This document shows positions 1-64,000 of a stretch of 64,000 nucleotides of DNA, one piece after another. The stretch is from assembly GCA_040219085.1 (NCBI GenBank), contig JAVJTC010000031.1:1-64000 (forward strand). Direction: 5' to 3'. The notes beneath the pieces are model-generated. The model ran no database searches. It saw nothing but the letters and a program-made list of their open reading frames with translations, and had not been told where the DNA came from. The translations under genes and the position numbers were made by a program. The stretch comes from Acidimicrobiales bacterium. GTDB taxonomy: Bacteria > Actinomycetota > Acidimicrobiia > Acidimicrobiales > JAVJTC01. The stretch's first letter is position 1. The number at the start of each line of letters is the position of its first letter.

Positions 1-67
1 GCACGATCTTGAGCAGACGATTCCCCTCATCGTTGGTGATCTCTCGAACCCGGACGCGTTCAGCCAT
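1..67 (-). CDS. IS630-type transposase, N-terminus only (cut by window edge)
   Basis: An ATG at 67 on the minus strand opens 22 codons that run off the left edge, beginning MAERVRVREITNDEG. This resembles the residues that precede the helix-turn-helix in actinobacterial IS630-family transposases; that match is from memory of the family. The DDE catalytic domain lies outside the window, so activity cannot be judged. I cannot place the terminal inverted repeat or a target-site duplication in the short stretch up to the next gene at 150. It is the only mobile-element signal I see in the window. Confidence 0.6.
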   Translation of the reverse strand, partial: MAERVRVREITNDEGNRLLKIV

Positions 68-137
68 ACCCACATCCAACGCGACTTCGACACTCAAGTG
101 GTGGACGCGCCACCCCCGACGTTGCCGGTCACGGCAC

Positions 138-143
138 TAGGTT
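138..143 (+). promoter_or_regulatory. Possible -10 element of a leaderless promoter
   Basis: TAGGTT fits the TANNNT -10 pattern and ends six bases before the ATG at 150. There is no Shine-Dalgarno sequence ahead of that ATG. Together these suggest a leaderless transcript, which is common in actinobacteria. No convincing -35 box is visible. Confidence 0.3.
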
Positions 144-149
144 CTCCCG

Positions 150-455
150 ATGGCATTCGCCTTCGATGCCGAGCTGTTCGAGTGGGACGCACGTACCGAC
201 GCCTCCTGGGTGTTCGCCATGGTGCCGGTCGAGGTGGCCGAGGAGATCCGGGACATGACCCCTCCCCGTCGGGGTTTCGGCTCGGTGCGCGTGCATGTGC
301 GCATCGGCGGGAGCGAGTGGCTGACATCGGTGTTCCCCGACTCCGGATCGGGCTCCTATGTGCTGCCCGTCAAGAATCCCGTCCGAAAGGCCGAGAACAT
401 CGAGGTCGGTGACACGGTCGCAGTCGAGCTCGAAGTGGTGCTCGCTGACCTGTAG
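150..455 (+). CDS. DUF1905 domain protein
   Basis: This 101-residue protein is essentially one DUF1905 domain: an N-terminal FDAELFEWD strand, a PVEVAEEI segment, a central GFGSVRVHVRIGG and a C-terminal GDTVAVELEV strand. Function is unknown for the family. It is a small beta-rich cytoplasmic domain, often found alone or fused to a bacteriocin-protection (YdeI/OmpD-associated) domain, which is absent here. No signal peptide or membrane segment is present. The ATG has no Shine-Dalgarno sequence, consistent with a leaderless start. It converges on the regulator at 459-2873 with a three-base gap. Confidence 0.8.
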   Translation: MAFAFDAELFEWDARTDASWVFAMVPVEVAEEIRDMTPPRRGFGSVRVHVRIGGSEWLTSVFPDSGSGSYVLPVKNPVRKAENIEVGDTVAVELEVVLADL

Positions 456-458
456 GTC

Positions 459-2873
459 CTACTCCGTCGCTGCCCGGCGCTCGTTCAGGATGTCGATGGC
501 GTGATCGAGGGCCCAGGGGGCGTCGTGGCGTGCGCCCTCCCGTAGCCATTCGTCCACCGATTCACTGCCGGCGGCGGCGATGGCAGCTCCACGCACCGCC
601 TCGACACGGTCGGACTCCGCGCCGTACGTCGATTTCACCGCCGAGCTCGAGAGCGCACCGGCGATCCTCATCGCCGGCTCCGTCATCCCGGCGTTCACCA
701 TCGCCTCGATCAGGTTACGAAGCGTCGTGACGGCATGGGTGAGGCTCTGAGTCCGCCGGTACTCCTCGAGGAGCGGAACGAACGCGTCGAGGGGAGCGTC
801 GCTCGCGCGGGTCGCAGCGGCGAGGGAGGAGACGTTGGACACGCTGACGACGAAGAGACTGCCGACCGAGGTCCCGAGCTCGATGGCTCGGCGGTAGGCA
901 TCGGTCGCTGGCGCAATTCGGCCGGCGGCTGCCAGGACCTCGCCTTCGGTGTATGCGATCCATGCCGCGCTCGTCGGGCTCAGTTCGGTCACGGTGTTCA
1001 GTCGTTCGAAGGCCGCTTCGCCCTCGCCGACCTGGCCGTCGTAGACGAAGGACAACACCTCGGTGGAGACACCCAGACTGCGGATCATCGCGTCATCGCA
1101 ATGCTCACCCAGCTCCAGGAGTAGCGCCGCATGGTGATGCGCTGCGTCCAGGTCGCCGCTGTAGAGGCCGATGTTGGCGAGTGTGTCGTAGGCGAACCCC
1201 ACGACACGCAGGTCCGTACTGTTCGCCGCCTGCTCAGCGAGGTGTCGGGACCTGGTGAAGTCGCCACGATTCGATGCTTCGGCGGCGAGCGCGGCGAAAG
1301 CGGCGAGCCTCGCCGGCTCAGCCAGATCGGGGAGTTCCGCGAGAGCACCGGCCCACGCGTTGGGCTCCGCCCATGGTCGCTCGTGGGCGTACCGCAACAA
1401 CGCGGCGGTCAGTTCTCCCGCCAGCACGGTGTCGTGGGTTCGTGCCCAGGCGTGAGCTGCTCGGATCTCGGCGGTGAGCGCCTCGAGACGCGCTGTCGCG
1501 ACGGGTTCGTCCACGGTGCGGATGAGGCGGTCGCATGTCGTGACGGTCACCGCGACGTGGCGGGCGTGGGCGGCTGCGACATCGGGCGGGCGGCGCTTCT
1601 CTGCGTACGCACGGACTGTCTCCAGAAGCCGGTACGTGGTCGGGCTCCTCGTTGTGTCGGCCACTGCGAGTGACTTGTCGACGAGTCCGGCGAGGGGGCC
1701 CATCGCGAGTTCGGCGGCTTCGCCAGCGGCGACAGCAGCGATATCGGTGATCGTGACCGGCCCCGAGAAGACCGACATCGTGGTCAACAGGTCGCGCTCG
1801 GTGCCGGTGAGAAGGCTCTCGGACCAACCGATCAGTTCGTCGATGGTGCTGTGCCGGGCGACCGCGGCCCGGTCGGCTGAGCCGAGGAGGTCGAGTCGAC
1901 TCGTGAGGAGGTCGGCGAGCTCTGACACACCGATCGTCGGGAGACGGGCCGCGGCCATCTCGATGGCCAACGGGAGCCGGTCGATCGCATGGAGTATCCG
2001 GTTCACGTCCACTTCGTCACCGACGCCCCACGAGAAGTCCGGCTGGGTCAGGCGTGCCCTGGCGAGCAGGAGCTGCTGTGCCGCGGTCTCACCGAGCGGA
2101 GCCAGCGGCCACACCTGCTCGGCCGGAACGCCGAGGCGTTCGCGGCTCGTCGCCAAGAGCCGCACGGTGCCGTTCCGGGCGAGGATCCCCGCGACGAGCC
2201 TGCCGACCTCGGCGATGAGGTGCTCGCAGTTGTCCAGCAGGATGACAGCATCGAGCGCCGCCACCGCAGCGATGAGGGCGTCGCTGGTGCGGGCGTCCAC
2301 CAGTCCCGTGTCGCGGCGTAGGACGTGGATCAGGCTCGCCGGGTCGCTGGTGTGCGCGAGCTCCACGACCCGAACCCCATCGGCGTGCTGGTCCCCTGAT
2401 CGACCGATCAGCTCCCGGGCCAACGTCGTCTTGCCGACACCACCGGGGCCCACCAGCGTGACGAGCTTCGACGTGTGGACGAGGCCGGCTGCCTCTGCGA
2501 GGTCGACGTCGCGCCCGACGAGCGCCGCATGTGCATCCACCTCGGCCCGAGCGGTTCGCGGCCGCAGGTCCTCCACGGCGTCGGCCACGAACCGGTACCC
2601 GCGCCCGCGGAAATTCCTGATCACCGTCTGGCGGGTGCCGTTGTCGCCGAGCGCCTGACGGACCTCCTTGATGCGGGTGGTCAGGGCCGACTCCGATACG
2701 AACTGGTCGCCCCACACCTCATCGAGCAGTTCGGCCTTGGGGACGACGCGCTCGCGGTGGGCCAGCAGATGTACGAGGAGATCGAAGGCCTGCGGCTCGA
2801 GGTGCTGCTCCACGCCGTCCCGTTCGACGACGCGGGCGCCGACGTCGACGGAGTAGTCACCGAAACGGAGCAT
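459..2873 (-). CDS. Winged-helix transcriptional regulator with STAND-type ATPase and helical repeats
   Basis: The 804-residue protein starts with an OmpR/PhoB-type winged helix (about residues 1-100, MLRFGDYSVDVGARVV to RGYRFVADAV). An AfsR/LuxR-like STAND ATPase follows, with Walker A GPGGVGKTTLA near residue 130 and Walker B VILLDNCEHL. The C-terminal half is Ala/Leu-rich and helical, like TPR-type sensor repeats. The open frame extends to 3647, but that part would lie antisense over the PhyH gene, so I start at the ATG where the winged helix begins. There is no receiver domain. Such proteins usually activate transcription after ligand-dependent oligomerisation. Divergent placement from the PhyH-homocysteine methyltransferase pair suggests that operon as a target; this is inference. 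Confidence 0.8.
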   Translation of the reverse strand: MLRFGDYSVDVGARVVERDGVEQHLEPQAFDLLVHLLAHRERVVPKAELLDEVWGDQFVSESALTTRIKEVRQALGDNGTRQTVIRNFRGRGYRFVADAVEDLRPRTARAEVDAHAALVGRDVDLAEAAGLVHTSKLVTLVGPGGVGKTTLARELIGRSGDQHADGVRVVELAHTSDPASLIHVLRRDTGLVDARTSDALIAAVAALDAVILLDNCEHLIAEVGRLVAGILARNGTVRLLATSRERLGVPAEQVWPLAPLGETAAQQLLLARARLTQPDFSWGVGDEVDVNRILHAIDRLPLAIEMAAARLPTIGVSELADLLTSRLDLLGSADRAAVARHSTIDELIGWSESLLTGTERDLLTTMSVFSGPVTITDIAAVAAGEAAELAMGPLAGLVDKSLAVADTTRSPTTYRLLETVRAYAEKRRPPDVAAAHARHVAVTVTTCDRLIRTVDEPVATARLEALTAEIRAAHAWARTHDTVLAGELTAALLRYAHERPWAEPNAWAGALAELPDLAEPARLAAFAALAAEASNRGDFTRSRHLAEQAANSTDLRVVGFAYDTLANIGLYSGDLDAAHHHAALLLELGEHCDDAMIRSLGVSTEVLSFVYDGQVGEGEAAFERLNTVTELSPTSAAWIAYTEGEVLAAAGRIAPATDAYRRAIELGTSVGSLFVVSVSNVSSLAAATRASDAPLDAFVPLLEEYRRTQSLTHAVTTLRNLIEAMVNAGMTEPAMRIAGALSSSAVKSTYGAESDRVEAVRGAAIAAAGSESVDEWLREGARHDAPWALDHAIDILNERRAATE

Positions 2874-3015
2874 TCCCAACAGTTTGTCCCGCTTCACCGC
2901 GGCCCGCAGGCGACGATCCTCAGAGAATCCGGACACGGCCCTCAAGCTCCTCAGTCGGCGCTTCTCCACGATGGCAGTGCTCGCAACACGGCGAGCAGGA
3001 GAAGAGGAGAATCCG

Positions 3016-3942
3016 ATGAGAGTGGGAGCGCTGCCCACCCTGCCCAGCACCGCCGGGATCGCGGAGGTGGACGCTGCGATCGAAGAGGTCGGAGCTGTGA
3101 TCGTCGACGGGCTCATCGCCGCGGCAACCGTCCGCCGGATGAGCGACGACCTCAGCCCGTGGGTCGACGGCACCCCGGCCGGGAGTCGCAGCGGCGACCC
3201 CGAGTGGGAGGAGTTCCACGGCGCCACGACGGTCCGCGTGAACGGAATCCTGGCCAAGACGCCGGCCTTCGTCGACATCTGCCTCGACGACACCATCCTC
3301 GGTGTCGCCGACAACCGTCTCATCCCCGACGGGGGGGCGACCCAGATCAGCGACACCCAGCTCATCGCGATCGGCCCCGGTGAGTCCGCCCAGTACCTCC
3401 ACCGCGACCAGAGCGGCTGGCCCTGGTTCAACCGGCACCTCCCCGACGGCCCCGAGATCACGGTCATCGCGATGTTGGCCGTCACCGACTGCACAGCCGA
3501 GAACGGCGCGACGCGTGTCGTCCCGGGTAGCCACCTCCGGGCCGACTCCATCGGCCTGTACGACCCGGCGAACTCGCTTCCGGCCGAGATGTCCGCGGGA
3601 TCGGTGCTGTTGTTCAGCGGCAAGACCGTCCACGGTGGCGGCGCCAACCACTCCGTGGACCAGTGGCGTCAGGCCCTCCACCTCAGCTACCTGCAGGGGT
3701 GGCTGAGGCCGGAGGAGGCACACGCCTATTCGATTCCCCCCGAAGTCGGAGCGGCCCTTCCCCGGCGGGCCCAGGAGCTCTTCGGGTTCGCGGAGTACAA
3801 CCCGGCCCCGTGCGGCGGTGGCCGCCTCTGGCTCGTCGACTTCGAGGATCCCGCCCGTCTGTTCACCCATCCCCGCCCGACCAACCCGATTCCCCAGATG
3901 ACCGCAGGTGAGTACGCCTTCGGTGAAAGGACCCCTTCATGA
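3016..3942 (+). CDS. Phytanoyl-CoA dioxygenase (PhyH) family protein
   Basis: A 308-residue Fe(II)/2-oxoglutarate oxygenase of the PhyH family. The double-stranded beta-helix metal triad is visible as HRD in YLHRDQSGW and the distal His in KTVHGGGANH; Arg in WRQALHLSY is a likely 2-oxoglutarate ligand. The frame is open from 2884, but the ATG at 3016 has a clear AGGAGAA ribosome site and removes a basic, low-quality leader. The substrate cannot be read from sequence; relatives hydroxylate acyl-CoAs or small secondary metabolites. It overlaps the next gene by ATGA, so the two are co-translated, and it lies divergent from the ATPase regulator. Confidence 0.85.
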   Translation: MRVGALPTLPSTAGIAEVDAAIEEVGAVIVDGLIAAATVRRMSDDLSPWVDGTPAGSRSGDPEWEEFHGATTVRVNGILAKTPAFVDICLDDTILGVADNRLIPDGGATQISDTQLIAIGPGESAQYLHRDQSGWPWFNRHLPDGPEITVIAMLAVTDCTAENGATRVVPGSHLRADSIGLYDPANSLPAEMSAGSVLLFSGKTVHGGGANHSVDQWRQALHLSYLQGWLRPEEAHAYSIPPEVGAALPRRAQELFGFAEYNPAPCGGGRLWLVDFEDPARLFTHPRPTNPIPQMTAGEYAFGERTPS

Positions 3943-4934
3943 GCACCCGTTTCGTCACAAGCCCGGTCGGCTCTGCCGACTCCGCCACCCACCGCCTGCC
4001 GCAACTGGACGGGCGCGTCTTCATCAGTGAGGCCGGCTTCGAGACCGATCTGGTCTTCAACCACGGCATCGACCTGCCCCACTTCGCGACCTTCCCGCTC
4101 CTGGAGTCGCCGGAGCACCGAGACACCATCCGCCGCTACTACCAGGCGGTGATCGACATAGGCCGACGTGACGGCACCGGTGTGGTCATCGAGACGCTCA
4201 CCTGGCGGGCACATTCCGACTGGGGCGCCCTGCTCGGCTACGACGCGGGAGCCCTCGAGCGGGTCAACCGCGACGCGGTCACGCTCTTCGTCGAGTTGCG
4301 TGCGGCCAACCCCGACACGGCGGTGGTCGTCAGCGGCAACCTCGGTCCTCGCGGCGACGGGTACGCCATCGCGGACGCCATGAGCGCCTCAGAGGCAGCG
4401 AAGTACCACCATCCACAGGTCCGGTCCCTCGCGGCCGCCGGTCCCGATCTCGTCTCCGCCTTCACGATCAACTACGCCGACGAGGCGACCGGGATCGTGA
4501 TGGCAGCCGTCAGCGAAGACGTGCCCGTCGTCATCTCGTTCACCGTCGAGACCGACGGCCGGCTGCCCTCCGGTCAGTCGCTGGCAGCGGCGATCGAGCA
4601 GGTCGACGCGGCCACCGACGGCGCAGCGGCTTACTTCATGGTGAACTGCGCCCACCCCAGCCACTTCCTCCACGTCCTCGACACGCCCGGCCCCTGGTAC
4701 CGCCTCCGCGGGGTCCGCGCCAACGCGTCGACGAAGAGCCACGAGGAACTCGACAACTCCACAGAGCTCGATCGGGGCGACGAGACGGCCCTGGTCGACG
4801 GCTACCTCCGGATCGCGGACCGGCTCCCACACCTCGCGGTCACCGGCGGATGCTGTGGCACCGACCTGGCCCACCTCGACCTGATCAGTGCGGCATTCGC
4901 CGGGCGCCCGAGCACGAGACCCGAGCCGTCGTGA
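3939..4934 (+). CDS. Homocysteine S-methyltransferase family protein
   Basis: A 331-residue (beta/alpha)8 protein of the homocysteine S-methyltransferase family (BHMT/MmuM type). The zinc cysteines are present: one in MVNCAHP and the pair in the C-terminal VTGGCCGTD. The N-terminal FISEAGFETDLVF matches the family's glycine-rich opening. Family members transfer a methyl group from S-methylmethionine, betaine or a similar donor to homocysteine or selenocysteine. The stop-start overlap with the PhyH gene implies a joint role, perhaps handling methylated amines or sulfonium compounds, but no donor can be named from sequence. It is cytoplasmic with no extra domains. Confidence 0.85.
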   Translation: MSTRFVTSPVGSADSATHRLPQLDGRVFISEAGFETDLVFNHGIDLPHFATFPLLESPEHRDTIRRYYQAVIDIGRRDGTGVVIETLTWRAHSDWGALLGYDAGALERVNRDAVTLFVELRAANPDTAVVVSGNLGPRGDGYAIADAMSASEAAKYHHPQVRSLAAAGPDLVSAFTINYADEATGIVMAAVSEDVPVVISFTVETDGRLPSGQSLAAAIEQVDAATDGAAAYFMVNCAHPSHFLHVLDTPGPWYRLRGVRANASTKSHEELDNSTELDRGDETALVDGYLRIADRLPHLAVTGGCCGTDLAHLDLISAAFAGRPSTRPEPS

Positions 4935-5048
4935 GCGGCCTGAGCTTTCCGGTGGAGGAACACGCGGTTCCGGCCCACCCGAGGGCCGACGACCGCAGGC
5001 TCGGCGAGCTCCCCTGCCACCAGGGCGAGTGAACTGTAGAACCCGCGC

Positions 5049-7472
5049 TCAGGCGCCGGCCACGAGAGCTGGTGCTACGGCTCCTTCGAGGGCTTGGCCC
5101 CGCACAAGTTGGTTTCGTGTGTGGAGCTCGGCCACCCGGCGACGCAGGTCGAGCAGCGTTGCCGCCTGCTCGGCCAGGGCGGTCAACAGGTCCAGGTCGT
5201 CGTCGCTGAAGGTGCGTGGCGCGGTGTCCAACACGCAGAGGGTTCCCAGCGCGAGTCCTTCCCGGCTGCAGATCGGGATGCCGGCGTAGGCGCGGATGTT
5301 GGGGGGTCCGGTGACGAAGGGGTTGGTGCAGAAGCGGTCGTCCAGTTCTGTGTCGGGGATGACGAACGGCTGGTCGGGGACTTCGATGGCGTGTGAACAG
5401 AAGGCGATGCCGCGCGGCGTTTCCGTGACGTCCACGCCGATGCTCGCCTTGAACCATTGGCGCTGGGCGTCGACGAGCGAGATCAGCGCGATCGGTGTCC
5501 CCAGCAACCGGGAGGCCAACCGAGCGAGAGAGTCGAACGCGTTCTCGTGGTCCGTATCGAGGACCCTGCAGGCTTCGAGAGCTGCGAGACGAAGCCTCTC
5601 GTTCCCTCCGGCCGGGATGACGGGACGAACCGCATCGCCCTGTCGACGTGCTCGAATGAACTCATCGAGTTGGACGGCGTGCCCGAGTAGCCATCCTTGC
5701 CCGAGACGGCACTCGAGCGCCACCAGCTGAGCCCGTTGGGATTCGGTTTCGACACCTTCGGCGATGACCCTCACCCCGAGCTCCCGTCCGAGGCCGATCA
5801 CCGAGCGAATGATTGCGGTGTCGCTGACGTTGACGCCGAGACCCCTGACGAAGGACATGTCGATCTTGAGCGCATCCACTGAGAGTCGCGTCAGATACTG
5901 CAAGCTGGCATAGCCGGTGCCGAAGTCATCGATGGCCAGGCGCACACCGAGATCGTGTAGGCGATGCAGAGACTCGATGGCACGGTCATCGACCAGCACG
6001 CCTTCGGTCACCTCGATCCACAACCGATGTGCGTCCAGGCCGGCGGCCTCCAGGACTTCCGCCACGCATTCAACGACATCGGGGTGGTGTAGCTGCGTCG
6101 CCGAGACGTTGACCGTCAAGTCGACGTCGATCCCGCTCCGATGTATCTCGACTATCCCGGCGCAGGATCTCTGCAACACCCATGCCCCGAGTTCGTCGAT
6201 CAGGCCGTGACGTTCTGCCAGGGGGATGAACGTTCCTGGGGAGATGGCCCCACGCACCGGGTGGTCCCACCGTGCGAGCGCTTCGACCTTGCGGATCCGC
6301 TCAGAGTCCAGATCGAAGATCGGCTGGTAGGCGACGTAGATCGCCCCCGAGTCCATGGCTTCGCGAAGGTCCGCAGCGAACGACTCTTCGTCGCGCCAAT
6401 CCGGTAGCAGTGGGGGGTCCATCGCTGGTGGCGAGGTGGTGCGAAGATCGTGGATCTGATGGTCTGCTCCGCCTCTGCGTTTGACCGCGTACATCGCGAC
6501 GTCTGCTCTGGTGATGAGCTCATCGGTGATGTCCGCGCCCGCGCCGGCGAAGGCGATCCCGACGCTTGCTGTGATCGCGATGGGGCGACCGAAGATCGAG
6601 AACGGTGGCTTGAAGGACGCGCCGATCCGCTCGGCGAGATCCTCCACATCCTTGGGCGAGCTGATGTTCTCGCAGAACAGGACGAACTCGTCTCCTGAAA
6701 CTCGAGCGAGTGTGTCGCCATCGCGAATCAAGTGGCTGAGCCGATCGCTGACGGCGCGGAGTAGCGCGTCGCCGGCGTGATGGCCGTGCTGGTCGTTCAC
6801 GTCCTTGAAGCGGTCGAGGTCGACGAAGAGTACGGCCGCCTTCGTGTGGGACCGTTTCGCCAGGTCAGAGGCGTGAGTGAGGCGCTCCTGAAGTAGCTGT
6901 CGGTTGGGCAGTCCGGTGAGAGGGTCGTGCAGCGAACTGTGGCGGACCGACTCCAGGTCTTGGTTGGCCTCCTCCCGTGCTCGTGCGTTGAGGAGATAGG
7001 CGGCGGTGACATCGGCCAGCGTCTGCGCTGTGTCCATGTCGTGCTCGTCGAGTGGGCCGGGGCTGGTTCTGTACAGGTCGAGCGCGCCGATCCGAACGTC
7101 GCCATGTCGCAGCGGGAACGTGAACACGGCTCCGAGACCAGCCGTGCTTGCGAGGGGCGAGAAACGTGGGAACCGGCCGTCAGTTGCCACGTCTGGGACG
7201 GCGACCGCCTCGCCGGTTTGGTACGCCTCGAGGCAGGGTCCCTCTCCGACCTCGGACTGCAGTTGCTCGAACCGCAACGCAGACGCGTCGGAGGCCGCGA
7301 TGTATTCCGCCTTTCTGTCGTCCGAGATGAGGGTCACACCCGCAGCGGTGATGGGCAAGACCCCGACGATCCGTTGCACCAGGTGGTCGAGGATCTTCTG
7401 GATCGGGAAATCGGTGATGACGGTGCGCGCGAACTCGCTGAGAACTGCAGAGAGATTCTGTTCGTCGGCCAT
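5049..7472 (-). CDS. GAF-GGDEF-EAL-GAF cyclic-di-GMP signalling protein
   Basis: The 807-residue protein has an N-terminal GAF domain (about 20-170), a GGDEF domain (180-340), an EAL domain (365-615) and a second GAF domain (630-790). The diguanylate cyclase signature reads RVSGDEF, a variant often still active. The phosphodiesterase motifs look intact: VEALARW, DDFGTGYASL and EGVET. It may therefore make and degrade c-di-GMP. There are no membrane segments, so the GAF domains probably sense a cytoplasmic ligand or redox state. The ATG at 7472 follows an AAGGGA site at good spacing and is preferred over the ATG at 7490. The gene is a single unit downstream of the two-component operon. Confidence 0.88.
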   Translation of the reverse strand: MADEQNLSAVLSEFARTVITDFPIQKILDHLVQRIVGVLPITAAGVTLISDDRKAEYIAASDASALRFEQLQSEVGEGPCLEAYQTGEAVAVPDVATDGRFPRFSPLASTAGLGAVFTFPLRHGDVRIGALDLYRTSPGPLDEHDMDTAQTLADVTAAYLLNARAREEANQDLESVRHSSLHDPLTGLPNRQLLQERLTHASDLAKRSHTKAAVLFVDLDRFKDVNDQHGHHAGDALLRAVSDRLSHLIRDGDTLARVSGDEFVLFCENISSPKDVEDLAERIGASFKPPFSIFGRPIAITASVGIAFAGAGADITDELITRADVAMYAVKRRGGADHQIHDLRTTSPPAMDPPLLPDWRDEESFAADLREAMDSGAIYVAYQPIFDLDSERIRKVEALARWDHPVRGAISPGTFIPLAERHGLIDELGAWVLQRSCAGIVEIHRSGIDVDLTVNVSATQLHHPDVVECVAEVLEAAGLDAHRLWIEVTEGVLVDDRAIESLHRLHDLGVRLAIDDFGTGYASLQYLTRLSVDALKIDMSFVRGLGVNVSDTAIIRSVIGLGRELGVRVIAEGVETESQRAQLVALECRLGQGWLLGHAVQLDEFIRARRQGDAVRPVIPAGGNERLRLAALEACRVLDTDHENAFDSLARLASRLLGTPIALISLVDAQRQWFKASIGVDVTETPRGIAFCSHAIEVPDQPFVIPDTELDDRFCTNPFVTGPPNIRAYAGIPICSREGLALGTLCVLDTAPRTFSDDDLDLLTALAEQAATLLDLRRRVAELHTRNQLVRGQALEGAVAPALVAGA

Positions 7473-7490
7473 AGGCCGTCCCTTCCACAT

Positions 7491-7670
7491 GCCGCGCGGG
7501 GTCAGGGGACGGCGAACTGAATTTACAGATTCACATATCAGCCTATATGGGATCGGACACCGTTTCTTGTCACCGACTCCGTCTATGCCTCGACCACGAG
7601 CTGCGCCGGCGAGATGGTGAACATCCCGCTCACGCCGGCTGGCAGTGAGCGGCGATCCGTGACTGCGGCA
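7491..7670. promoter_or_regulatory. Relatively AT-rich intergenic segment upstream of the GGDEF/EAL gene
   Basis: Positions 7515-7560 are clearly lower in GC than their surroundings, with runs such as GAATTTACAG and ATATCAGCCTATATGG. The segment lies just 5' of the c-di-GMP gene and downstream of the histidine kinase stop at 7671, so it probably holds a separate minus-strand promoter. I cannot assign -35/-10 boxes with confidence. Confidence 0.35.
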
Positions 7671-9062
7671 CTAACCGTGCTCAGAGGGGTGGAGCTCCCC
7701 CGGCTGTTCGGCGGGGAAGTCGACGGTGACCTCCAGTCCACCATCGGGACCGTCGCCCAGGCTCAGGCCGCCTCCCGAGGCCGTCGCGAGGCTCGTTGCG
7801 ATGGCGAGGCCGAGGCCGGTGCCGGGGCGGTTCGTGTCGCCGCGCCAGAAGCGTCGCAGCGCGCGCGCCTTGTCGTCGTCGGTCAGGCCGGGTCCCTGGT
7901 CGGTAACGACGAGGCTGTGCTCTTCGACGCCGGGGTGGATGGACACGGTGACGGTGGTACCCGCGGGCGAGATGTCCACCGCGTTGTCCAGCACGTTGTC
8001 GAGGATCTGTTCGATCGCACCGGGGACGGCCATGACCATCAGGGACGGCTGATCGGACTGCAGCGCGAGGCGGACGTCGGCTCCCTCGGCCACGGCGCTC
8101 CAGGTGTCGACCCTCTCGGCGGCGATGGCGGCGAGGTCGTGAGGGACAGATGTGTCGTGACGGTCGGCGCGGGCGAGCTGCAACAGGTCGGTCACGAGGG
8201 TCGACAGGCGGGTGATCTCCTCGATAGCCGCTTCGATCTGCGCCCCGTCGGTGGTGCCGTCGGGGTCGGCCTGGAGGTTCTCGAGTCTGAGTCGGAGCCC
8301 CGTGAGGGGAGTGCGGAGCTGGTGTGAGGCGTCGGCGACGAAGGCCCGCTGTTCGTCGATCATCGCCGCGAGCTGCCGTGCCATCGTCGACATGGTCTCG
8401 GAGAGCTCGCGGAGCTCGGGTGGTCCTTCTGCGGCGGCCGGCTCGATACTGAGGTCTCCGCTGCCGAAGCGACGGGCGGTGGCGTTGAGGCGGCGCAGTG
8501 GCAATGTCACGGAACGGGCGATGAGCCAGCCGACCAGGCCCATCGCGGCGAGGACCACGAGACCGATGCTCGCGAGTCCCCACCAGAAGCGGTGTACGTG
8601 TTCATCCACCTCGGAGGTGTCGAGGGTGATCCGCAGGGCGCCGTGCACGGTGCCGCTCGACGCGACGGGTACCGCGACATAGAGCAGTTCGGTGCCGAGG
8701 GTCTCCGACGGGCGCGTGCCCGTGGAGCGTTCGCCCGTGAGAGCGGTGGCGATCTCCGGGCGTGTCGCGAAGTCCCGGGGGGCCGGTTGGCCGGTGTCGA
8801 CGACGGAGATCCCTCGTGCGTCGACCACGACGACCCGCGCTCCCGTCCGCGCTTCGTAGCGCTGCGCGGGGAGTGGGTCGGGGGTGCGCCCTGCCTCGAG
8901 GTCGTCCTCGTAGATGGAGGCGATGACCGATGCGTCGCGCTCGACGTCGGCGGTGAGGCGTTCGAGTTCCCGTTGGGCGTAGAAGACGGCGAACGGCACT
9001 TCGAGAAGGACCAGGACGACGACGGTGATCGCCAGGTAGCTGACCACGAGACGTCTGGTCAT
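7671..9062 (-). CDS. Membrane sensor histidine kinase (HAMP-HisKA-HATPase)
   Basis: The 463-residue kinase starts at the ATG at 9062, which overlaps the response-regulator stop by ATGA. It has a first membrane helix (about residues 5-27), an extracytoplasmic sensor of roughly 130 residues, a second membrane helix (WWGLASIGLVVLAAMG), a HAMP linker, then the H-box ASHQLRTPL near residue 245. The HATPase domain shows an N-box (NVLDNAVD), G1 (DQGPGL) and G2 (GTGLGLAI). It should phosphorylate the OmpR-type regulator upstream. The divergent ApbE/ferric-reductase operon 112 bp from the regulator is the obvious candidate target, suggesting an envelope redox or metal signal; this is inference. Confidence 0.88.
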   Translation of the reverse strand: MTRRLVVSYLAITVVVLVLLEVPFAVFYAQRELERLTADVERDASVIASIYEDDLEAGRTPDPLPAQRYEARTGARVVVVDARGISVVDTGQPAPRDFATRPEIATALTGERSTGTRPSETLGTELLYVAVPVASSGTVHGALRITLDTSEVDEHVHRFWWGLASIGLVVLAAMGLVGWLIARSVTLPLRRLNATARRFGSGDLSIEPAAAEGPPELRELSETMSTMARQLAAMIDEQRAFVADASHQLRTPLTGLRLRLENLQADPDGTTDGAQIEAAIEEITRLSTLVTDLLQLARADRHDTSVPHDLAAIAAERVDTWSAVAEGADVRLALQSDQPSLMVMAVPGAIEQILDNVLDNAVDISPAGTTVTVSIHPGVEEHSLVVTDQGPGLTDDDKARALRRFWRGDTNRPGTGLGLAIATSLATASGGGLSLGDGPDGGLEVTVDFPAEQPGELHPSEHG

Positions 9063-9733
9063 GGAGGATCGGTGGGGAGCTCGACCAGTCGGTAGCCGAC
9101 CGATCGGACGGTCTCGATCAGATCGGGGAGCAGCTTCTTGCGCAGTGATGCGACGTGGACGTCGAGCGTCTTCGTCGATCCCCACCAGTGCTCGTCCCAC
9201 ACGTCGTGGATGAGCTGTTCGCGGCTGCGGACGGCGCCGGCATCGGAGGCGAGGAACACGAGGAGGTCGTACTCCTTGGGCGTGAGCTCGACATGGTCAC
9301 CCGCGAACTCCACGGTCCTGCTGCGTTGGTCGATGTGTAGCGGTCCGACGACAAGTTCATCTGTGGTGTGGGAACTCTCCGTCGAGTTGGCGCGGCGGGT
9401 GACCGCCCGGATCCTGGCGACGAGTTCACGGAAGCCGAACGGCTTGACGACGTAGTCGTCGGCGCCGAGTTCGAGGAGCATGACACGGTCGATCTCGTCG
9501 CCGCGGGCCGAGACCACGATGATCGGCACGCTGGTCGTCGATCGGAGCCGCTGACACACGACGCGTCCCTCGAGGTCGGGAAGACCGAGGTCGAGCAGTA
9601 CCAGATCGACAGGCGTAGCAGCCAGCGCCTCGGCGCCGGTCGCCGCCACCTCGACCTCGAATCCCTCGCGGGTGAGGCCGTCCCGCAGCGGCCCCGAGAT
9701 CGACGGATCGTCTTCCACGACCAGGATTCTCAT
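9059..9733 (-). CDS. OmpR/PhoB-family response regulator
   Basis: A 224-residue regulator with a receiver domain (acidic pocket VVEDD, phospho-acceptor Asp48 in LLDLGLPD, Lys in VVKPFGF) and a C-terminal winged helix (ELTPKEYDLL to TVRSVGYRL). I start at MRILVVED (9733); the longer frame adds nine non-conserved residues. It is the first gene of a two-gene operon with the histidine kinase, overlapping it by four bases. The 111-bp divergent region to 9845 is probably where it binds, controlling both itself and the exported-protein/ApbE operon. Confidence 0.88.
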   Translation of the reverse strand: MRILVVEDDPSISGPLRDGLTREGFEVEVAATGAEALAATPVDLVLLDLGLPDLEGRVVCQRLRSTTSVPIIVVSARGDEIDRVMLLELGADDYVVKPFGFRELVARIRAVTRRANSTESSHTTDELVVGPLHIDQRSRTVEFAGDHVELTPKEYDLLVFLASDAGAVRSREQLIHDVWDEHWWGSTKTLDVHVASLRKKLLPDLIETVRSVGYRLVELPTDPP

Positions 9734-9844
9734 GGCGAGAGCATGCCGCGGCCCCGACATGGCCGACAGGGCAGACGGTCATCTTTGCCAAACGCTTACC
9801 TCCGGCTGGCCACCCTCTGGTGGGCACGTCTCTACGTTGAGCAC

Positions 9845-10480
9845 ATGACTTCTCCACAGCCCTCAAAGCCCACCGGATGGTTCTCGGGCCGCACACGGCT
9901 CGTCACGATCGTGTCCGTCTTCGCGGTCGTCCTCGCCGGTGCGACAGCCGTCAGCGCCAACATCGGCATCCTCGACAACGCATCCGACAGTCCGGTCGGG
10001 AACGTCTCGGCCGCCGGCGACCTGACGACGCCCTCCGCGCAGGTGGTCGACGTCTACCTCCCGGACACTTCCGCGGCCGAGCCGTCGACGTCCACGTCGG
10101 TCGCCGACGCGGACGGCGTGCAGGAATTCGCCGTCGACACCGCCGGGACCGTCGCGGTCGCGACGACGGATGCCGGAGTGCGTCTCGAGTGGGTGGCGCC
10201 GGCACCCGGTTGGAGCTGGAACCTCGCACAGAGCGACCCGTCAACGTTGACGGTCACCATGACCGACGGGTCGCGGGCCCTCGACTTCACCGCTGTCTCG
10301 AACGCCGACGGCACCATCACGGCGAGCGTGAGCGAGCGGGCGGGTGCACCCGTGGCCGCTACCACCCCCTACGACGACGATCACGACGATGAGTACGACG
10401 ACGAGCACGACGACGAGTACGACGACTACGAGGACGAGTACGAACACAGAGAGTACGAAGGGCGTGAGGACGATGACTGA
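9845..10480 (+). CDS. Exported protein with Asp/Glu/His/Tyr-rich C-terminal tail
   Basis: No family recognised. The 211-residue protein has a short basic N-terminus and one hydrophobic segment (about residues 20-38, LVTIVSVFAVVLAGATA), then a small, probably beta-rich extracytoplasmic domain (about 85-165). It ends in roughly 35 residues made almost only of Asp, Glu, His, Tyr and Arg. The tail looks like a cation- or metal-binding extension. I start at the ATG at 9845 because it leads straight into the export signal; the frame upstream is antisense to the response regulator. It overlaps the next gene by eight bases and heads the operon that ends in ApbE and the ferric-reductase-like cytochrome. 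Confidence 0.65.
   Translation: MTSPQPSKPTGWFSGRTRLVTIVSVFAVVLAGATAVSANIGILDNASDSPVGNVSAAGDLTTPSAQVVDVYLPDTSAAEPSTSTSVADADGVQEFAVDTAGTVAVATTDAGVRLEWVAPAPGWSWNLAQSDPSTLTVTMTDGSRALDFTAVSNADGTITASVSERAGAPVAATTPYDDDHDDEYDDEHDDEYDDYEDEYEHREYEGREDDD
10372..10477 (+). repeat. Low-complexity GAC/GAG/TAC codon repeat encoding the acidic tail
   Basis: The DNA is an imperfect tandem array of GACGACGA-type units with interspersed CAC and TAC codons, encoding repeats such as DDEYDDEHDDEY. It lies at the 3' end of the exported-protein gene. Such arrays can expand or contract by slippage, so tail length may vary between strains. Confidence 0.7.
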
Positions 10481-10949
10481 GCCGGCTTCTCATCGGGCAC
10501 GGGTCGAAGAGCTGCAGCGACGCAGGGCCCAGTCGTCCCGCTCCGGTGGCGAGGGACAGCCGGCCGGCACCGGACGCTCCACAGGGGCGCGACGCGAGGG
10601 TGCCGCTCAGCGGTCCAAGATCGCTGCGGCAGGTTTCGGCTTCGCCGCCATGCTCGGTCTCGTCGCCGCCCTGGGTTACGCGAACCGGGAGACGTCCTCG
10701 TCTGCGCAGCCCCTGATCACGACGCCGGCCACTCCCGCCCAGGTGGTGGTCGTCATCCACCCCGCCGACGCGACGGACGCGGCCACTGTCGTCGGAGGAA
10801 CGTCGGAAGCTGTGCCGGCATCGCCAGGCCAGCCGATCGTGTTGAGCGCAGAGCCGGCGGTCCGGCAGGCCAGCGTGGCCCAGGCCCCGACGGTTCGTCA
10901 GGCCCCCGTGTCGCAGGCGCCGACGGGGCAGACCAATGGCAGTCGCTGA
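10473..10949 (+). CDS. Single-pass membrane protein with Pro/Val/Gln-rich tail, unknown function
   Basis: The 158-residue protein has a charged cytoplasmic N-terminus (about 50 residues, EELQRRRAQSSRS), one membrane helix (about 55-72, AGFGFAAMLGLVAALGY), and an extracytoplasmic part that ends in short repeats: RQASVAQAPT, RQAPVSQAPT. I know no family for it. Its start overlaps the preceding gene by eight bases and its end overlaps ApbE by 14 bases, so it is co-translated with the flavinylation/ferric-reductase genes. I looked for an ApbE flavinylation motif ([S/T]GA[S/T]) and did not find one, so there is no evidence that it carries FMN. Confidence 0.6.
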   Translation: MTEPASHRARVEELQRRRAQSSRSGGEGQPAGTGRSTGARREGAAQRSKIAAAGFGFAAMLGLVAALGYANRETSSSAQPLITTPATPAQVVVVIHPADATDAATVVGGTSEAVPASPGQPIVLSAEPAVRQASVAQAPTVRQAPVSQAPTGQTNGSR

Positions 10950-11913
10950 GATCCACAGCCGGGTGATGGCCAGCCGGCTGCATCTCATCGCCTCAGACCC
11001 GACCGACGGCGGGCCGGCCGGTCGAGTCGATGCAGCTCTGAGGGATGTCGTCTCCTACCTACGCCACCTCGAGGATCGCTGGAGCAGGTTCATCCCCACC
11101 AGCGACATCAGCCGCATCAACGCACTCGGTCCGACCGGCGGTGGAGTGCTCAGCGTCGACCCGTCGACGTTGACCCTGTTGGGGGCGATGATCGAGGGCT
11201 ACCAGGTGACCGCGGGTCGGTTCGACCCGACCGTGTTGAGGGCCGTCATCGCCGAGGGGTACTCCGCCAGTCACCTCGACCCAGACCTTGTGTGCCAGGT
11301 GCCTGCGGCGACGATGTGGGCGTCGGCGTCACTGCACGACCTGGAACTCGACCCGTGCGCGAACACCGTGACGGTCCCGGCCGGCCTCGTCGTCGACCCC
11401 GGAGGCATCGGCAAGGGTCTGGCGGCCGACCTCGCGGTCGCCCGCCTCCTCGACGCCGGCGTGGCCGGGGCAATGGTCGAGATCGGAGGAGACCTCGCGA
11501 TGGGTGGCGTGCCGGTCGACCCCGCCGGCTGGCTGGTAGACGTCGAGCACCCCGATCCCGCCGACGGGCTGCTCTGCGCTCTCGCCATCAGCGGCGGAGG
11601 CGTCGCAACGTCGAGCACCCGCTCGCGTCGCTGGACACGTGACGGCGTCGAACGCCATCACCAGATCGACCCGGTCACCGAGCGGTCCTCGTCGACCGAT
11701 CTCGACGCTGTCACGGTCATCGCCTCAGCAGCGTGGCTGGCCGAGGTGCACGCCACCGCCGCACTCGCGGCAGGCTCCGGCGATGCCGTCGCCTACCTGG
11801 ACGGACATGGACTCAGTGGAATCGCCGTCCCACGGGCCTCGGCCGGATGCAGCGTCCTGAGCACCGGTGATCTCGCCGGGATCGACATGCGGCCACGGAG
11901 CGGTGCGCGATGA
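10936..11913 (+). CDS. apbE: FAD:protein FMN transferase (ApbE family)
   Basis: The 325-residue ApbE protein transfers FMN from FAD to a Ser/Thr of a target protein in the envelope. Family motifs are present: DPGGIGKGLAAD, VEIGGDLAMGG, GGGVATSSTRSRRW, HHQIDP, and DAVTVIASAAWLAEVHATAA with the magnesium-binding region. No signal peptide is evident, so it may act before export or from the cytoplasmic face. It overlaps its upstream neighbour by 14 bases and the ferric-reductase-like gene by ATGA. ApbE usually sits beside an FMN_bind-domain substrate, but none is present in this operon, so its target is unknown. Confidence 0.88.
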   Translation: MAVAEIHSRVMASRLHLIASDPTDGGPAGRVDAALRDVVSYLRHLEDRWSRFIPTSDISRINALGPTGGGVLSVDPSTLTLLGAMIEGYQVTAGRFDPTVLRAVIAEGYSASHLDPDLVCQVPAATMWASASLHDLELDPCANTVTVPAGLVVDPGGIGKGLAADLAVARLLDAGVAGAMVEIGGDLAMGGVPVDPAGWLVDVEHPDPADGLLCALAISGGGVATSSTRSRRWTRDGVERHHQIDPVTERSSSTDLDAVTVIASAAWLAEVHATAALAAGSGDAVAYLDGHGLSGIAVPRASAGCSVLSTGDLAGIDMRPRSGAR

Positions 11914-12524
11914 ATCCGGAGTTCTGGTGGTACCTCACGCGCTCGTCGGGGATGATCGCCTGGCTGATGCTCACCGCGTCGGTGATCTGGGGAATCCTCC
12001 TCTCCACGAAGGCGTTCCCCAACCATCGGCATCCGACCTGGCTACTGGCGATGCACCGTTGGCTGGCCGGGCTCACGATGTCGTTCCTCGCGATCCACCT
12101 GGCGTCCCTGGTCGCCGACAGCTACGTGTCGTTCGGACTCGCGGATCTCGCCGTCCCCTACGCGTCTGAATGGAAGCCCGGGGCCGTCGCTCTCGGGGTC
12201 CTCGGCATGTGGCTCCTCGTCGCGGTGCAACTGACCTCGTTGGCGATGCGACGCCTCCCGCGTCGCTTCTGGCGGGTCGTGCACCTCACCAGCTACCTGG
12301 CGTTCTGGCTCACGAGCATGCACGCCGCCTTCGCCGGGACCGACTCCACCTCGTGGCTGTACCGGGGCGGCGCAGCGGCCTCGATCCTCGCCGTCGCCTT
12401 CGCGCTCATGTACCGGGTGGCGAATCGACGAGCGGTGCGTCGCGCCGAACGGTCGGCCTCCGCACGGGACGCCGTTCCTGTGAACACGGCCATCTCCGAC
12501 GGCTCCGTCTCCACTGGCCCTTAG
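11910..12524 (+). CDS. Ferric-reductase-like transmembrane cytochrome (MsrQ/YedZ-like)
   Basis: A 204-residue integral membrane protein of about five or six helices with paired histidines suited to two b-type hemes: LLAMHRW and LAIHLAS on one side, RVVHLTS and TSMHAAF on the other. This is the ferric_reduct fold shared by YedZ/MsrQ and actinobacterial ferric-reductase-like proteins. It should move electrons from a cytoplasmic or quinone donor across the membrane. No C-terminal FAD/NAD(P)H domain is attached, so an external donor is needed. It is the last gene of the ApbE operon. A flavinylated partner would be expected but is not visible. Confidence 0.8.
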   Translation: MNPEFWWYLTRSSGMIAWLMLTASVIWGILLSTKAFPNHRHPTWLLAMHRWLAGLTMSFLAIHLASLVADSYVSFGLADLAVPYASEWKPGAVALGVLGMWLLVAVQLTSLAMRRLPRRFWRVVHLTSYLAFWLTSMHAAFAGTDSTSWLYRGGAAASILAVAFALMYRVANRRAVRRAERSASARDAVPVNTAISDGSVSTGP

Positions 12525-12604
12525 GGTTCCGATCGCGCTCGACCGACGGTGCGGAAGGTAGAACGTCTCGATGCCCGTCGGACATGGAGTCATAGATCGC
12601 TCCC

Positions 12605-12784
12605 GTGCTCGCCGGGGGCGTCGTGGAGCCTGACACCGTGCTGCTCCTCGCCGGTGCAGGTGTCGCCGCGGGAGGGATCAACGCGATCGCCGGTGGTGGC
12701 TCACTCGTCACGTTCCCGGCGCTCGTGGCCTCGGGCCTGCCGACGCTCGACGCGAACGTGACCAACACGGTGGCCGTCTGGGGG
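12605..12784 (+). pseudogene. Remnant of a TauE/SafE (TSUP) membrane transporter, N-terminus only
   Basis: A GTG at 12605 opens about 60 codons that match the N-terminus of TSUP/sulfite-exporter proteins: AGVAAGGINAIAGGGSLVT, then VASGLPTLDANVTNTVAVW. After that Trp the similarity stops abruptly and the frame becomes Gly/Pro/Arg-rich sequence running into the hairpin at 12832 and the ABC permease 3' end. The remaining roughly 190 residues and most membrane helices are missing, so this is a deletion remnant. Confidence 0.7.
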
Positions 12785-12831
12785 ACGTCCTCCCCCCACG
12801 GTGGGACGGGTCGACCGGTAACGGACGCGAC

Positions 12832-12863
12832 CCTGGCCACCCGGCTGTCGCCGGGTGGCCAGG
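12832..12863 (-). terminator. Strong GC hairpin downstream of the ABC exporter operon
   Basis: A perfect 13-bp inverted repeat (arms 12832-12844 and 12851-12863) with a 6-nt loop lies 31 bp past the permease stop at 12894. There is no T run, which is usual for GC-rich actinobacterial terminators. It also caps the TSUP remnant from the other side. Confidence 0.65.
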
Positions 12864-12893
12864 AAGGGGCGGGACTTCGGTCCCGGGCGCCGT

Positions 12894-15377
12894 TCAGGCG
12901 GACCGGACGGCGTCGAGGACAGCGATACGGGCGGCTCTCCGGGCCGGGAGAGCCGCGGCGATCGTTCCTGCGAGCAGGGCGCCCACGGTGACAGCGACCA
13001 GGGCGCCGGCCGGGACGACGGGCGATGCGAGCCCGTCGTCGACGAGCGTCGTGAGCAGCGCCCAGGTGAACCCGATGCCCATCGCCATGCCGAGCAGCGT
13101 GCCGAACAGCGCGATCGCGATGGACTCGAGCCGGATGGACCGACGCAGCTGCCGTCGACTCATGCCGACCGCCCGCAAGACCCCGAGTTCACGGGTGCGC
13201 TCGTGGACCGACAACCCGACGGTCGTCGCGATCCCCAGCACGGCGATCACCACGGCCAGGCCGAGGAAGCCGAGCACCACGGTCAGCACCATGTCGAGCG
13301 AGCCCGCAAGCGAAGCTGCGTATCCGTCGACGGTGTCCACCGTCACCGTCGGAGCGGTGGACAGAATCGACTCGACCGTGGCAAGTGCGTCGGATGGGGC
13401 GTCGACGAAGACCAGGCGATCGAGGTCATCGCCGTGGGGGGCCACCGTGTCGTAGGGGGCGATCACGGGTGGTAGGGCGGTGGTCTCCTCGAAGATGGCT
13501 CCCACCACGGCCAACTGGGATACCCCGTCGGCGAAGGTCATCTCGACCGTGTCACCGACCGACCAGCCCCGATCCTCTGCCACACGATCGCCGATCGCGA
13601 GCCCCGCTGGACCGAGGTCACCATCGACCAGGTTCAGGCGGATCATTCCGGTCGCCGCCGGGAGGTCCAGTCCGGCGACGTCGGCCGCCTCGCCGTCGAG
13701 CAGTGCCATCGTGATCTGCATGGGCACGGCTCTCACGTCGTCGAGAGCGTCGATCGAACCGGCGATGCCAGTCGGGAACCCGGGGTTCATGCCAACCGGT
13801 CGTAGCACCTGATCGGCCGTCAACACGTCGTCGACGTCGCCACTCAACGTCGCCTTGGCCGTCGAGGCGAACATCGAGGCACCGACGACCAACATCACGC
13901 CGATCGTCAGTGCTGCGGCGGTGGCGGCTGACCTTCTCGGGTTCCGTGTCGCGTTGGCCGCGGCCAGTCGGCCGCTGGCGCCGAGTCGGCGCATCGGCAC
14001 CGCGAGCGCGCCGGTGACCGGGCGAACGAGCACCGGACCCAGCGCAAGCACGGCGAGCAACGTTGCGAGACTGCCGAGGCCCACGGTCGAGGCGGCACCC
14101 CCAGAGGCGCCGCTGACGAGCGCAGCGATGCCGGCGACTCCGAGCGCGGAACCGATGGCGACCCGTCGGCGGGACGTGTCGAGACGCTCGATGCTCGCGT
14201 CCCGCATGGCGTCGACCGGAGCGACCGAAGCGGCCCGTCGAGCGGGCACGACCGCGGCAGCGACGGTGACGACGATGCCGGCCGCCATCGAGACGGCAAC
14301 GGTCGAGGGAGCCACGATCAGTGCTCGGGACGGGAACTCCAGCCCGGTCGCGCTGAAGACCTTCGTGAGAGCGGTGGCCACCCCGAGGCCGGCGACGAGA
14401 CCCAGCGCGGCGGCGACGGCGCCGAGAATTCCGGCCTCGAGGAAGACGGAACCGAGCACCTGGCGCCGGCTCGCTCCGATGGCCCGGACGAGGGCGAGTT
14501 CCCTGGTGCGCTGGGCGATGGTGATTGTGAACGTGTTGGCGATCGTGAACGAACCGACGAACAACGCGATCGCACCGAAGGCCAAGAGCACGGTCTCGAT
14601 CAGCTCGATCGAGTCGTCGACCTCGTTCTGCAACTCGTCGACGAACTCGGAACCCGACAGGACCTGGGCGTCCGGGGTCGCAGCCGAGATGGCGGTGGCG
14701 AGTTCGGCCTCGGTCGTGGTGTCGTCGGCGCCGACGAGGATCCAGTCGACGGCCCCGGGCTCGGCGAGCCGGGTGGCAGCGTCGCTGTCGTGGAAGAAGG
14801 CGAACGCCGTGTCGCCGAGCGAGCTGCCCCCGTCGAGTTCGGAGAGCCCGACGATCCTGAAGGACTCACGACCTGCGACCGTGATCAGGTCCACGGTGTC
14901 GCCCACGTCGAGTTCGGCGTGGTCCGCCGTGTCCGAGTCGAGGACGACCTCGCCGCCGGAGCGTGGAGCGGTGCCGTCGACGAGGTGGAACATCGTGAGG
15001 TCCGGGTCGGCGATCCAGTTCAATCCGACGCTCTGGCGCAGATCGAGTGCCTTCCCGTCCGCCCCGATGACCTGTGCGTACCCCTCCCAGTAGGGAGCCG
15101 CGGTGCGGACCCCGTCGATCGAGCGGACCGTCTCCAGAGTGTCGAACGGAACGGTCGCACGAGGGGAGAAGGAGTCATCGGGGTCGAGTCGGTCGCCGCG
15201 CACGACCGCGTCCACGCCCTCGCCGAGGTCGTCGATGGTGGACGAGAACGACGCGGACATCGTGTCCGCGAGGATCATCGTCCCCGCGGTGAAGGCCACG
15301 CCGAGAACGATCGCGATGGCGGTGGTGAGGAGTCGGAGCTTCTTGGCGAGCAGTGAGCGTAGGGAGAGGCGGAACAT
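12894..15377 (-). CDS. ABC transporter permease, two FtsX/MacB-type modules
   Basis: The 827-residue permease has an N-terminal membrane helix (about 15-37), a large extracytoplasmic MacB-type core, three helices with the FtsX signature (about 270-390, including QRTRELALVRAIGASRRQ), then a second copy of the same layout ending in VHERTRELGVLRAVGMSRR and three more helices. This duplicated architecture is typical of actinobacterial MacB-like mechanotransducing or lipid/peptide exporters. The ATG follows an AAGGATCC site. It is encoded 41 bp downstream of its ATPase and divergent from a NarL-type two-component system, an arrangement typical of antimicrobial-peptide or envelope-stress exporters. 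Substrate unknown. Confidence 0.85.
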   Translation of the reverse strand: MFRLSLRSLLAKKLRLLTTAIAIVLGVAFTAGTMILADTMSASFSSTIDDLGEGVDAVVRGDRLDPDDSFSPRATVPFDTLETVRSIDGVRTAAPYWEGYAQVIGADGKALDLRQSVGLNWIADPDLTMFHLVDGTAPRSGGEVVLDSDTADHAELDVGDTVDLITVAGRESFRIVGLSELDGGSSLGDTAFAFFHDSDAATRLAEPGAVDWILVGADDTTTEAELATAISAATPDAQVLSGSEFVDELQNEVDDSIELIETVLLAFGAIALFVGSFTIANTFTITIAQRTRELALVRAIGASRRQVLGSVFLEAGILGAVAAALGLVAGLGVATALTKVFSATGLEFPSRALIVAPSTVAVSMAAGIVVTVAAAVVPARRAASVAPVDAMRDASIERLDTSRRRVAIGSALGVAGIAALVSGASGGAASTVGLGSLATLLAVLALGPVLVRPVTGALAVPMRRLGASGRLAAANATRNPRRSAATAAALTIGVMLVVGASMFASTAKATLSGDVDDVLTADQVLRPVGMNPGFPTGIAGSIDALDDVRAVPMQITMALLDGEAADVAGLDLPAATGMIRLNLVDGDLGPAGLAIGDRVAEDRGWSVGDTVEMTFADGVSQLAVVGAIFEETTALPPVIAPYDTVAPHGDDLDRLVFVDAPSDALATVESILSTAPTVTVDTVDGYAASLAGSLDMVLTVVLGFLGLAVVIAVLGIATTVGLSVHERTRELGVLRAVGMSRRQLRRSIRLESIAIALFGTLLGMAMGIGFTWALLTTLVDDGLASPVVPAGALVAVTVGALLAGTIAAALPARRAARIAVLDAVRSA

Positions 15378-15418
15378 GGTGGATCCTTCGTCGATGTGTG
15401 GGTGGAGAAGAAAGGTGG

Positions 15419-16207
15419 TCAGTTGCCGAGCCGCTTCATGCGGTCGAGCACCTGGTCAGGGCTGGGCGAGGACATCGCGTCGACGATGCGGCCGTCGGCG
15501 AGGAAGACGATGCGGTCCGCGTAGGAAGCGGCGACCGGATCGTGGGTGACCATGACGACCGTCTGGCCGAGTTCGCGCACGGCGGATCGGAGAAACGACA
15601 GCACCTCGGCGCCGGCGTGGCTGTCGAGATTCCCGGTCGGTTCGTCACCGAAGATGATCTCGGGTCGGTTGATGAGCGCGCGGGCGACGGCGACACGCTG
15701 TTGCTGACCGCCCGACAGTTCGGCCGGGCGGTGCCGGAGGCGGGAGCTGAGACCCACGGTCGAGACGACCATGTCGAACCAGTCGCGGTCGACCTTGCGG
15801 CCCGCAAGGTCGACGGGCAACACGATGTTCTCACCGGCGGTCAGGCTCGGCACCAGGTTGAACGCCTGGAAGATGAAGCCGATCTTGTCGCGCCGCAGGC
15901 GGGTCAGTTCCTTGTCGGACAGCGTCGACATCTCGACGCCGCCGATGTACACGCTTCCCGACGACACCGCGTCGAGACCGGCGACGGTCTGCATCAGGGT
16001 CGACTTCCCTGATCCGGATGGGCCCATGATGGCGGTGAAGCGACCACGCTCGAAGGACACGGTCACGCCGGCGAGGGCGTGCACGACCGCGGCGCCGGTG
16101 CCGTACGTCTTGACGACTTCCACTGCTTCGGCGGCGGCGACAGACGCCGTCGTGGAGGGCGGCGGGGGAAGCGTGGATGCACCTGGGTGGGTCGAGGTGA
16201 GCGACAT
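15419..16207 (-). CDS. ABC transporter ATP-binding protein (MacB/LolD type)
   Basis: The 262-residue ATPase has Walker A GPSGSGKST, Q-loop FIFQAFNLVPSLT, signature ELSGGQQQRVAVARAL, Walker B IIFGDEPTGNLD and the H-loop MVTHDP. The QAFNLVPSLTA and TGNLD features place it with the LolD/MacB exporter ATPases. I use the ATG at 16207 because of the AAGGAGATCC ribosome site; the frame continues upstream but is not conserved. It has a 30-residue Pro/Ser/Thr-rich N-terminal leader ahead of the domain. It pairs with the FtsX-type permease and is divergent from the histidine kinase/response regulator at 16390-18272. Confidence 0.9.
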   Translation of the reverse strand: MSLTSTHPGASTLPPPPSTTASVAAAEAVEVVKTYGTGAAVVHALAGVTVSFERGRFTAIMGPSGSGKSTLMQTVAGLDAVSSGSVYIGGVEMSTLSDKELTRLRRDKIGFIFQAFNLVPSLTAGENIVLPVDLAGRKVDRDWFDMVVSTVGLSSRLRHRPAELSGGQQQRVAVARALINRPEIIFGDEPTGNLDSHAGAEVLSFLRSAVRELGQTVVMVTHDPVAASYADRIVFLADGRIVDAMSSPSPDQVLDRMKRLGN

Positions 16208-16384
16208 GAGGATCTCCTTGTGGAATCGAGGTGTGGTCGGGCCGGTGTGGCCTCGATCCCAATGTGGTGATCCGCACGGGTCGCCGTCGTCCTTCCCGTG
16301 GGTGGTCTTCTGCCGTCGGCCGAAGGGGGAGTCGTGTCCTCCCAGAGGGGGACGACCACCGATGTCGTGCCCGGTACTTTCGAT

Positions 16385-16399
16385 GTTCGATGATCGAAC
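16385..16399. promoter_or_regulatory. Perfect 7-bp inverted repeat over the histidine kinase start codon
   Basis: GTTCGAT-G-ATCGAAC is a perfect palindrome containing the ATG at 16390, and further TTCGA repeats flank it (GATGTTCG, TTTCGAAC). It sits in the 182-bp divergent region between the ABC exporter and the kinase, so it could be the operator of the NarL-type regulator. If so, it would repress kinase translation or transcription directly. Confidence 0.45.
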
Positions 16400-17574
16400 G
16401 GTTTCGAACAGACCGAGATGTGAACCGCGAACCCGTGTGGTTGACGGCCGATGCGGTCGTGGCCCTCGCGCTCGGCTTCCTGACGGTCTCTCAGATGACG
16501 TCCGACGCGGCGGTAGCCGAGTTCGGAGAGGTGGAAGGTCTGGGTTGGGTACTCGTGCTCGGCCCGACGGCGCTGCTTCTGGTCCGTCGCGTCGTGCCCG
16601 CAACCGCGCTCGCGGCCGCGGCAGTCCTCTACCTGCTCGCGGGGGTCGATCACGTGGAGGGCAACGCGCTGCTCGCCGCCTCGTTTCTCGCGTACACCGT
16701 CGCGGTGACCCGGCCGGTTCGCGATTCGGCGACGATCACAGCGGCGGCCGCCGTCCCGGTCTCGTTGACGGCCTTCTACGGTCCCGGTGGGATCGATCCT
16801 CTGGTCGTCCCGGTCAGCCTGTTCTTCTTCGGCATCGGCTGGGTAGTCGGTGTGCAGGTCCGCAAGAGTCAGATCCGCCAGCACGAGCTCGCGGAGAAGG
16901 CCGAAGCCACCCGCGAGGAGGTGGCCGAGATCGCGCGGCGTGCCGTGGCCGATGAGCGGCTGCGCATCGCCCGTGATCTCCACGACGCCGTCGGCCACGC
17001 CGTGAACGTGATGGTCATGCAGGCCGGCGCCGCGCGGCTCGCGTCGCGAGATGAACGGACCGCCCAGTCGCTGCACGACATCGAGCGCGTCGGTCGGTCC
17101 GCGCTGTCGGATCTCGACCGCATGCTGGGCCTGCTCGACCGCAGCGATGGAGATGGCGTACCCCTGGAGCCGACCCATGGCCTGGCCGACATCGCCCGTC
17201 TCGTCGAAGGCGTGCGGGCCACCGGTGCCGACGTCCACCTCGCGGACGGCTGTTCCGGCGTAATCGACCCCGCGATCGAGCGGCCGATCGGCGCGGCCGC
17301 CTACAGGATCGTGCAGGAGGCACTCACCAACGCCGTCAAGCACGCCGGACCTGCGCGTATCGAGGTGTCTCTGCGCTGCGACGACGACGAGATCGTCGTT
17401 TCGGTGGCCGACAACGGACGTGGAGCCGCAGCGGCGCCCACCGGTGTCGGCGGTCGGGGCATCGTCGGGATGAAAGAGCGTGTCAGCGTCCTCGGGGGAC
17501 GCCTCAGCGCTCAACCCCGCGTCGGCGGCGGGTTCGCAGTGACTGCCCACCTTCCTCGGATGAAGGAGCGATGA
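16390..17574 (+). CDS. NarL-type (HisKA_3) membrane histidine kinase
   Basis: The 394-residue kinase has about six membrane helices within residues 15-155 and no obvious extracellular loop, so it probably senses a membrane signal. A short coiled coil (about 160-195) leads to the HisKA_3 box RIARDLHDAVGHAVN. The HATPase domain shows QEALTNAVKHAG, DNGRG and GRGIVGMKERV. The start at MIERFRTD (16390) lies within a palindromic sequence; upstream residues are not conserved. It overlaps the response regulator at the stop (TGATG) and faces the MacB-like exporter, its likely regulatory target, as in LiaRS-like or DesKR-like systems. Confidence 0.87.
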   Translation: MIERFRTDRDVNREPVWLTADAVVALALGFLTVSQMTSDAAVAEFGEVEGLGWVLVLGPTALLLVRRVVPATALAAAAVLYLLAGVDHVEGNALLAASFLAYTVAVTRPVRDSATITAAAAVPVSLTAFYGPGGIDPLVVPVSLFFFGIGWVVGVQVRKSQIRQHELAEKAEATREEVAEIARRAVADERLRIARDLHDAVGHAVNVMVMQAGAARLASRDERTAQSLHDIERVGRSALSDLDRMLGLLDRSDGDGVPLEPTHGLADIARLVEGVRATGADVHLADGCSGVIDPAIERPIGAAAYRIVQEALTNAVKHAGPARIEVSLRCDDDEIVVSVADNGRGAAAAPTGVGGRGIVGMKERVSVLGGRLSAQPRVGGGFAVTAHLPRMKER

Positions 17575-18272
17575 TGACCATCAGGGTGCTGATCGTCGAC
17601 GACGACGTCCTCGTGCGCACCGGCTTGCGGATGATGATCGAGACCCAGGACGACCTCGAGGTCGTCGGTGAGGCGGGCGATGGGGCCGCCGGTGTCGATC
17701 TCGCCGACTCCCTGCGACCGGACGTGGTCCTGATGGACATCCGCATGCCGGGAATGGACGGTCTCGAGGCGACCCGTCGGATCACGGGTGCAGTCGCCGT
17801 CGACGACGACGGGCACTCCGATGCGCCGCGTGTGCTGGTGCTCACGACCTTCGAGCTCGACGAGTACGTCTATGAGGCGGTTCGCGCTGGCGCCAGCGGG
17901 TTCCTTCTCAAGCGCACTCCGCCCGAGGACCTCCTCGAGGGCCTCAGGGTGATCGCAGCCGGCGACGCCCTACTCGCCCCGTCGGTCACGAGGCGGCTGA
18001 TGAGCGAGTTCAGCCGGGCCACCGCCGAGGGCCCGCAGCCGACGGACGTCACCAACCGCGAGCTCGATCAGCTCACCGAGCGCGAACGCGAGGTCCTCGT
18101 GCTGATGGCCCAGGGTCTGGCGAACAAGGAGATCGCGAGAGAGCTGTACGTAGCGGAGAGCACGGTCAAGACCCACGTGAAGCGGATCCTCATGAAGCTC
18201 GCGTTGCGGGACCGGGTCCACGCCGTCGTGTTCGCCTACGAGACCGGCCTCCTGGCGCCGGGGAGCGGCTGA
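17574..18272 (+). CDS. NarL/LuxR-family response regulator
   Basis: The 232-residue protein has an N-terminal receiver (VDDD pocket, phospho-acceptor in VLMDIRMPGMDG near residue 55) and a C-terminal LuxR helix-turn-helix (LTEREREVLVLMAQG, NKEIARELYVAESTVKTHVK). An insertion of about ten residues (AVAVDDDGHSD) lies in the receiver after ARRITG-type sequence, as seen in several actinobacterial regulators. ATGATG at 17571 offers two starts; the second sits five bases after GGAG and is preferred. It is the cognate partner of the kinase that it overlaps by one base. Confidence 0.87.
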   Translation: MTIRVLIVDDDVLVRTGLRMMIETQDDLEVVGEAGDGAAGVDLADSLRPDVVLMDIRMPGMDGLEATRRITGAVAVDDDGHSDAPRVLVLTTFELDEYVYEAVRAGASGFLLKRTPPEDLLEGLRVIAAGDALLAPSVTRRLMSEFSRATAEGPQPTDVTNRELDQLTEREREVLVLMAQGLANKEIARELYVAESTVKTHVKRILMKLALRDRVHAVVFAYETGLLAPGSG

Positions 18273-18285
18273 CCCGGCTGGTCAG
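18269..18285. terminator. Small hairpin between convergent genes
   Basis: CTGACC (18269-18274) and GGTCAG (18280-18285) form a perfect 6-bp stem with a 5-nt loop. The stem contains the stop codons of both the response regulator and the methyltransferase. It could act as a weak bidirectional terminator. Confidence 0.4.
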
Positions 18286-19301
18286 AGAACCTCGACGCTC
18301 CAGGTCGAGGGTTCGACGAGCTCGCCCAGATGCACGTGCAGGCGCAGTGTCTCAGCGGCGCCGAGTTCCCGGTCCAGGCGGAACATCCGGTTACCCCAAC
18401 TCGTGACGGGGCCGAGGGGTGACGTGGACAGGACCGTCTCGTCGTCGAAGCGGGCCTCGAACCAGACGCACGCCCCGTCGACGATCGCGTCGGCGGATGC
18501 CGTCCGCTCCACCACGTGGTCGATCGCGAGCTCCTCGACGCCTCCGAGCGTCGCGAGATCGAACTCGAGGATCGGTCGGGGCGTCCCGAGCGGGGACGAG
18601 ACCGATCCGGGTCGGGCCCAGAACTGCTCGGCGCGGCCCGTGTCGAACCGGGCAGCGGCGGTCGAGTGCTCGACCGCGCTCAGGTTGAGCCCGTCGGGGA
18701 GTTCGATGTTCCAGAAACGGCGGACCCGCATGGATTCGTGCAGTGACACCGGCTCGACGAAGAGGGCGAACCTCGCGGGGAGGATGCGGCCGCCGGGTCG
18801 CAGCACCCGGTCCCGGAGATCGCGGACGTTCTCGAGCATGTTCTCGTTGAAGAGTTCGTCGCCCATCTGCTCGTGGAGAACGACGTCCACGGGCTCGGGG
18901 GGAGTGAACTCGCGGCTGTTGGCCTGCACGAACTCGATGTTCGTGACGCCGTTGTGCCGGGCGATCTCACGCGCGACCTCGATGAAGTCGGAGTGTTCGA
19001 CGGCGTAGACCTTCGCCGCGCCGGCCCGGCTCGCCATCAGGGCCAGAAGACCGGTACCTGTGCCGAGGTCGACGACGACGTCGCCGGCCTCCACGTTGCG
19101 CCGGATGCCCCGGTGGTACGCGTCCACCCGGACCGAGTCGCTGAGCATCTCCTCGTGTTCGGCGAGGCCGGCGAAGTTGGTCTCGTTCATGAGGTCGTAC
19201 ACGACGCTCATGAGCCGGTCGCTCGCCGCGAACCGTTCCGCGCCGAACCGCAGCGTCGAGCGCAGAGCTCTGGTCGCGGCCTGCCGCGCCCGATCGATCA
19301 T
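18282..19301 (-). CDS. PRMT-like class I methyltransferase
   Basis: The 339-residue protein has a Rossmann SAM domain with motif I VDLGTGTGLLALMASRAGA and an acidic post-I residue (YAVEHSDF). The following LHEQMGDELFNENML resembles the double-E hairpin of protein arginine methyltransferases (Glu in HEQMG and Glu in NENML). The C-terminal half is a beta-barrel-like region, as in PRMTs. The N-terminal DLMNETNFAGLAEHEEML also fits the PRMT entry helix. It may methylate arginine in proteins or another guanidino group. The start at MIDRARQA (19301) excludes a low-complexity upstream extension. It is a lone gene on its strand. Confidence 0.72.
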   Translation of the reverse strand: MIDRARQAATRALRSTLRFGAERFAASDRLMSVVYDLMNETNFAGLAEHEEMLSDSVRVDAYHRGIRRNVEAGDVVVDLGTGTGLLALMASRAGAAKVYAVEHSDFIEVAREIARHNGVTNIEFVQANSREFTPPEPVDVVLHEQMGDELFNENMLENVRDLRDRVLRPGGRILPARFALFVEPVSLHESMRVRRFWNIELPDGLNLSAVEHSTAAARFDTGRAEQFWARPGSVSSPLGTPRPILEFDLATLGGVEELAIDHVVERTASADAIVDGACVWFEARFDDETVLSTSPLGPVTSWGNRMFRLDRELGAAETLRLHVHLGELVEPSTWSVEVL

Positions 19302-19465
19302 GGGGCGAAGGCTACGCCGTGGGGTCGGATGACCGGATCGGGTAGCTGGGCCGGCGGCGGTCCGGAGCGGCCATCGCGGTGACCTTTGCCCGTGGCGGCC
19401 GGGGCGGCTCACCTGCAGAATCGAGATCGCATCTCCTTCAACCGTGTGCCCGAGGCAGGCCCACC

Positions 19466-20866
19466 ATGGACACAGCCCGACGTTCGCCGACCCTGACGTT
19501 CATCGGCGGGGCACAGACCGTGACGGGCAGCAAGACCCTTCTCGACACCGGCGACGTCCGGGTGCTCGTCGATTGTGGGCTCTTCCAGGGCCCCAAGAAG
19601 CTCCGGTTGCAGAACTGGGACGCCTTCCCGGTCCCGCCCGAGTCCATCGACGCCGTGGTGCTCACCCATGCGCACATCGACCACTGCGGGTACCTCCCGC
19701 GACTGGTGCGGCTCGGGTTCGCGGGACCGGTCCACTGCACGCAGGGGACCGGGAAGCTCGCAGCGATAGTCCTGCCCGACAGCGGGCACCTCCAGGAGGA
19801 GGAAGCGGCCTATGCCAACCGCAAGGGCTACTCCCGCCATGACCCGGCCCTGCCGCTCTACACGCGCCAGGAGGCTGTCGACTCGGTCGACCACCTGACG
19901 GTGACCGACTTCGACACGACCGTCACCGTCGCACCCGGCATCGACGTGACGTGGCGGCGGGCGGGCCACATCCTGGGGGCCGCGTCGGTGCACATCGATC
20001 TGACCGCGTCGGGCCGCAAGGTCGTGTTCAGCGGCGACCTCGGCAGGTCGACGCACCCGCTGCTCCTGCCGCCGGCCCCCGTGACCCGGGCCGACATCGT
20101 TGTCAGCGAATCCACCTACGGAGACGAGAACCATCCCGACGACGACCCCGAAGCCGCCATCGCCGAGGTGGTCACCGAAGCGGCCCGCTACGGCGGGGTC
20201 GTCATCATCCCGGCGTTCGCGGTGGACCGCACGGAGGTCGTGTTGTGGCACCTCGACCGGCTCGTGTCGTCCGGGCGGGTTCCCGACATCCCGGTGTTCG
20301 TCGACAGTCCCATGGCCAGTCGTGCCCTCGACGTCTACCGCGCCGAAGCGCGCTCCGGGTCCCCCGAGATCCGTCCTGAGTTGCACGGCAGCGGACTCTT
20401 CGCCTCGCTGCGTCTGACCGAGGTCCATACCACCGAGGAGTCGAAGGCCCTCAATGCGCGACACGGCCCGATGGTCATCGTCTCGGCCTCGGGAATGGTC
20501 ACAGGCGGGCGCGTCCTTCATCACCTCGCGAACCGGATCGGCGATCACCGCAACGCTGTGCTCCTTGCGGGCTTCCAGGCTCCCGGTACGCGCGGTGACG
20601 CGCTGCGCCACGGAGCGAGCCAGATCAAGCTCCTCGGTGCCTACCACCGGGTCCGGGCCCGGGTCGTCTCCGTCGACCTCTCCTCGCACGCGGATCAGGG
20701 CGACCTGGTCGACTGGATCGCGACGGCGACGCCCCCGCCCGAGATGGTGTTCGTGAACCATGGCGAGTCCGACGGCTCCGCCGCTCTCGTCGACGTCCTC
20801 GAAGACCGCCTCGGCCTCGACGCCGTCGCGCCACGACCGGGGGAGCGCGTCCGCCTGGAGCACTGA
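19466..20866 (+). CDS. Metallo-beta-lactamase/beta-CASP RNase-like protein
   Basis: The 466-residue protein combines an MBL domain with a beta-CASP insertion and a C-terminal RMMBL motif. The zinc motif is THAHIDHCGYLPRL, with later His/Asp ligands in RAGHILGAASV and FSGDLGR. The beta-CASP part shows ESTYGDENH and SASGMVTGGR, and the final ligand is in SVDLSSHADQGD. This is the CPSF73/YciR-like family of 5'-3' exo- and endoribonucleases found in many bacteria. The ATG at 19466 begins the conserved TLTFIGGAQTVTGS strand. It is 163 bp from the divergent PRMT-like gene; the flavodoxin gene follows after 40 bp. Confidence 0.88.
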   Translation: MDTARRSPTLTFIGGAQTVTGSKTLLDTGDVRVLVDCGLFQGPKKLRLQNWDAFPVPPESIDAVVLTHAHIDHCGYLPRLVRLGFAGPVHCTQGTGKLAAIVLPDSGHLQEEEAAYANRKGYSRHDPALPLYTRQEAVDSVDHLTVTDFDTTVTVAPGIDVTWRRAGHILGAASVHIDLTASGRKVVFSGDLGRSTHPLLLPPAPVTRADIVVSESTYGDENHPDDDPEAAIAEVVTEAARYGGVVIIPAFAVDRTEVVLWHLDRLVSSGRVPDIPVFVDSPMASRALDVYRAEARSGSPEIRPELHGSGLFASLRLTEVHTTEESKALNARHGPMVIVSASGMVTGGRVLHHLANRIGDHRNAVLLAGFQAPGTRGDALRHGASQIKLLGAYHRVRARVVSVDLSSHADQGDLVDWIATATPPPEMVFVNHGESDGSAALVDVLEDRLGLDAVAPRPGERVRLEH

Positions 20867-20906
20867 CCCGGGGTTGGTCGCCGGCCCAACGGGGAACACC
20901 CTGGTC

Positions 20907-21626
20907 ATGAGAACGTCGGGTACCCCCATCAGCGCCCTTTTCGTCAACTGCTCGTTGAAGAGGACGGCGGCGGACTCGCACACCCGCCGACTCATGCAGC
21001 GTGTCGCAGGCGTGATGCGCTCCGAGGGGGTCGAGGTCGAGATCCTCCACGCGCTCGACCACGACATCGCAGTCGGCATGGCGAAGGACCTCTCCAGGGA
21101 GACCGGCGGCCACGACGACTGGCCTTCGATCCAGAAGAAGGTCGAGGGCGCGGACATCCTGGTCATCGGCACGCCGATCTGGCTCGGCGCGGTCTCGAGT
21201 GTCGCCGCGTTGGTGATCGAGCGGATCTACGCCTACAGCGCCGACATGAACGACGCCGGACAGTACATCTACTACGGCAAGGTCGCCGGATGTGTCGTGA
21301 CCGGCAACGAGGACGGCGTGAAGACCTGCGCCCGCGACGTCCTCTACGCCCTCCAGCACGTCGGATACACCATCCCGCCGCAGGCGGACTGTGGTTGGAT
21401 CGGCGAGGTCGGGCCCGGTCCGAGCTACGGGGACCAGTCCGAAGGCGACGGCGACGTCCCTGTGGGCTACGACAACGAGTTCACGAACCGCAACGCGACG
21501 ATCATGGCGTGGAACCTCGTGCACATGGCCCGCCTCCTGCGGGACAACGGCGGGATTCCTGCAGTGGGCAACCAGCCTGACCACTGGCGGGAGGTCGCGA
21601 ACGCCGCCGACCAGATCGTCGACTGA
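20907..21626 (+). CDS. Flavodoxin-fold NAD(P)H:FMN reductase-like protein
   Basis: The 239-residue protein has a flavodoxin-like fold: a phosphate-binding VNCSLKRTAADSHTRRL loop, then ILVIGTPIWLGAVSS and a GKVAGCVVTGNEDG strand. This is the WrbA/NADPH-dependent FMN reductase group. Homologues reduce quinones or free FMN. It lacks a signal peptide. The length is longer than minimal flavodoxins because of an insertion between about residues 150 and 190. It could supply reduced flavin to oxygenases, but the neighbours give no specific hint. Confidence 0.78.
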   Translation: MRTSGTPISALFVNCSLKRTAADSHTRRLMQRVAGVMRSEGVEVEILHALDHDIAVGMAKDLSRETGGHDDWPSIQKKVEGADILVIGTPIWLGAVSSVAALVIERIYAYSADMNDAGQYIYYGKVAGCVVTGNEDGVKTCARDVLYALQHVGYTIPPQADCGWIGEVGPGPSYGDQSEGDGDVPVGYDNEFTNRNATIMAWNLVHMARLLRDNGGIPAVGNQPDHWREVANAADQIVD

Positions 21627-21783
21627 CCGGCGGCCCTGCTCTACCTGCCGGGTCCGTGTCCCGGGTCGAGGCTGTCCACGTCGGAGAGGCGGAGCGGAAC
21701 GGGTGCTCCCTCGTCGCCGGTGGGAACCGGCCGTCGGCGGCCCGACGGTGTTTCGCACACGTCGAGCGGGGAACGCTGCTGAC

Positions 21784-23223
21784 ATGGAGACAGTCAGCCA
21801 AGCCCAGCGCGTACTTCCCGAGGCGGCGGTCGCGGATCTCGCCGCCCACCGGTCCCGGGGAGGTGGTGCCGCCATCGACCTGGCCCACCGCGTGGGTCCG
21901 GAAGCCGTCATCGCCGAGATCGAGGCCGCTGGACTGCGCGGCCGCGGCGGCGCCGGATTTCCGACGGGGACGAAGTGGCGAACCGTTGCGGAAAACCGGT
22001 CCCCGTCGCTTCCCTCGACAGTGGTGGTGAACGCCGCGGAGGGCGAGCCGGCGACCTTCAAGGATCGCACCCTCGTGAGTCGGGATCCCTACTCGGTCAT
22101 CGAGGGAGCCCTGGTCGCAGCGGTCGCGGTGGGAGCGGACACGGCCGTCATCGCCACCAAGGAGAAGTTCCACCGCGCTGTCGATCGGCTGCAGGCGGCG
22201 GTGGACGAGATCGTCGCTGCCGGTTGGTCCCCGGACGTCTCACTCGAGGTCGTGACCGGGCCTGACCGCTATCTGTTCGGCGAGGAGACGGCGTTGTTGG
22301 AGGTGATCGGTGGTCGGCCACCGTTCCCGCGCATCGCCCCGCCCTACCGGGAGGGATCCGAATCCGCCGTTGCGCCGGCATCGACACGCTTCGCCGGGCC
22401 GTCGACGGAGACCAAGTCGCCACCGACGCTCGTCAACAATGCCGAGACGCTCGCGAACATCGGCCCGATCCTCCGCCACGGCGCCGACGAGTTCCGTCTA
22501 ACCGGGACCGGCGACACGCCCGGAACCCTTCTCGTGACCGTCGTGGGTGCCACCGCCCGCCACGGGGTCGCCGAGCTTCCCGCCGGGGTCACGCTGCGTG
22601 AGGCGATCGAGACCATCGGCGAGGGGTCGCGTCCCGGCCGCAGGATCACCGGCGCGATGTCGGGCGTCGCCAATCCCGCCCTCTTCGGTGACGCTCTCGA
22701 CACGGAGCTGTCCCACGATGCGATGAGCGCCGTGGGTTCGGGCCTGGGAGCGGCAGGGTTCACGGTGTTCGACGACGAGACCGACCTCGTAGCGGTGGCG
22801 CACGGGGTTTCGCGCTTTCTCGCCGTCGAATCGTGTGGTCAGTGCGAGCCGTGCAAGGTCGACGGCCTGGCCATCGCCGAGAGTCTCGACTCGCTACGCC
22901 GGTCGGCGGGTTCCCCCGAACTGCTGACAGTCGTCGACGAGAAGCTCCACACCGTGGCGGACAGCGCCCGCTGCTACCTCGCCACCCAACATGAGAAGAC
23001 CGTGCGCTCCCTGTTCTCCGCCGCTCCCGAGATATTCGAACTTCACTCGAAGGGCGAGGTGCCGGCGGCCGACGCGTTCCTCGTGGCACCGGTGACCGAC
23101 ATCAGCGACGGCCGGGCGAGCCTCGATACGGGCCATCTCGAGGTCTCGGCTGACTGGACGAACACGGCCGACTCGGGCAGTGCGCCCGCCGATCGCATCG
23201 ACGCAACTCGCGAGTCCGGCTGA
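21784..23223 (+). CDS. Orphan NuoF-like flavoprotein (NADH-binding, [4Fe-4S])
   Basis: The 479-residue protein matches the 51-kDa subunit of complex I and formate/hydrogenase diaphorases: FMN loop GRGGAGFPTGTKW, EGEPATFKDR, NADH/FMN region YLFGEETALLEVIGG, an SLBB segment, and the iron-sulfur site SCGQCEPCK with a fourth Cys in ARCYLA. No NuoE, NuoG or membrane genes accompany it. It could be an NADH-dependent diaphorase that feeds electrons to a ferredoxin- or flavodoxin-like acceptor; the flavodoxin-like gene lies just upstream. A second, related copy sits at 25197-26558. The start ATG lacks a strong ribosome site. Confidence 0.8.
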   Translation: METVSQAQRVLPEAAVADLAAHRSRGGGAAIDLAHRVGPEAVIAEIEAAGLRGRGGAGFPTGTKWRTVAENRSPSLPSTVVVNAAEGEPATFKDRTLVSRDPYSVIEGALVAAVAVGADTAVIATKEKFHRAVDRLQAAVDEIVAAGWSPDVSLEVVTGPDRYLFGEETALLEVIGGRPPFPRIAPPYREGSESAVAPASTRFAGPSTETKSPPTLVNNAETLANIGPILRHGADEFRLTGTGDTPGTLLVTVVGATARHGVAELPAGVTLREAIETIGEGSRPGRRITGAMSGVANPALFGDALDTELSHDAMSAVGSGLGAAGFTVFDDETDLVAVAHGVSRFLAVESCGQCEPCKVDGLAIAESLDSLRRSAGSPELLTVVDEKLHTVADSARCYLATQHEKTVRSLFSAAPEIFELHSKGEVPAADAFLVAPVTDISDGRASLDTGHLEVSADWTNTADSGSAPADRIDATRESG

Positions 23224-23256
23224 ACTGGCGGGGCCCGCCGCGCCCCGTGCCGTTCA
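23221..23256. terminator. Hairpin between convergent NuoF-like and fumarase genes
   Basis: An inner perfect 6-bp stem, CGGGGC (23229-23234) with GCCCCG (23242-23247), is enclosed by an outer TGAAC (23221-23225)/GTTCA (23252-23256) pairing. The structure includes the NuoF-like stop codon and ends 12 bp before the fumarase stop, so it is well placed as a bidirectional terminator. Confidence 0.6.
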
Positions 23257-23267
23257 GTCGCCACTGC

Positions 23268-24662
23268 TCAGTCGCCGCTGCCGCGGATCCCCGGACGGGT
23301 CATCGCCTCGACGTCCAGTAGCGAGCGGGCCTCGGACTCGCCCATCAGTCCCCGTTCGACGACCACCGAAATGATCGTGGCACCCGTTCGAAGGGCTTCT
23401 TTCACAACCGATGCGGCTTCGTCGTAGCCGATGACCGGAGCCAGCGCCGTCGCGAGCGCAGGCGTTGACTCCGCGTAGCGCCGACATCTCGCCTCGTCCG
23501 CTGTCAGCCCGTCCACAGTCGTACCAGCGAGTAGTCGACAGGCGGCAGCGCAGAGCTTCACGGCATCGAGAAGCGCGTCGGCGATCACCGGTTGGTAGGT
23601 GTTCAACTCGAACGAGCCCTGGGAGCCGGCGAAACCCACTGTGGCGTCGTGGCCGAACACACGGGCGGCGACCTGGGTCACCGTCTCACAGATGACCGGG
23701 TTGACCTTTCCGGGCATGATCGAGGACCCGGGCTGCAGCTCCGGAAGGGTGATCTCGGCGAGTCCGGTCGCCGGACCCGACGCCATCCAGCGCAGGTCGT
23801 TGGCGATCTTGGTCAACGCCACCGCGAGGACGCGCACGGCGCCGGACATCTCGACGAGGTCGTCGCATGAACCCTGCGCCGCGAAGTGGTCCGGGGCCTC
23901 GACGAGACCCAGGCCCGTCTCGGCGGCCAGCGCCGCGATGACAGCGCCTGCGAAGCCTTCGGGCGCGTTCAGGCCGGTCCCCGTCGCCGTACCACCGAGC
24001 GGAAGTCGACAGAGCCGCGGCAGCACGGCTTCGATGCGTTCGATCGCCTGGTCGATCTGGGCCGCATACCCGCGGAACTCCTGGCCGAGGGTCACCGGCG
24101 TGGCGTCCATCAGGTGGGTTCTGCCGGCTTTCACGACCCCCCCGAGGCGGTCACCGGTCGCGCCCAGAGACGACGAAAGCCTGCGACAGGCACCGAGGAG
24201 GTGGTCGCGGACGGCGAGAGCGACAGCGATACGCACCGCCGATGGAAACGTGTCGTTCGACGACTGGCCGTGGTTGACGTGATCGTTCGGGTGGACCGTG
24301 ACTCCGCAGCGCTGCGATGCGATGTTCGCGACGACCTCGTTCACGTTCATGTTGGTCGACGTCCCCGAACCGGTCTGGAAGACGTCGACGGGGAACTCGT
24401 CGTCCCAGCGCCCCTCGGACACCTCGCGTGCGGCATCCGCGATGGCGCCTGCGATCGTCGAGTCGATGCGACCCGCTGCACCGTTCACCTCAGCCGCATG
24501 TGTCTTGATGGTCGCGAGTGCATGCACGATGTCGGGGTCGACGCGTCGACCCGACACGACGAAGTTCTCGACGGCGCGCTGGGTCTGCGCCCCCCACCTG
24601 GCGCCGGCAGGTACCCGGACCGCACCCAGCGAGTCGGTTTCGATGCGGTGTGCTGGATCCAT
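23268..24662 (-). CDS. fumC: Class II fumarate hydratase
   Basis: The 464-residue protein interconverts fumarate and malate as a cytoplasmic homotetramer with no iron-sulfur cluster. Family signatures are clear: [53 protein letters not shown] and the superfamily signature [11 protein letters not shown]. The length matches FumC. Aspartate ammonia-lyase is the main alternative within the superfamily; the NMNVNEV and [10 protein letters not shown] forms favour fumarase. It is the last gene of a minus-strand group with a small zinc-ribbon-like protein and a NuoF-like protein, suggesting an organic-acid or redox link. Confidence 0.9.
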
Positions 24663-24737
24663 CGGGTCTCCCGGGTTCGTTCTGGGTGCCTCTCACAGTG
24701 GCCGGCCCGGTTGCCGGTTCCGACAGTCGGGGCGTCG

Positions 24738-25094
24738 TCAGGTCGTGACGGTGCCCGGGTGGGCGCCGTCCCCGATGTCGAGATGGTGCAGCACGGCTTC
24801 ATCGGCCGCCGACGTGTTCGGTCCGTAGCCGAGGGTCAGGGTCCCCCGCGCGTCGCATCGGGGACAGGTGACAGCCGCGACGATCATCATGTCGGCGGCG
24901 TCGCTCGTGCCTTCGATGCGCCAGATGGACCCGGCGCTGATCGCCGCCGGATTGACCCGGTGGCCACCGGCCTCGCACCGGACCTCTCCGCCCTCGACGG
25001 AACGGAACTGCGTCGTGTAGCCCGCGTCGGCGGCGGACTCCAGGGCCTCCATGATGGTGAGGCCCGGCGGTGTTGTCGATTGCTCTGATGACAT
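24738..25094 (-). CDS. Small conserved-type protein with CxxC, unknown function
   Basis: The 118-residue protein starts at the ATG at 25094 after a GGAGGATCG ribosome site. It has a helical N-terminus (LTIMEALESAADAGY), a beta-rich core with VRCEAGGHRV and a CPRCDARG knuckle, and an Asp/His-rich end. The CxxC with the earlier Cys/His could bind zinc, but the ligand set is incomplete for a classic ribbon. I do not recognise a named family. It sits between the fumarase and the second NuoF-like gene on the same strand, so the three may be co-transcribed. Confidence 0.65.
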   Translation of the reverse strand: MSSEQSTTPPGLTIMEALESAADAGYTTQFRSVEGGEVRCEAGGHRVNPAAISAGSIWRIEGTSDAADMMIVAAVTCPRCDARGTLTLGYGPNTSAADEAVLHHLDIGDGAHPGTVTT

Positions 25095-25196
25095 CGATCC
25101 TCCAGAGGTGGTCCCGGTGCGGATGTGGAATGGTCTCGATGGACGTTTCCCGTCGGGATCGACGGCGAAACCACGACACGCGTCCGTCGCAGTGCG

Positions 25197-26558
25197 TCAC
25201 ACGTCGTCGGAATACGTCCAGTCGGGTTGCTTGTGACGCTGCCGCTCGTCGATGTCGAAGCGGTCTTCGCCCAGGTCGACCAGCTTCGTGACGAGGAGTC
25301 CCCGGGTCTCACCGGTGACGCCCGCGCGGATGTCCGGGAGCAGGCTGGCGAGCACCCGCTGCTCCTGCGTCGGCAGATAGCAGCGCGCACCGTCGCTCAC
25401 CTGGCGCAGCCGGGCCGACAGCGCGCCGACGTCGAGCCGACGCTCCGGGGCCGACTCCAACATCTCGGTGACAGCGCCGCAGCCGAGTTTGCAGGCAGGG
25501 CACTGACCGCACGACTCGACCGATAGGAACCTCGAGACGGCGGCGGCGAGCTCGATCGGGTCGGTGCGATCGTCGTAGACGATGAACCCGCCCGTGCCGA
25601 GGCCTGAACCGATCGCCTCGAGACCCTCGTGGCTCGCCGGAACGTCCAGGTCACCGGCCCCCAGTACTGGGTTCGCGACGCCGGACAGGACGTAGCGGAG
25701 CGAGCGACCGCCCGCCACGCCGCCTCCGAGAACGGCGAGGACCTCCGCTACCGGGGTGCCCATCTCGAACTCGTCCACACCGTGGCGGACCGTGTCACCC
25801 GAGACCGTGGCGATGAACGTTCCGGGGGACTCGCCGGTGCCGAACGTCCGGTAGGCCTCACCGCCGTCACGCACGATCACCGGAACCGTGCACAGGGTCT
25901 CCACGTTGTTGACGAGTGTCGGGTTGGAGCCGCCGGCTCGGGCATCGAGGGTGTCGCCGGCGGACCAGCCCATCTGCGGGCTGTTCGTGAACAGGCCGTA
26001 CACGTAGGGCGGGAACATCCGCGGGAGTGGATCCTCGCCCTCGATCACCTCGAGGAGGGCCTTCTCCTCGCCGAAGAGGTACTCGTCGGGCCCTGCGACC
26101 AGGTCGATGCGTACGTCGGGCGCCCAACCCGCGTCCTCGACCTCCGCCACCGCGCGGATCAACCTGGCCCGCTCCGTCTCGAAGGACGCCTTCAGGGCGA
26201 TGAAGGCGCGTTCGGCGCCAACCGTGCGTGCGGCGATGAGCAGACCCTCGACGAGGAGGTAGGGGTTGCGGCGCATGAGGTAACGGTCCTTGAAGGTCCC
26301 GGGTTCTCCCTCGGCGCCGTTCGCGACGACGAAGCGCGTTCCGGCGGATGCTCCACCGGCGACGATCGAACGCCACTTGGTTGCCGTCGGGAAGCCGGCG
26401 CCACCGCGACCCCGCAGGCCCGAGATCTCCAACTCGTCGAGCACGCCGTCGGGCCCGAGGGCCTCGGCGGCCATCAGCGCCTCGCCGCCGCCTGAAGCGA
26501 GATGGTGGTCGAGCGAATCGACGGGCTTCCGGCCTGAGACCAGACGATTGACGGCCAT
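25197..26558 (-). CDS. Second orphan NuoF-like flavoprotein
   Basis: The 453-residue paralogue of the protein at 21784-23223 has the same landmarks: GRGGAGFPTATKWR, GAEGEPGTFKDR, YLFGEEKALLEVIEG, an SLBB segment, SCGQCPACK and ARCYLP. Compared with complex I NuoF, the Glu-Ser-Glu-Pro motif is Glu-Gly-Glu-Pro in both copies. I start at MAVNRLVSG (26558); the frame continues upstream but is not family-like. No NuoE/G partners are nearby. It begins the minus-strand group NuoF-like, small protein, fumarase. A soluble NADH:acceptor oxidoreductase is the likeliest role. Confidence 0.8.
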   Translation of the reverse strand: MAVNRLVSGRKPVDSLDHHLASGGGEALMAAEALGPDGVLDELEISGLRGRGGAGFPTATKWRSIVAGGASAGTRFVVANGAEGEPGTFKDRYLMRRNPYLLVEGLLIAARTVGAERAFIALKASFETERARLIRAVAEVEDAGWAPDVRIDLVAGPDEYLFGEEKALLEVIEGEDPLPRMFPPYVYGLFTNSPQMGWSAGDTLDARAGGSNPTLVNNVETLCTVPVIVRDGGEAYRTFGTGESPGTFIATVSGDTVRHGVDEFEMGTPVAEVLAVLGGGVAGGRSLRYVLSGVANPVLGAGDLDVPASHEGLEAIGSGLGTGGFIVYDDRTDPIELAAAVSRFLSVESCGQCPACKLGCGAVTEMLESAPERRLDVGALSARLRQVSDGARCYLPTQEQRVLASLLPDIRAGVTGETRGLLVTKLVDLGEDRFDIDERQRHKQPDWTYSDDV

Positions 26559-26643
26559 GGATGCTCCCGGGGTCGCGTGTTGAGGCCACTCTAGGTCCGT
26601 ACCGCACGGTCGTCGCCGGGCGTCGTGGCGATACGGGGGAGTC

Positions 26644-27690
26644 TCAGGGGCGCTCGTCGCGGACGACGATGACCGACTTGCCGCGGGCCCTCCCGGCCTC
26701 GAGATCGCCAATGGCGGTGGGCGTGTCCGCGAGCGGGTGGCGGGCGCCGACGAACGGAACGACCGATCCGTTCGCCAGATGGGAGGCGAGGCGGTCGATC
26801 CAGACGTGGTCCTCGGCCGCCACGAACATCGTGAGGCGCTGGGAGACGAACGGCGAGAGGGCGCTCGCTCGGATCGACCGGCCGAAACCCCCGGTCAACC
26901 GGTTGCCGCCTTCGCCCCCGACCACGACGAGAGTCCCGTCGGGCTCGAGGGCGCTCCGAAGACGACGCAGGGGGTTGCGGCCGCCGATGTCGACGATCAG
27001 GTCGTATGTCCTCGTCCCGTCGAGGTAGTCGTCTGTCTCGTAGTCGAGGACCTCGGTGGCGCCGAGTGAGCGGACCAGTTCGGCTTTGGCGGCGCTGGCG
27101 ACGCCGGTGACCTGCGCACCCAGAGCCTTGGCGAGTTGCACGGCGTAGCTGCCGACTCCGCCGGATGCCCCGATGACGAGAACGCTCTGGCCGGCCCGTA
27201 GGTCTCCCTTGTCGGTCAGTGCCTGCAGCGCGGTGATCCCCGAGATGGATGCGACCGCTGCCTGTTCGAACGAGAGGCTCTGGGGCTTGTGGGCGAGTTT
27301 CGACTCCGGCGCTGCGGCGTACTGCGCGTAGGCACCTCTGGCGATTCCGAAGACGGCGTCACCGACGGCGAAGCGGGTGACTGCCTCGCCGATGGCGACC
27401 ACGCGCCCCGACACGTCGAGGCCGGGTACGGGGTTCTTCGGCCGGAGGAGCCCGTACCCCGCCAGTCGCACGAGGTAGGGCTGACCGGTCATCAGGTGCC
27501 AGACGCCGCGGTCGACGCCGGCGGCGTGGACCTCGACGAGGACCTCGTCGGGTCCGATCGCGGGAACCGGCGTCTCGCCGACGGTCAGTGTGTCGGCCGA
27601 TCCGTAGCGGCGCTGCAAGACAGCGGTCATGGTGTCGCCCGGGTGCGGCGAAGTCTTGCGGGACTCGGGTGGGCTGTGATGCGTTGCCAT
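26644..27690 (-). CDS. MDR-superfamily NAD(P)-dependent quinone/alcohol oxidoreductase
   Basis: A 348-residue zinc-independent medium-chain reductase of the quinone oxidoreductase type: GroES-like N-terminus (GPDEVLVEVHAAGVDRG), cofactor loop VLVIGASGGVGSYAVQLAKALGA, and no structural four-cysteine zinc site. It probably uses NADPH to reduce quinones or enones. The start at 27690 follows GAAGGAA at good spacing; an internal ATG at 27630 lacks a ribosome site. It is divergent from a TetR gene with two palindromic GTACTWAGTAC-like sites between them, so it is very likely TetR-repressed and induced by a toxic small molecule. Confidence 0.85.
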   Translation of the reverse strand: MATHHSPPESRKTSPHPGDTMTAVLQRRYGSADTLTVGETPVPAIGPDEVLVEVHAAGVDRGVWHLMTGQPYLVRLAGYGLLRPKNPVPGLDVSGRVVAIGEAVTRFAVGDAVFGIARGAYAQYAAAPESKLAHKPQSLSFEQAAVASISGITALQALTDKGDLRAGQSVLVIGASGGVGSYAVQLAKALGAQVTGVASAAKAELVRSLGATEVLDYETDDYLDGTRTYDLIVDIGGRNPLRRLRSALEPDGTLVVVGGEGGNRLTGGFGRSIRASALSPFVSQRLTMFVAAEDHVWIDRLASHLANGSVVPFVGARHPLADTPTAIGDLEAGRARGKSVIVVRDERP

Positions 27691-27713
27691 CGTGTTCCTT
27701 CGAAGGAGTGCTC

Positions 27714-27756
27714 GTACTTAGTAAGGTAGTAGGGTGAGCATGACAGTACTAAGTAC
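27714..27756. promoter_or_regulatory. Paired TetR operator sites in the MDR/TetR divergent promoter
   Basis: GTACTTAGTA (27714-27723) and TACTAAGTAC (27747-27756) are perfect inverted copies. Each is itself close to the palindrome GTACTWAGTAC. The pair lies 24 bp from the reductase start and 34 bp from the TetR start. Placement and symmetry fit operators for the adjacent repressor, controlling both genes. The sequence is AT-rich relative to its surroundings. Confidence 0.75.
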
Positions 27757-27789
27757 GGGTGTCAAGTGTCGTGCGGAAAAGGGGGTCCG

Positions 27790-28455
27790 ATGACCACGAG
27801 TGAGCAGCGGCAGCCGCTCACGCCCGAACGCGTCCTGCGGGGCGCGGTGGACCTGGCGGACCGGATCGGAGTCGAGGCGCTGACAATGCGCCGGCTCGCC
27901 GATCACCTCGGGGTGAAGCCGATGAGCATCTATCACCACGTGCCGTCGAAGGAGGAGATCCTCGACGGAATGGTCGACATCGTCTTCGGCGAGATCGTGC
28001 TGCCGCCCGAGGACCTGGACTGGCAGGATGCGATCCGGACCCGCTGCGTCTCTGCCCGATCGGTCCTCAACCGCCACCCGTGGGCGCCACCGTTGATGGA
28101 ATCGCGCACGTCTCCGGGCCTGGCGACGCTGACCCACCACGACGCCGTGATCGCCTGCCTGCGACGAGGTGGTCTCTCGTTCGCTCTGACGGCTCACGCG
28201 TACGCGGTCGTCGACAGCTATCTCTACGGGTTCACCCTCCAGGAGGCCAACCTTCCGTTCGGTGGTGGCGGGGAGATCACGGACCTCGCCGACGACCTCG
28301 TCGCGGCGATGCCGGACGAGCAGTTTCCGGCCCTCGTGGAGTTCGTCTCCGCGGTTGCCCTGCGACCCGGCTACAGCTTCGGCGCATCCTTCGAGTACGG
28401 CCTCGATCTCATTCTCGACGGGCTGGCCCGCGCGGTCGACGCCGAGGGCGGGTGA
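27790..28455 (+). CDS. TetR-family transcriptional repressor
   Basis: The 221-residue regulator has an N-terminal TetR helix-turn-helix (VLRGAVDLADRIGVEALTM, LGVKPMSIYHHVPSKEEIL) and a C-terminal ligand domain of the tetracycline-repressor C type (RHPWAPPLMES, YAVVDSYLYGFTLQE). The ATG at 27790 follows AAAAGGGGG. It should bind the palindromes at 27714-27756 and repress itself and the divergent quinone-type reductase until a ligand is bound. It ends just before a perfect 7-bp hairpin. Confidence 0.88.
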   Translation: MTTSEQRQPLTPERVLRGAVDLADRIGVEALTMRRLADHLGVKPMSIYHHVPSKEEILDGMVDIVFGEIVLPPEDLDWQDAIRTRCVSARSVLNRHPWAPPLMESRTSPGLATLTHHDAVIACLRRGGLSFALTAHAYAVVDSYLYGFTLQEANLPFGGGGEITDLADDLVAAMPDEQFPALVEFVSAVALRPGYSFGASFEYGLDLILDGLARAVDAEGG

Positions 28456-28456
28456 G

Positions 28457-28474
28457 CCCGACCGTCCGGGTCGG
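28457..28474. terminator. Hairpin between convergent TetR and MarR genes
   Basis: CCCGACC (28457-28463) and GGGTCGG (28468-28474) form a perfect 7-bp stem with a 4-nt loop, starting two bases after the TetR stop and 16 bp before the MarR stop. It is a likely bidirectional terminator. Confidence 0.6.
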
Positions 28475-28490
28475 TCACAGCACCACGTCG

Positions 28491-29015
28491 CTAGGTCGAT
28501 TCCGTGGCGACGACGAGGCGGCGTAGGAGGCCGGCCAGCGTCGCCCGCTCGGCCGGGTCGAGGGCTGCTGCCAGGCGCAACTCCGCCTCGGCGTGGACGC
28601 GCATGGCCGCATCGACGGTCGCCAGACCCTCATCGGTGAGCGCGACGAGGTTGCTTCTTCGGTCGTCGGGGTTCGGCTGACGCGAGATCAGACCCTTTCG
28701 TTCCAGGCGGTCGAGGGCCGCCGTCATTCCGCCCGAGGTGATCATCCGGTGGCGGGCGAGTTCGGTCGGGCTCAGGGCGTAGGGCGCTCCCGTCCGCCGC
28801 AGCGGGGCCAGGATCCCGTACTCGCCGTCGGTGAGCCCGAGGGGGGCGAACTCCCGCCCGAACGTCTCCTGGAACAGGGTGGCCAACCGCACGACCCGCC
28901 CGGTGATGTGTTTTCCGCCCGGGTCGAGGTCGGGTCGTTCCCGCTCCCACTGGGCGACGATCTCGTCGATGGCGTCGCGCTCCGAGATATCTTGGGACAA
29001 AGCTTCTTGACTCAT
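28491..29015 (-). CDS. MarR-family transcriptional regulator
   Basis: The 174-residue protein is a MarR winged helix: dimerisation helices at both ends and a central DNA-binding region (LSPTELARHRMITSGGMTAALDRLERKGLI, followed by the wing PNPDDRRSNLVALT). The ATG at 29015 is six bases after GGAG; a GTG at 29018 is too close to it. It is divergent from an EamA-family exporter, with the perfect inverted repeat TATCTT-N6-AAGATA between them. This is the standard layout of a MarR repressor controlling an efflux gene and itself. Confidence 0.87.
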   Translation of the reverse strand: MSQEALSQDISERDAIDEIVAQWERERPDLDPGGKHITGRVVRLATLFQETFGREFAPLGLTDGEYGILAPLRRTGAPYALSPTELARHRMITSGGMTAALDRLERKGLISRQPNPDDRRSNLVALTDEGLATVDAAMRVHAEAELRLAAALDPAERATLAGLLRRLVVATEST

Positions 29016-29029
29016 CACTATCTCCTGAG

Positions 29030-29047
29030 TATCTTAATAACAAGATA
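29030..29047. promoter_or_regulatory. MarR-type operator between marR-like and EamA genes
   Basis: TATCTT (29030-29035) and AAGATA (29042-29047) form a perfect inverted repeat with a 6-bp centre, close to the 18-bp palindromes recognised by many MarR proteins. It lies in a 54-bp AT-rich gap between divergent genes, so repressor binding would block both promoters. Confidence 0.75.
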
Positions 29048-29069
29048 AAGCTGCTGAGGGAGAAACGCA

Positions 29070-30134
29070 ATGGCCACCTTCAACGACGGTGCCGACGGGG
29101 TGCTCTCGCCGGCGCCGTTTCGCCGACTCGACCTGCTGGTCACGGCCGCCGCGCCGGCTGCATGGGGCCTCACCTACGTCGTCACCACCGAACTCCTACC
29201 CGACGGGCGCCCGCTTCTGGCCGGCGTGGTCCGGGCTCTCCCGGCCGGGTTCGCACTCGCAGCGCTGTCCCCGCACCGACCCGTCGGCTCGTGGTGGTGG
29301 AAGGCCGCGGTGCTCGGTGTCTTCAACATCGGCGCGTTCTTCGCCCTTCTCTTCGTCGCTGCCTACCGGCTGCCGGGCGGGGTGGCGGCGACCCTCGGGG
29401 CGGTGCAGCCGCTCATCGCGGCGGGGCTCGCCGCGCTGTGGTTACGCGAACGGTTCCGGGCGACGACGGCGGTCGCCGGGTTGCTCGGCATCGTGGGTGT
29501 CGGCCTGCTCGTGCTGCGCTCCGACGCGTCCCTCGATGCGGTCGGGGTGATCGCAGGTCTCGCCGGGGCGCTGTCGATGGCGACCGGGGTCGTCCTGACC
29601 AAGCGATGGGGTCGACCCGTGCCTCTCGTCGCCTTCACGAGTTGGCAGCTGATCGCGGGTGGGCTCGTTCTGATGCCGTTGGCGCTCGCCGTCGAGGGCG
29701 TGCCGGGTCACCTCAGTGCGGCCAACCTCGCGGGCTTCGCGTGGTTGGCGACCGGCGGGACGGCGATCGCCTACCTCCTCTGGTTCCGCGGTATCAGTCG
29801 GATCCCCGTCGGCCAGGTCTCGATCCTCGGCCTCATGAGCCCGGTGGTGGCAACCGCTGCGGGATACCTCGTCCTGGACCAGAAGCTCGCCGCCGCGCAG
29901 ATCGCCGGAGCCATTCTTGTTCTGGCGGCCATCTGGATCGGTCAGCGACCGACGAGCGGCGCGGGTGGTTCATCGGCACAACGAAGAGTCGCCAGCGACC
30001 AGGCGGTCGCGAAGGGTTCGCGCAATCCGGACACGACCGTGCTCCCGCCGGCTCGCGCTCGGACGGCGGCTGTCTGTGCCATCGCGTCGAGACAGGACGA
30101 CTCGATGAACGTCGCTGCGTCGGCGAGCACGTAG
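29070..30134 (+). CDS. EamA/DMT-family membrane transporter
   Basis: The 354-residue protein is a drug/metabolite transporter with ten membrane helices in two EamA repeats, for example APAAWGLTYVVTTELLPDG, GVAATLGAVQPLIAAGLAAL and GGTAIAYLLWFRGISRIPVG. A GGGAGAAACG ribosome site precedes the ATG. The EamA domain ends around IWIGQRPTSG (about residue 295). The last roughly 60 residues are unlike the family and lie antisense to the STAS gene (29942-30415), so the original stop may have been lost. Divergence from the MarR gene and the shared operator suggest efflux of the MarR ligand. Confidence 0.83.
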   Translation: MATFNDGADGVLSPAPFRRLDLLVTAAAPAAWGLTYVVTTELLPDGRPLLAGVVRALPAGFALAALSPHRPVGSWWWKAAVLGVFNIGAFFALLFVAAYRLPGGVAATLGAVQPLIAAGLAALWLRERFRATTAVAGLLGIVGVGLLVLRSDASLDAVGVIAGLAGALSMATGVVLTKRWGRPVPLVAFTSWQLIAGGLVLMPLALAVEGVPGHLSAANLAGFAWLATGGTAIAYLLWFRGISRIPVGQVSILGLMSPVVATAAGYLVLDQKLAAAQIAGAILVLAAIWIGQRPTSGAGGSSAQRRVASDQAVAKGSRNPDTTVLPPARARTAAVCAIASRQDDSMNVAASAST

Positions 30135-30415
30135 AGAAACGGCACGGGCTCCGATTCCAATGCGGCGAAGGCCCCCTTGAACGTCTGGCGGTCGAACATG
30201 TCGACCTCTCCGACGATGCGGACCTCGACCGTTCCCGGGAGCCGACGGCTATCGAGGACGCCACCGCCGGGAAGGGTGATCGTCGAGGTCGCCGGGCTTG
30301 CAGACCTCAGCGTGTTCGCCTCGACGGATCCCGCCCCGGCCCGGTCGCCTGGACCGTCGGTGGGGGAGACCTCGTGGGCGACGCCGGCTTGCGCTGTTGG
30401 AGTAGCGGTCTTCAT
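29942..30415 (-). CDS. STAS-domain protein
   Basis: The 157-residue protein has a disordered N-terminus of about 60 residues, then a STAS-like fold (about 70-150): VEVRIVGEVDMFDRQTFKGA, FLYVLADAATFIESSCLDAM and a GGSTVVSGLREP strand. STAS domains occur in anti-sigma antagonists such as SpoIIAA/RsbV. The typical phosphorylatable Ser is in the FIESSCLDAM stretch. No anti-sigma kinase or sigma gene is adjacent, so the partner is unknown. The start at MKTATPTAQ (30415) is chosen because the longer frame is proline/arginine-rich. Its 3' 193 bases lie antisense to the EamA gene's 3' end. Confidence 0.7.
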   Translation of the reverse strand: MKTATPTAQAGVAHEVSPTDGPGDRAGAGSVEANTLRSASPATSTITLPGGGVLDSRRLPGTVEVRIVGEVDMFDRQTFKGAFAALESEPVPFLYVLADAATFIESSCLDAMAQTAAVRARAGGSTVVSGLREPFATAWSLATLRCADEPPAPLVGR

Positions 30416-30622
30416 CGTGTGCCTCTGGTGGGGCCGGGGAGGCCTTCGGGGCCTCATAGGTGGGTTGGGTGGCGGAGCGACGCCCGCTGTGACTCCCTGC
30501 CGGTGCGCTCGAAGGGATGAGACGTCGCAGCCGGGCATTCTTCTCCCGAAACATCCGAGGACCCGGGGCTGAGGGCCTCCTCGCCGGTACCTCGTCGCCG
30601 GGGAGGCGTTCGGTGGGAGGGC

Positions 30623-30994
30623 TCAGCCGACGAGCTGGCGGACCGTTCCGGCCGCAGCGGCCGCCGCCCCAGCGCGGGTCACTGCGTAGTTCATCGAATA
30701 GGACTGGTTGCGGAGTCCGACGACGGGATAGACGAGCCCGGCGTGCTCGAGGACCTGGAGGCCCTCAGCGATGACTCCCACGAGGTCGAGCTTGTCGGCG
30801 CTCGTCGACTTCCTACCGATCATGGCGTCGACGACCTCATAGTCGTCGGGTCCGCGGGCACCGCGTGGCAGGTCGTCCATGGCCACCAACGTGTCCATGA
30901 TCTCCGAAGCGAGGTCGTTCAGCGCGAGCGAACTGAGCCGGTCGATCTCGGCTCGGATCTCCGCCTCGTCGCCCTTACGTCCGAAAACACCCAT
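30623..30994 (-). CDS. Small conserved-type protein, unknown function
   Basis: The 123-residue protein has a charged helical N-terminus (DEAEIRAEIDRLSSLALNDLA), a central VVDAMIGRKSTSADKLDLVGVI segment (helical) and a C-terminal NYAVTRAGAAAAAAGTVRQL. I do not recognise the family. It is likely cytoplasmic and mostly helical, with no membrane segment. The ATG at 30994 lacks a clear ribosome site. It lies 44 bp after the diiron-protein gene on the same strand, so read-through from the large catabolic operon is possible, but nothing in the sequence ties it to that pathway. The 207 bp between it and the STAS gene hold nothing I can name. Confidence 0.55.
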   Translation of the reverse strand: MGVFGRKGDEAEIRAEIDRLSSLALNDLASEIMDTLVAMDDLPRGARGPDDYEVVDAMIGRKSTSADKLDLVGVIAEGLQVLEHAGLVYPVVGLRNQSYSMNYAVTRAGAAAAAAGTVRQLVG

Positions 30995-31038
30995 CGCCGA
31001 ACACTAGGGCGATGGTGATCTTCGTGCCGTCTGTCGTG

Positions 31039-31959
31039 TCAGATCTCACCCAGGAGGTGGTGCTGGAAGGTCGGCAGCTCGAGGCCGAGCCCGGCGGCGC
31101 GTCCGCGGATGGCCCTGATGGACGCGACCACGATCGGCCCTTCCCATTCGGCTCGGACGCCGCCCAGGCCGGCGTCGAACACCAACTCGTCGACAGCCAC
31201 CTCCTCTGGCGTCGGATCGACTGCGAGCCACGCCGACCGGTAGCCGGCCAGCTCGACGTCCCGGATCATCGAGATCATCGCCTGGCGGCAGTCCTCGAGT
31301 TCATCGGCCGACATCTGCGGTGCGCGGTGGGCGAGGTACTCCCAGCCGAAGTCGCAGTGGCGGACCTCGTCGCGCAGGATGAGCCGGAAGATCTGCTTCG
31401 CCACCGGGTTCGTAGCGGCCCGAACGAGTTCGAGAAAGACGTCGTAGACGACCGTCTCAGCGACACAGACGAGTCCGGCGATCGTCACCTCGAGCGGCCG
31501 TGACCTGTCGAGCACCCGGGCACGCGTGCCCAGCGCGCCGGCGATCGCCTTCAACTCCTCGTCGGAGGGTTGCAGGTGGTAACCACCGAGGGCGTCGGCC
31601 ATGCGCATGCACACCTCGGCATGGCGGACCTCTTCCTGGGTGCGTAGCGCCCAGAAGAGACTGAGGTCCGGCTCGCGACCCTCGAGGACGTAGCGGAACT
31701 GCATGGCGGGGCTCTCAGAGATGGCCCCGTACTCGCCCCACGCCCGTCGTGACCAGTAGACCCGGGCCGCCTCGATGACCTCGGGGCTGTACTGCTCGGG
31801 GTTCACCTCGTCCCAGGGGATCGCGGTCTCGGGATCCCAGGCGGTCTTGACCGCGGCGCGGTACATACGGCGGATCGCCGGGACCGTCTCGCCCAGGTCG
31901 AGTGAAACGTGGTGGTCCGGGAGCTCGAGTACGTCGTGGGGTGGTGTCGGTGCAGTCAC
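31039..31959 (-). CDS. Ferritin-like diiron protein, canonical ligands (pair 1)
   Basis: The 306-residue helical protein carries a full carboxylate-bridged diiron ligand set: Glu in AISESPAMQ, the first ExxH in TQEEVRHAEV, a Glu in VCVAETVVYD and the second ExxH in LRDEVRHCDF. The layout is that of AurF-like/ferritin-like oxygenases rather than storage ferritins. It could be an N- or C-oxygenase on a small molecule. The GTG start overlaps the stop of the degenerate sister gene (31956-32912) by GTGA, so the two are translated together, probably as a heteromer. It is the fourth gene after ALDH, TenA and the sister protein in an operon behind the regulon motif at 35182. A closely similar protein is at 39826-40764. 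Confidence 0.8.
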   Translation of the reverse strand: MTAPTPPHDVLELPDHHVSLDLGETVPAIRRMYRAAVKTAWDPETAIPWDEVNPEQYSPEVIEAARVYWSRRAWGEYGAISESPAMQFRYVLEGREPDLSLFWALRTQEEVRHAEVCMRMADALGGYHLQPSDEELKAIAGALGTRARVLDRSRPLEVTIAGLVCVAETVVYDVFLELVRAATNPVAKQIFRLILRDEVRHCDFGWEYLAHRAPQMSADELEDCRQAMISMIRDVELAGYRSAWLAVDPTPEEVAVDELVFDAGLGGVRAEWEGPIVVASIRAIRGRAAGLGLELPTFQHHLLGEI

Positions 31960-32912
31960 CGTGGGCTCCTCGGGGATGCGGGCGCGGTCTCGATCGACGT
32001 GGCGGCTCCACCGTCGAGGCCGAGACGGTCGAGGTCTGCGTGCAGCGCCGCCAGGGCGGCCGTGACGGCCTCACCCTGAGCGACGAGGGTCGCGGCGCCG
32101 AGACCAGCGTGTGCGGTGAGCTCCTCGGCCATGCGCAGCTCGGCTCCGCCCGCGATGTCCTCGTCGACGAAGGCGACGCAGCGCCGTCCGCTCAGAACGT
32201 CGAGGCGGACGACGTCGACGACGTTGGCCGTCACGGTTGCCCGTGCGTCGTCGTCGAGGCGGTCCAGGCGTGCTTCCGCGTAGATTCGTCCGGCGGTCTC
32301 CTGACGCTCGATGTCCACGAGTATCCGTTCCAGGGCGCCCCGACACGTGGCGTCGGTCGTCGCGGCCACGGCGGTCTCGAGGAGCGCGCGGTCGATGGTC
32401 GCGAGGACGACGAAGTGGGCGACGACGTAGGCGTCGAAGTCGACCCGCTCGTCGAGTGCCCGTCTGATCGGTTCCGCGGTGAAGAGCGCTTCTGTTCCCT
32501 CCGGTGGCGTCGCCCGGTACCCGCCGAGACGCTGCGCGATGCGGTGGCACGCGTCGGCCGCGACCGCCCGCTCGGTTCCCCGGGTGGCGAGGACGAACTT
32601 GAAGTCGGCCTCCCGGTCGAGTTCGAGGCAGCTTCTCACGAGGGCGGCCTCGGACTCGGAGATGTCGGCGAAGGACAGCCACGCACGCCGGGACCAGCTG
32701 AGCGCAGCCGCCGCCCGGGTCTGATCGTCGAGTCGGTCGACATCGATCGCAGTGATGTCGAGATCGTCGGCGACGTTCCAGATCGACGCGTTCGACTCGT
32801 GATAGAGCCGTCGCAGCTCTGGGATCCGGGTGGAGAGATCGAGCGGATAGCGGCGTTCGGTCGGCAGCGGGAACGGCTCGTCCCGGGACAGGGTGACCGA
32901 TTCGGTGGTCAC
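31956..32912 (-). CDS. Degenerate ferritin-like protein lacking iron-binding histidines (pair 1)
   Basis: The 318-residue protein follows the fold of its neighbour (SWSRRAWLSFADISESEAAL aligns with YWSRRAWGEYGAISESPA), but the metal motifs are gone: EEVRH is replaced by ERAVAAD, the mid-helix AETVVYD by ATIDRAL, and DEVRH by DIERQET. It cannot form the standard diiron site. It is placed between TenA and the canonical protein with GTGA overlaps on both sides, which favours a 1:1 structural or regulatory subunit. A second degenerate protein with the same losses accompanies the second canonical copy (38864-39796). Confidence 0.75.
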   Translation of the reverse strand: MTTESVTLSRDEPFPLPTERRYPLDLSTRIPELRRLYHESNASIWNVADDLDITAIDVDRLDDQTRAAAALSWSRRAWLSFADISESEAALVRSCLELDREADFKFVLATRGTERAVAADACHRIAQRLGGYRATPPEGTEALFTAEPIRRALDERVDFDAYVVAHFVVLATIDRALLETAVAATTDATCRGALERILVDIERQETAGRIYAEARLDRLDDDARATVTANVVDVVRLDVLSGRRCVAFVDEDIAGGAELRMAEELTAHAGLGAATLVAQGEAVTAALAALHADLDRLGLDGGAATSIETAPASPRSPR

Positions 32913-33589
32913 GGGGTCGCCGCGTCCGGCCAGGTCTGCATCGTGTAGGCCATGTCCCAGAATGCCGCCTCGAAGCGGGCTCCGGCCAGGAAGCGGCGCC
33001 GTAGGCGCGGCAGGTCCCGCTCGTCGACGTCGCCCACCACCTCGTCGAGCTCGCCGAGCAGTCCCTTCAGGTAGGTGCCGTACTCGTCACTGGCGAAGAA
33101 GCCGAGCCAGTCGCTGTACACCGGGTGCGAGGCGGGCTCGGGATGGCGCAGGGCGATCTCGTGGTAGCTCCAGGCACACGGAAGGATCGCCGCCATGATG
33201 TCGAGCGAGTCACCGGTCGACGCAGTCGCGACCAGGTAGCTGGTGTAGGCGAGACAGGTGGGGGAGGGTTCGGTCGCAGCGCCGTGGTCGGCGGCGCCCA
33301 GTGCGACGATCGCGTCGCGCAGGCGCCGGTTCGTGTCCAGCTCCACGTCGACGATCTGGGACAGCGAGTGGGTGAAGCGTTCCAGCTCTGCCCGGCTCGT
33401 GGCCCGGGCGGCGCCCAGCCCCAGGACCTTCGCGTACTCGGGGAGGTACTGGAGGTTCTGCTCGATGTAGTAGCGGAACTTCTCCGGCGGGAGGGTGCCG
33501 TCGGCCATGTCCGCGACGAACCGGTTCGCGAGCAGCGTCTCCCAGATTGCGTCGTACGGTTCCCTCAGTGCCTCGGTGAAGCGGGCCAT
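32909..33589 (-). CDS. TenA/thiaminase II family protein 1 (Asp-to-Asn variant)
   Basis: The 226-residue all-helical protein is a TenA/TENA-THI4 member. It keeps the nucleophilic Cys (AAILPCAWSYHE), the C-terminal Glu (ARFEAAFWDMAY) and the aromatic pocket (TSYLVATAS). At the pyrimidine-contact position (Asp44 in Bacillus TenA, in a QDSYYL context), it has Asn45 in EQNLQYL. TenA enzymes hydrolyse aminopyrimidines or thiamine; the swap suggests altered substrate preference. The ATG at 33589 has a GGAGGAACC site. It is in an operon with an ALDH upstream and the diiron pair downstream (overlap 4 bp). Confidence 0.85.
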   Translation of the reverse strand: MARFTEALREPYDAIWETLLANRFVADMADGTLPPEKFRYYIEQNLQYLPEYAKVLGLGAARATSRAELERFTHSLSQIVDVELDTNRRLRDAIVALGAADHGAATEPSPTCLAYTSYLVATASTGDSLDIMAAILPCAWSYHEIALRHPEPASHPVYSDWLGFFASDEYGTYLKGLLGELDEVVGDVDERDLPRLRRRFLAGARFEAAFWDMAYTMQTWPDAATP

Positions 33590-33620
33590 CACGGTTCCTC
33601 CCGGAGTTCGGTGGCGGATC

Positions 33621-35096
33621 TCACTCGGCGAGGTTGACCCATACGGTCTTGGACTGCAGGTACGCGTCGAGCGATTCCTCGCCGAGTTCACGGCCGTAGC
33701 CACTCATCTTGAAGCCGCCGTACGGGGCGGCGACGTCGAACATCCCGTAGGTGTTGACCCACACGGTGCCCGCGCTCAGGGCCGCAGCCACGCGGTGGGC
33801 GCGACGCACGTCAGTGGTCCAGATGCCGGCGGCGAGCCCGAAGCGGATGTCATTGGCCGTCGCCACGACGGCGCTCTCATCGTCGAAGGTGGACACTGCC
33901 ACGACGGGGCCGAAGACCTCGTCCTGCATCACGGCCATCGTCGGGTCGACGTCGGTGAGAACGGTCGGTCGGATGAAGTGGCCCGACGACAGCGCGCCGT
34001 CGCCGCGTTCACCGCCGACGAGGACCGTCGCTCCCTGGGAGCGGGCCGTCTCGACGTGGCCCAGGACCCGGTCGAGTTGGGTCTGGGACACGAGCGGCCC
34101 CATGTCGGTGCCGTCGTCGAGTCCGTTGCCGAGGTGGATCGAGCCGGCCTTCTCCACGAGGCGCGCCGTGAGCTCATCGGCGATGTCTGTGTGGGCGAAG
34201 AGCCGCGCACCCGCGATGCAGCACTGGCCCTGGTTGAAGAAGACGGCACCGAACGCACCCTCCACAGCGGCGTCGATGTCGGCGTCCGCGAACACGATGT
34301 TCGGCGACTTTCCGCCGAGCTCGAGCGTCACACGCTTCAGGTTCCCCTTGGAGGCGTCGAGGATTTTGCGGCCGGTTTCGAAATCGCCGGTGAAGGAGAC
34401 CTTGTCCACACCGTCGTGGGCCGCCAGGGGTGCGCCCGTTCCGGGACCGTCGCCGGTAAGGATGTTCACGACACCCGGCGGGAAGCCGGCCTCCATGATC
34501 AGCTCGCCGAGGCGGAGAGCCGACAACGGGGTCTGTTCGGCGGGCTTGAGGACCACGGTGTTGCCCGCGGCCAGAGCCGGGCCGAGCTTGTAGCCGCACA
34601 TGAGCAGAGGGAAGTTCCAGGGCACGATCGCACCCACGACGCCCATCGGTTCGCGTCGGGTGTAGGTGTGGAAGTCCGGAAGCGACACCGGCAGCTGGCG
34701 GCCCTCGATCTTGGTCACCCAGCCGGCGTAGTAGCGGAAGATCTCGATGGTCAGCGGGAGGTCGACGGCCATCGCGTCGCCGTAGGTCTTGCCGTTGTCC
34801 AACACGTCCAGTTGGGCGAACTCGTCCGCGTGGGTCTCGATGAGGTCCCCGAGTCGCCACATGAGCTGTGCCCGCGCGGTGGGCGCCATCGCTCGCCACC
34901 CGGCGAGGGCGTCGCGGGCTGCAGCGACGGCGTCATCGACGTCGGCCGCGCCGGCCTGGGGAACGGTGGTCAGGATCTCCCCTGTGGCGGGGTTCTCGAC
35001 GTCGAAGTGGCCGTCGCGACCGGTGGTCCAGTCTCCTCCGATGAGATTGGCCCGCTCCGAGCCGATGAACGTCCGTACCGATTCGAGCAGTTCCAC
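33621..35096 (-). CDS. NAD(P)-dependent aldehyde dehydrogenase 1
   Basis: The 491-residue ALDH-superfamily enzyme has the catalytic Cys in FNQGQCCIAGARL, the general-base Glu in VTLELGGKSPN, Asn in IVPWNFPL, the cofactor GxxxxG-type segment in VSFTGDFETG, and a C-terminal DEVFGPVVAV. It oxidises an aldehyde to an acid in the cytoplasm. I use the GTG at 35096 (GGGAG upstream), which begins the conserved N-terminus; ATG 35171 is an alternative. It is the first gene of the operon with TenA1 and the diiron pair, about 90 bp downstream of the regulon motif at 35182. The acyl-CoA ligase is divergent from it. Confidence 0.88.
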   Translation of the reverse strand: MELLESVRTFIGSERANLIGGDWTTGRDGHFDVENPATGEILTTVPQAGAADVDDAVAAARDALAGWRAMAPTARAQLMWRLGDLIETHADEFAQLDVLDNGKTYGDAMAVDLPLTIEIFRYYAGWVTKIEGRQLPVSLPDFHTYTRREPMGVVGAIVPWNFPLLMCGYKLGPALAAGNTVVLKPAEQTPLSALRLGELIMEAGFPPGVVNILTGDGPGTGAPLAAHDGVDKVSFTGDFETGRKILDASKGNLKRVTLELGGKSPNIVFADADIDAAVEGAFGAVFFNQGQCCIAGARLFAHTDIADELTARLVEKAGSIHLGNGLDDGTDMGPLVSQTQLDRVLGHVETARSQGATVLVGGERGDGALSSGHFIRPTVLTDVDPTMAVMQDEVFGPVVAVSTFDDESAVVATANDIRFGLAAGIWTTDVRRAHRVAAALSAGTVWVNTYGMFDVAAPYGGFKMSGYGRELGEESLDAYLQSKTVWVNLAE

Positions 35097-35181
35097 GTCC
35101 GACTCCCGTTTCGTCCGCCCGGTGGCCGCACCGCCGGGTCGCATGAGCGCCAGATCCCGTGTGGGCGTCATGCCCGGGAGG

Positions 35182-35197
35182 ATCTGAGATCTAAGAT
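35182..35197. promoter_or_regulatory. Regulon motif, site a (ALDH1 operon / acyl-CoA ligase)
   Basis: ATCTGAGATCTAAGAT is two overlapping ATCTNAGAT palindromes. It contains an exact match (35185-35197) to the shared core TRAGATCTNAGAT. It lies between the divergent ALDH1-TenA1-diiron operon and the acyl-CoA ligase gene, so one site could control both. Likely ligand: the FadR-type regulator encoded at 42481. Confidence 0.7.
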
Positions 35198-35257
35198 GCA
35201 AAGTACGCGGTCGGCGGGGGAGTCGCAAGACTGCACGATGTTCACGGAGGGGGCGAC

Positions 35258-36865
35258 ATGTCGCATGACCGGCCGAGAGATGGCGATCCCGTTCGGCCAC
35301 CGTCGTACACGCCGCTGCATCCGGTGTCCTTTTTGCGTCGGGCGGGTCAGGTCCATGCGGATCGGACCGGCGTGATCGACGGCGACGTGGAGTTGAGCTA
35401 CGGCGAGCTGTGGTCCCGGGCTCAGCGGTTGGCGGGGGGACTGAGGGCGGCCGGAACAGCCCCGGGCGACCGGGTGGCGGTTCTCGCGCCGAACACGACG
35501 GTGATGTTGGAGGCCCACACCGGCGTACCGGCGTGTGGCGCGGTGCTCGTGGCCCTCAACATCCGGCTCACGGCGGCCGACCTCGGGGCGATCCTCGCCC
35601 ACTCGGGGGCGCGGATACTGATCGCCGATCACGAGTTCGCGGCCACGGCTTCCGGGGCGGTCGCCGCGGCCGGCACACGCTGCGACGTCGTGATCTCCAA
35701 CGGCGTCGACGGGGACTACGAGGCGCTCCTCGCGACCGCTGAGCCGCTCGACGACCCGCTCGACGACGAGTTGGGACTGCTCGCTCTCAACTACACGAGT
35801 GGTACCACGGGGCGGCCGAAGGGCGTCATGTACAACCCGCGTGGGGCGTATCTGCAGGCGATGGCGATGGCGCTGCACATGCGACTCGGGCCGGAGTCGC
35901 GGTTCTTGTGGACGTTGCCGATGTTCCATTGCAACGGGTGGTGCTTCACCTGGGCGGTGACCGCGGCCGGTGGGACCCATGTCGGGCTGCGCAGGGTCAC
36001 GCCGGACGCGATCTGGGACGCCATCGCCCGTCACGGCATCACGCACTTCAACGCGGCCCCTACGGTGTTGACGGACCTCGTCGAGAATGCGCCCAGCGAC
36101 GCCGCAGGGCGGTCGGGTCCGCCGATCCGGGTGGGGACCGGCGGGTCGCCGCCCACGCCGACGTTGCTCGCCCGACTCGCAGAGCTCGGGATCGAGGTCA
36201 CCCACCTCTACGGCCTGACCGAGACGTACGGGCCGTCGGTGGTGTGTGACTGGCATCCCGAGTGGTCGACCCTCGGCCCGGCCGAACAGGCCGCACTCAA
36301 GGCCCGCCAGGGCGTGGGAAACGTGATCACCGCGGGTGTGCGCGTGGTGGACCCGCTCGGCGTCGACGTCGCAGCCGACGCATCCACCGTCGGCGAGATC
36401 ACCGTTTCGGGCAACAACGTCATGGCCGGCTACCTCGACGACCCGGCGGCCACAGTGGAGGCCATCCCCGACGGATGGTTCCGTACCGGCGACCTCGGCG
36501 TGATGCACCCCGACGGCTACGTGGAGCTCAAGGACCGCGCCAAGGACGTCATCATCTCCGGCGGCGAGAACATCGCGTCGGTCGAGGTCGAGCGCGCCAT
36601 CGCCTCGCATCCTGCGGTGGCCGAGGTCGCCGTCGTCGCGATGCCCCATCCCCGGTGGGGCGAGGCCCCCGCCGCGTTCGTGACGCTGCGCCGTGGTGCC
36701 GTCGTCACCGAGGAGGAGATCGTCGCCCACGCACGCAGCACACTCGCCGGATACAAGATTCCCCGCCGGGTGATCTTCGGGGACCTTCCGAAGAACGCCA
36801 CCGGCAAGGTTCAGAAGTTCGCTCTGCGAGAACTCGCCGGCGAGGGGCCCGAGGAGGGTGGTTGA
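35258..36865 (+). CDS. AMP-forming acyl-CoA ligase
   Basis: The 535-residue adenylate-forming enzyme has the P-loop LNYTSGTTGRPKGVMYN, the A5 motif YGLTETYGP, the A7/A8 region GWFRTGDLGVMHPDGYVELK and DVIISGGENI, and the A10 lysine in PKNATGKVQKF. It resembles medium-chain/methylmercaptopropionate-type acyl-CoA synthetases (DmdB-like), activating a carboxylate with ATP and CoA. A GGAGGGGCGAC ribosome site precedes the ATG. It is divergent from the ALDH1 operon with one regulon motif between, so an acid made by the ALDH could be its substrate; that link is inference. Confidence 0.87.
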   Translation: MSHDRPRDGDPVRPPSYTPLHPVSFLRRAGQVHADRTGVIDGDVELSYGELWSRAQRLAGGLRAAGTAPGDRVAVLAPNTTVMLEAHTGVPACGAVLVALNIRLTAADLGAILAHSGARILIADHEFAATASGAVAAAGTRCDVVISNGVDGDYEALLATAEPLDDPLDDELGLLALNYTSGTTGRPKGVMYNPRGAYLQAMAMALHMRLGPESRFLWTLPMFHCNGWCFTWAVTAAGGTHVGLRRVTPDAIWDAIARHGITHFNAAPTVLTDLVENAPSDAAGRSGPPIRVGTGGSPPTPTLLARLAELGIEVTHLYGLTETYGPSVVCDWHPEWSTLGPAEQAALKARQGVGNVITAGVRVVDPLGVDVAADASTVGEITVSGNNVMAGYLDDPAATVEAIPDGWFRTGDLGVMHPDGYVELKDRAKDVIISGGENIASVEVERAIASHPAVAEVAVVAMPHPRWGEAPAAFVTLRRGAVVTEEEIVAHARSTLAGYKIPRRVIFGDLPKNATGKVQKFALRELAGEGPEEGG

Positions 36866-36872
36866 CGCGGTC

Positions 36873-36894
36873 TGGTCCGGGTGGCCCCGGTCAG
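36873..36894. terminator. Weak hairpin between convergent ligase and alcohol dehydrogenase genes
   Basis: CCGGG (36877-36881) and CCCGG (36886-36890) form a 5-bp stem with a 4-nt loop, flanked by CTG and CAG that could extend it. It lies between the two converging stop codons. Confidence 0.35.
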
Positions 36895-36898
36895 GGCC

Positions 36899-37981
36899 TC
36901 AGTCGAAGCCGATCACGGTTCGTGCGACGTTGCCGCCTCCGAGCGCGGCCATCGCCTCGCCGACGCGATCGAGTGGCAGACGGTCGGTCACCAGCGAGTC
37001 CAGATCCAGGCGACCGTCGAAGTAGAACTCCACGAACCGTGGCGCGTCGGTGCGGAACTGGTTGCTGCCCATGCACGATCCCTGGATCTTCTTCTCCGCG
37101 AGGAAGTCCACGCCGGGCAACTCGATGTTCGTTCCCAGCGCGATCATCCCGATGATCGTCGCCGCCCCACCGGGGCGGAGCATCGCGAACGCCTGCGCCG
37201 GGGTGGTGGCGAGGCCGATCGCGTCGAAGGCGTGGTCGACGCCGCCCCCGGTCATCTCGAGGATCTCGCCGGCTGGATCGGTTCCCGAGGCGTCGATGGT
37301 GTCGGTCGCGCCGAAACGCTTCGCCATCTCGAGCTTCTCGGGGACGACGTCGACGGCGATGATCCGCAGGGCACCGGCGATGCGGGCGCCCTGGATCGCG
37401 CTGAGCCCGACTCCGCCGCAGCCGATCACGGCGACGCTCTGCCCGGGGGATACGGCGGCCGTGCGGAACACCGCACCGAGGCCGGTGGTGACGGCACAGC
37501 CGATCAGCGCAGCCTGGTCGAAGGGCATGTCCGGGCGGATCTTGACGAGAGCGTGCTCGTGGACGAGTAGTTCCTCGGCGAACGAAGAGACGTCCGCGTA
37601 CTGGTGGATCACCTCGCCGTCCTGGGACAGGCGCGGGGGCGCGCCCGCCGGGCGCATCGTGTCCTCGTGGGGACACAGGGCCATGTGGCCGCTCAGGCAG
37701 TACTCGCAGTGGCCGCAGAACACCGACAACGAGGTGATGACGTGGTCACCGGGCTTCACGTAGGACACCTGGTCGCCCACGGCCTCGACGACTCCGGCTG
37801 ACTCGTGGCCCATCACGGTGGGCACCGGCGTGTCGTAGGCGCCGGTCAGGTAGTGGTTGTCGCTGTGGCACACCCCCGCGGCGACGGTGCGTACGAGCAC
37901 CTCCCGCGGTCCGGGCGCGTCGATCTGGACCTCCTCGACGGTCAACTCTCCGGGGACCGAGCGCAACAGGGCGGCTCTCAT
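36899..37981 (-). CDS. Zinc-dependent alcohol dehydrogenase (MDR family) 1
   Basis: The 360-residue enzyme has catalytic-zinc ligands in GVCHSDNHYL and VMGHESAGVVEAVG, the structural-zinc cysteines in CGHCEYCLSGHMALC, and the NAD loop VIGCGGVGLSAIQGA. The long insertion and structural site place it with class III-like alcohol dehydrogenases. It should oxidise a primary alcohol to an aldehyde. GAGGAGGTG precedes the ATG at 37981. It is the last gene of the operon diiron protein 2, degenerate sister, creatininase-like, ADH, so it may act on a hydroxylated product. Confidence 0.88.
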   Translation of the reverse strand: MRAALLRSVPGELTVEEVQIDAPGPREVLVRTVAAGVCHSDNHYLTGAYDTPVPTVMGHESAGVVEAVGDQVSYVKPGDHVITSLSVFCGHCEYCLSGHMALCPHEDTMRPAGAPPRLSQDGEVIHQYADVSSFAEELLVHEHALVKIRPDMPFDQAALIGCAVTTGLGAVFRTAAVSPGQSVAVIGCGGVGLSAIQGARIAGALRIIAVDVVPEKLEMAKRFGATDTIDASGTDPAGEILEMTGGGVDHAFDAIGLATTPAQAFAMLRPGGAATIIGMIALGTNIELPGVDFLAEKKIQGSCMGSNQFRTDAPRFVEFYFDGRLDLDSLVTDRLPLDRVGEAMAALGGGNVARTVIGFD

Positions 37982-38033
37982 CGGGGGACACCTCCTCGGT
38001 GCGCGCCCGGGGCGGGCACCGTCGTCGAACAGG

Positions 38034-38867
38034 TCATGACGTGCCGTCGACCACGCGGGCCTCGAGCAGCGGTCTCGCGCGCAGCTCGGCGACGATCGTC
38101 GCCAGCTCGACTCCGCCGGCGTCGAGCATGGCCCGGCCGAGTTCCGCGGTAGCGCCTCTCGGATCACCGCGCACGCCGTTGCGGGACCAACCGCTCCATG
38201 GCTCGGTGACATGGATCGGTCGCCGATAGGTCGGGTCGGGGAGCCGGCCGAGCGTGTCGCGCCAGATGTGTGGGGACGTCGGGAACTCCTCGCCGGGTTC
38301 GAAGCGGTCTGTGTGGACGACGTCGGGCGCGAGCGCCAACATCAGCGAGGTCTCGAACGCGCAGGCGTGACTGGCGGGTGTGTCGGGGCCCTGTTCCACA
38401 GCCACCTCGCGCACATCGCCCAGTTCCCACCACGACACGGACGCGAAGAGGTGGCGCGGATGGGCGAAGAGGGCTTCACGGGAGGCGAGGTCGAGCGGTG
38501 CGACATTCGACCCGTGTCCGTTGACGGCGAGGACCCGCCGGAACCCTGAGCGTGCGTAGGAGGAATACACCTCGCTCAGCACGGTGATGAGCGTGGCGGT
38601 GGTGTGGTAGACGGCGCCCGGGAAGTCGGCGAGGTGCTGGCTCAGTCCGAACGGGACCGTCGGTCCGACCACGGCCGTGCCCGGCGCGCAGGCGGCTGCG
38701 GCAGCATGGGCGAAGCCCTCGGCGATGCGGTTGTCCGTGTCGAGCGGGAGATGGGGTCCGTGTTGTTCGACCGTGCCCACCGGCACGATCACGACGGCAT
38801 CGGCCCGGGCGAGACGGGCGGTCTCCTCCCATGTGAGGTCGGTGAGGACGAGGCCGTCGCCGCTCAT
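38034..38867 (-). CDS. Creatininase/FAPy-deformylase family amidohydrolase
   Basis: The 277-residue protein has the metal ligands of the creatininase fold: Glu and His in GTVEQHGPHLPLDTDN (with Asp), His in AVNGHGSN, and Glu in ASHACAFETS. The family hydrolyses C-N bonds: creatininase, MftE-type peptidase and a formamidopyrimidine deformylase in riboflavin/F420 synthesis. In this context a formylamino- or amide-hydrolysing role on a pyrimidine-like intermediate is plausible but unproven. The ATG overlaps the upstream degenerate ferritin-like stop by ATGA, so it is translationally coupled to the diiron pair. Confidence 0.83.
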   Translation of the reverse strand: MSGDGLVLTDLTWEETARLARADAVVIVPVGTVEQHGPHLPLDTDNRIAEGFAHAAAAACAPGTAVVGPTVPFGLSQHLADFPGAVYHTTATLITVLSEVYSSYARSGFRRVLAVNGHGSNVAPLDLASREALFAHPRHLFASVSWWELGDVREVAVEQGPDTPASHACAFETSLMLALAPDVVHTDRFEPGEEFPTSPHIWRDTLGRLPDPTYRRPIHVTEPWSGWSRNGVRGDPRGATAELGRAMLDAGGVELATIVAELRARPLLEARVVDGTS

Positions 38868-39796
38868 CGGCCTGCGACGGTGACGGGCGCAATCACGATG
38901 TCCAGATCCGCGAGGCGTGCGGCGACCTCGGTCAGTGCGGACTCCACCGCGTCCAGTTGCTCCGCCTCGGTGACGCCGGCGAGGCCGGCGGTCGCGGCGA
39001 CAGAGTGGGCGGTCATCAGGCCGTCGCGGTCGGTACCCGCTGCGAGCAGCGCAGGGACGCGCCGCCCCCTCAGCTCCTCCTCCACGATGACGTACTCGAC
39101 TGCGGCGGCGATGGCCCGCCGGTCCGCTTCGGTGCGGCCGGGGATCGTCTCGGCCAGGTGGGTCCACGCGACCTCGAGCATGCGGGCCTTGTCGCGCACG
39201 ACGAGGCCGATGAGCCCGGCCAGCGGCTCCCGGGCGTTGGCTGCCGCGGCCTCCCACATCCGCAGGTCCACGGTCGCCTGGGCTCCGAGATGCGCTGCGA
39301 TGTAGGCGTCGAGATCGGAGTCGACGTGCAGGGCTCGACGGACGAGTTCGTCGTCGAGCAGGCCGGCCAGCCCGGTGCCAGTCGGTTCGGACTCGTAGTG
39401 ATCCAGTCGAGCGGCCACCATGTGGGCCAGATCGGTGGAGCGTGCCCGTTCGACCGCGCGCATCGACAGGCAGTACTTGAGGTCGATGTCGACGCCGGGT
39501 TCGAGGCAGGCCCGGATGAGCACCGCCTCGGATTCCGCGATCGCTGGGAACTCGATCCACGCGAGGTGGCTCCAGACGAGAGCGCCACCAGCGCGCGTCG
39601 CCTCGTCGTACGTGGCGACGTCGAAGCCCTTCCAGAGTGCCTCGTCCTCGGGGTCCCACACCTCGCGCAGCGCGGTCTCATAGGCGTCCCAGACCGTCGC
39701 GCTCGACGACGTCAGGTCGAGCGGGAAGCGCTGCTCGGTTCCGAGCCGGAACGGGCGGGTGAGGTCGAGTGCGGTTGTCTCGGCCGACGCGGTCAT
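38864..39796 (-). CDS. Degenerate ferritin-like protein lacking iron-binding histidines (pair 2)
   Basis: The 310-residue protein mirrors its partner at 39826-40764 (WSHLAWIEFPAIAESEAVLI aligns with WSRRAWGEYGAISESPALLL). The diiron motifs are lost: EEVRH reads ERARSTD and DEVRH reads DKARMLE; the middle AEVIAFD is ATVDLRM. The same positions are lost in the protein at 31956-32912, so the pairing is an old, maintained arrangement. AGGAGTTGCC precedes the ATG at 39796. It probably forms a complex with the canonical subunit. It overlaps the creatininase-like gene by 4 bp. Confidence 0.72.
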   Translation of the reverse strand: MTASAETTALDLTRPFRLGTEQRFPLDLTSSSATVWDAYETALREVWDPEDEALWKGFDVATYDEATRAGGALVWSHLAWIEFPAIAESEAVLIRACLEPGVDIDLKYCLSMRAVERARSTDLAHMVAARLDHYESEPTGTGLAGLLDDELVRRALHVDSDLDAYIAAHLGAQATVDLRMWEAAAANAREPLAGLIGLVVRDKARMLEVAWTHLAETIPGRTEADRRAIAAAVEYVIVEEELRGRRVPALLAAGTDRDGLMTAHSVAATAGLAGVTEAEQLDAVESALTEVAARLADLDIVIAPVTVAGR

Positions 39797-39825
39797 GGCA
39801 ACTCCTGTCCCGGTCCGGCGGTTGC

Positions 39826-40764
39826 CTAGAACCGGCCGATTCTGGGGTGGGAGAACTCGGGCAATTCGACGCCCCAGCCCCGCATCCGGTCGCGGATGCC
39901 GGCGACCGACTTGACGAGGACCGGCTTCTCGATCTCCTCGACCGTCGCGCCGAGGCCGGCTTCGTACACGATGCGGTCGGCGGTGATCTCGGAGATGTCG
40001 GGGTCCGGCGCGAGCCAACTCGAGTGGTACCCCTTGAGCTCGACCTCCTCCATCATCCAGATGACCTTGTCGCGGACGACGTCGAGTTCGGCGCGGGACA
40101 TGTCGGGAACCCGGTGTTCCATGTACTGCCAGCCGAACTCGCAGTGGCGGACCTCGTCACGGAAGATCAACTGGAGGACCTGTTTCGCCACCGGGTCCGG
40201 GGTGATCTTGATGAGTGCCCGGAACACGTCGAAGGCGATGACCTCGGCGCAACAGATCAGCGCCGCGATCAGCGCCTCGAGTGGTGTGTCCGCGTCGAAG
40301 CTCATCCCGCGCACACCGTGCGTGGCGACCGACCCTTCGAGGTCCTTGGTCACCGGTTCGGGGAGGTAGCCGCCGAGGGCGTCGGCCATCCGGCGGCAGA
40401 CGTCGGCGTGGCGCACCTCCTCTTGTGTGCGGATGGTCCAGAACAGCGCGAGATCGGCCTCGCGGTGCTCCTTCGTGTAGCGCAGCAGCAGCGCGGGGCT
40501 CTCGGAGATCGCGCCGTACTCGCCCCATGCCCGACGGGACCAGTACTGGCGAGCGGCGAAGAGCTGCTCGTCGTCGTACTGATCCAGGTCGAGCAGCTCC
40601 CACGACACGTCGGTCGCGGGGTTCCACTCGGTGCGCTTCGCCTTGCGGTACAGCTCACGGATCCCCGGGACACCGTTGTCCAGGTCGAGGGGGAGATGCC
40701 GGTCGGGGATGTCGAGCACGGCGTGGGGTCGTCCCGTGCCGGTCGGCGCGTAGGTGTAGCTCAT
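39826..40764 (-). CDS. Ferritin-like diiron protein, canonical ligands (pair 2)
   Basis: The 312-residue protein is a close paralogue of 31039-31959 with the complete ligand set: Glu in AISESPALLL, ExxH in TQEEVRHADV, Glu in CCAEVIAFDV, and ExxH in FRDEVRHCEF. It probably activates oxygen for hydroxylation or N-oxygenation. An AAGGGGG ribosome site precedes the ATG. It is the first gene of its operon, with the regulon palindrome (40785-40801) only 21 bp upstream of the ATG, then its degenerate sister, the creatininase-like enzyme and the zinc ADH. The C-terminus (VELPEFSHPRIGRF) matches the sister copy's VELPTF-like ending. Confidence 0.8.
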   Translation of the reverse strand: MSYTYAPTGTGRPHAVLDIPDRHLPLDLDNGVPGIRELYRKAKRTEWNPATDVSWELLDLDQYDDEQLFAARQYWSRRAWGEYGAISESPALLLRYTKEHREADLALFWTIRTQEEVRHADVCRRMADALGGYLPEPVTKDLEGSVATHGVRGMSFDADTPLEALIAALICCAEVIAFDVFRALIKITPDPVAKQVLQLIFRDEVRHCEFGWQYMEHRVPDMSRAELDVVRDKVIWMMEEVELKGYHSSWLAPDPDISEITADRIVYEAGLGATVEEIEKPVLVKSVAGIRDRMRGWGVELPEFSHPRIGRF

Positions 40765-40784
40765 CGGCTGTCCCCCTTCAGAAC

Positions 40785-40801
40785 TGAGATCTGAGATCTC
40801 A
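40785..40801. promoter_or_regulatory. Regulon motif, site b (diiron operon 2)
   Basis: TGAGATCT-G-AGATCTCA is a perfect 17-bp palindrome; positions 40785-40797 match TRAGATCTNAGAT exactly. It sits 21 bp upstream of the diiron-2 ATG, so bound protein would cover the transcription start region. It is the most symmetric of the six sites. Confidence 0.75.
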
Positions 40802-40876
40802 CACGCTATCCCGGTACCCGAGGCGGGGCAAGAGCCGCGCCTGTGCACGCGGTCCCCCAGCCGTTGCACCGTCGAC

Positions 40877-42337
40877 TCACCGGTTCAGGTTGACGATGAC
40901 ATGCTTGAGATCGGAGTACGCGTCGAGTGCGGCGGTAGAGAGGTCCTTGCCGTGCCCGGACATGCCGAAACCTCCGTGGGGCATCTCCGACACCAGCGGG
41001 AAGTGGTCGTTGATCCAGACCGTTCCCACATGGAGCTCCCGCGCGAGTCCCATGGCGCGGCTGACGTCACGTGTCCAGACGCTCGCTGCCAGCGAGTAGC
41101 GCACGTCCTGGGCGACGTCGACCATGTTCGCGTCGTCGACCTGTTGGATCGTCACGACCGGCCCGAAGACCTCGCTCTGGACGATCTCGGCGTCCTGGGC
41201 CGCGCCCACGAACACCGTCGGTGCGAAGAACCAGCCGTCACGCCCGGTCGTCGTGGCACCGGTCGTGACCTGAGCCCCGGCGGCGCGTGCGCGCTCGACG
41301 AATCCGCTGACGCGGTCGCGGTGTTCCGAGGAGATGAGTGGTCCGACGTCGACGTCGGGTTCGAACGGCCCGCCGACACGGACGGCCTCGGCGGCTGCGG
41401 TCACCGCATCGACCACCTCGTCGTGGATGCGGGGGCTGACGAGGAGACGACATGCTGCGGTGCAGTCCTGTCCGGTGTTGCCGAATCCGCACATCGCCGC
41501 GACCGACGCGACGACCGCCGGGTCGGCATCGTCGAAGACGAGCATCGGGGCCTTGCCGCCGAGTTCGAGGTGGGTCCGGGCGAGGCGACGGGCGGCCGCT
41601 GTCGCGATGGTCTGTCCCGTCGAGACCTCGCCCGTCAGGGTGATCATCGCGACATCGCGATGACCGACCAGGGCCGCGCCGACCCCTTCGCCGTCGCCGG
41701 TGACCACGGCGAAGACGCCGGGGGGGAACAGATCACTCGCGAGTTCTCCGAGCATCAGCGCGGTGAGAGGCGTGAGCTCCGCGGGCTTGAGCACCACGGG
41801 GTTTCCCGCGGCGAGCGCGGGCCCGATCTTCCACGCCGCCATCATCAGGGGGTAGTTCCACGGTGCGATCGCCGCCACGACGCCGACGGGTTCGCGTCGC
41901 AGCATGGACGTGTAACCCTCGGCGTACTCGCCGGCGGCCTGCGCCGAAGGCGTCCGGGCGGCCCCAGCGAAGAACCGGAGGTTGTCGACGACGAAAGGGA
42001 TCTCCGCTTCTGCTGCCGCCAGGGGCTTCCCTGTGTTGGCTGCTTCGACGGCCGCGAGCGCCGAGCTGTGTTCTTCGATCCTGTCGGCGAGTCGCAGAAG
42101 CGCCAGGGCCCGGTCCGCAGGCGTCGTCGCCGCCCAACCCGGCAGGGCCCGCCGAGCTGCCGCGACCGCCCTGTCGACATCGCGGGCGTCGCCTTCGGCG
42201 ACCACGCCCGCCACCTCGCCGGAGGCGGGATCGATGAGCTCGCGGCGTCCACCGCTCACCGCGTCCACGTGGATACCTTCGATCCAGTGTCCTGGCGGGG
42301 GTAGGGTCAACTCTGGTGCGTTCTGGGTGTCGGCCAT
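40877..42337 (-). CDS. NAD(P)-dependent aldehyde dehydrogenase 2
   Basis: The 486-residue ALDH resembles gamma-aminobutyraldehyde/betaine aldehyde dehydrogenases: general-base Glu in HLELGGKAPM, catalytic Cys in GQDCTAACR, Asn in IAPWNYPL, and SEVFGPVVTI near the C-terminus. It probably oxidises an amino- or heterocyclic aldehyde. The ATG at 42337 has a CGGAGACG site. An ATG at 42391 just after the regulon motif could start a leaderless, 18-residue-longer form. It is divergent from the GntR regulator gene and is therefore a prime candidate for direct control by it. Confidence 0.88.
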   Translation of the reverse strand: MADTQNAPELTLPPPGHWIEGIHVDAVSGGRRELIDPASGEVAGVVAEGDARDVDRAVAAARRALPGWAATTPADRALALLRLADRIEEHSSALAAVEAANTGKPLAAAEAEIPFVVDNLRFFAGAARTPSAQAAGEYAEGYTSMLRREPVGVVAAIAPWNYPLMMAAWKIGPALAAGNPVVLKPAELTPLTALMLGELASDLFPPGVFAVVTGDGEGVGAALVGHRDVAMITLTGEVSTGQTIATAAARRLARTHLELGGKAPMLVFDDADPAVVASVAAMCGFGNTGQDCTAACRLLVSPRIHDEVVDAVTAAAEAVRVGGPFEPDVDVGPLISSEHRDRVSGFVERARAAGAQVTTGATTTGRDGWFFAPTVFVGAAQDAEIVQSEVFGPVVTIQQVDDANMVDVAQDVRYSLAASVWTRDVSRAMGLARELHVGTVWINDHFPLVSEMPHGGFGMSGHGKDLSTAALDAYSDLKHVIVNLNR

Positions 42338-42388
42338 CGTCGTCTCCGGGTGATGTGGTGGTGCCGGGTGATTGTGGTGCTGCCCAGC

Positions 42389-42407
42389 CATGTCTAAGAT
42401 CTCAGAT
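42389..42407. promoter_or_regulatory. Regulon motif, site c (ALDH2 / GntR divergent promoter)
   Basis: TAAGATCTCAGAT (42395-42407) matches the core TRAGATCTNAGAT exactly. On the minus strand it runs into AGATCTTAGACATG, a 14-mer that is also present at the TenA2 start (53909-53922). It lies between ALDH2 and the GntR gene, fitting an autoregulatory site. Confidence 0.7.
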
Positions 42408-42480
42408 TAGAGATCGCAGCACGCCGGGGGGCGCGACCCGTCACCGTGCGGTGTGTCGTCGACGAGGAGGAGCAGCAGCG

Positions 42481-43173
42481 ATGGCCGAAGGACAGGCACT
42501 GCGGACACTCCAGTCCTCACATCTCAAAGACGTGGCCTACGAGGCGATCCGTGAGGCACTGACCGACCTCACCTTGCCGCCCGGTACGTCGATCTCGGAG
42601 AACTGGCTCGTCTCGCAGCTCGGGATCTCCAAGACGCCCATCCGTCACGCACTGACGCGCCTCGAGCAGGAGGGCCTGGTCGAGACCATCCCGTTCAAGG
42701 GTACTTTCGCCGCCGCGTCTCGTGGCGAGGATGCCCGGGACCTACTCGAGTTGAGGATCGTGCTCGAGCTGGCGGCGGTGCGCCGGGTGGCGAAGACCGC
42801 CTCGACCGAGGACCTCGATCGGCTCCGCGGCCTCGCCAACGAGGGTGCCTCTGCCGAGGCGGCCGGCGATCATTCCGACGCCCTGCGTCGGATCGGGGAC
42901 TTCCACTCCGAACTGGTCGGTCTGGCGGCGAATCCCTGGTTGACGCGTAGCTACGCGGCGCTGCTCGGCCCGCTGGACCGACTGCGGTCCATCAGCGGCT
43001 CCGACGCCGGCACGGTGGAGGACTCGACGGCCGAGCATCTCGAGGTCGTCGACGCGCTTGCCGACGGAGATGGCGAACGGGCCGCCAACCTTCTCGAGGC
43101 TCACATCGAGCGCGTGCTCGCGTTGTACCTTCGGAGCAACACGTTCTCCCCGCCTGATTCCCCTGATTCCTGA
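42481..43173 (+). CDS. FadR-subfamily GntR transcriptional regulator
   Basis: The 230-residue protein has an N-terminal GntR winged helix (VAYEAIREALTDLTLPPG, SENWLVSQLGISKTPIRHAL, EQEGLVETIPFKGTF) and a C-terminal FCD ligand domain (LLELRIVLELAAVRRVA, DFHSELVGLAANPWL, EHLEVVDALADGD). FCD regulators sense organic acids or acyl-CoAs, often with a metal bound by Asp/His residues such as those in DFHSEL and EHLEV. GGAGGAG lies 12-18 bp before the ATG at 42481. It is the only regulator in the 31-63 kb catabolic region; with site c beside it, it is the natural candidate for binding all six TRAGATCTNAGAT-type sites. Confidence 0.88.
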   Translation: MAEGQALRTLQSSHLKDVAYEAIREALTDLTLPPGTSISENWLVSQLGISKTPIRHALTRLEQEGLVETIPFKGTFAAASRGEDARDLLELRIVLELAAVRRVAKTASTEDLDRLRGLANEGASAEAAGDHSDALRRIGDFHSELVGLAANPWLTRSYAALLGPLDRLRSISGSDAGTVEDSTAEHLEVVDALADGDGERAANLLEAHIERVLALYLRSNTFSPPDSPDS

Positions 43174-43181
43174 CGGTTTCG

Positions 43182-44153
43182 ATGACACCGGCTGAGGCCA
43201 CGCTCGAGAACGTCCTCGGTCGTTGCCTCGGGGTCTCGTCAGGTGAACACGTCGTCCTTCTCGTGGACGACGACACCGACCGTCGGGTCGTCGATCTGCT
43301 GACCCTGGGACTGTCCGCTCGGGGCTGCACGCCCGTGGTCGTCGCGATGCCACGGGCTGTGATTCCCGGCTCGGAGGTCCCCCGGTCGGTCGCGGCGGCC
43401 ATGGCGGCGTGCGACGCCGTCATCGAGTTGACGTCGGTCTTCATCGGATCGAACCAGGCTCGGCGTCGCGCGAACGAGGTCGGCGTCCGCTATCTGGCGA
43501 TGCCCGGGGTCCGCCTCGACACCTTCCGCCCGGACGGTCCCCTCGCGGTCGACTTCGACGAACTGCGGGCCTCCGCCGAACAGATCGGTGAGCTGTGGAC
43601 CGCGGCGTCGTCGTTCACGCTCACGACTCCGGCGGGGACATCCCTGCACGGTTCTGTGACCGGGAGACCGGGGCGGGTTCTCCATGGGATCTGTCGACTG
43701 CCGGGAGACTACATGGCGCCGCCCGACATCGAGGCCGGTACCGCACCGGTGGAGGGCACGACCCACGGTGTCGCGGTGATCGACGCCGACCTGCTCTTCA
43801 TGGGGGTCGGACCGCTGCCCGAGCCGGTCGTGTTGACCTTCGACGAGGGTCGTCTCGTCCGAGTCGACGGCCCCGAGAGTGACCGCCTCACCGCGATGAT
43901 CGAGCGCTGCTCGGATGATCGAATGGTGAACTTCGCCGAGATCTCCCTCGGGCTGAACCCGGCGGGCCACGTCTGTGACGTCGCCATGGAGACGGAGTCG
44001 TCGCTCGGTACCGCACACATCGCCCTGGGCAACTCGATCGCCTACGGCGGTCGCGTGGCCGCGGTGGCCCACCTCGATTGTGTGATGCGCGATGCGACGC
44101 TGTCACTCGACGGGGTTCCCGTCGATGCCATCGGTCTCATGGGTGGCCGCTGA
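43182..44153 (+). CDS. M29 aminopeptidase / NicX-like metalloprotein
   Basis: The 323-residue protein belongs to the leucyl aminopeptidase T-like superfamily that includes the ring-cleaving 2,5-dihydroxypyridine dioxygenase NicX. Typical C-terminal residues are present: Glu in NFAEISLGLNPAG, METESSLGTAHIALG with Glu and His, and HLDCVMRD with His and Asp. NicX uses Fe(II) at this site; M29 peptidases use two metals. The sequence alone does not separate the two. It follows the GntR gene by 8 bp and is probably co-transcribed, which makes a role in the catabolic pathway (ring opening or amide cleavage) likely. Confidence 0.7.
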   Translation: MTPAEATLENVLGRCLGVSSGEHVVLLVDDDTDRRVVDLLTLGLSARGCTPVVVAMPRAVIPGSEVPRSVAAAMAACDAVIELTSVFIGSNQARRRANEVGVRYLAMPGVRLDTFRPDGPLAVDFDELRASAEQIGELWTAASSFTLTTPAGTSLHGSVTGRPGRVLHGICRLPGDYMAPPDIEAGTAPVEGTTHGVAVIDADLLFMGVGPLPEPVVLTFDEGRLVRVDGPESDRLTAMIERCSDDRMVNFAEISLGLNPAGHVCDVAMETESSLGTAHIALGNSIAYGGRVAAVAHLDCVMRDATLSLDGVPVDAIGLMGGR

Positions 44154-44175
44154 GGGCACCTCCGGTCGAGGGCGC

Positions 44176-45009
44176 TCAGCCCGAGCGGATGTCGTCCTGT
44201 TGATGGGAGCGGGTGGCTTCCTCGCGCAGGGCGGCGAGGAGTTGCGCCTCCAACTGGACGAAACGCGGGTCGGTCACGACGTCGAGTTGACGCGGCCGTT
44301 CGAGTTCGATCTCGTAGGCGGTGCGCACAGCCGCTGGCCGTGCCGTGAGCGCGTAGACCCTGTCCGAGAGGAAGATCGCCTCACGGATGTCGTGGGTGAT
44401 GAGCACGACGGTCCACCGGAACTGCTCCCATACCGTCGTCAGCCACTCCTGCATCTCGACGCGCGTGAGCGAGTCGAGTGCGCCGAACGGCTCGTCGAGG
44501 AGGAGAACCGGCCGGTCCTGCACGACGGTCCGCAGCAGCGCCGCGCGCTGGCGCATGCCGCCCGAGAGTTGCCACGGGTAGGCGTCCTCGAAACCGCCGA
44601 TACCGAAAGTCTCGAAGAGCGGTCGGGCCTTCGCCCGCGCCTCGCGCCGGGACATCCCCTGGACCTCGAGCCCCAGGGTCGTGTTGTCGAGGACCGTCCG
44701 CCAAGGAAAGAGAAGGTCTTTCTGGGGCATGTATGCGAAGTCCTCGGGGTGCCCCACCGCCTGCTTGCCGTCGACGAAGATGTCGCCGCTCGTGGGGAGG
44801 TCGAGCCCGGCGATGAGCTTGAACATCGTGCTCTTGCCGCAGCCGCTGGGTCCGATGATGCTGATGAACTCGCCGGTGCCGGCATGCAGGTCGATGGAGT
44901 GCAGGACCGGTAGTCGGCCCTTTTTCGTCGCGAAGCTCTTGGCGACGTTGCGCAGTTCGAAGGCGTGCTTCGAGGCCGGCGTGTGGTCTTGGACTGTGGC
45001 AGCGTTCAT
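44176..45009 (-). CDS. ABC transporter ATPase, NitT/TauT/ThiZ type
   Basis: The 277-residue ATPase has Walker A IIGPSGCGKSTM, Q-loop YMPQKDLLFPWRT, signature WQLSGGMRQRAALLRT, Walker B VLLLDEPFGALDS and H-loop ITHD. The MPQKDLLFPWRTV and DEPFGALD forms are typical of taurine/nitrate/hydroxymethylpyrimidine importers. GAGGAGG precedes the ATG at 45009. No permease or binding protein is adjacent; the matching ThiY-like binding protein and permease are at 54243-56368. The gene stands alone behind regulon site d, so the split transporter may be co-regulated. Confidence 0.87.
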   Translation of the reverse strand: MNAATVQDHTPASKHAFELRNVAKSFATKKGRLPVLHSIDLHAGTGEFISIIGPSGCGKSTMFKLIAGLDLPTSGDIFVDGKQAVGHPEDFAYMPQKDLLFPWRTVLDNTTLGLEVQGMSRREARAKARPLFETFGIGGFEDAYPWQLSGGMRQRAALLRTVVQDRPVLLLDEPFGALDSLTRVEMQEWLTTVWEQFRWTVVLITHDIREAIFLSDRVYALTARPAAVRTAYEIELERPRQLDVVTDPRFVQLEAQLLAALREEATRSHQQDDIRSG

Positions 45010-45054
45010 CGGCCGACCCTCCTCGGTCATTCCCGGAACCTAGCAGCGACGGTG

Positions 45055-45070
45055 TGAGATCTCAGATCTC
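45055..45070. promoter_or_regulatory. Regulon motif, site d (ABC ATPase)
   Basis: GAGATCT-C-AGATCTC (45056-45070) is a perfect 15-bp palindrome, and 45055-45067 matches TRAGATCTNAGAT exactly. It lies 46-61 bp upstream of the ATPase ATG, a normal operator position. Confidence 0.75.
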
Positions 45071-45097
45071 GGCATCACTTCCCGTAGGGGAACAGTC

Positions 45098-46204
45098 TCA
45101 GGCGGACATGTCGATGACGGGCTTCACCGTCGCACCGGACTCGGCATCGTGGGCTGCGGTGTTGATCTCCGACAGGGGGTAGGTGCGGATGAGCCGGTCG
45201 AAGGGGAAACGGCCCTGGGACCACAGCTCGATCAGCTTGGGGATGAACAGCTGTGCCCGGGCGTCGCCGCCGATGATGCCCCGGACGAAACGGCCGAACA
45301 GGACGCTGTGGAAGTCGAGTTGGAGTTCGGTGCCGGCCGGGGGGACTCCGACGAGCCCACAGGTGCCGAGCAGAGCGAGGCATTCGACGGCCTGGCGGGC
45401 CACCGCGGGAACGGCCGTGGTCTCGAGTGAATAGTCGACGCCACGCCCGCCGGTCAGCTCCAGGATGGCGTCCCTGGCGTCGGTGTCGCGCCCGTTGACG
45501 ACGTCGGTGGCGCCGAGTTCGGTGGCGAGGGCGAGGCGCTCGGGGTGGACGTCGACGCCGATGATCCGGGTGGCGCCGGACACTACGGCGGCCATGATCG
45601 CGCTGAGCCCGACTGCGCCCGTACCGAACACGGCGATCGAGGTGCCGACCTCCACGCCGAGGGAGTTGATGACCGAGCCGGCGCCGGTCTGGATGCCGCA
45701 GCCGAGAGGTCCGAGGAGTTCGAGAGGTACGTCGTCGCGGACCTTCACGACGTTGCGTTCGGTGGCGATCGCCCGCGTCGCGAGAGAGGACTGTGCGAAG
45801 AAGTGGGCGTTGATCTCCTCGTCGCCGTTGTGCAGCGTGGCCGAGCCGTCCGGGCGTCGTCCCCCGAAATTGAGGTCGTAGTGCCCGACGCAGTACCCCG
45901 GTGGTGCGGTGCGACAGAACTCGCACACGCCGCAGGAATGCATGCTCATCACGACGTGGTCGCCTTCGGCGACCAGCGTCACGTCCGAGCCGACCTTCTC
46001 GACGATCCCCGAGCCTTCGTGGCCCAGGACCAGGGGTAGCGGAACCGGGAACCACTGATCACGACAGACGATGTCGGTGTGGCAGATTCCCGCGCCGGCC
46101 ACCTTGACAAGGATCTCGTGGGGTCGCAACTCGTCGAGCGTGAGCTCCTCGAGCTGGAACTCGCCTCCGGCATCACGCACGACTGCTGCGGTCGTCGTCT
46201 CCAC
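45098..46204 (-). CDS. Zinc-dependent alcohol dehydrogenase (aryl-alcohol type) 2
   Basis: The 368-residue MDR enzyme resembles benzyl/aryl-alcohol dehydrogenases: catalytic zinc in GAGICHTDIVCRDQ and VLGHEGSGIVEKVG, structural cysteines in SCGVCEFCRTAPPGYC, and the NAD loop VFGTGAVGLSAIMAAV. It likely oxidises a hydroxymethyl group on an aromatic or heteroaromatic ring to the aldehyde. The GTG start at 46204 follows GGAGGTACCC. It is divergent from the M20/mutase operon, with regulon site e between them. Confidence 0.86.
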   Translation of the reverse strand: METTTAAVVRDAGGEFQLEELTLDELRPHEILVKVAGAGICHTDIVCRDQWFPVPLPLVLGHEGSGIVEKVGSDVTLVAEGDHVVMSMHSCGVCEFCRTAPPGYCVGHYDLNFGGRRPDGSATLHNGDEEINAHFFAQSSLATRAIATERNVVKVRDDVPLELLGPLGCGIQTGAGSVINSLGVEVGTSIAVFGTGAVGLSAIMAAVVSGATRIIGVDVHPERLALATELGATDVVNGRDTDARDAILELTGGRGVDYSLETTAVPAVARQAVECLALLGTCGLVGVPPAGTELQLDFHSVLFGRFVRGIIGGDARAQLFIPKLIELWSQGRFPFDRLIRTYPLSEINTAAHDAESGATVKPVIDMSA

Positions 46205-46330
46205 GGGTACCTCCGCTGGTCCGATCCGTATGCCGCTCGAGACGGCGCTGTTCTCCCCGGTCTACATGGTCCCAGGCTGGTCCCGTTCGACGGGGTCTCG
46301 GCCGTTTCCGTTTGACATGGGGAACTCGAA

Positions 46331-46346
46331 ATCTAAGATACCAGAT
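46331..46346. promoter_or_regulatory. Regulon motif, site e (ADH2 / M20-mutase operon), degenerate
   Basis: ATCTAAGAT at 46331-46339 continues as ACCAGAT, so 46334-46346 matches TRAGATCTNAGAT except for CT replaced by AC. It lies in the divergent promoter region between ADH2 and the M20-mutase operon and is the weakest spacer match of the group. Confidence 0.5.
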
Positions 46347-46413
46347 ATCGGTAGGTGGGTCGGCGCCGCGTCGCGAGGCCACCCAGCAACCCCGACCATC
46401 AGAGAGGGAACGC

Positions 46414-47607
46414 GTGGATCCAGCCGAGATCGCAGCATCGGTCCTGAACGCGGTCGACATCGATCGCGCCGTCGAACTCACCCGCGAGGTCTGTCGGGTC
46501 CCCAGCATTCTCGGTGAGGAAGGACCGCTGGCGAAGCTTCTCGCCGACGTCATGACCGAGTCGGGCTTCGAGGCGGTGGAGCTCCAACCCGTTCTGCCTG
46601 ATCGCCCCAACGCCATCGGCGAGATGGACTTCGGTCCCGGTCCGCGTGTCGTGCTGACGGGTCACATGGACACCAAGCCTGTGTCGATCGGCTGGTCCAG
46701 GTCGGAACCGTTCTCCGGCGACCTGATCGACGGTCGGGTCTACGGCCACGGAATCATGGACATGAAGGCGGCCCTGGCCTGCAAGATCGTCGCCATGGAG
46801 GCCGTGCGCTCATGTGGGCTGCCCGTGAGCGGGACGCTCGCCATGGCTGCGGTCAGCGACCACATGGGCGACCAGATGGGCAGCATCCGCTACTTCGAGT
46901 CACATGGCGCGGACTTCTGTGTGCTCGGGGAGCTCTCGGACAACGAGATCTTTCTCGGTCACCGTGGTCGCTACTACTTCGACGTCACCGCACAGGGCCG
47001 TTCGGCTCACACCTGCCACAAGCACCACGCGATCAATGCGAACGCGCTCGCGGCGCACGCCATCCTCGAGCTGGACGCGTCGCACCTCGAGCCGCCGCTC
47101 GACGAGCGGACAGCGGCTCTGTTCGGGCCCGAGACCATGATGGCGCCCGGGCGCGTGTACGGCGGTCTTCCGCCCGGCGGCCCCTCGATGATCCCCGACG
47201 AGTGCGTCATCCGGGTCGACTGCCGGCCCCAACCCGGTGTCAGCGTCGAGACCGTGCGCGCGGAGATCGACCGCTGCCTGGAGGCGGCACGTGAGCGCGA
47301 CGAGCGATTCAGAGCCGAGGTCGAGCTCGTCGACGTCAAGAACCCCTACGTCGCCGACCCCGAGTCCGCGGTGGTGCAGACCATGGTCGAAGCCGTCCGG
47401 CAGGTGCGCGGCACCGAACCCGAGCTGATGGCCGCCGGATGGCTGGGTGATACGGCGTCGTTCGGAGCGGACATCCCGACCGTGATCTTCGGCCCCGGTG
47501 GTGAGCCGGTCTACTGCGCCGACGAGAACCTCTCGGTCGACGACATCGCGGAGGCGACCAGGGTCTACGCGGTCTTCTCGGCACTCGCACTCAGCGCAGC
47601 GACGTGA
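46414..47607 (+). CDS. M20-family metallohydrolase-like protein with altered active site
   Basis: The 397-residue protein has M20 architecture: zinc His in LTGHMDTKP, bridging Asp in GHGIMDMKAAL, a dimerisation domain, and Glu in CVLGELSDN. Two usual catalytic positions differ: the Asp-Glu-Glu site reads VSDHMGDQ, and the C-terminal zinc His (AHTxDE) reads VYCADE. It may therefore be a non-hydrolytic or differently coordinated member. The GTG start at 46414 has GAGAGGGAA. It heads a seven-gene operon (mutase small and large subunits, CoA transferase, second M20, LLM, thiamine-binding protein) with overlaps at most junctions. Confidence 0.8.
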   Translation: MDPAEIAASVLNAVDIDRAVELTREVCRVPSILGEEGPLAKLLADVMTESGFEAVELQPVLPDRPNAIGEMDFGPGPRVVLTGHMDTKPVSIGWSRSEPFSGDLIDGRVYGHGIMDMKAALACKIVAMEAVRSCGLPVSGTLAMAAVSDHMGDQMGSIRYFESHGADFCVLGELSDNEIFLGHRGRYYFDVTAQGRSAHTCHKHHAINANALAAHAILELDASHLEPPLDERTAALFGPETMMAPGRVYGGLPPGGPSMIPDECVIRVDCRPQPGVSVETVRAEIDRCLEAARERDERFRAEVELVDVKNPYVADPESAVVQTMVEAVRQVRGTEPELMAAGWLGDTASFGADIPTVIFGPGGEPVYCADENLSVDDIAEATRVYAVFSALALSAAT

Positions 47608-48032
47608 GCGCTGACCGGCCGCCTCGCGTGCTCGTCGCGAAGCCCGGTCTCGACGGACACGATCGCGGCGCGAAGGTCGTCGCCCTCGCGTTGCGGGAGG
47701 CCGGTTGCGAGGTCGTCTACCTGGGACTGCGGTGCTCTGCGGAGCGCATCATGGAGGCGACGCTCCAAGAGGACGTCGACGTGATCGGAGTGTCGGTGCT
47801 CTCCGGTGCCCACATCACCCTGGCAGCGCAGCTGCTCGAGGCGCGCAGTCGCGAGGGCCTCGACGACGTGCCGATCGTCATCGGTGGCACCGTGCCACCC
47901 CGCGACGCCCGCAAACTGCGCGAGATGGGGGTGACGGCCGTCTTCCCCGCCGGATCCGACATCGACGATGTCGTCGAGGCCGTCATCTCGCTGGCTCGCG
48001 ACGCCCACGACGGAGATGGCGATGACGACTGA
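47604..48032 (+). CDS. Acyl-CoA mutase small subunit, B12-binding
   Basis: The 142-residue protein is a stand-alone cobalamin-binding domain of methylmalonyl-CoA mutase type with PGLDGHDRGAKVV (the DxHxxG motif), VDVIGVSVLSGAH and VIGGTVPPRD. It supplies the lower ligand for adenosylcobalamin to the large subunit encoded next. The GTG start overlaps the M20 stop by four bases, and its 3' end overlaps the large-subunit start by 11 bases. Split-subunit mutases of this form are known for 2-hydroxyisobutyryl-CoA, isobutyryl-CoA and archaeal methylmalonyl-CoA mutases. Confidence 0.88.
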   Translation: MSADRPPRVLVAKPGLDGHDRGAKVVALALREAGCEVVYLGLRCSAERIMEATLQEDVDVIGVSVLSGAHITLAAQLLEARSREGLDDVPIVIGGTVPPRDARKLREMGVTAVFPAGSDIDDVVEAVISLARDAHDGDGDDD

Positions 48033-49632
48033 CCCTCGCCCGCGTGACGCGGTCACCACCGACTCCGGGATCGAGGTGCGCGCCCTGTACGGCCCCGGGG
48101 ACCTCGGTGACCCGGACGCGTTCGTGGCGCGCCTCGGACGGCCCGGAGAGCCACCGTTCACCCGCGGTCCCTACGAGGCGATGTACCGGGAGCGGCTCTG
48201 GACGATGCGCCAGTACGCCGGCTACGGATCCGCCGAGGACACGAATGAGCGCTATCGCTACCTGCTCGCACAGGGCCAGACCGCCCTGTCGGTAGCGTTC
48301 GACCTTCCGACGCAGCTCGGCTACGACTCGACCGATCCGATCGCAGCGCCCGAGGTGGGCAGGGTGGGCGTGGCCATCGACTCCGCCGGTGACATGGCGG
48401 CGGTGTTCGACGGGCTCCCGCTCGACGAGCTGTCGGTCAACTTCACGATCAACGCCACCGCCCCGATCATCTTGGCCTTCTACCTCGTCGCAGCCGAGCG
48501 CCAGGGGGTCGCGCGAAGGGACCTCGCCGGAACGCTCCAGAACGACATCCTCAAGGAGTTCCTGGCCCGCAAGACGTTCATCTATCCGCCTCAGCCGTCG
48601 ATCCGCCTCGTGGCCGACGTCGTCGAGTACTGCACGGCCGAGCTCCCGCGTTTCAACCCGATCTCCATCACCGGTTACCACGCACGCGAGGCGGGCTGCG
48701 ACGCCATCCAGGAACTGGCCTTCACGATGTCGGACGCGATCGCCTACGCCTCGGCGCTGTGTGAGCGGGGTCTCGACTTCGACGACTTCGCCCCCCGGCT
48801 GTCGTTCCATTTCTCGACGACGCTGGACCTCTTCGAGGAGGTCGCCAAGCTCAGGGCAGCCCGTCGCCTCTGGGCCGGCATCGCCAAGGACCGCTTCGGC
48901 GCGACGCTGTCCGAGTCGATGCGGCTCCGGTTCTTCTCCGGATGCTCGGGAGCGACGCTCACCGCTCAACAACCCATGAACAACGTGGTGCGCGCGACCA
49001 TCCAGTGCCTGGGCGCCGTCCTCGGGGGCGCTCAGAGCATCCACGTCATGGGGTACGACGAGGCGCTGGCCATCCCGAGCGACGAGGCGGTGACCCTCGC
49101 CCTGCGTACCCAACAGATCGTCGCCCACGAGTCCGGCGTCGCCCGGACCGTGGACCCGCTCGCCGGGTCCTTCCACGTCGAGGCCCTGACCGACGAGATC
49201 GAGGAACGGGCGACGCGCCTCATCGAGACGATCGACGACCTCGGCGGAGCGGTCAGCGCGATCGAGGCCGGTGCACCCCAGCGGTGGATTGCCGAGAGTG
49301 CGTACCGCACCGAGCGGGCCATCTCCGATGGCACGAGTGTGAAGGTCGGGGTGAACAGCTACACGGACGACACCGAACCCCCCGAGCTGACCCTGTTCGA
49401 ACTCGATGAATCCGGCTACGAGCGCCAGATCGCGCGCCTGCGTACGCACCTCGACAGCCGCGACGACGAGGCGGTGGGAGCAGCCCTTGCCACGGTGCGC
49501 GCGGCTGCGTCCGGTGACGACAACGTGATGCCGTCACTCGTGGATGCCGCCCGGATCGGAGCGACCCTCGGCGAGCTGTCCGATGTCCTGTGCGATGTGT
49601 TCGGTACCTATGACGAGCCGCCGCCGTGGTGA
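48022..49632 (+). CDS. Acyl-CoA mutase large subunit (methylmalonyl-CoA mutase-like)
   Basis: The 536-residue protein is the substrate-binding TIM barrel of a B12 acyl-CoA mutase: MRQYAGYGSAEDTN, LSVAFDLPTQLGYDS, GTLQNDILKEF, SITGYHAREAG and GGAQSIHVMGYDEA. The Tyr in RQYAG and the Ala in SVAFD match methylmalonyl-CoA mutase rather than 2-hydroxyisobutyryl-CoA mutase, which has Ile and Asp there. So isomerisation of a methylmalonyl-CoA-like substrate to a linear acyl-CoA is likely, but isobutyryl-type specificity is not excluded. The ATG at 48022 uses GGAG seven bases upstream. No MeaB chaperone gene is in the window. Confidence 0.85.
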   Translation: MTTDPRPRDAVTTDSGIEVRALYGPGDLGDPDAFVARLGRPGEPPFTRGPYEAMYRERLWTMRQYAGYGSAEDTNERYRYLLAQGQTALSVAFDLPTQLGYDSTDPIAAPEVGRVGVAIDSAGDMAAVFDGLPLDELSVNFTINATAPIILAFYLVAAERQGVARRDLAGTLQNDILKEFLARKTFIYPPQPSIRLVADVVEYCTAELPRFNPISITGYHAREAGCDAIQELAFTMSDAIAYASALCERGLDFDDFAPRLSFHFSTTLDLFEEVAKLRAARRLWAGIAKDRFGATLSESMRLRFFSGCSGATLTAQQPMNNVVRATIQCLGAVLGGAQSIHVMGYDEALAIPSDEAVTLALRTQQIVAHESGVARTVDPLAGSFHVEALTDEIEERATRLIETIDDLGGAVSAIEAGAPQRWIAESAYRTERAISDGTSVKVGVNSYTDDTEPPELTLFELDESGYERQIARLRTHLDSRDDEAVGAALATVRAAASGDDNVMPSLVDAARIGATLGELSDVLCDVFGTYDEPPPW

Positions 49633-50825
49633 GCGACACGATGGCGACGCCGCTGGCCGGAACGAAGGTGGTGGACCTGACGCGCTTCGTGGCGGGTTCG
49701 TACGCGACGATGCTCCTGGCGGCTCTCGGCGCTGAGGTCCTCAAGATCGAGGTTCCACCCGGTGGCGACTCCTATCGCGGCCAGGGCGCGGTCAAGACCG
49801 AGACCGGTTCGACCCTGTTCGAATCGCTGAACCGTGCGAAGCGCAGCGTGGTCCTCGACTTCCGCGAACCGGACGGGTCCCAGGCGCTCGAGGCACTCCT
49901 GGCCGGCGGTGACTTCCTGGTCCACAACGCGCGACCCGGGAGCCTCGCCCGACACGGCCTCGACTTCGCAGCCGTCCACGAACGTCACCCGCACCTCGTC
50001 TACGCCGCGATCTCGGCGTTCGGCGATGTCGGCCCCGATGCCACCCGGGGAGGTTTCGACCTGATCGTGCAGGCTGCGAGCGGACTCATGGCCGTGACAG
50101 GCAGCCCCGAGTCCGGACCCGTGAAGGTCGGAGCGCCGGTCCTCGACGTCGGCGCCGGTCTCGCGGTCGTGATCGCGATCCTCGCCGCTCACTCGCAGCG
50201 GGCGTCGACCGGCATCGGTGGTGAGGTCTCCTCGTCGCTTCTCGAGTTCGCCCTCGCAGGTCTGACCACGCTGACCCCCGACGTGGTTGCAACCGGGGTC
50301 GCGCCCCCGCTGCTCGGCACGCACTCGCCGACGTTCGCTCCCTACGGGGCCTTCGCCGCAGGTGACGGGTACCTCGTCCTCGCCGGTGCCGGTAGCGACC
50401 GGCTCTGGCCGCTGCTCTGTGAGGTGCTCGAACGCGCGGACCTCGTCGACGACCCGCGCTTCGTCGACAACGCGACCCGCGTCGCCCACCGCGACGAGCT
50501 CACCGCCGAGATCGAGGCTGTGCTCGCCCGCCGTGACGTCGCCGACTGGCTCGTTCAGCTCGACGCGGCCGGCGTTCCAGCGGGAACGGTTCGATCGCTT
50601 CCCGACCTGCTGGCATCCGAACAGGTCGCCGCCCTGGGGCAACTCAGGGCGCCGGACGGATCAGCGCAGGGTCCCCACGTGGAGGTCCCGTTCCGGCTGG
50701 GTGGGAACAGGCCGCACCTCGGCCCGGCACCTGCGCTCGGGGCGGACACCCGTGCGGTGCTCACCGACGCCGGGGTCGACACGGCTGTCGTCGACCGGAT
50801 CTGCGCGGCGGGCGGGCTCCGGTGA
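49629..50825 (+). CDS. Family III CoA transferase (CaiB/BaiF type)
   Basis: The 398-residue protein has the N-terminal VVDLTRFVAGSYATMLLAALGAEVLKIE motif region and the catalytic Asp in GGFDLIVQAASG. It transfers CoA between acids and acyl-CoAs, which could activate a pathway acid without ATP. I use the GTG at 49629, which overlaps the mutase stop by GTGA as do other junctions in this operon; GTG 49626 and ATG 49641 are alternatives. It overlaps the next gene by GTGA. Together with the mutase and the acyl-CoA ligase it points to an acyl-CoA end phase of the pathway. Confidence 0.86.
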   Translation: MSDTMATPLAGTKVVDLTRFVAGSYATMLLAALGAEVLKIEVPPGGDSYRGQGAVKTETGSTLFESLNRAKRSVVLDFREPDGSQALEALLAGGDFLVHNARPGSLARHGLDFAAVHERHPHLVYAAISAFGDVGPDATRGGFDLIVQAASGLMAVTGSPESGPVKVGAPVLDVGAGLAVVIAILAAHSQRASTGIGGEVSSSLLEFALAGLTTLTPDVVATGVAPPLLGTHSPTFAPYGAFAAGDGYLVLAGAGSDRLWPLLCEVLERADLVDDPRFVDNATRVAHRDELTAEIEAVLARRDVADWLVQLDAAGVPAGTVRSLPDLLASEQVAALGQLRAPDGSAQGPHVEVPFRLGGNRPHLGPAPALGADTRAVLTDAGVDTAVVDRICAAGGLR

Positions 50826-51916
50826 GCGCCCCCGACACACTCGTCGCCGAGGTCCTCGACCGTACGCGCGTGCTGGCGCAGACTCCCGCACCGTCCTTCC
50901 ATGAGGGGGACCGCGCAGCGCTGGTGTCGGGGTGGTGGGCCGAGTGGGCCGCCGAGGTCGATGTCGACGCCGTCGGCAACGTCTGGGCGCGGGTCCGGCC
51001 GGGCGACGGACCGGCAGTCGTCGTCGCAGCCCATCTCGACACGGTGTTCTCTGCCGATTTCGACCACAGTGTCGTGGAACGCGACGGCCACCTCTTCGGT
51101 CCCTCGGTCGGCGACGACAGCGTCGCGGTCGCCGCCCTCGGCGCACTCGACGCTCTGTTGCCACCAGACCCCGGGGGACCGGTGTGGGTCCTGGCCACGG
51201 TCGGTGAGGAGGGCCTCGGGAACCTCACCGGGATCCGCCATGCTCTGTCCGCTCCGCCAGTCGAGATCGGAGCTGTGATCGCGCTGGAGGGGAACTGGCT
51301 CGGGCGTGTCTGTTCGACCGCTGTCGGGTCCGTCCGTCGCAGGGTGACCCTCCGCGGCCCCGGTGGCCACGCATGGGAGGCCTCCGAGGCTCCCAGTGCA
51401 GTTCACGGCGTCGCACGGGTTGTTGCCACGCTCGACTCTGCGCAACGGCCCATCGACGCGCGCACGGCGGTCAACGTCGGACGGATCGGCGGCGGAACGG
51501 CGATCAACGCCCGTGCCGATCACGCCTGGTTCGACGTCGATCTGCGAGCTGAGTCCCAAGCCGCGCTCGACGAGCTCGTGGCGACACTCGAGTCCACGGT
51601 GGCGGCGGCCGCAGGTGATTTCGCCATCGAGGTCGAGTCGCTGGGTGACCGCCCGGCAGGTGCGATCGATCCAACTCATCCACTCGTCCTCGCCGCGCTC
51701 GAGGCTCTGGACGCTGCAGGAATCGTCGGGGAGCTGACGGCCGCGAGCACCGACGCGAACGCCGCCCACCCGGTCGGCGTGCCCGCCATCGCGCTGGGCG
51801 TGACACGCGGCGGCGGGGAACACACCCCTGACGAGTGGATAGAGACGGCGCCCCTCGGGCGCGGCCTGAGCGTGCTGGCCGCGACCATCACCACTTACCT
51901 GAGGAGAACGACATGA
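50822..51916 (+). CDS. M20-family metallopeptidase/amidohydrolase, canonical site
   Basis: The 364-residue protein keeps all M20 residues: zinc His in VVAAHLDTVF, bridging Asp in SVGDDSVAVAAL, catalytic Glu pair in TVGEEGLGNL, Glu in IALEGNWL and the final His in GGEHTPDEW. It is related to PepT/ArgE/carboxypeptidase G2-like amidases and may cleave an acyl-amino acid or a carbamoyl bond. The GTG start overlaps the CoA transferase stop. It contrasts with the altered M20 at the head of the same operon. It overlaps the LLM gene by ATGA. Confidence 0.86.
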   Translation: MSAPDTLVAEVLDRTRVLAQTPAPSFHEGDRAALVSGWWAEWAAEVDVDAVGNVWARVRPGDGPAVVVAAHLDTVFSADFDHSVVERDGHLFGPSVGDDSVAVAALGALDALLPPDPGGPVWVLATVGEEGLGNLTGIRHALSAPPVEIGAVIALEGNWLGRVCSTAVGSVRRRVTLRGPGGHAWEASEAPSAVHGVARVVATLDSAQRPIDARTAVNVGRIGGGTAINARADHAWFDVDLRAESQAALDELVATLESTVAAAAGDFAIEVESLGDRPAGAIDPTHPLVLAALEALDAAGIVGELTAASTDANAAHPVGVPAIALGVTRGGGEHTPDEWIETAPLGRGLSVLAATITTYLRRTT

Positions 51917-52905
51917 CCGACGTCGCCCGAGGAGTCGTGCTCCAGGGGGTCGACTCGCCTCCCGATCTCGTCGACTTCGCACGCCGTATGGAGTCCCAGG
52001 GGTTCGACCACCTGTGGATGACGGAGTCGTCCTTGCACGCACGAGATCCGTACCAGCTACTTGCCCTCGCTGCGGCGGCCACGGAGCGGCTCGTCGTCGG
52101 TACGGCCGTGACGAATCCGGTCAGTCGCCACCCCGCTCTGACCGCGGTCGCCGCGGCGACGCTCGACGAGGTCTCCGGCGGCAGGGCGATTCTCGGGATC
52201 GGAGCCGGTGACCGGCCGTTGGTGGCCCTCGGGATGAAGCCGGCGCGCCTCGCGGTCCTCGAGGCGTCAATACATGCGATCCGTTCGTTGATGGCGGGCG
52301 AAGACGTCGACGTCTCAGCGCCCGGCTTCGATCTCGTCGACGCGCACCTACGGTTTCCGACCCGCCCCGACGTTCCGATCTTCGTTTCGGCCAGTGGACC
52401 GAAGACCCTCGAACTGGCCGGGCGGGTGGCCGACGGGGTGATCCTGCTGTGTGGCCTCGACCCCTCCGTGGTGAGGTGGGCGCTCACGCAGATCGATGCT
52501 GGCGCACGGACAGCCGGTCGGCCGCGTCCCCAGGTGGCGATCTTCGCCTACGGGGTGATCGACGAGGACGAGGCAGCCGCCGTCGAGGGCGCCCGTTCGA
52601 TCGCCGCATGGTTTCCCCAGACGTCACCGCACTACTGCGAGCTGGTGGGCCTCGACCCCCGGATCGTTCAGGCCGTGCGTGAGCGCTACACGGGTGGGGA
52701 GTTCCAGGAGGCGGCCGAGGCAGCCGCTCTGTTGCCGGTCGAGTTCGTCCAGAAGATGGCGCTCGCCGGAGGGCGGGAGCTCGTGACCGGTCAGCTACAG
52801 GCGCTGGCAGAGACCGGGGTCGACTCGATCAACGTGTTCCCGCTCGGCGAGGACAGGTTCGCGACCGTCGAGGCGTTCGACGAGTGCTGGCGGGCGCTGC
52901 GCTGA
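51913..52905 (+). CDS. LLM-class (F420/FMN-dependent) oxidoreductase
   Basis: The 330-residue protein is a luciferase-like TIM barrel related to methylene-tetrahydromethanopterin reductase: FARRMESQGFDHLWMTESS, RLVVGTAVTNPVSRHPALTA, GRAILGIGAGDRP and PIFVSASGPKTLELAGRVADG. In actinobacteria this subgroup often uses F420. It could reduce or monooxygenate a pathway intermediate. GAGGAGAAC precedes the ATG that overlaps the M20 stop. It is followed after 44 bp by the thiamine-binding protein gene. Confidence 0.85.
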   Translation: MTDVARGVVLQGVDSPPDLVDFARRMESQGFDHLWMTESSLHARDPYQLLALAAAATERLVVGTAVTNPVSRHPALTAVAAATLDEVSGGRAILGIGAGDRPLVALGMKPARLAVLEASIHAIRSLMAGEDVDVSAPGFDLVDAHLRFPTRPDVPIFVSASGPKTLELAGRVADGVILLCGLDPSVVRWALTQIDAGARTAGRPRPQVAIFAYGVIDEDEAAAVEGARSIAAWFPQTSPHYCELVGLDPRIVQAVRERYTGGEFQEAAEAAALLPVEFVQKMALAGGRELVTGQLQALAETGVDSINVFPLGEDRFATVEAFDECWRALR

Positions 52906-52949
52906 CCGACCAGCCGGGACACGGAAACCACGACGACAGGAGCGGACCG

Positions 52950-53243
52950 GTGACCAACGCATTGATGAACATCCAGATCATTCCCAAGGTCGAGGACCTC
53001 GAGGATCTCTATCCCGCAGTCGAGGCGGCCATCGCCCTGGTCGAAGGGTCGGGACTGCCCTATGAGGTGGGCGCGCTCGGCACGACGGTGGAGGGTGATC
53101 TCGACACGCTCGTCGAGCTGGCCCGGCGGATGAACGAGATCGTCGTCGAGCGGGGAGCGACTTCGGTGATCTCCCAGATCCGGATCTACCTCGGACGCGA
53201 ACCGATCTCGATGGACGGCCTCACGGCGAAGTTCCGCGAGTGA
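52950..53243 (+). CDS. Thiamine-binding protein (PF01910, YqgV/MTH1187-like)
   Basis: The 97-residue protein is a ferredoxin-like alpha/beta fold of the Thiamine_BP family: NIQIIPKVEDLEDLYPAVE, GLPYEVGALGTTVEGDLD and VISQIRIYLG. Related YkoF and MTH1187 proteins bind thiamine or hydroxymethylpyrimidine. The GTG at 52950 has AGGAGCGG at good spacing. It ends the mutase operon and is 20 bp from the convergent TenA2 gene, which strengthens a thiamine- or pyrimidine-related theme in the region. It probably acts as a cytoplasmic ligand binder or sensor. Confidence 0.83.
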   Translation: MTNALMNIQIIPKVEDLEDLYPAVEAAIALVEGSGLPYEVGALGTTVEGDLDTLVELARRMNEIVVERGATSVISQIRIYLGREPISMDGLTAKFRE

Positions 53244-53263
53244 ACTGGTCGCAAGCGCACGAG

Positions 53264-53911
53264 TCAGCGCGAGGTCGCCGTTGCGGTCGCGGCGTCGTCC
53301 CAGAGTGCCATCTCGAAGGCCATTCCCGTCTCGAAGATCTCGATGGCAGCGGCCTCGTCGATGTCGAGGTCGTCGACGATGCGGGCGAAACGCGCGGTGT
53401 ACTCCTGGAAGTCGCCGGAGGCGTACATCTCGATCCAGCGGCGGTAGCGGGGCTCGGTGGGCGGATCGAGGGTGAGCCCTATGGCGCTGAACCCCACCAT
53501 GCAGGGGAGGACCGCGACCACCCCCGTCTCGAGGGTGTCGCTGTTGTCGACCAGGTGGGCCGTGTAGCCGCGACAGGCCTCGCCCATCTCCGCGGTCCCG
53601 AGGTCTGCGCCGAAGATCTCCGCCAGCTCCCGGATCTGTCGGACCTCGGTGTGGATCGTGTAGTGCGCACCGTCGATCAACGTCGCGAGGTGACGGTCCG
53701 GGGCCAACGAGGCGAGCCGGGCGAGAACCCGCGAGTACGTGTGGAGATAGAGATGATCCTGTTCGATCCAGCGGCGCATCACGGCCGGGTCGAGCGTCCC
53801 GGTGAGTATCCCCCGGAACGCCGGCGAGTCGGCTCTGGCATGTACCCACGGTCGGGCCCGTTCGGTCAGCAACGCATGAAGGCCGGGCGCCTTGCTCGTT
53901 CCAGATCTCAT
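53264..53911 (-). CDS. TenA/thiaminase II family protein 2
   Basis: The 215-residue helical protein has the TenA features Asp52 in EQDHLYLHTY (pyrimidine contact), the Cys in VAVLPCMVGFS and Glu in GMAFEMALWD. It should hydrolyse an aminopyrimidine or thiamine-like C-N bond, but some contacts differ from Bacillus TenA. The ATG at 53911 directly follows AGATCTTAGAC, identical to the sequence before ATG 42391. There is no ribosome site, so the mRNA is probably leaderless; a GTG at 53938 is an alternative. It is divergent from the ThiY-like binding-protein operon. Confidence 0.83.
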   Translation of the reverse strand: MRSGTSKAPGLHALLTERARPWVHARADSPAFRGILTGTLDPAVMRRWIEQDHLYLHTYSRVLARLASLAPDRHLATLIDGAHYTIHTEVRQIRELAEIFGADLGTAEMGEACRGYTAHLVDNSDTLETGVVAVLPCMVGFSAIGLTLDPPTEPRYRRWIEMYASGDFQEYTARFARIVDDLDIDEAAAIEIFETGMAFEMALWDDAATATATSR

Positions 53912-53924
53912 GTCTAAGATCTTA
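53909..53924. promoter_or_regulatory. Regulon motif, site f (TenA2), partial, over the start codon
   Basis: CATGTCTAAGATCT at 53909-53922 is identical to 42389-42402 at site c, and TAAGATCTTA (53915-53924) is palindromic. The right half deviates from TRAGATCTNAGAT. On the minus strand TAAGAT ends 8 bp before the ATG and could double as the -10 box, so a bound regulator would cover the promoter and start. Confidence 0.5.
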
Positions 53925-54242
53925 CCCAGCTCGGCCACCCGGGGGAGGTGTCGTGCAAAGAGCAGGCGCCATGACGATGAAGCCGGTCGACCGGGACCGG
54001 AATACCCACGCGTCCTCGTTGTCAGAGAGTCGTCAGATTCGCCACAGGCTCCGTTCCCGCAGATGGAACAACCCTGTGATCCGCCGGGTGAACACGCTCG
54101 CTACCTTCGGCACCAGTGCTCGCCCGGGGCCGACAGCCCGACCCGGGACAGCGCCGACCGATACCGGGCGGACGGGTGCCCAAGATGTTGACGCCGGCCA
54201 CGCGTCGGTCAGAGATCGCATACGCGAAGAGGGAGAGAGTCC
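53925..54242. other. Divergent intergenic region upstream of the ThiY-like operon, no gene seen
   Basis: About 320 bp without a credible gene; a 115-codon open frame through it has no family-like features and overlaps the binding-protein start. I looked for a TPP riboswitch core (CTGAGA and a following ACCTGATC-type box) and did not find one. It presumably holds the promoters of the transporter operon. A GGGAGAGAG site precedes the ATG at 54243. Confidence 0.5.
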
Positions 54243-55364
54243 ATGGTCCGTAGTCGAAGGTTCAGACTTCTGGTTGCGTTGCTACTCGTGTTCGGCCTGA
54301 TCGCCGCAGCATGTGGTGACGACGACGACACGAGTGCCGGAGGTGACGACGGCGCGGCATCCGATGATGGCGCGGCATCCGACGACGGTGCCGCGTCCGA
54401 CGACGGTGCCGCTGACGACGGCGACGAGCCGATGGAGATGGAGACCGTCACGCTCCAGCTCGACTGGGTTCCCAACACGAACCACACCGGCTTCTTCGTC
54501 GCCGACGAGCTGGGCTACTACGCCGACGCCGGCATCGAGTTGGAGGTACTGCCGTATTCCGGCGGCAACGGTGACACGATCGTCGCCGAGGGCCAGGCGG
54601 ACTTCGCCATCTCGTTCCAGAACAGCATCACGCTCGCCCGTCCGGTCGGCGTTCCCATCAAGGCCGTTGCGGCTGTGATCCAGCACACCGCAGAGGCGAT
54701 TGCCGTCCGCGGTGACCGCGACGACCTCAATTCGCCCGCCGATCTCGACGGGCTTCTCTACGCTGGCTTCGGAGGCCCCTTCGAGGTGCCCGTCATGACG
54801 GCTGTCATCCAGGCCGCCGGCGGCGAGGGCGAATTCGACAGCGTCGTTCTCGACACCGCCGCCTACGAGGCCGTCTACAACGGCTCAGCTGATTTCGTCA
54901 TCCCATTCAAGACGTGGGAGGGCGTCGAGGCCGAGATCACCGGCCAGCCGCTCAAGTACTTCGAGTACGCCGACTACGGCGTGCCGGACCACTACTCGGT
55001 CATCATCGTGGCCGGTGAGGACTTCCTGGCCGACAACGCCGACCTCGCGTCACGTTTCCTCGAGGCAACGCGGATGGGCTTCGAGTTCGGCGCCGAGAAC
55101 CCGACCGAGGCGGGCCAGATGCTCATCGACGCCAACCCCGGCGTCTTCAACGAGGAGGAACTCGTCTTCCAGAGCCAGGAGCTCATGGCCAACGAGTTCT
55201 TCCTGGCCGACGACGGGACCTGGGGTTGCATCGAACTCGACAAGTTCGCCGCCTACTCGGGCTTCCTCTACGGCGCGAACATCGTCGTCGACGAGGGCGG
55301 CGACGCCCTCACCGAAGAGCCGGACTGGTCCGAGTTCTTCGACATGACCTACCTGGGCTGCTGA
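54243..55364 (+). CDS. ThiY/NMT1-type lipoprotein substrate-binding protein
   Basis: The 373-residue protein is a lipoprotein: hydrophobic signal (RLLVALLLVFGLIAAACG) with lipobox AAAC at about Cys24, then a Gly/Ala/Ser/Asp linker with repeats. The NMT1/ThiY fold begins with VTLQLDWVPNTNHTGFFVA, the hallmark of binding proteins for hydroxymethyl- or formylaminopyrimidine, including ThiY. It should bind a pyrimidine-like solute outside the membrane for the permease encoded next. The best-supported substrate class is thiamine-derived pyrimidines, but NMT1-like proteins bind other small ligands too. Confidence 0.86.
   Translation: MVRSRRFRLLVALLLVFGLIAAACGDDDDTSAGGDDGAASDDGAASDDGAASDDGAADDGDEPMEMETVTLQLDWVPNTNHTGFFVADELGYYADAGIELEVLPYSGGNGDTIVAEGQADFAISFQNSITLARPVGVPIKAVAAVIQHTAEAIAVRGDRDDLNSPADLDGLLYAGFGGPFEVPVMTAVIQAAGGEGEFDSVVLDTAAYEAVYNGSADFVIPFKTWEGVEAEITGQPLKYFEYADYGVPDHYSVIIVAGEDFLADNADLASRFLEATRMGFEFGAENPTEAGQMLIDANPGVFNEEELVFQSQELMANEFFLADDGTWGCIELDKFAAYSGFLYGANIVVDEGGDALTEEPDWSEFFDMTYLGC
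54351..54404 (+). repeat. Three tandem 18-bp units encoding GAASDD in the lipoprotein linker
   Basis: Three consecutive copies of an 18-bp unit encode GAASDD, followed by a partial copy (GAADDG). They form the flexible acidic linker between the lipid anchor and the solute-binding domain. Copy number may vary by slippage. Confidence 0.8.
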
Positions 55365-55402
55365 GCAATCGCCGGGATCGGGCCCTGTCCGGTCCCGGCG
55401 GG

Positions 55403-55444
55403 CCCACCTGGACCTGTCGGCGCACGTCGACACGTCCAGGTGGG
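55403..55444 (+). terminator. Inverted repeat between binding protein and permease genes
   Basis: CCCACCTGGAC (55403-55413) and GTCCAGGTGGG (55434-55444) are perfect 11-bp arms around a 20-bp loop. Placed within the operon, this hairpin probably stabilises or partly terminates the message so that the binding protein is made in excess over the permease. Confidence 0.6.
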
Positions 55445-55480
55445 TCACCATGGGAGCCACGTCATCGCCGAGGAGGGAAC

Positions 55481-56368
55481 GTGACTGTTACCAGAGCGGA
55501 TGCCGGAGCCGAGCCGGCCGTCGCGGGGCCGGGAGCGCATGAGGTCGTACCGCATGCCGGCCGTAGTCTCCCAGCGCGGCTCGGGAGTGCGGTGTGGCGG
55601 GGTGTGAAGCTGTTGACTCCGCCGCTACTCCTCGTGGCGGCACTCATCGGGTTCTGGCAGTGGTACGTCGTCACCAACGACGTCCGGCCGTCGACGCTGC
55701 CCTCGCCGGGTCGGGTGGTGCAGCAGGGCTGGCGTTTCCGTGACCAGCTCTGGGAGAACACGAAGCCGACGCTCCAGGAGACCTTCATCGGCTTCAGCCT
55801 GTCGGTCGCCATCGGGTCCCTGTTCGCCATCGCGATCGACTTCTCGAAGATCATCCGCCGCGCCGTGTACCCGGTGCTCGTCGCGTCCCAGACGCTGCCC
55901 ATCATCGCGATCGCGCCGCTGATGATCATCTGGTTCGGCTTCGGGCTGCTGCCGAAGATCATCGTGGTCATCCTGGTGACTTTCTTCCCCATCACGGTGG
56001 CGCTCAGCGACGGCTTCCGCTCCGCTGAGGCCGAGGCCATGGACCTGCTCGGGTCGATGGGTGCCAGCCGCTGGGAGGTGTTCCGCTACGTCCGGCTCCC
56101 GAGCGCGCTCCCGTCGTTCTTCTCCGGGCTCAGGATCTCGATCACCTATGCGGTGGTGGGAGCCGTCTTCGCTGAATACGTCGGCGCGAAGAAGGGCCTC
56201 GGCATCTTCATGCTGTTGCAGAAGAACTCGTTCCGGACCGACCTCGTGCTCGCAGCCGTGTGCGTGACAGCGCTCGTGAGCGTGTCGCTGTTCATGCTGG
56301 TCTCGGTGATCCAGCGCCTCACCATCCCCTGGTACGCGGCATCACGCGCCCACAAGACCAACAACTGA
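55481..56368 (+). CDS. ABC transporter permease, TauC/ThiX type
   Basis: The 295-residue protein has a 40-residue cytoplasmic leader, six membrane helices (first LLTPPLLLVAALIGFWQWY) and the coupling EAA loop EAMDLLGSMGASRWEVFRYVRLPSALPSFFSGLRI region. It belongs to the NitT/TauT/ThiX permease family and pairs with the upstream ThiY-like binding protein. The GTG at 55481 follows GGAGGGAAC. No ATPase gene is adjacent; the likely ATPase is at 44176-45009. The operon continues with three amidohydrolases. Confidence 0.87.
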   Translation: MTVTRADAGAEPAVAGPGAHEVVPHAGRSLPARLGSAVWRGVKLLTPPLLLVAALIGFWQWYVVTNDVRPSTLPSPGRVVQQGWRFRDQLWENTKPTLQETFIGFSLSVAIGSLFAIAIDFSKIIRRAVYPVLVASQTLPIIAIAPLMIIWFGFGLLPKIIVVILVTFFPITVALSDGFRSAEAEAMDLLGSMGASRWEVFRYVRLPSALPSFFSGLRISITYAVVGAVFAEYVGAKKGLGIFMLLQKNSFRTDLVLAAVCVTALVSVSLFMLVSVIQRLTIPWYAASRAHKTNN

Positions 56369-56398
56369 CCCACACATCCATCCAACCGGAGGAGAGCG

Positions 56399-57733
56399 AT
56401 GACAGACCGGATCATCATCGAGAACGCCATCGTCGTGACCATGAACGACGGCGACGACGTCCACTTCGACGGGTCCGTGGTCATCGAGGGGGACCGCATC
56501 GTCGCCGTCGGCCGCGACGCCGCAGCGCCATACGAGCGAACCGGGGCCAAGGTCATCGACGCATCCGGCAAGGCCGCCCTGCCGGGCCTCGTCGACCTCC
56601 ACTACCACACCGCGCTGGGCAAGGGCTGGTCCGACCACCTCCCGCTGTGGGAGTACCTCCAGTCCTGCTGGTACCCCATGATCCGGGCGCTCGACCCCGA
56701 GGCCGCCTACTGGGCCGCGATGGCCAGTTACAGCGAGTCACTGCGGACCGGCACGACGACCATCAACGACATGTACAGGCAGCTGCCGGCGATCGGCCGT
56801 GCGGCCGAGGAGATCGGCATCCGCGCCGTCCTCTGCAACGACGTCGCCGACGACGAACACGATCTGGACACGCTCGCCGACAACGAATCCGCGTACAGGG
56901 AACTGCACGGCTCGGCGGACGGACGGATCGAGGTGCTCATCGGTATCGAGTGGCTCCCACTCGCGTCAGGTGGTCTGTTGCGCGACGCCCGGGCACTCGC
57001 CGACCAACTCGGCACGGGCATCCACATCCACCTCAACGAGTCGCTCAGCGAGGTCGAGATCTCCAAGAAGACCTTCGGTCGTCGCCCGACCGAGTTCGCC
57101 TACGACTGCGGGATTCTCGGTCCGGACTGCATCGCCGCGCACTGCGTCTGGCTCACCGACGCCGAGATCGCGCTGATGCGCGAGACCGGCACCCAGATCT
57201 CTCACAACCCGACCTCCAACGCGAAGCTCGGCAACGGGGTCGCCCGCCTGCCCGAGATGCTCGCCGCGGGTCTCAACGTGGGCCTCGGTCACGACGCCGC
57301 CGAGTGCAACAACAGCCGCGACATGTTCCAGGTGATGAAGTGGGCCTCGCTCGTCCACCGTGCGACACGGGTCGACGCGTCGCTGGGACAGGCGCCGGAC
57401 ATATTGCGGATGGCCACGCGCAACGGTTCGGCGGCGCTCGGACACGAGACCGGTCAGCTGAGTGTCGGCACGCTCGCCGACGTCATCCTCGTCGACCTGA
57501 AGTCCCAGTTCTTCACGCCGCTGATGCCCGAGAGCAAGGCGCATCTCTACTCCCATCTCGTCTTCTCGGCCGACGGATCGTCGGTCGACACGACGATCGT
57601 CAACGGTCAGGTCCTCATGGAGGGCCGTGAGTTCACGACGATCGACGAGCAGGAGGTGCTCGCCCGGGCCAACGAGCACTTCCAGGCGGTCGTCGGCCGG
57701 ATGGTCGTACCGCCCGAGTACGCCGACCTCTGA
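56399..57733 (+). CDS. Amidohydrolase (TRZ/ATZ deaminase-like)
   Basis: The 444-residue protein is a TIM-barrel amidohydrolase related to S-adenosylhomocysteine/guanine deaminases and triazine hydrolases: HxH in VDLHYHTALG, His in GIHIHLNES, His in IAAHCVWLT and the metal Asp in LGHDAAECNN. The usual GTD is GHD here. It should hydrolyse an amino, formylamino or similar group on an N-heterocycle. GGAGGAGAG precedes the ATG. It is the first enzyme gene behind the ThiY/ThiX transporter genes (30 bp after the permease), so it probably acts first on the imported compound, in the way YlmB deformylates imported pyrimidine in Bacillus. Confidence 0.85.
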   Translation: MTDRIIIENAIVVTMNDGDDVHFDGSVVIEGDRIVAVGRDAAAPYERTGAKVIDASGKAALPGLVDLHYHTALGKGWSDHLPLWEYLQSCWYPMIRALDPEAAYWAAMASYSESLRTGTTTINDMYRQLPAIGRAAEEIGIRAVLCNDVADDEHDLDTLADNESAYRELHGSADGRIEVLIGIEWLPLASGGLLRDARALADQLGTGIHIHLNESLSEVEISKKTFGRRPTEFAYDCGILGPDCIAAHCVWLTDAEIALMRETGTQISHNPTSNAKLGNGVARLPEMLAAGLNVGLGHDAAECNNSRDMFQVMKWASLVHRATRVDASLGQAPDILRMATRNGSAALGHETGQLSVGTLADVILVDLKSQFFTPLMPESKAHLYSHLVFSADGSSVDTTIVNGQVLMEGREFTTIDEQEVLARANEHFQAVVGRMVVPPEYADL

Positions 57734-57788
57734 GTCGGAAGCACCCCTCGCCCGCACGCAGACACCCGACCGCTCCCCCGGAGAACCC

Positions 57789-59342
57789 ATGACACGCACG
57801 CTCGTCGTCGGCGACCCCGTCGTCACCCTGTCCGACGCCGGCCTCATCGTCGACGGTGCTCTCATCGTCGAAGGCCGCCAGATTGTCGCCGTCGGGTCGC
57901 GTGAGGCGCTCAGCGCCCGCGGACCGTTCGACCAGGTCGTCGGCTCCCCGGAACACTTCGTGATGCCCGGCTTCATCAACTGCCACTACCACTCGGAGCT
58001 GGCGGTAGGCCCTGGCCTGTTCGAATTCATCTTCGAGCGGGCGAACGTCATGCTCGTCCACCCCGAGCAGGGCGCCGATCCCGCCGACGTCCACACCGTC
58101 GTCTTGTGGGGCCTGGTCCAGGCGATGAAGGGCGGCCAGACCGCCGCGATCGACTTCTTCTACGGTCGACCCGGCATGGAGCACTTCTCCGCGCCTGCCG
58201 CGCTCGAGGCCTACCGCGACGCGGGGTTCCGCGTCGCGTTCGGGCTCGTGAGCCGTGACGAGAACATCTACGCACACGAGCCCGACGACCAGTTCCTGGC
58301 ACGACTCCCCGCCGATCTCGCAGCCGAGGTGCGCGCATCGACCATGGGGTACGCATGGCCTGTCGACGAGGTCCTCGGATCCTTCGAGTCGCTCGCCGAG
58401 ACCTGGCACGAGCGCGACGACCTCATCCACATGGTCCTTGCCCCGGACTGGACGCCTTCCTGCTCCGACGATCTCTACCGGCGCTGCGTCGCACTCGCCG
58501 AGGAGTACGACACCTGCCTGACCACCCACGCCCTCGAGACACGGGCCGAGATGATGTTCAACCTCGAGCGCTACGGCATGTCAGCGCTGAAGCGGCTCGA
58601 CGGCCTCGGGGTTCTCGGCCCCCGCACGAGCCTCGCCCACTTCGTGTGGGTCACCGACGACGACGTCGCTCTGTTCGCGGACTCGGGAGCGGTCGCATCG
58701 AACAACCCCGGCTCGAACCTGCGTCTCTCCACGGGGATCTGCCGCACGAGGGACCTGCTCGACGCCGGTGGCAACGTCGGGATCGGCACCGACGGGATCT
58801 CGTTCTCGGACCGTGACGACTTCTTCCAGGAGCTCCGCCTCGCCGCCTACCTCCAGCGCACGCCCCACCGTTTCGAGGTCGGTCGCCTCGACTCCGAGAA
58901 GTTGCTCCGCACCGCCTCGCACAGTGGCGCCGCGGCGACGGGATGGGGAGGTCGTCTCGGTGAGCTCTCCGAGGGGATGCTCGCCGACCTGCTCGTGGTG
59001 AAGAAGGACCGGGTCTTCTTCCCGCCGGGTCGTTTCGCCATGACGCCGCCGCTCGATGTCATCATCGACCGCACGGAGTCCGCCGACATCGACGCCGTGA
59101 TGATCAACGGGCGGCTGGTGATCGAGGACGGCACCGTGACGGTGGTCGATGAAGATGCGCTGCGCGAGAAGGTCGTCGACGCCACCACGCGCCTGTACCC
59201 CCTGGGTGCGAGTACGCAGACCACCGGAATCTCCGCCCGTGTCGACCCGTACATCGTCGATTTCTACCAGCGGTGGTACGACACGCCGGTGCAGCCCGCG
59301 TATCTCTACAACCCGAAGGTGGACCCGGAGACCGGGGTCTGA
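57789..59342 (+). CDS. Long amidohydrolase paralogue A (about 520 residues)
   Basis: The 517-residue amidohydrolase has metal ligands HxH in INCHYHSEL, His in LTTHALETRAE, His in SLAHFVWVTDD, and Asp in IGTDGISFSDRDD. It shares with the protein at 60875-62443 the signatures LAPDWTPSCSD, VQAMKGGQTAAIDFFYGRP and a C-terminal DFYQRWYDTPVQPA extension that ordinary deaminases lack. It is therefore a distinct subfamily; function unknown. GGAGAACCC precedes the ATG. It is followed two bases later by the ACMSD-like gene, all in the transporter operon. Confidence 0.83.
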   Translation: MTRTLVVGDPVVTLSDAGLIVDGALIVEGRQIVAVGSREALSARGPFDQVVGSPEHFVMPGFINCHYHSELAVGPGLFEFIFERANVMLVHPEQGADPADVHTVVLWGLVQAMKGGQTAAIDFFYGRPGMEHFSAPAALEAYRDAGFRVAFGLVSRDENIYAHEPDDQFLARLPADLAAEVRASTMGYAWPVDEVLGSFESLAETWHERDDLIHMVLAPDWTPSCSDDLYRRCVALAEEYDTCLTTHALETRAEMMFNLERYGMSALKRLDGLGVLGPRTSLAHFVWVTDDDVALFADSGAVASNNPGSNLRLSTGICRTRDLLDAGGNVGIGTDGISFSDRDDFFQELRLAAYLQRTPHRFEVGRLDSEKLLRTASHSGAAATGWGGRLGELSEGMLADLLVVKKDRVFFPPGRFAMTPPLDVIIDRTESADIDAVMINGRLVIEDGTVTVVDEDALREKVVDATTRLYPLGASTQTTGISARVDPYIVDFYQRWYDTPVQPAYLYNPKVDPETGV

Positions 59343-59343
59343 C

Positions 59344-60357
59344 ATGGCACTCGTCATCGATGCCCACACCCACATCCTGAGCCTGTCCGCGGATCCCGAG
59401 TTCACCGCGGCCTACGGTCGGGAGGGTTCGTTGTGCATCTGTCGCAGCATGGGGAAGCTTCCGACGCATCGTCAGCCGACCGACGAGGAATGGGACGAGT
59501 CGGGGTTGTTCGACAAGGCGTTCCTCACCATCGGACCCTCCGAGACGGTCGCTGCGCACCCGGGATTCGACAAGATCGTCATCCTCGGGGTGTCGCCCCA
59601 GTACCTGGACGGACAGCTGATCGGGACAGTCGACACGACCGGTATCACCGGTGTGGAGGGCCCGCCCCACCCCGACAGGTGCAACGACTACATCGCTGCA
59701 TGCGTGGCGATGGACCCCGATCATCTGATCGGCTTCGCGTCCGTCAATCCGATGTACAAGGGCGTTGCGCACGCGGTCGCCGAGCTGGAACGAGCTGTCG
59801 TCGACCTGGGTCTGTCGGGCGTGAAGCTCTACCCGATGTACCAGCACTGGTCACCCGAGGACCGCGAGGTTGCGTTCCCCGTGTTCGCCAAGGCAGCCGA
59901 ACTCGGCATCCCGGTGATGGTCCACCAGGCCGGATCCACCCGGATCGACGCGAAGATGTCCTACGCCCGACCGGCGATGCTCGACGACATCGGCCGCGAG
60001 TTCCGGGATCTCGTCGTCATCCTCGCCCATTGCGGGATCCCGTGGATCGACGAGGCGATGTTCATGCTGACCAAGCACCCGAACTTCTACACCGACCTGA
60101 GCTACCACATCGCGACGATCACCCGGCGTGAGCTCTTCGAGTTCCTCCACCGGGCCGAGCCGTTCTTCGTACCGCTGGAGAAGCTGTTCTTCGGTACGGA
60201 CTATCCGGGCTTCCTCTACGACCCGATCGCGTTGCGCGAGAAGCTGATGACGGTGAACGAGGAGGCCGCACCGTTGGGGCTCGACCCCATACCCGAGGAG
60301 AAGCTGCACGGGATCATGGGCGACAACCTCGCCCGAGTCCTCGGCCTCGAGGGCTAG
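59344..60357 (+). CDS. ACMSD-like metal-dependent hydrolase (amidohydrolase 2 family)
   Basis: The 337-residue protein is an amidohydrolase-2 (PF04909) member: HxH in IDAHTHILSL, His in VMVHQAGSTR, His in VILAHCGIPW and the metal Asp in FFGTDYPGF. The family includes aminocarboxymuconate-semialdehyde decarboxylase, gamma-resorcylate decarboxylase and lactone/imine hydrolases, so a decarboxylase or hydrolase step on an opened ring is plausible. The ATG begins two bases after the preceding stop. Its stop shares CTAG with the convergent VOC gene stop. Confidence 0.84.
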   Translation: MALVIDAHTHILSLSADPEFTAAYGREGSLCICRSMGKLPTHRQPTDEEWDESGLFDKAFLTIGPSETVAAHPGFDKIVILGVSPQYLDGQLIGTVDTTGITGVEGPPHPDRCNDYIAACVAMDPDHLIGFASVNPMYKGVAHAVAELERAVVDLGLSGVKLYPMYQHWSPEDREVAFPVFAKAAELGIPVMVHQAGSTRIDAKMSYARPAMLDDIGREFRDLVVILAHCGIPWIDEAMFMLTKHPNFYTDLSYHIATITRRELFEFLHRAEPFFVPLEKLFFGTDYPGFLYDPIALREKLMTVNEEAAPLGLDPIPEEKLHGIMGDNLARVLGLEG

Positions 60358-60782
60358 GTGCGCCCGGTCTCCGTGGCGTCCGAAGGCGCCATCTCCTGGA
60401 CCAGTTCGACCATCACGCCGTCGAAGGCCGACGGGTGGACGAAGGCGATCAACGTGTCGCCCCCGCCGCGGCGGGGCTCGTCGTCGATCACGCGTAGGCC
60501 CCGGTTCTTGAGATCGGCGAGGGCGGCTGCGACGTCGTCGACCTCGAGGGCGATGTGGTGCAGACCCGGCCCCCGCGATTCGATCGACCGGGCGACCACG
60601 CCCTCGCCGGTTGCCTCGAGGGTCTGCAGGTGGCAGTCGCCTACGGGCCACATGCGCTCGGTGAACCCCGGGCCGTCCTCGACGTGGTCGACCGCGAGGT
60701 CGCATGCCCCCTCGAGTATTCCAAGAAGCGGAGAGTCGCCGTCATGGGCCAGCGCCACGTGATGAATACGTCGAACCTTCAT
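60354..60782 (-). CDS. VOC-family protein, methylmalonyl-CoA epimerase-like
   Basis: The 142-residue protein has the four metal positions of methylmalonyl-CoA epimerase: His in RIHHVALAHD, Gln in HLQTLEATG, His in GLHHIALEVD and Glu in VMVELVQE. It could racemise a methylmalonyl-CoA-like thioester for the mutase encoded at 47604-49632, though other VOC enzymes share the ligands. GGGAGGATT precedes the ATG. It is divergent from the amidohydrolase paralogue B gene (93 bp) and converges with the ACMSD-like gene, stops overlapping by four bases. Confidence 0.8.
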   Translation of the reverse strand: MKVRRIHHVALAHDGDSPLLGILEGACDLAVDHVEDGPGFTERMWPVGDCHLQTLEATGEGVVARSIESRGPGLHHIALEVDDVAAALADLKNRGLRVIDDEPRRGGGDTLIAFVHPSAFDGVMVELVQEMAPSDATETGRT

Positions 60783-60874
60783 GGAATCCTCCCGATGCTC
60801 GGGGTCGAAGATACCGGTTCGCCCGACCCGGCCAGAACGACGGACGGAGACCCCGCCGGGGTGAGGAGGAAGCG

Positions 60875-62443
60875 ATGACACGGAGGACCCTGGTGATCGG
60901 CGACCCGGTCTTCGTCGGCGGGGCGACGGGCGTCCTCGACGACGGCGCTCTCGTGATCATGGATGACACCGTCGAGGAGGTGGGTCCGAGGGCCGTTCTC
61001 GAGACACACGGCCCGTTCGACGAGGTCATCGGGGGGCCCGACGTCGCTGTTCTTCCCGGCTTCGTGAACGCCCACTACCACACGGAGTGCTGGACGGCAC
61101 CCGGGCTCATCGACGAGATCTTCGAGCTCGGCAACCTCTACGTCGGTTCCAGCATGATCGAGACCGACCTCGAGGTGATCGAGCTCCTGGCGACCTACGG
61201 CCTGGTGCAGGCCCTCAAGGGCGGCCAGACGACGACCATCGACGCGTTCTACGGCCGGCCCTCGGTGCCGTTGCTCGGAGCCGAGGCCGTGATGACCGCG
61301 TACGACCGGGTCGGGATGCGTACGGCGCTCGCTCTGTCGCTGCGGGATCAGAACCGCTACGGGCACCGCAGCGACGACGAGATGCTCGCTGCGCTCCCAC
61401 CGGAGATCGCGGCGGAGGTCCGGGCGTCGCCGCTGGGCTATGCCTGGCCGATCGACGAGATGGTCGCGATCTTCCACGAGCTCCACGACCGCTGGGACGG
61501 ACGTGACGGTCGCTTCCGCGTCATTCTGGCGCCCGACTGGACTCCCGCCTGTTCTGACGAGCTCTATGTCAGGGCCCGGCGTCTCGCGGACGACTACGAC
61601 GTGCCACTCACCTCCCACGTCCTCGAGACCCGCGCCGAGCTGATGTGGAACCTCGACGTCTACGGAAAGCCCGGCGTGCGCCGACTCGCCGACCTCGGCG
61701 TGCTCGGTCCCGACGTCTCGTTCAGTCACTTCGTATGGGCCACGGACGAGGACATCGCCATCGCTGCGGACCACGGGGTGACAGCCGTGAACTGCATCGG
61801 ATCCAACATGCGGACCTCGGTCGGTCTGTGTCGGGTGCGCGACATCCTCGAGGCCGGGGGCCGGGTGGCCTTCGGCACCGACGGGGTGTCCGTCGGCGAC
61901 CGCGAGGACTTCCTCTCCGAGATCCGGGTGGCGACGATTCTGCAGCGTCAACCCGACCGGTTCGACGAGCACCGCATCGATTCCGAGATCGTTCTCGGTT
62001 CGGCGACGGCCGCCGGCGCGGCCGTGAGCGGATTCGGTTCGAAGCTGGGGACGCTCGAGCCCGGCTGCCTGGCGGACCTGGTGTGCGTCGACACGAGCCG
62101 CATCATGTTCCCGCGGACGCGTTATCCGCGGGAGCGCATTCTCGATGTCCTCGTGGACCGTGCTGACGCCGGCGACATCAGCCGTGTCATGGTCGCCGGG
62201 AAGGTCGTCGTCGCCGACGGTCGTGTCCTCACCATCGACGAGGACCAACTCGTGGAGCGGATCACCGACATCGAGGATCGGCTCTACCGGCCGACGTCGG
62301 AGGCTGTCCGCCGCAGCGAGCTCGCTGCCATGTTCAAGCCCCAGGTCGTCGAGATGTGCGAGGACTGGTACAGCCGGCCCATCACCCGGCCCGCCTCCAT
62401 CTTCAACACCCGGTCCGCGCCGGGGCCCGCGTCTTCGACGTGA
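60875..62443 (+). CDS. Long amidohydrolase paralogue B (about 520 residues)
   Basis: The 522-residue protein is a clear paralogue of 57789-59342: HxH in VNAHYHTECW, His in LTSHVLETRAE, His in SFSHFVWATDE, Asp in FGTDGVSVGDRED, plus LAPDWTPACSD and VQALKGGQTTTIDAFYGRP. It differs in the N-terminal region and C-terminal tail, suggesting another substrate of related shape. GGAGGAAGCG precedes the ATG. It overlaps TenA3 by GTGA, an unusual coupling of an amidohydrolase with a TenA protein that echoes YlmB-TenA chemistry in thiamine salvage. Confidence 0.83.
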   Translation: MTRRTLVIGDPVFVGGATGVLDDGALVIMDDTVEEVGPRAVLETHGPFDEVIGGPDVAVLPGFVNAHYHTECWTAPGLIDEIFELGNLYVGSSMIETDLEVIELLATYGLVQALKGGQTTTIDAFYGRPSVPLLGAEAVMTAYDRVGMRTALALSLRDQNRYGHRSDDEMLAALPPEIAAEVRASPLGYAWPIDEMVAIFHELHDRWDGRDGRFRVILAPDWTPACSDELYVRARRLADDYDVPLTSHVLETRAELMWNLDVYGKPGVRRLADLGVLGPDVSFSHFVWATDEDIAIAADHGVTAVNCIGSNMRTSVGLCRVRDILEAGGRVAFGTDGVSVGDREDFLSEIRVATILQRQPDRFDEHRIDSEIVLGSATAAGAAVSGFGSKLGTLEPGCLADLVCVDTSRIMFPRTRYPRERILDVLVDRADAGDISRVMVAGKVVVADGRVLTIDEDQLVERITDIEDRLYRPTSEAVRRSELAAMFKPQVVEMCEDWYSRPITRPASIFNTRSAPGPASST

Positions 62444-63054
62444 CGGCCTCGGACCTGCTCCGGTCGATCGGCGAGCCCGAGATCGTGCGCTGGCTCGACC
62501 ATCCCACGGTGACCGGGCTCGCCTCCGGTGAACTGCCGCGTGACGACTTCGTCGCCTGGGCCCGTCAGGACTGGATCTATCTGCACCACTACGTGCGGGT
62601 CTACGCGTCGCTCGCTGCCGTGGCCCCCGGACCGCTCGTGCCCGAGATCGTCGGGATGGCGCACAACCTCGCCGCGATCGAGCTGGGCCTGCTGCGGGAC
62701 CTCTCCGATGGGATGGGCTTCGTCATCGACGGAGCGGAGCCCGCCGCTGTCACGGCTGAGTACATGGAGTTCCTGTCCTCGAACATGGCGGACTTCGGCC
62801 TCGGTCTGGCGGCCGCGCTGCCCTGCCTGTGGGGGTACACGCGTCTGGGCCTGTTGCTCGGTGTCGACGATCTCAGCGACGACCACCCCTATGCGCCGTG
62901 GTTGAAGACGTACGGTGGTGACCCGCTGCGCGAGCGGGTGGGGCGACTCCTCATCCTGCTCGACGCGGCGACGCCGTCACCTCGTGAGGTGGAGCGACTC
63001 GTGCGGGAGGCCTTCGTTCTGGAGTGGCGGTTCTGGGACGTGCCGAGCCACTGA
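62440..63054 (+). CDS. TenA/thiaminase II family protein 3
   Basis: The 204-residue helical protein has TenA landmarks: Asp44 in ARQDWIYLHHY, Cys in AAALPCLWGYT and Glu in FVLEWRFWDVP near the C-terminus. The GTG start at 62440 overlaps the amidohydrolase stop by GTGA. With an amidohydrolase directly upstream, the pair looks like a deformylation or deamination step followed by C-N hydrolysis. It is the third TenA protein within 31 kb; the three are divergent in sequence, so they probably do not share one substrate. Confidence 0.83.
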   Translation: MTASDLLRSIGEPEIVRWLDHPTVTGLASGELPRDDFVAWARQDWIYLHHYVRVYASLAAVAPGPLVPEIVGMAHNLAAIELGLLRDLSDGMGFVIDGAEPAAVTAEYMEFLSSNMADFGLGLAAALPCLWGYTRLGLLLGVDDLSDDHPYAPWLKTYGGDPLRERVGRLLILLDAATPSPREVERLVREAFVLEWRFWDVPSH

Positions 63055-63133
63055 GCGGGTCCGGCGGGCCGCCCGCACCGGGAGCAGCCGGACGCGGTTA
63101 CGGTCATGGCACCAGACGGCGAGGAGCCCGACA

Positions 63134-64000
63134 TTGGGACGCGGCGACACTGACGGCGGTGACCTGCCGGTGGTGGAGGTCTTCGCCCGCGACGCCCGCC
63201 ACGCGCCCCCCGCGTCGAAGGGGTCGATCGTCCACGACCCGCCGAGGCGGCGCCTGGGGACTCGTGGGTGCATCGTCATCGCGACGCTGGCCATCGGTGT
63301 CTCGGTCGTCGTGGTCGGCTCGATGACGACCGGGGAGGGCCGCGACGCCGATCCCGTCGACGATGCGCAGGCCGGCGTCCGGGGAGCTGAGCCGCCTGAT
63401 CCGTTCGCTGCTGACGCCGTCTTCGACGGCGCCGCACGCCACACCGTCGGCGTGGTGGGCGAGACGTGTTGTGACCGCCCCGCTGTGGTCGTCAGGGGGT
63501 CGGACCCGTTGGGAGGGCACGCGCGAGCTGTCGCAGCGGATGTAGCCGGGATCCCGGGAGCCGCGGTGTTCGCGGGGCCAGGTGGGTCCCAACTCGTCGC
63601 GCTCGGTTCAGGGGGCGCAAGAGTCGTGGTGGCGGCCGAAGCGAGTCGGCCGTTCACCCCCGCCGAGCTCGCGACGCTGCGTGATCACGTGGCCGTCGCC
63701 GTGGACCAGACCGGTTCCGTGCGGCTTGTCGTGGACGCGCCTCTCGTCGCGAGGGTCGACGATGGTCCCGCTGCCGGCCCCCCGTCGTCCTTCTCCGTGG
63801 GGCGGACGACGCCGCTACGGACCGACCAGACCACGTTCGTCGCCGGCGGAGCCGACAGCGGAACCGTGGTGGCCATCGACCGGTGGACCGGCCGGCTCCT
63901 GTGGGCATCGACGGTGGGAAGCGCGGCCTTTCTCGACGGGGTGGTTGGTGACCTCGTCGTCGTCGCAGCCGGTCCGGGGCGTGTCGTGGGGCTCGACGTG
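63134..64000 (+). CDS. Membrane-anchored PQQ/beta-propeller-like protein, 3' cut by window edge
   Basis: A TTG at 63134, seven bases after GAGGAG, opens 289 codons without a stop to the edge. The protein has a cytoplasmic N-terminus of about 45 residues, one membrane helix (CIVIATLAIGVSVVVVG), then an extracytoplasmic domain that ends in a PQQ-type blade, VVAIDRWTGRLLWASTVG, and the start of another strand. PQQ-like repeats often act as binding scaffolds and do not need the cofactor. ATG 63106 is out of frame. No link to the upstream genes is visible. Confidence 0.7.
   Translation, partial: MGRGDTDGGDLPVVEVFARDARHAPPASKGSIVHDPPRRRLGTRGCIVIATLAIGVSVVVVGSMTTGEGRDADPVDDAQAGVRGAEPPDPFAADAVFDGAARHTVGVVGETCCDRPAVVVRGSDPLGGHARAVAADVAGIPGAAVFAGPGGSQLVALGSGGARVVVAAEASRPFTPAELATLRDHVAVAVDQTGSVRLVVDAPLVARVDDGPAAGPPSSFSVGRTTPLRTDQTTFVAGGADSGTVVAIDRWTGRLLWASTVGSAAFLDGVVGDLVVVAAGPGRVVGLDV

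Follow-up and report, generated by a model that had tools for sequence, protein, structure and literature searches.

The window, a stretch of 64,000 nucleotides from an Acidimicrobiales genome, carries an apbE gene for an FAD:protein FMN transferase next to a gene for a bis-heme cytochrome, which raises the question of which protein receives the FMN. A preliminary description had placed both genes in one operon with two unknown envelope proteins and had seen no FMN-carrying target. All four genes could be recovered at this place on the forward strand (Table 1). The statement that a target is lacking is probably wrong, as the second envelope protein (ORF2) bears a conserved C-terminal end of the form [ST]-x-[GA]-S, and the missing target of ApbE is probably ORF2 itself.

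Organization of the operon

Table 1. Features of the operon and of the divergent regulatory genes (positions within the window)
Feature	Position	Strand	Description
ORF1	9845..10480	+	211 aa; TM helix at the N-terminus, then a small beta domain and an acidic C-terminal tail (D/E/H/Y)
ORF2	10473..10949	+	158 aa; basic N-terminus; single TM helix followed by a Pro/Ala-rich linker; ends in the tag TNGSR; proposed as carrier of FMN
Ser157 codon (AGT) in ORF2	10941..10943	+	last conserved Ser of the tag; proposed flavinylation site
ApbE, FAD:protein FMN transferase	10936..11913	+	325 aa; Pfam 1.9e-45; without signal peptide
MsrQ-like bis-heme transmembrane cytochrome	11910..12524	+	204 aa; Ferric_reduct 6.3e-8
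OmpR-type response regulator	9059..9760	-	divergent from the operon; Response_reg and Trans_reg_C
Sensor histidine kinase	7671..9062	-	divergent; HATPase_c, HisKA, HAMP; start = Met of MTRRLVV

Consecutive genes of the operon overlapped by 8 nt (ORF1/ORF2), 14 nt (ORF2/apbE) and 4 nt (apbE/cytochrome). The apbE start codon falls within the codons of the ORF2 tag, and the tag of the window is therefore partly constrained at this place. A promoter and terminator scan of positions 9700–12950 returned neither, and no transporter gene was seen in the operon. From the adjacency of the divergent two-component pair, we infer that it may control the operon.

The Pfam domain of the window ApbE scored 155.9 bits against a cut-off of 25.6, and the protein matched 13 distinct PDB sequences. 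The catalytic residues of the V. cholerae ApbE are given as S241, H257 and D285 in PMC12052999. In the window ApbE, S226 and H242 were kept, while E270 occupied the place of the usual Asp; these positions were assigned by motif in an alignment to 1vrm and 4xdt, not to the V. cholerae enzyme. The protein of family PF01794 adjoins apbE as it does in MsrQ-like flavinylation systems. Its residues H49, H63, H125 and H138 were invariant in a 14-sequence alignment, as expected for a bis-heme protein with predicted heme.

Neither ORF1 nor ORF2 matched a Pfam family above the cut-off, and the FMN_bind domain PF04205 had no match in either protein at E values up to 1. The motif [ST]GA[ST] was literally absent from all four operon proteins, in agreement with the preliminary description; a near-motif, T-N-G-S, could be found at the C-terminus of ORF2. 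The acidic, His/Tyr-containing tail that had been described for one envelope protein belongs to ORF1, whose last 41 residues comprised 15 D, 9 E, 6 Y and 3 H. The beta domain of ORF1 was modelled with a pLDDT of about 94–97 at residues 91–160, and the fold search gave no PDB match at E ≤0.001 (best 0.24), with a best VIA-align Z of 6.7.

ORF1 was also considered as the FMN carrier and rejected. No near-invariant extracytoplasmic Ser or Thr was present in 22 sequences, the sole near-invariant Thr of the same set being T21 on the N-terminal side of the helix, and the beta domain was absent or reduced in some members (L036, L203 and L241). The conserved ...DD end of ORF1 was likewise rejected as a functional feature, since it is accounted for by the sequence in which ORF1 overlaps the start of ORF2, GATGACTGA or similar.

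The preliminary description had recommended a genome search for FMN_bind proteins. No PF04205 match was present in the genome, whose assembly is 96.4% complete, and therefore an FMN_bind partner elsewhere, which it had named as the competing target of ApbE, was not found. DUF2271, DUF3570 and NqrB/RnfD (NQR2/RnfD) were also not found in this 96.4% complete genome. It contained two ApbE copies, each inside such an operon. The paralogous operon (L001/L047) has the same layout, with an ApbE 40% and a cytochrome 45% identical to those of the window, and its ORF1 and ORF2 counterparts showed no significant similarity to the window proteins. The paralogous ORF2 ends in TTQPSG and thus lacks the strict tag, which counts against reading the ORF2 end as a flavin tag. 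Given this paralogue and the 160 ApbE-plus-cytochrome modules in the fetched loci, the gene arrangement is not due to chance. The earlier suggestion of a variant extracytoplasmic electron-transfer set, here one with ApbE and no FMN_bind found, is supported.

Conservation of the ORF2 C-terminus

The ORF2 counterparts were single-pass, low-complexity proteins with a [ST]-x-[GA]-S end resembling the ApbE site [ST]GA[ST]. An end of the form [ST].[GA][ST], followed by no more than one further residue, was present in 34 of 50 loci of the order, which include two FMN_bind loci (L073 and L075). When a first-choice rule was applied to 60 phylum-wide loci (56 outside the order), 18 of the 60 were tagged, or 17 of the 40 with a cytochrome; a closer look revealed that this rule took ORF1 in several loci and that the true ORF2 carried the tag. 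Another 80 loci came from named records, as the best 80 of 241 relatives, and a few of them repeat genomes of the order. The pooled set consisted of 160 ApbE-plus-cytochrome modules, of which 26 had no ORF2 candidate (several at contig ends); removal of 13 near-duplicates from the remaining 134 left 121 non-redundant ORF2s. For this pooled count, ORF2 was the reading frame just upstream of apbE, chosen blind to its last 12 residues by a rule devised after inspection of the phylum-wide loci. The 121 still contain some wrong picks, for example L140, L151, L161 and L250. The strict pattern was written after the order loci had been viewed, so that only the later phylum-wide and named-record loci test it independently.

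The strict tag was present in 84 of the 121 ORF2s, compared with a mean of 5.0 and a maximum of 11 when their linkers were shuffled. Allowing as many as five trailing residues raised the count to 92 of 121 (shuffles: mean 14.2, maximum 25). The pattern occurred at 3.2% of interior positions of the same proteins and in 12 of the 822 other genes at these loci. One listed example among these 12, PDTNSGGS at an ORF end in L046, is itself an ORF2. The last residue was Ser in all 84 strict tags, and Ser was found within the last three residues of 102 of the 121 ORF2s, whereas linker composition predicts 33.9. With the tags aligned at their final motif position, the most frequent letters were P at -7 (53/84), V at -6, T/A at -5, S/T at -3 and G/A at -1; exact TGAS and SGAS ends occurred among L052 (TGAS), L085 (SGAS), L147 and L237. 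In the relative Desertimonas flava, represented by an isolate record (L200), the tag reads ARTHGSR, and FMN_bind was not found. The strict tag was missing in 37 of the 121, an observation against a flavin tag.

The flank on the N-terminal side of the helix was the more positive one in 89 of 92 ORF2s (mean charge +5.6 vs -0.6). By this sequence bias, ORF2 looks to be oriented with the N-terminus inside and the C-terminus outside, which would make the tag extracytoplasmic. The distance between tag and membrane helix was 45–211 residues, with a median of 80.5. The acidic-tailed ORF1 could be recognized in 76 of the 121 modules under a loose rule that includes some wrong picks, e.g. L156.

Such an end could arise as a by-product of gene overlap, if ...GGS were forced on the end of ORF2 by a Shine-Dalgarno sequence or by apbE starts resembling GTGGCAGCTGA. 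The apbE start can overlap the tag codons in 41 of the 121 cases, the window included, and 37 of these 41 are tagged. However, the strict tag was also found in 47 of the 80 ORF2s in which the apbE start cannot overlap, compared with 3.8 in shuffles (maximum 11). The last residue of these 47 tags was Ser in every case, encoded by AGY in 27 and TCN in 20, and the four-nucleotide Shine-Dalgarno core was absent in 36 of the 47. Moreover, the tag was retained in six cytochrome loci without an adjacent apbE. The non-overlap counts and these six loci largely reject the by-product explanation, which we consider highly improbable.

A total of 20 cytochrome loci had no adjacent apbE on the same strand. 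A tagged ORF2 lay directly before the cytochrome in six of them (L046, L049, L259, L260, L265 and L269); L260 and L265 share one ORF2 end, and L259 and L269 are similar to them. The other 14, comprising 11 with another upstream frame and three without a candidate, speak against the flavin-tag reading. The genome G011, which has a cytochrome (locus L074) without ApbE, yielded no ORF2 candidate at that locus.

ApbE types associated with the tag

Two types of ApbE could be separated by their Pfam match, which was either split or unsplit. Among the matches listed, 32 of 34 split-type ApbEs lay within 1.6 kb of FMN_bind, against 0 of 86 unsplit ones, with about a dozen low-scoring or contig-cut rows left out of the count; none of the left-out rows, among those listed, lies within 1.6 kb of FMN_bind on the same contig. 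Some of the unsplit ApbEs come from DUF2271 genomes. A FastTree tree built from 151 ApbEs placed the 11 rows of the FMN_bind type on one side of a branch with a support of 75. The tag is associated with one ApbE type. All five genomes that hold the six tagged loci without adjacent apbE (G005 and G524–G527) have an ApbE elsewhere. FMN_bind was not found in three of the five (G005, G525 and G527); in G524 and G526, FMN_bind genes share contigs with split-type ApbEs, and one unsplit ApbE is left over.

The ApbEs adjoining the tag retain both the catalytic Ser and the catalytic His. The usual Asp was replaced by Glu in 85 of 97 and by Asn in 8 of 97, which argues against flavinylation of the tag; it was retained in 8 of 11 FMN_bind-type rows. 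A hydrophobic N-terminus was not found in 120 of the 121 module ApbEs, nor did any of the eight listed FMN_bind-type ApbE rows of the same lineage exceed the threshold for one. With an extracytoplasmic tag and an ApbE without a signal peptide, FMN would need to be added before export, a further point against the flavin-tag reading.

Co-occurrence across genomes

Among the matches listed for the order sample of 148 genomes, ApbE was present in 82; FMN_bind was present in 34, DUF2271 in 11 (10 above the cut-off) and the cytochrome in 64. Genomes with ApbE and without FMN_bind or DUF2271 above the cut-off, hereafter orphan-ApbE genomes, numbered 39 of 148 among the matches listed, including G025 with a DUF2271 match below the cut-off. 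The cytochrome was present in all 39, compared with 3 of 66 genomes without ApbE, again among the matches listed. A module was examined in 28 of the 39, the other 11 having no examined module, and the strict tag was present in 24 of the 28; the four without it (G038, G073, G089 and G108) count against the flavin-tag reading. An FMN_bind protein adjoins a homologous cytochrome and ApbE in L073 and L075. A NuoF-like protein is encoded downstream in the relatives L079 and L080, together with a ferredoxin-like protein in L080. Six loci (L134, L141, L143, L146, L148 and L168) had ApbE without a cytochrome and with different upstream proteins, and stand outside the module counts; the gene caller returned no genes for L168.

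These distributions bear on the explanation that ApbE serves an unrecognised substrate elsewhere, or acts as an FAD pyrophosphatase and FMN supplier, in which case the operon would use free flavin. The order-wide search covered FMN_bind and DUF2271, and the search of the window's own genome covered DUF3570 and NqrB/RnfD as well; families beyond these four, such as flavodoxin or FMN_red substrates, and the 96.4% completeness of the assembly leave room for such a substrate, and a hydrolysing ApbE, Ftp, is on record (PMC4767422). However, both ApbEs of the genome sit in such operons, the orphan-ApbE genomes listed have the cytochrome without exception, and the tag would be left without explanation. 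We judge this alternative to be quite unlikely.

Proposed mechanism

The reading that we favour, and regard as fairly likely from the sequence evidence, is that ApbE flavinylates the C-terminal Ser of ORF2, which would act as a tethered FMN arm. The operon would then be an MsrQ-like transmembrane electron-transfer unit in which ORF2 replaces the usual FMN_bind protein. A single helix would anchor ORF2 in an N-in orientation, and the flexible outer arm of ORF2 would end in the ApbE recognition tag [ST]-x-[GA]-S, onto whose Ser (Ser157 in the window ORF2) ApbE would move FMN from FAD. The cytochrome could draw electrons from the membrane or the cytosol, from quinol or, in the relatives with a NuoF-like protein (L079 and L080), from NADH. 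The bis-heme cytochrome would hand them to the FMN at the ORF2 tip, and the tethered FMN would reduce an outside acceptor. For a metal-ion acceptor, the acidic/His tail of ORF1 may act as a collecting site. Metal reduction by the operon is plausible; iron as the acceptor is a guess by analogy, as certain MsrQ-like clusters are reported to be linked to the iron transporter VIT1 (PMC8238504).

In another explanation, the tag is a signal for docking or localisation that serves the cytochrome, ApbE or export, and ApbE flavinylates another protein of the set, for instance the cytochrome (at the invariant Ser86 or Ser110) or ORF1. S86 and S110 were indeed invariant in 14 sequences, the tag differs from the known motif at two positions, and it can adjoin a cytochrome gene without apbE. 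However, both serines lie outside a [ST]GA[ST]-like context, ORF1 offers no near-invariant Ser/Thr outside the membrane (22 sequences), and the tag resembles the ApbE site, some members matching its exact end. This explanation appears unlikely.

Flavinylation of ORF2 can be extended to a natural flavin tag, a possibility that we advance tentatively and hold to be doubtful in its full form. A bare C-terminal peptide on a disordered arm would be the entire flavin carrier. The signal-less ApbE would charge it as ORF2 is finished, a timing suggested by the frequent overlap of ORF2 and apbE, and the exported pre-loaded tether would span the distance from the cytochrome to the cell wall, where the acidic tail of ORF1 would present the metal acceptor. 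Such a tag would explain the majority of orphan apbE genes in Acidimicrobiia and related Actinomycetota.

ORF2 represents a concrete candidate substrate class that recurs among the Acidimicrobiia and relatives sampled and offers a single residue for mutation. If the proposal is true, a flavin carrier needs no flavin-binding fold, and a helix, a linker and a short end are enough for an electron tether. ApbE would furthermore be split into two specificity types within one lineage, with a possible use in orthogonal flavin tagging.

Comparison with known flavinylation systems

The known ApbE motif is D-x-x-[ST]-G-A-[ST], in which the enzyme prefers Thr (PMC12052999). In contrast, the ORF2 tag has no Asp and no fixed Gly and always carries Ser, a difference that weighs against the flavin-tag reading. 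The reported effects of changes in the known motif are minor for Asp to Ala, and flavinylation is reported to be about 50% with either Gly to Ala or Ala to Val (PMC12052999). Engineered seven-residue flavin tags perform best at protein ends, and in the flavin-tag of Tong et al. 2021, as described in PMC12052999, a short end peptide suffices for ApbE, as would be the case in ORF2. That tag is man-made, whereas ORF2 would be its equivalent in nature, with another consensus.

In flavinylated FMN_red proteins with a C-terminal extension (Huang et al. 2024, PMC11334425), the motif lies on this unstructured extension, like that of ORF2; their motif adjoins a flavin-binding domain, while ORF2 has no recognised one. 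DUF2271 and DUF3570 proteins are ApbE substrates in genomes without FMN_bind (PMC8238504), as proposed here for ORF2. However, they are folded domains with an internal [ST]GA[ST], whereas ORF2 lacks any known domain and carries a degenerate tag at the C-terminus. According to the 2021 survey, 4% of its genomes had ApbE and no known substrate, and substrates were still unidentified (PMC8238504). No report of a carrier consisting of nothing more than a TM helix, a linker and an end tag was found in the accessible parts of the open-access literature, a search confined to journal articles without their supplements (Supplementary file 1 of the 2021 survey among these).

A further close likeness is to the MsrQ-like flavinylation clusters (Meheust et al. 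2021, PMC8238504), which combine a Ferric_reduct/MsrQ-like cytochrome with ApbE, as here, and which also resemble the relatives L079 and L080 in having a NuoF-like partner. Typically, although not as a strict definition, these clusters include a gene with an FMN-binding domain (PMC8238504). The window operon has a tagged ORF2 and an acidic-tailed ORF1, and no gene with an FMN-binding domain was found in the operon or in its own genome. The operon would belong to the MsrQ-like flavinylation systems as a new variant, with ORF2 as a candidate for a new class of ApbE substrate.

Coordinates of the operon genes discussed here and of the genes that follow them
Feature	Position	Strand	Remark
ORF1	9845-10480	+	related loci compared as well
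ApbE	10936-11913	+	residue 270 is a site differing between ApbE types
128-aa frame	12605-12991	+	partial TauE/SafE exporter family match
FtsX/MacB-type permease and ABC ATPase	12894-16132	-	adjoin operon

Gene organization and neighbourhood

Comparison of the window with related loci revealed Asp-Asp as the usual C-terminus of ORF1, observed in 68 of 76 acidic-tailed proteins, which were picked by a loose rule. This ending arises because the ORF1 stop overlies the ORF2 start (GATGACTGA and variants), and the conserved overlap suggests translational coupling of the two genes. Downstream of the operon, the match of the 128-aa frame covered only the first 50 of 237 TauE/SafE positions (E = 4.2e-6; 27.1 bits, below the cut-off of 32.6), and the frame is probably what remains of a disrupted gene of this family. 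The permease/ATPase pair showed no sign of operon membership.

Downstream of the cytochrome, two relatives (L079 and L080) encoded a NuoF-like NADH-binding protein, accompanied in L080 by a ferredoxin-like protein of the 4Fe-4S type; these proteins likely provide cytosolic electron input.

Candidate flavinylation sites and ApbE types

In some ORF2s (L077, L086, and L087; also L061, L070, and L072), Cys-containing C-terminal motifs such as CYTSPSGNVTCY and ...KC or ...KPC replaced the tag, the C-terminal [ST]-x-[GA]-S candidate ApbE site, as if the site were presented by a disulfide loop. In two loci lacking the cytochrome (L141 and L143), ApbE was preceded by a protein that is secreted or resembles a lipoprotein and whose C-terminus is acidic and rich in Ser (SSDAS, SDSGQS); that of L141 also contained an internal SGAT.

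Among the ApbEs adjoining tagged ORF2s, the position of window residue 270 was Glu in 85 of 97 and Asn in 8; in ApbEs of the type found near FMN_bind genes, it was Asp in 8 of 11. Judged from these alignments, the two ApbE types are distinguished by a predicted active-site change at this residue.

Follow-up and report, generated by a model that had tools for sequence, protein, structure and literature searches.

Several described systems share parts with the gene cluster reported here. The ThiXYZ-YlmB-TenA system of Bacillus, which salvages base-degraded thiamine for the cofactor, has in common with it a ThiY-like binding protein, ABC transporter parts, TenA and a deacylase of the M20 class; however, the cluster has three TenA proteins, a deaminase, dehydrogenases, a reductase and CoA- and B12-dependent steps, and it is not accompanied by a riboswitch in the window or by ThiD or ThiE in searches of the genome. 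In the indoleacetate (Iaa) pathway, the product of an opened N-heterocycle is activated by the CoA-transferase IaaL, and the B12 mutase IaaGH then rearranges it from one to the other of the substituted succinyl- and malonyl-CoA forms (PMC8360864). By pathway logic rather than by sequence, it is a precedent for ending an N-heterocycle route with a CoA-transferase and a B12 mutase, although the front end of the cluster is different and no IaaF-type dehydrogenase was seen in it. Reductive pyrimidine catabolism (Pyd) shares the logic of reductase, ring hydrolase, deacylase and aldehyde dehydrogenase, as well as a class III aminotransferase that lies within the cluster in two relatives (L016:6187-7575 and L027:8551-9909) and is absent from the present one, but here an F420-type reductase stands in for dihydropyrimidine dehydrogenase and a CoA and B12 end is added. 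Two single enzymes are also related: 2-hydroxyisobutyryl-CoA mutase (HcmAB), which likewise has split subunits and is the closest PDB match of the large mutase subunit, and NicX, 2,5-dihydroxypyridine 5,6-dioxygenase, the kinship of which is at the profile level. No described thiamine catabolic gene cluster was found in the literature searched, the scope of which left out most subscription journals, so that earlier descriptions may exist.

The cluster spans 32 kb (31039-63054) of a window of 64,000 nucleotides, contig C31 of a 3.77 Mb MAG that is 96% complete, and consists of 30 genes, many of them overlapping by 4-22 bases (Table 1). Several ORFs start downstream of the longest-frame start. 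The genes flanking the cluster at either edge have no relation to its contents; downstream of the window, a glycosyltransferase is fused to an EAL domain (L020:7632-10682). A preliminary description had proposed oxidative breakdown of thiamine fragments or a related N-heterocycle, and family HMM searches recovered every protein class that it had named: three TenA proteins, a ThiY-like transporter, a PF01910 protein, two ADHs, two ALDHs, a CoA ligase, a family III CoA-transferase, a split B12 mutase, amidohydrolases (AH1-AH4 and one creatininase-family protein) and diiron proteins, whose count is now four AurF/ferritin-like members, including that at 38864-39796. Two M20 deacylases, an F420-type luciferase-like reductase, a NicX-like protein and a methylmalonyl-CoA-epimerase-like protein had been missing from that description. 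Tentatively, with a probability of about 0.45, we read the cluster as an island that breaks down the pyrimidine moiety of thiamine or a closely similar 2-methyl-4-amino(oxo)pyrimidine.

Table 1. Genes of the cluster, with positions in the window.
Gene product	Position	Strand	Basis
diFeA, ferritin-like diiron protein, full ligand set	31039..31959	-	AurF PF11583 just below cut-off; ligand residues; model folds
diFeB, degenerate partner without ExxH ligands	31956..32912	-	paralogue of diFeA; ligands lost
TenA1, thiaminase II family, Asn at Asp44 position	32909..33589	-	TIGR04306 140 bits; alignment to B. subtilis TenA
ALDH1, aldehyde dehydrogenase	33621..35171	-	PF00171 E 6e-178
Acyl-CoA ligase; no homologue in relatives' loci	35258..36865	+	PF00501
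ADH1, zinc alcohol dehydrogenase	36899..37981	-	PF08240, PF00107
Creatininase-family amidohydrolase	38034..38867	-	PF02633 E 8e-63
diFeC, degenerate diiron partner	38864..39796	-	
diFeD, complete diiron protein	39826..40764	-	
ALDH2, aminobutyraldehyde-dehydrogenase subfamily	40877..42337	-	PRK13473 653 > 615 bits
GntR/FCD regulator	42478..43173	+	
NicX-like putative ring-opening metalloenzyme (core)	43182..44153	+	profile match, 2,5-dihydroxypyridine 5,6-dioxygenase E 4e-7
ABC transporter ATPase, taurine/nitrate class	44176..45030	-	
ADH2, zinc alcohol dehydrogenase	45098..46204	-	
M20a, ArgE/DapE-type deacylase (core)	46312..47607	+	PF01546; TIGR01910 176 bits < cut-off 218
B12-binding small subunit of acyl-CoA mutase (core)	47604..48032	+	TIGR00640 144 > 57 bits
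Acyl-CoA mutase large subunit (core)	48022..49632	+	best PDB 4r3u HcmA E 4e-155
Family III CoA-transferase (core)	49626..50825	+	PF02515 E 4e-103
M20b deacylase	50822..51916	+	PF01546
Luciferase-like F420-type reductase, Mer class (core in nearly all relatives)	51913..52905	+	best PDB Mer E 1e-42
PF01910 thiamine-binding protein family	52884..53243	+	65.6 bits, cut-off 24.9
TenA2, canonical Asp, Tyr, Cys, Glu	53264..53938	-	PF03070
ThiY-like substrate-binding protein (NMT1)	54243..55364	+	PDB 4nmy E 7e-49; FAMP-binding 3ix1 E 2e-32
ABC permease	55472..56368	+	PF00528
AH1, heterocycle-deaminase-type amidohydrolase	56399..57733	+	MTA/SAH deaminase and atrazine hydrolase class
AH2 amidohydrolase	57780..59342	+	
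AH3 amidohydrolase	59344..60357	+	PF04909
VOC protein, methylmalonyl-CoA-epimerase-like	60354..60782	-	TIGR03081 80 bits < cut-off 115
AH4 amidohydrolase	60875..62443	+	56% homologue in L027
TenA3, canonical Asp, Tyr, Cys, Glu	62356..63054	+	PF03070 51 bits

Scanning with the NicX-like protein as query yielded 16 loci in 16 other genomes, onto which the 30 cluster proteins were then mapped (L035 and G093:C35, which the order-level search had given as L016, are one contig). Because gene content and order recur in these 16 genomes, the cluster is beyond chance. The hosts are MAGs titled Acidimicrobiia, Acidimicrobiales, Acidimicrobiaceae or Actinomycetota, and three titled only 'bacterium'. All loci that are long enough share a core of the NicX-like protein, M20a, both B12-mutase subunits and the family III CoA-transferase; nearly all of them also encode the F420-type reductase, and many encode M20b and the epimerase-like VOC protein. 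The modules around this core are exchangeable. One of them, comprising the ThiY-like protein, permease, ATPase, AH1, the PF01910 protein and one TenA, is present in the window, L016/L035 and L027, the three genomes in which a thiamine-type front end is joined to the core; another, comprising diFeC, diFeD, the creatininase-family protein, ADH1 and one TenA, is present in the window, L016/L035, L021 and L028; and a third arrangement (L030-L034) has one ADH and one ALDH, with AH1 nearby in four of the five loci. AH1 occurs at 70-85% identity in the genomes of seven relatives (L027, L030-L035). In L022-L025 and L036 the core stands without ThiY, AH1 or TenA alongside.

Several other genes were encountered around these loci. 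A ModABC-like transporter lies directly upstream of the core at L023:7261-9907, and a similar ATPase is in the same position in L022, L024, L025 and L036. In L031, where a rhodanese-type sulfurtransferase is also found, the transporter encoded upstream of the core was suspected from its size to be ThiB/ThiP, an identity that NCBIfam did not support. In one relative, a Rieske (VanA-type) oxygenase separates diFeA from TenA (L027:6145-7125), and an alkyl-sulfatase-type metallo-beta-lactamase protein lies between the NicX-like gene and ADH2 at L021:10972-12876. In G257:C99, G258:C43, G259:C57 and G261:C39, away from the core, genes for an AH1-like amidohydrolase (about 48%) and a ThiY-like protein (about 35% in all but one of these contigs) are 2-3 kb apart. 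The genome of L022, an Acidimicrobiia MAG, contains an open frame of 24375 aa, a would-be giant protein, near G249:C16 559644-559784.

As for the thiamine-type front end, the binding protein is similar in sequence to a solved FAMP-binding ThiY, and the ATPase is encoded on the opposite strand, 9 kb from the binding protein and permease. All three TenA proteins pass PF03070 (E 4e-35, 1e-17 and 2e-13 for TenA1, TenA2 and TenA3), while the thiaminase II model TIGR04306 is passed by TenA1 only (cut-off 130 bits). Asp44 of TenA is reported to form hydrogen bonds with the HMP-P amino groups, and the D44A mutation to impair the enzyme (PMC5623701). TenA2 and TenA3 retain Asp44, Tyr47, Cys135 and Glu205 of B. 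subtilis TenA. TenA1, which aligns to the latter at E 3e-35, retains Cys135 and Glu205 and has QN in place of QD, the Asn being found also in the homologues from L021 and L028. A similar pair of residues is known from thymidylate synthase, in which Asn goes with uracil, and dCMP hydroxymethylase, in which Asp goes with cytosine. By this analogy, the Asn of TenA1 suggests a 4-oxo ring substrate. A fourth protein of the TenA/heme-oxygenase fold is encoded beside a cytochrome P450 at L018:9235-9999 (G000:C34); by eye it is unlike thiaminase II.

The diiron proteins seem to come in two pairs. All six ligands (four carboxylates and two His, with two ExxH motifs) are kept in diFeA and diFeD, those of diFeA (E82, E110-H113, E168, E198-H201) being invariant in eight homologues, and the ligand set is lost in diFeB and diFeC. 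Each complete gene adjoins that of a degenerate partner, which together with the residues points to two catalytic/non-catalytic pairs. Scores of 29.5 and 23.6 bits miss the AurF gathering score (29.6), and a PDB sequence search with the diiron proteins gave nothing beyond weak or designed-bundle matches. The predicted model of diFeA (pLDDT 83) has weak fold matches to R2lox, phenylacetyl-CoA monooxygenase (PaaA/PaaC) and the azoxy synthase VlmB. With diFeB as query, a search of 248 genomes sampled from the order matched only its own genome and G093.

Among the core enzymes, the NicX-like protein has E253, E270, E272, H279, H297 and D299 invariant among its homologues. The His and Asp of the NicX HxD motif are kept, but Glu is aligned with another NicX His, which we take to be metal-binding, so that the metal site and the reaction may differ; its AlphaFold model (pLDDT 59) is too poor for use. 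M20a is likened to YlmB at the level of the ArgE/DapE superfamily. In the large mutase subunit, with pocket positions numbered and their roles assigned as we assume them for P. shermanii methylmalonyl-CoA mutase (MCM), eight homologues have the MCM-type Tyr or Phe at 89 and an invariant Arg207, whereas His, Phe and Gly replace Phe287, His328 and Gln330 of MCM in all eight. The identity prompted by the best PDB match, 2-hydroxyisobutyryl-CoA mutase, was rejected, as Hcm has Ile and Gln where this protein has Tyr/Phe and Arg; judging from the alignment, the latter is the carboxylate-binding Arg of MCM. One canonical MCM and one isobutyryl/Hcm-like mutase are encoded elsewhere in the genome, and the cluster mutase is therefore a specialised paralogue. 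The VOC protein, at 79.7 bits, fails the epimerase model, and its putative ligands H, Q, H and E are kept in a by-eye reading. The reductase is nearest to F420-dependent Mer, and since CofD is encoded in the genome, a supply of F420 in the host is plausible.

From gene content, conservation, active-site residues and the absence of salvage enzymes, all directly observed, we infer the substrates and the order of the following steps, the order by chemical reasoning. The ThiY-like transporter would import thiamine or its pyrimidine fragments, and TenA2 and TenA3 would release HMP by cleaving the bond at the 5-methylene. AH1 would deaminate C4, an ADH/ALDH pair would convert the 5-CH2OH to a carboxylate and the F420-type reductase would saturate C5=C6, after which the ring would be opened by the NicX-like enzyme and/or the hydrolases. 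If a 2-methylpyrimidine is opened between C2 and N3, C2 and its methyl are left behind as an N-acetyl group, which fits an ArgE/DapE-type deacylase, and the M20 deacylases would take it off. With C5' oxidised, C4, C5, C5' and C6 make up a substituted malonate, which fits the Arg-bearing mutase and the epimerase-like VOC protein; together with the CoA-transferase, these would lead it via substituted succinyl-CoA into central metabolism. TenA1, both diiron pairs and the second ADH/ALDH may provide side entries, perhaps serving the thiazole half or oxidised forms; the match of two ADHs and two ALDHs to two alcohols (HMP and the thiazole alcohol) is no more than suggestive. It is rather doubtful that the whole route holds, with F420-dependent reductive ring opening, deacetylation, a new mutase subfamily converting (acylamino-, amino- or hydroxy-)methylmalonyl-CoA to the matching substituted succinyl-CoA (aspartate/malate level), heterodimeric diiron oxygenases feeding it and a TenA re-tuned from Asp to Asn for 4-oxo pyrimidines; it would be the first gene-defined one.

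Is thiamine then broken down or salvaged? A salvage role of the ThiXYZ-YlmB-TenA type, in which degraded thiamine would be recovered for the cofactor and the catabolic genes would be unrelated neighbours, is suggested by the ThiY-like transporter, the ArgE/DapE-type M20 deacylase and TenA, which resemble the described set, but it is highly improbable. Genome searches found neither ThiC nor ThiE (no PF02581 match) nor a ThiD over cut-off (best TIGR00097 match 33 bits), in a MAG that may miss genes. An Rfam search of the window gave zero matches, hence no TPP riboswitch at the cluster; the single one found in the genome is on contig C27, just before genes for a ThiB-ThiP-ThiQ-like transporter, called by eye from the translation. 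Thiamine pyrophosphokinase (TPK) is present, and the organism thus appears to import intact thiamine. With no ThiC, ThiD or ThiE, but with TPK and the riboswitch-linked transporter, HMP and FAMP are left without evident vitamin use, and catabolism is therefore better supported than salvage, in agreement with the preference for breakdown in the preliminary description. The conserved co-localisation also binds the parts together. Of eight relatives, G250, G258, G260 and G262 have ThiD over cut-off and G248, G254, G255 and G256 do not, and the island therefore does not track salvage ability; that G262, a relative with the same island, carries ThiD counts against catabolism of the thiamine pyrimidine.

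The nature of the substrate is the harder question. Catabolism of another N-heterocycle or N-acylated amine (a differently modified pyrimidine, or a compound resembling creatinine or hydantoin), to which relatives of TenA and NMT1 would have drifted, is a real though not the favoured possibility. The loci in which the core has other neighbours than ThiY, AH1 and TenA mean that its substrate need not derive from thiamine; the Asn of TenA1, the creatininase-family member and the broad class of the amidohydrolases point the same way, and the 'related N-heterocycle' of the preliminary description is borne out by the NicX-like core enzyme and by AH1, a deaminase of the triazine/adenosine class. Against such drift, TenA, the ThiY-like protein, the permease and the PF01910 protein belong to thiamine-associated families and occur together in three genomes. 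These families fit thiamine or its fragments, as first proposed, although the link is not proven given cores without that front end. The Asn of TenA1 would also suit a 4-oxo pyrimidine such as oxythiamine if the cluster detoxified thiamine antivitamins (oxythiamine, bacimethrin) rather than fed the cell; this is more improbable still than salvage, as the CoA-transferase, mutase, epimerase-like protein and two ALDHs would be superfluous. Catabolism of the thiamine pyrimidine is favoured by the joining of front end and core in three genomes and the constancy of the core in all long-enough loci. It is also consistent with the likeness to FAMP-binding ThiY, the catalytic residues of TenA2 and TenA3, the relationship to an N-heterocycle-opening NicX and the probable free-carboxylate Arg kept by the mutase although a separate canonical MCM is present. 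Thiamine is scarce, however, and a role as bulk carbon source is unlikely.

In marine communities, thiamine and the pyrimidine fragments derived from it are exchanged while in scarce supply, and cells that take them up have mostly been regarded as obtaining a vitamin. As far as the sequences tell, a marine-type actinobacterium probably eats part of vitamin B1 instead of recycling it. If true, this would add to the vitamin B1 cycle a step that has largely escaped description, in which a conserved consumer, degrading fragments that are useless to it as vitamin, would act as a sink, and it would bring with it a B12 mutase that acts on a new substrate and, in TenA, a residue switch that can be tested.
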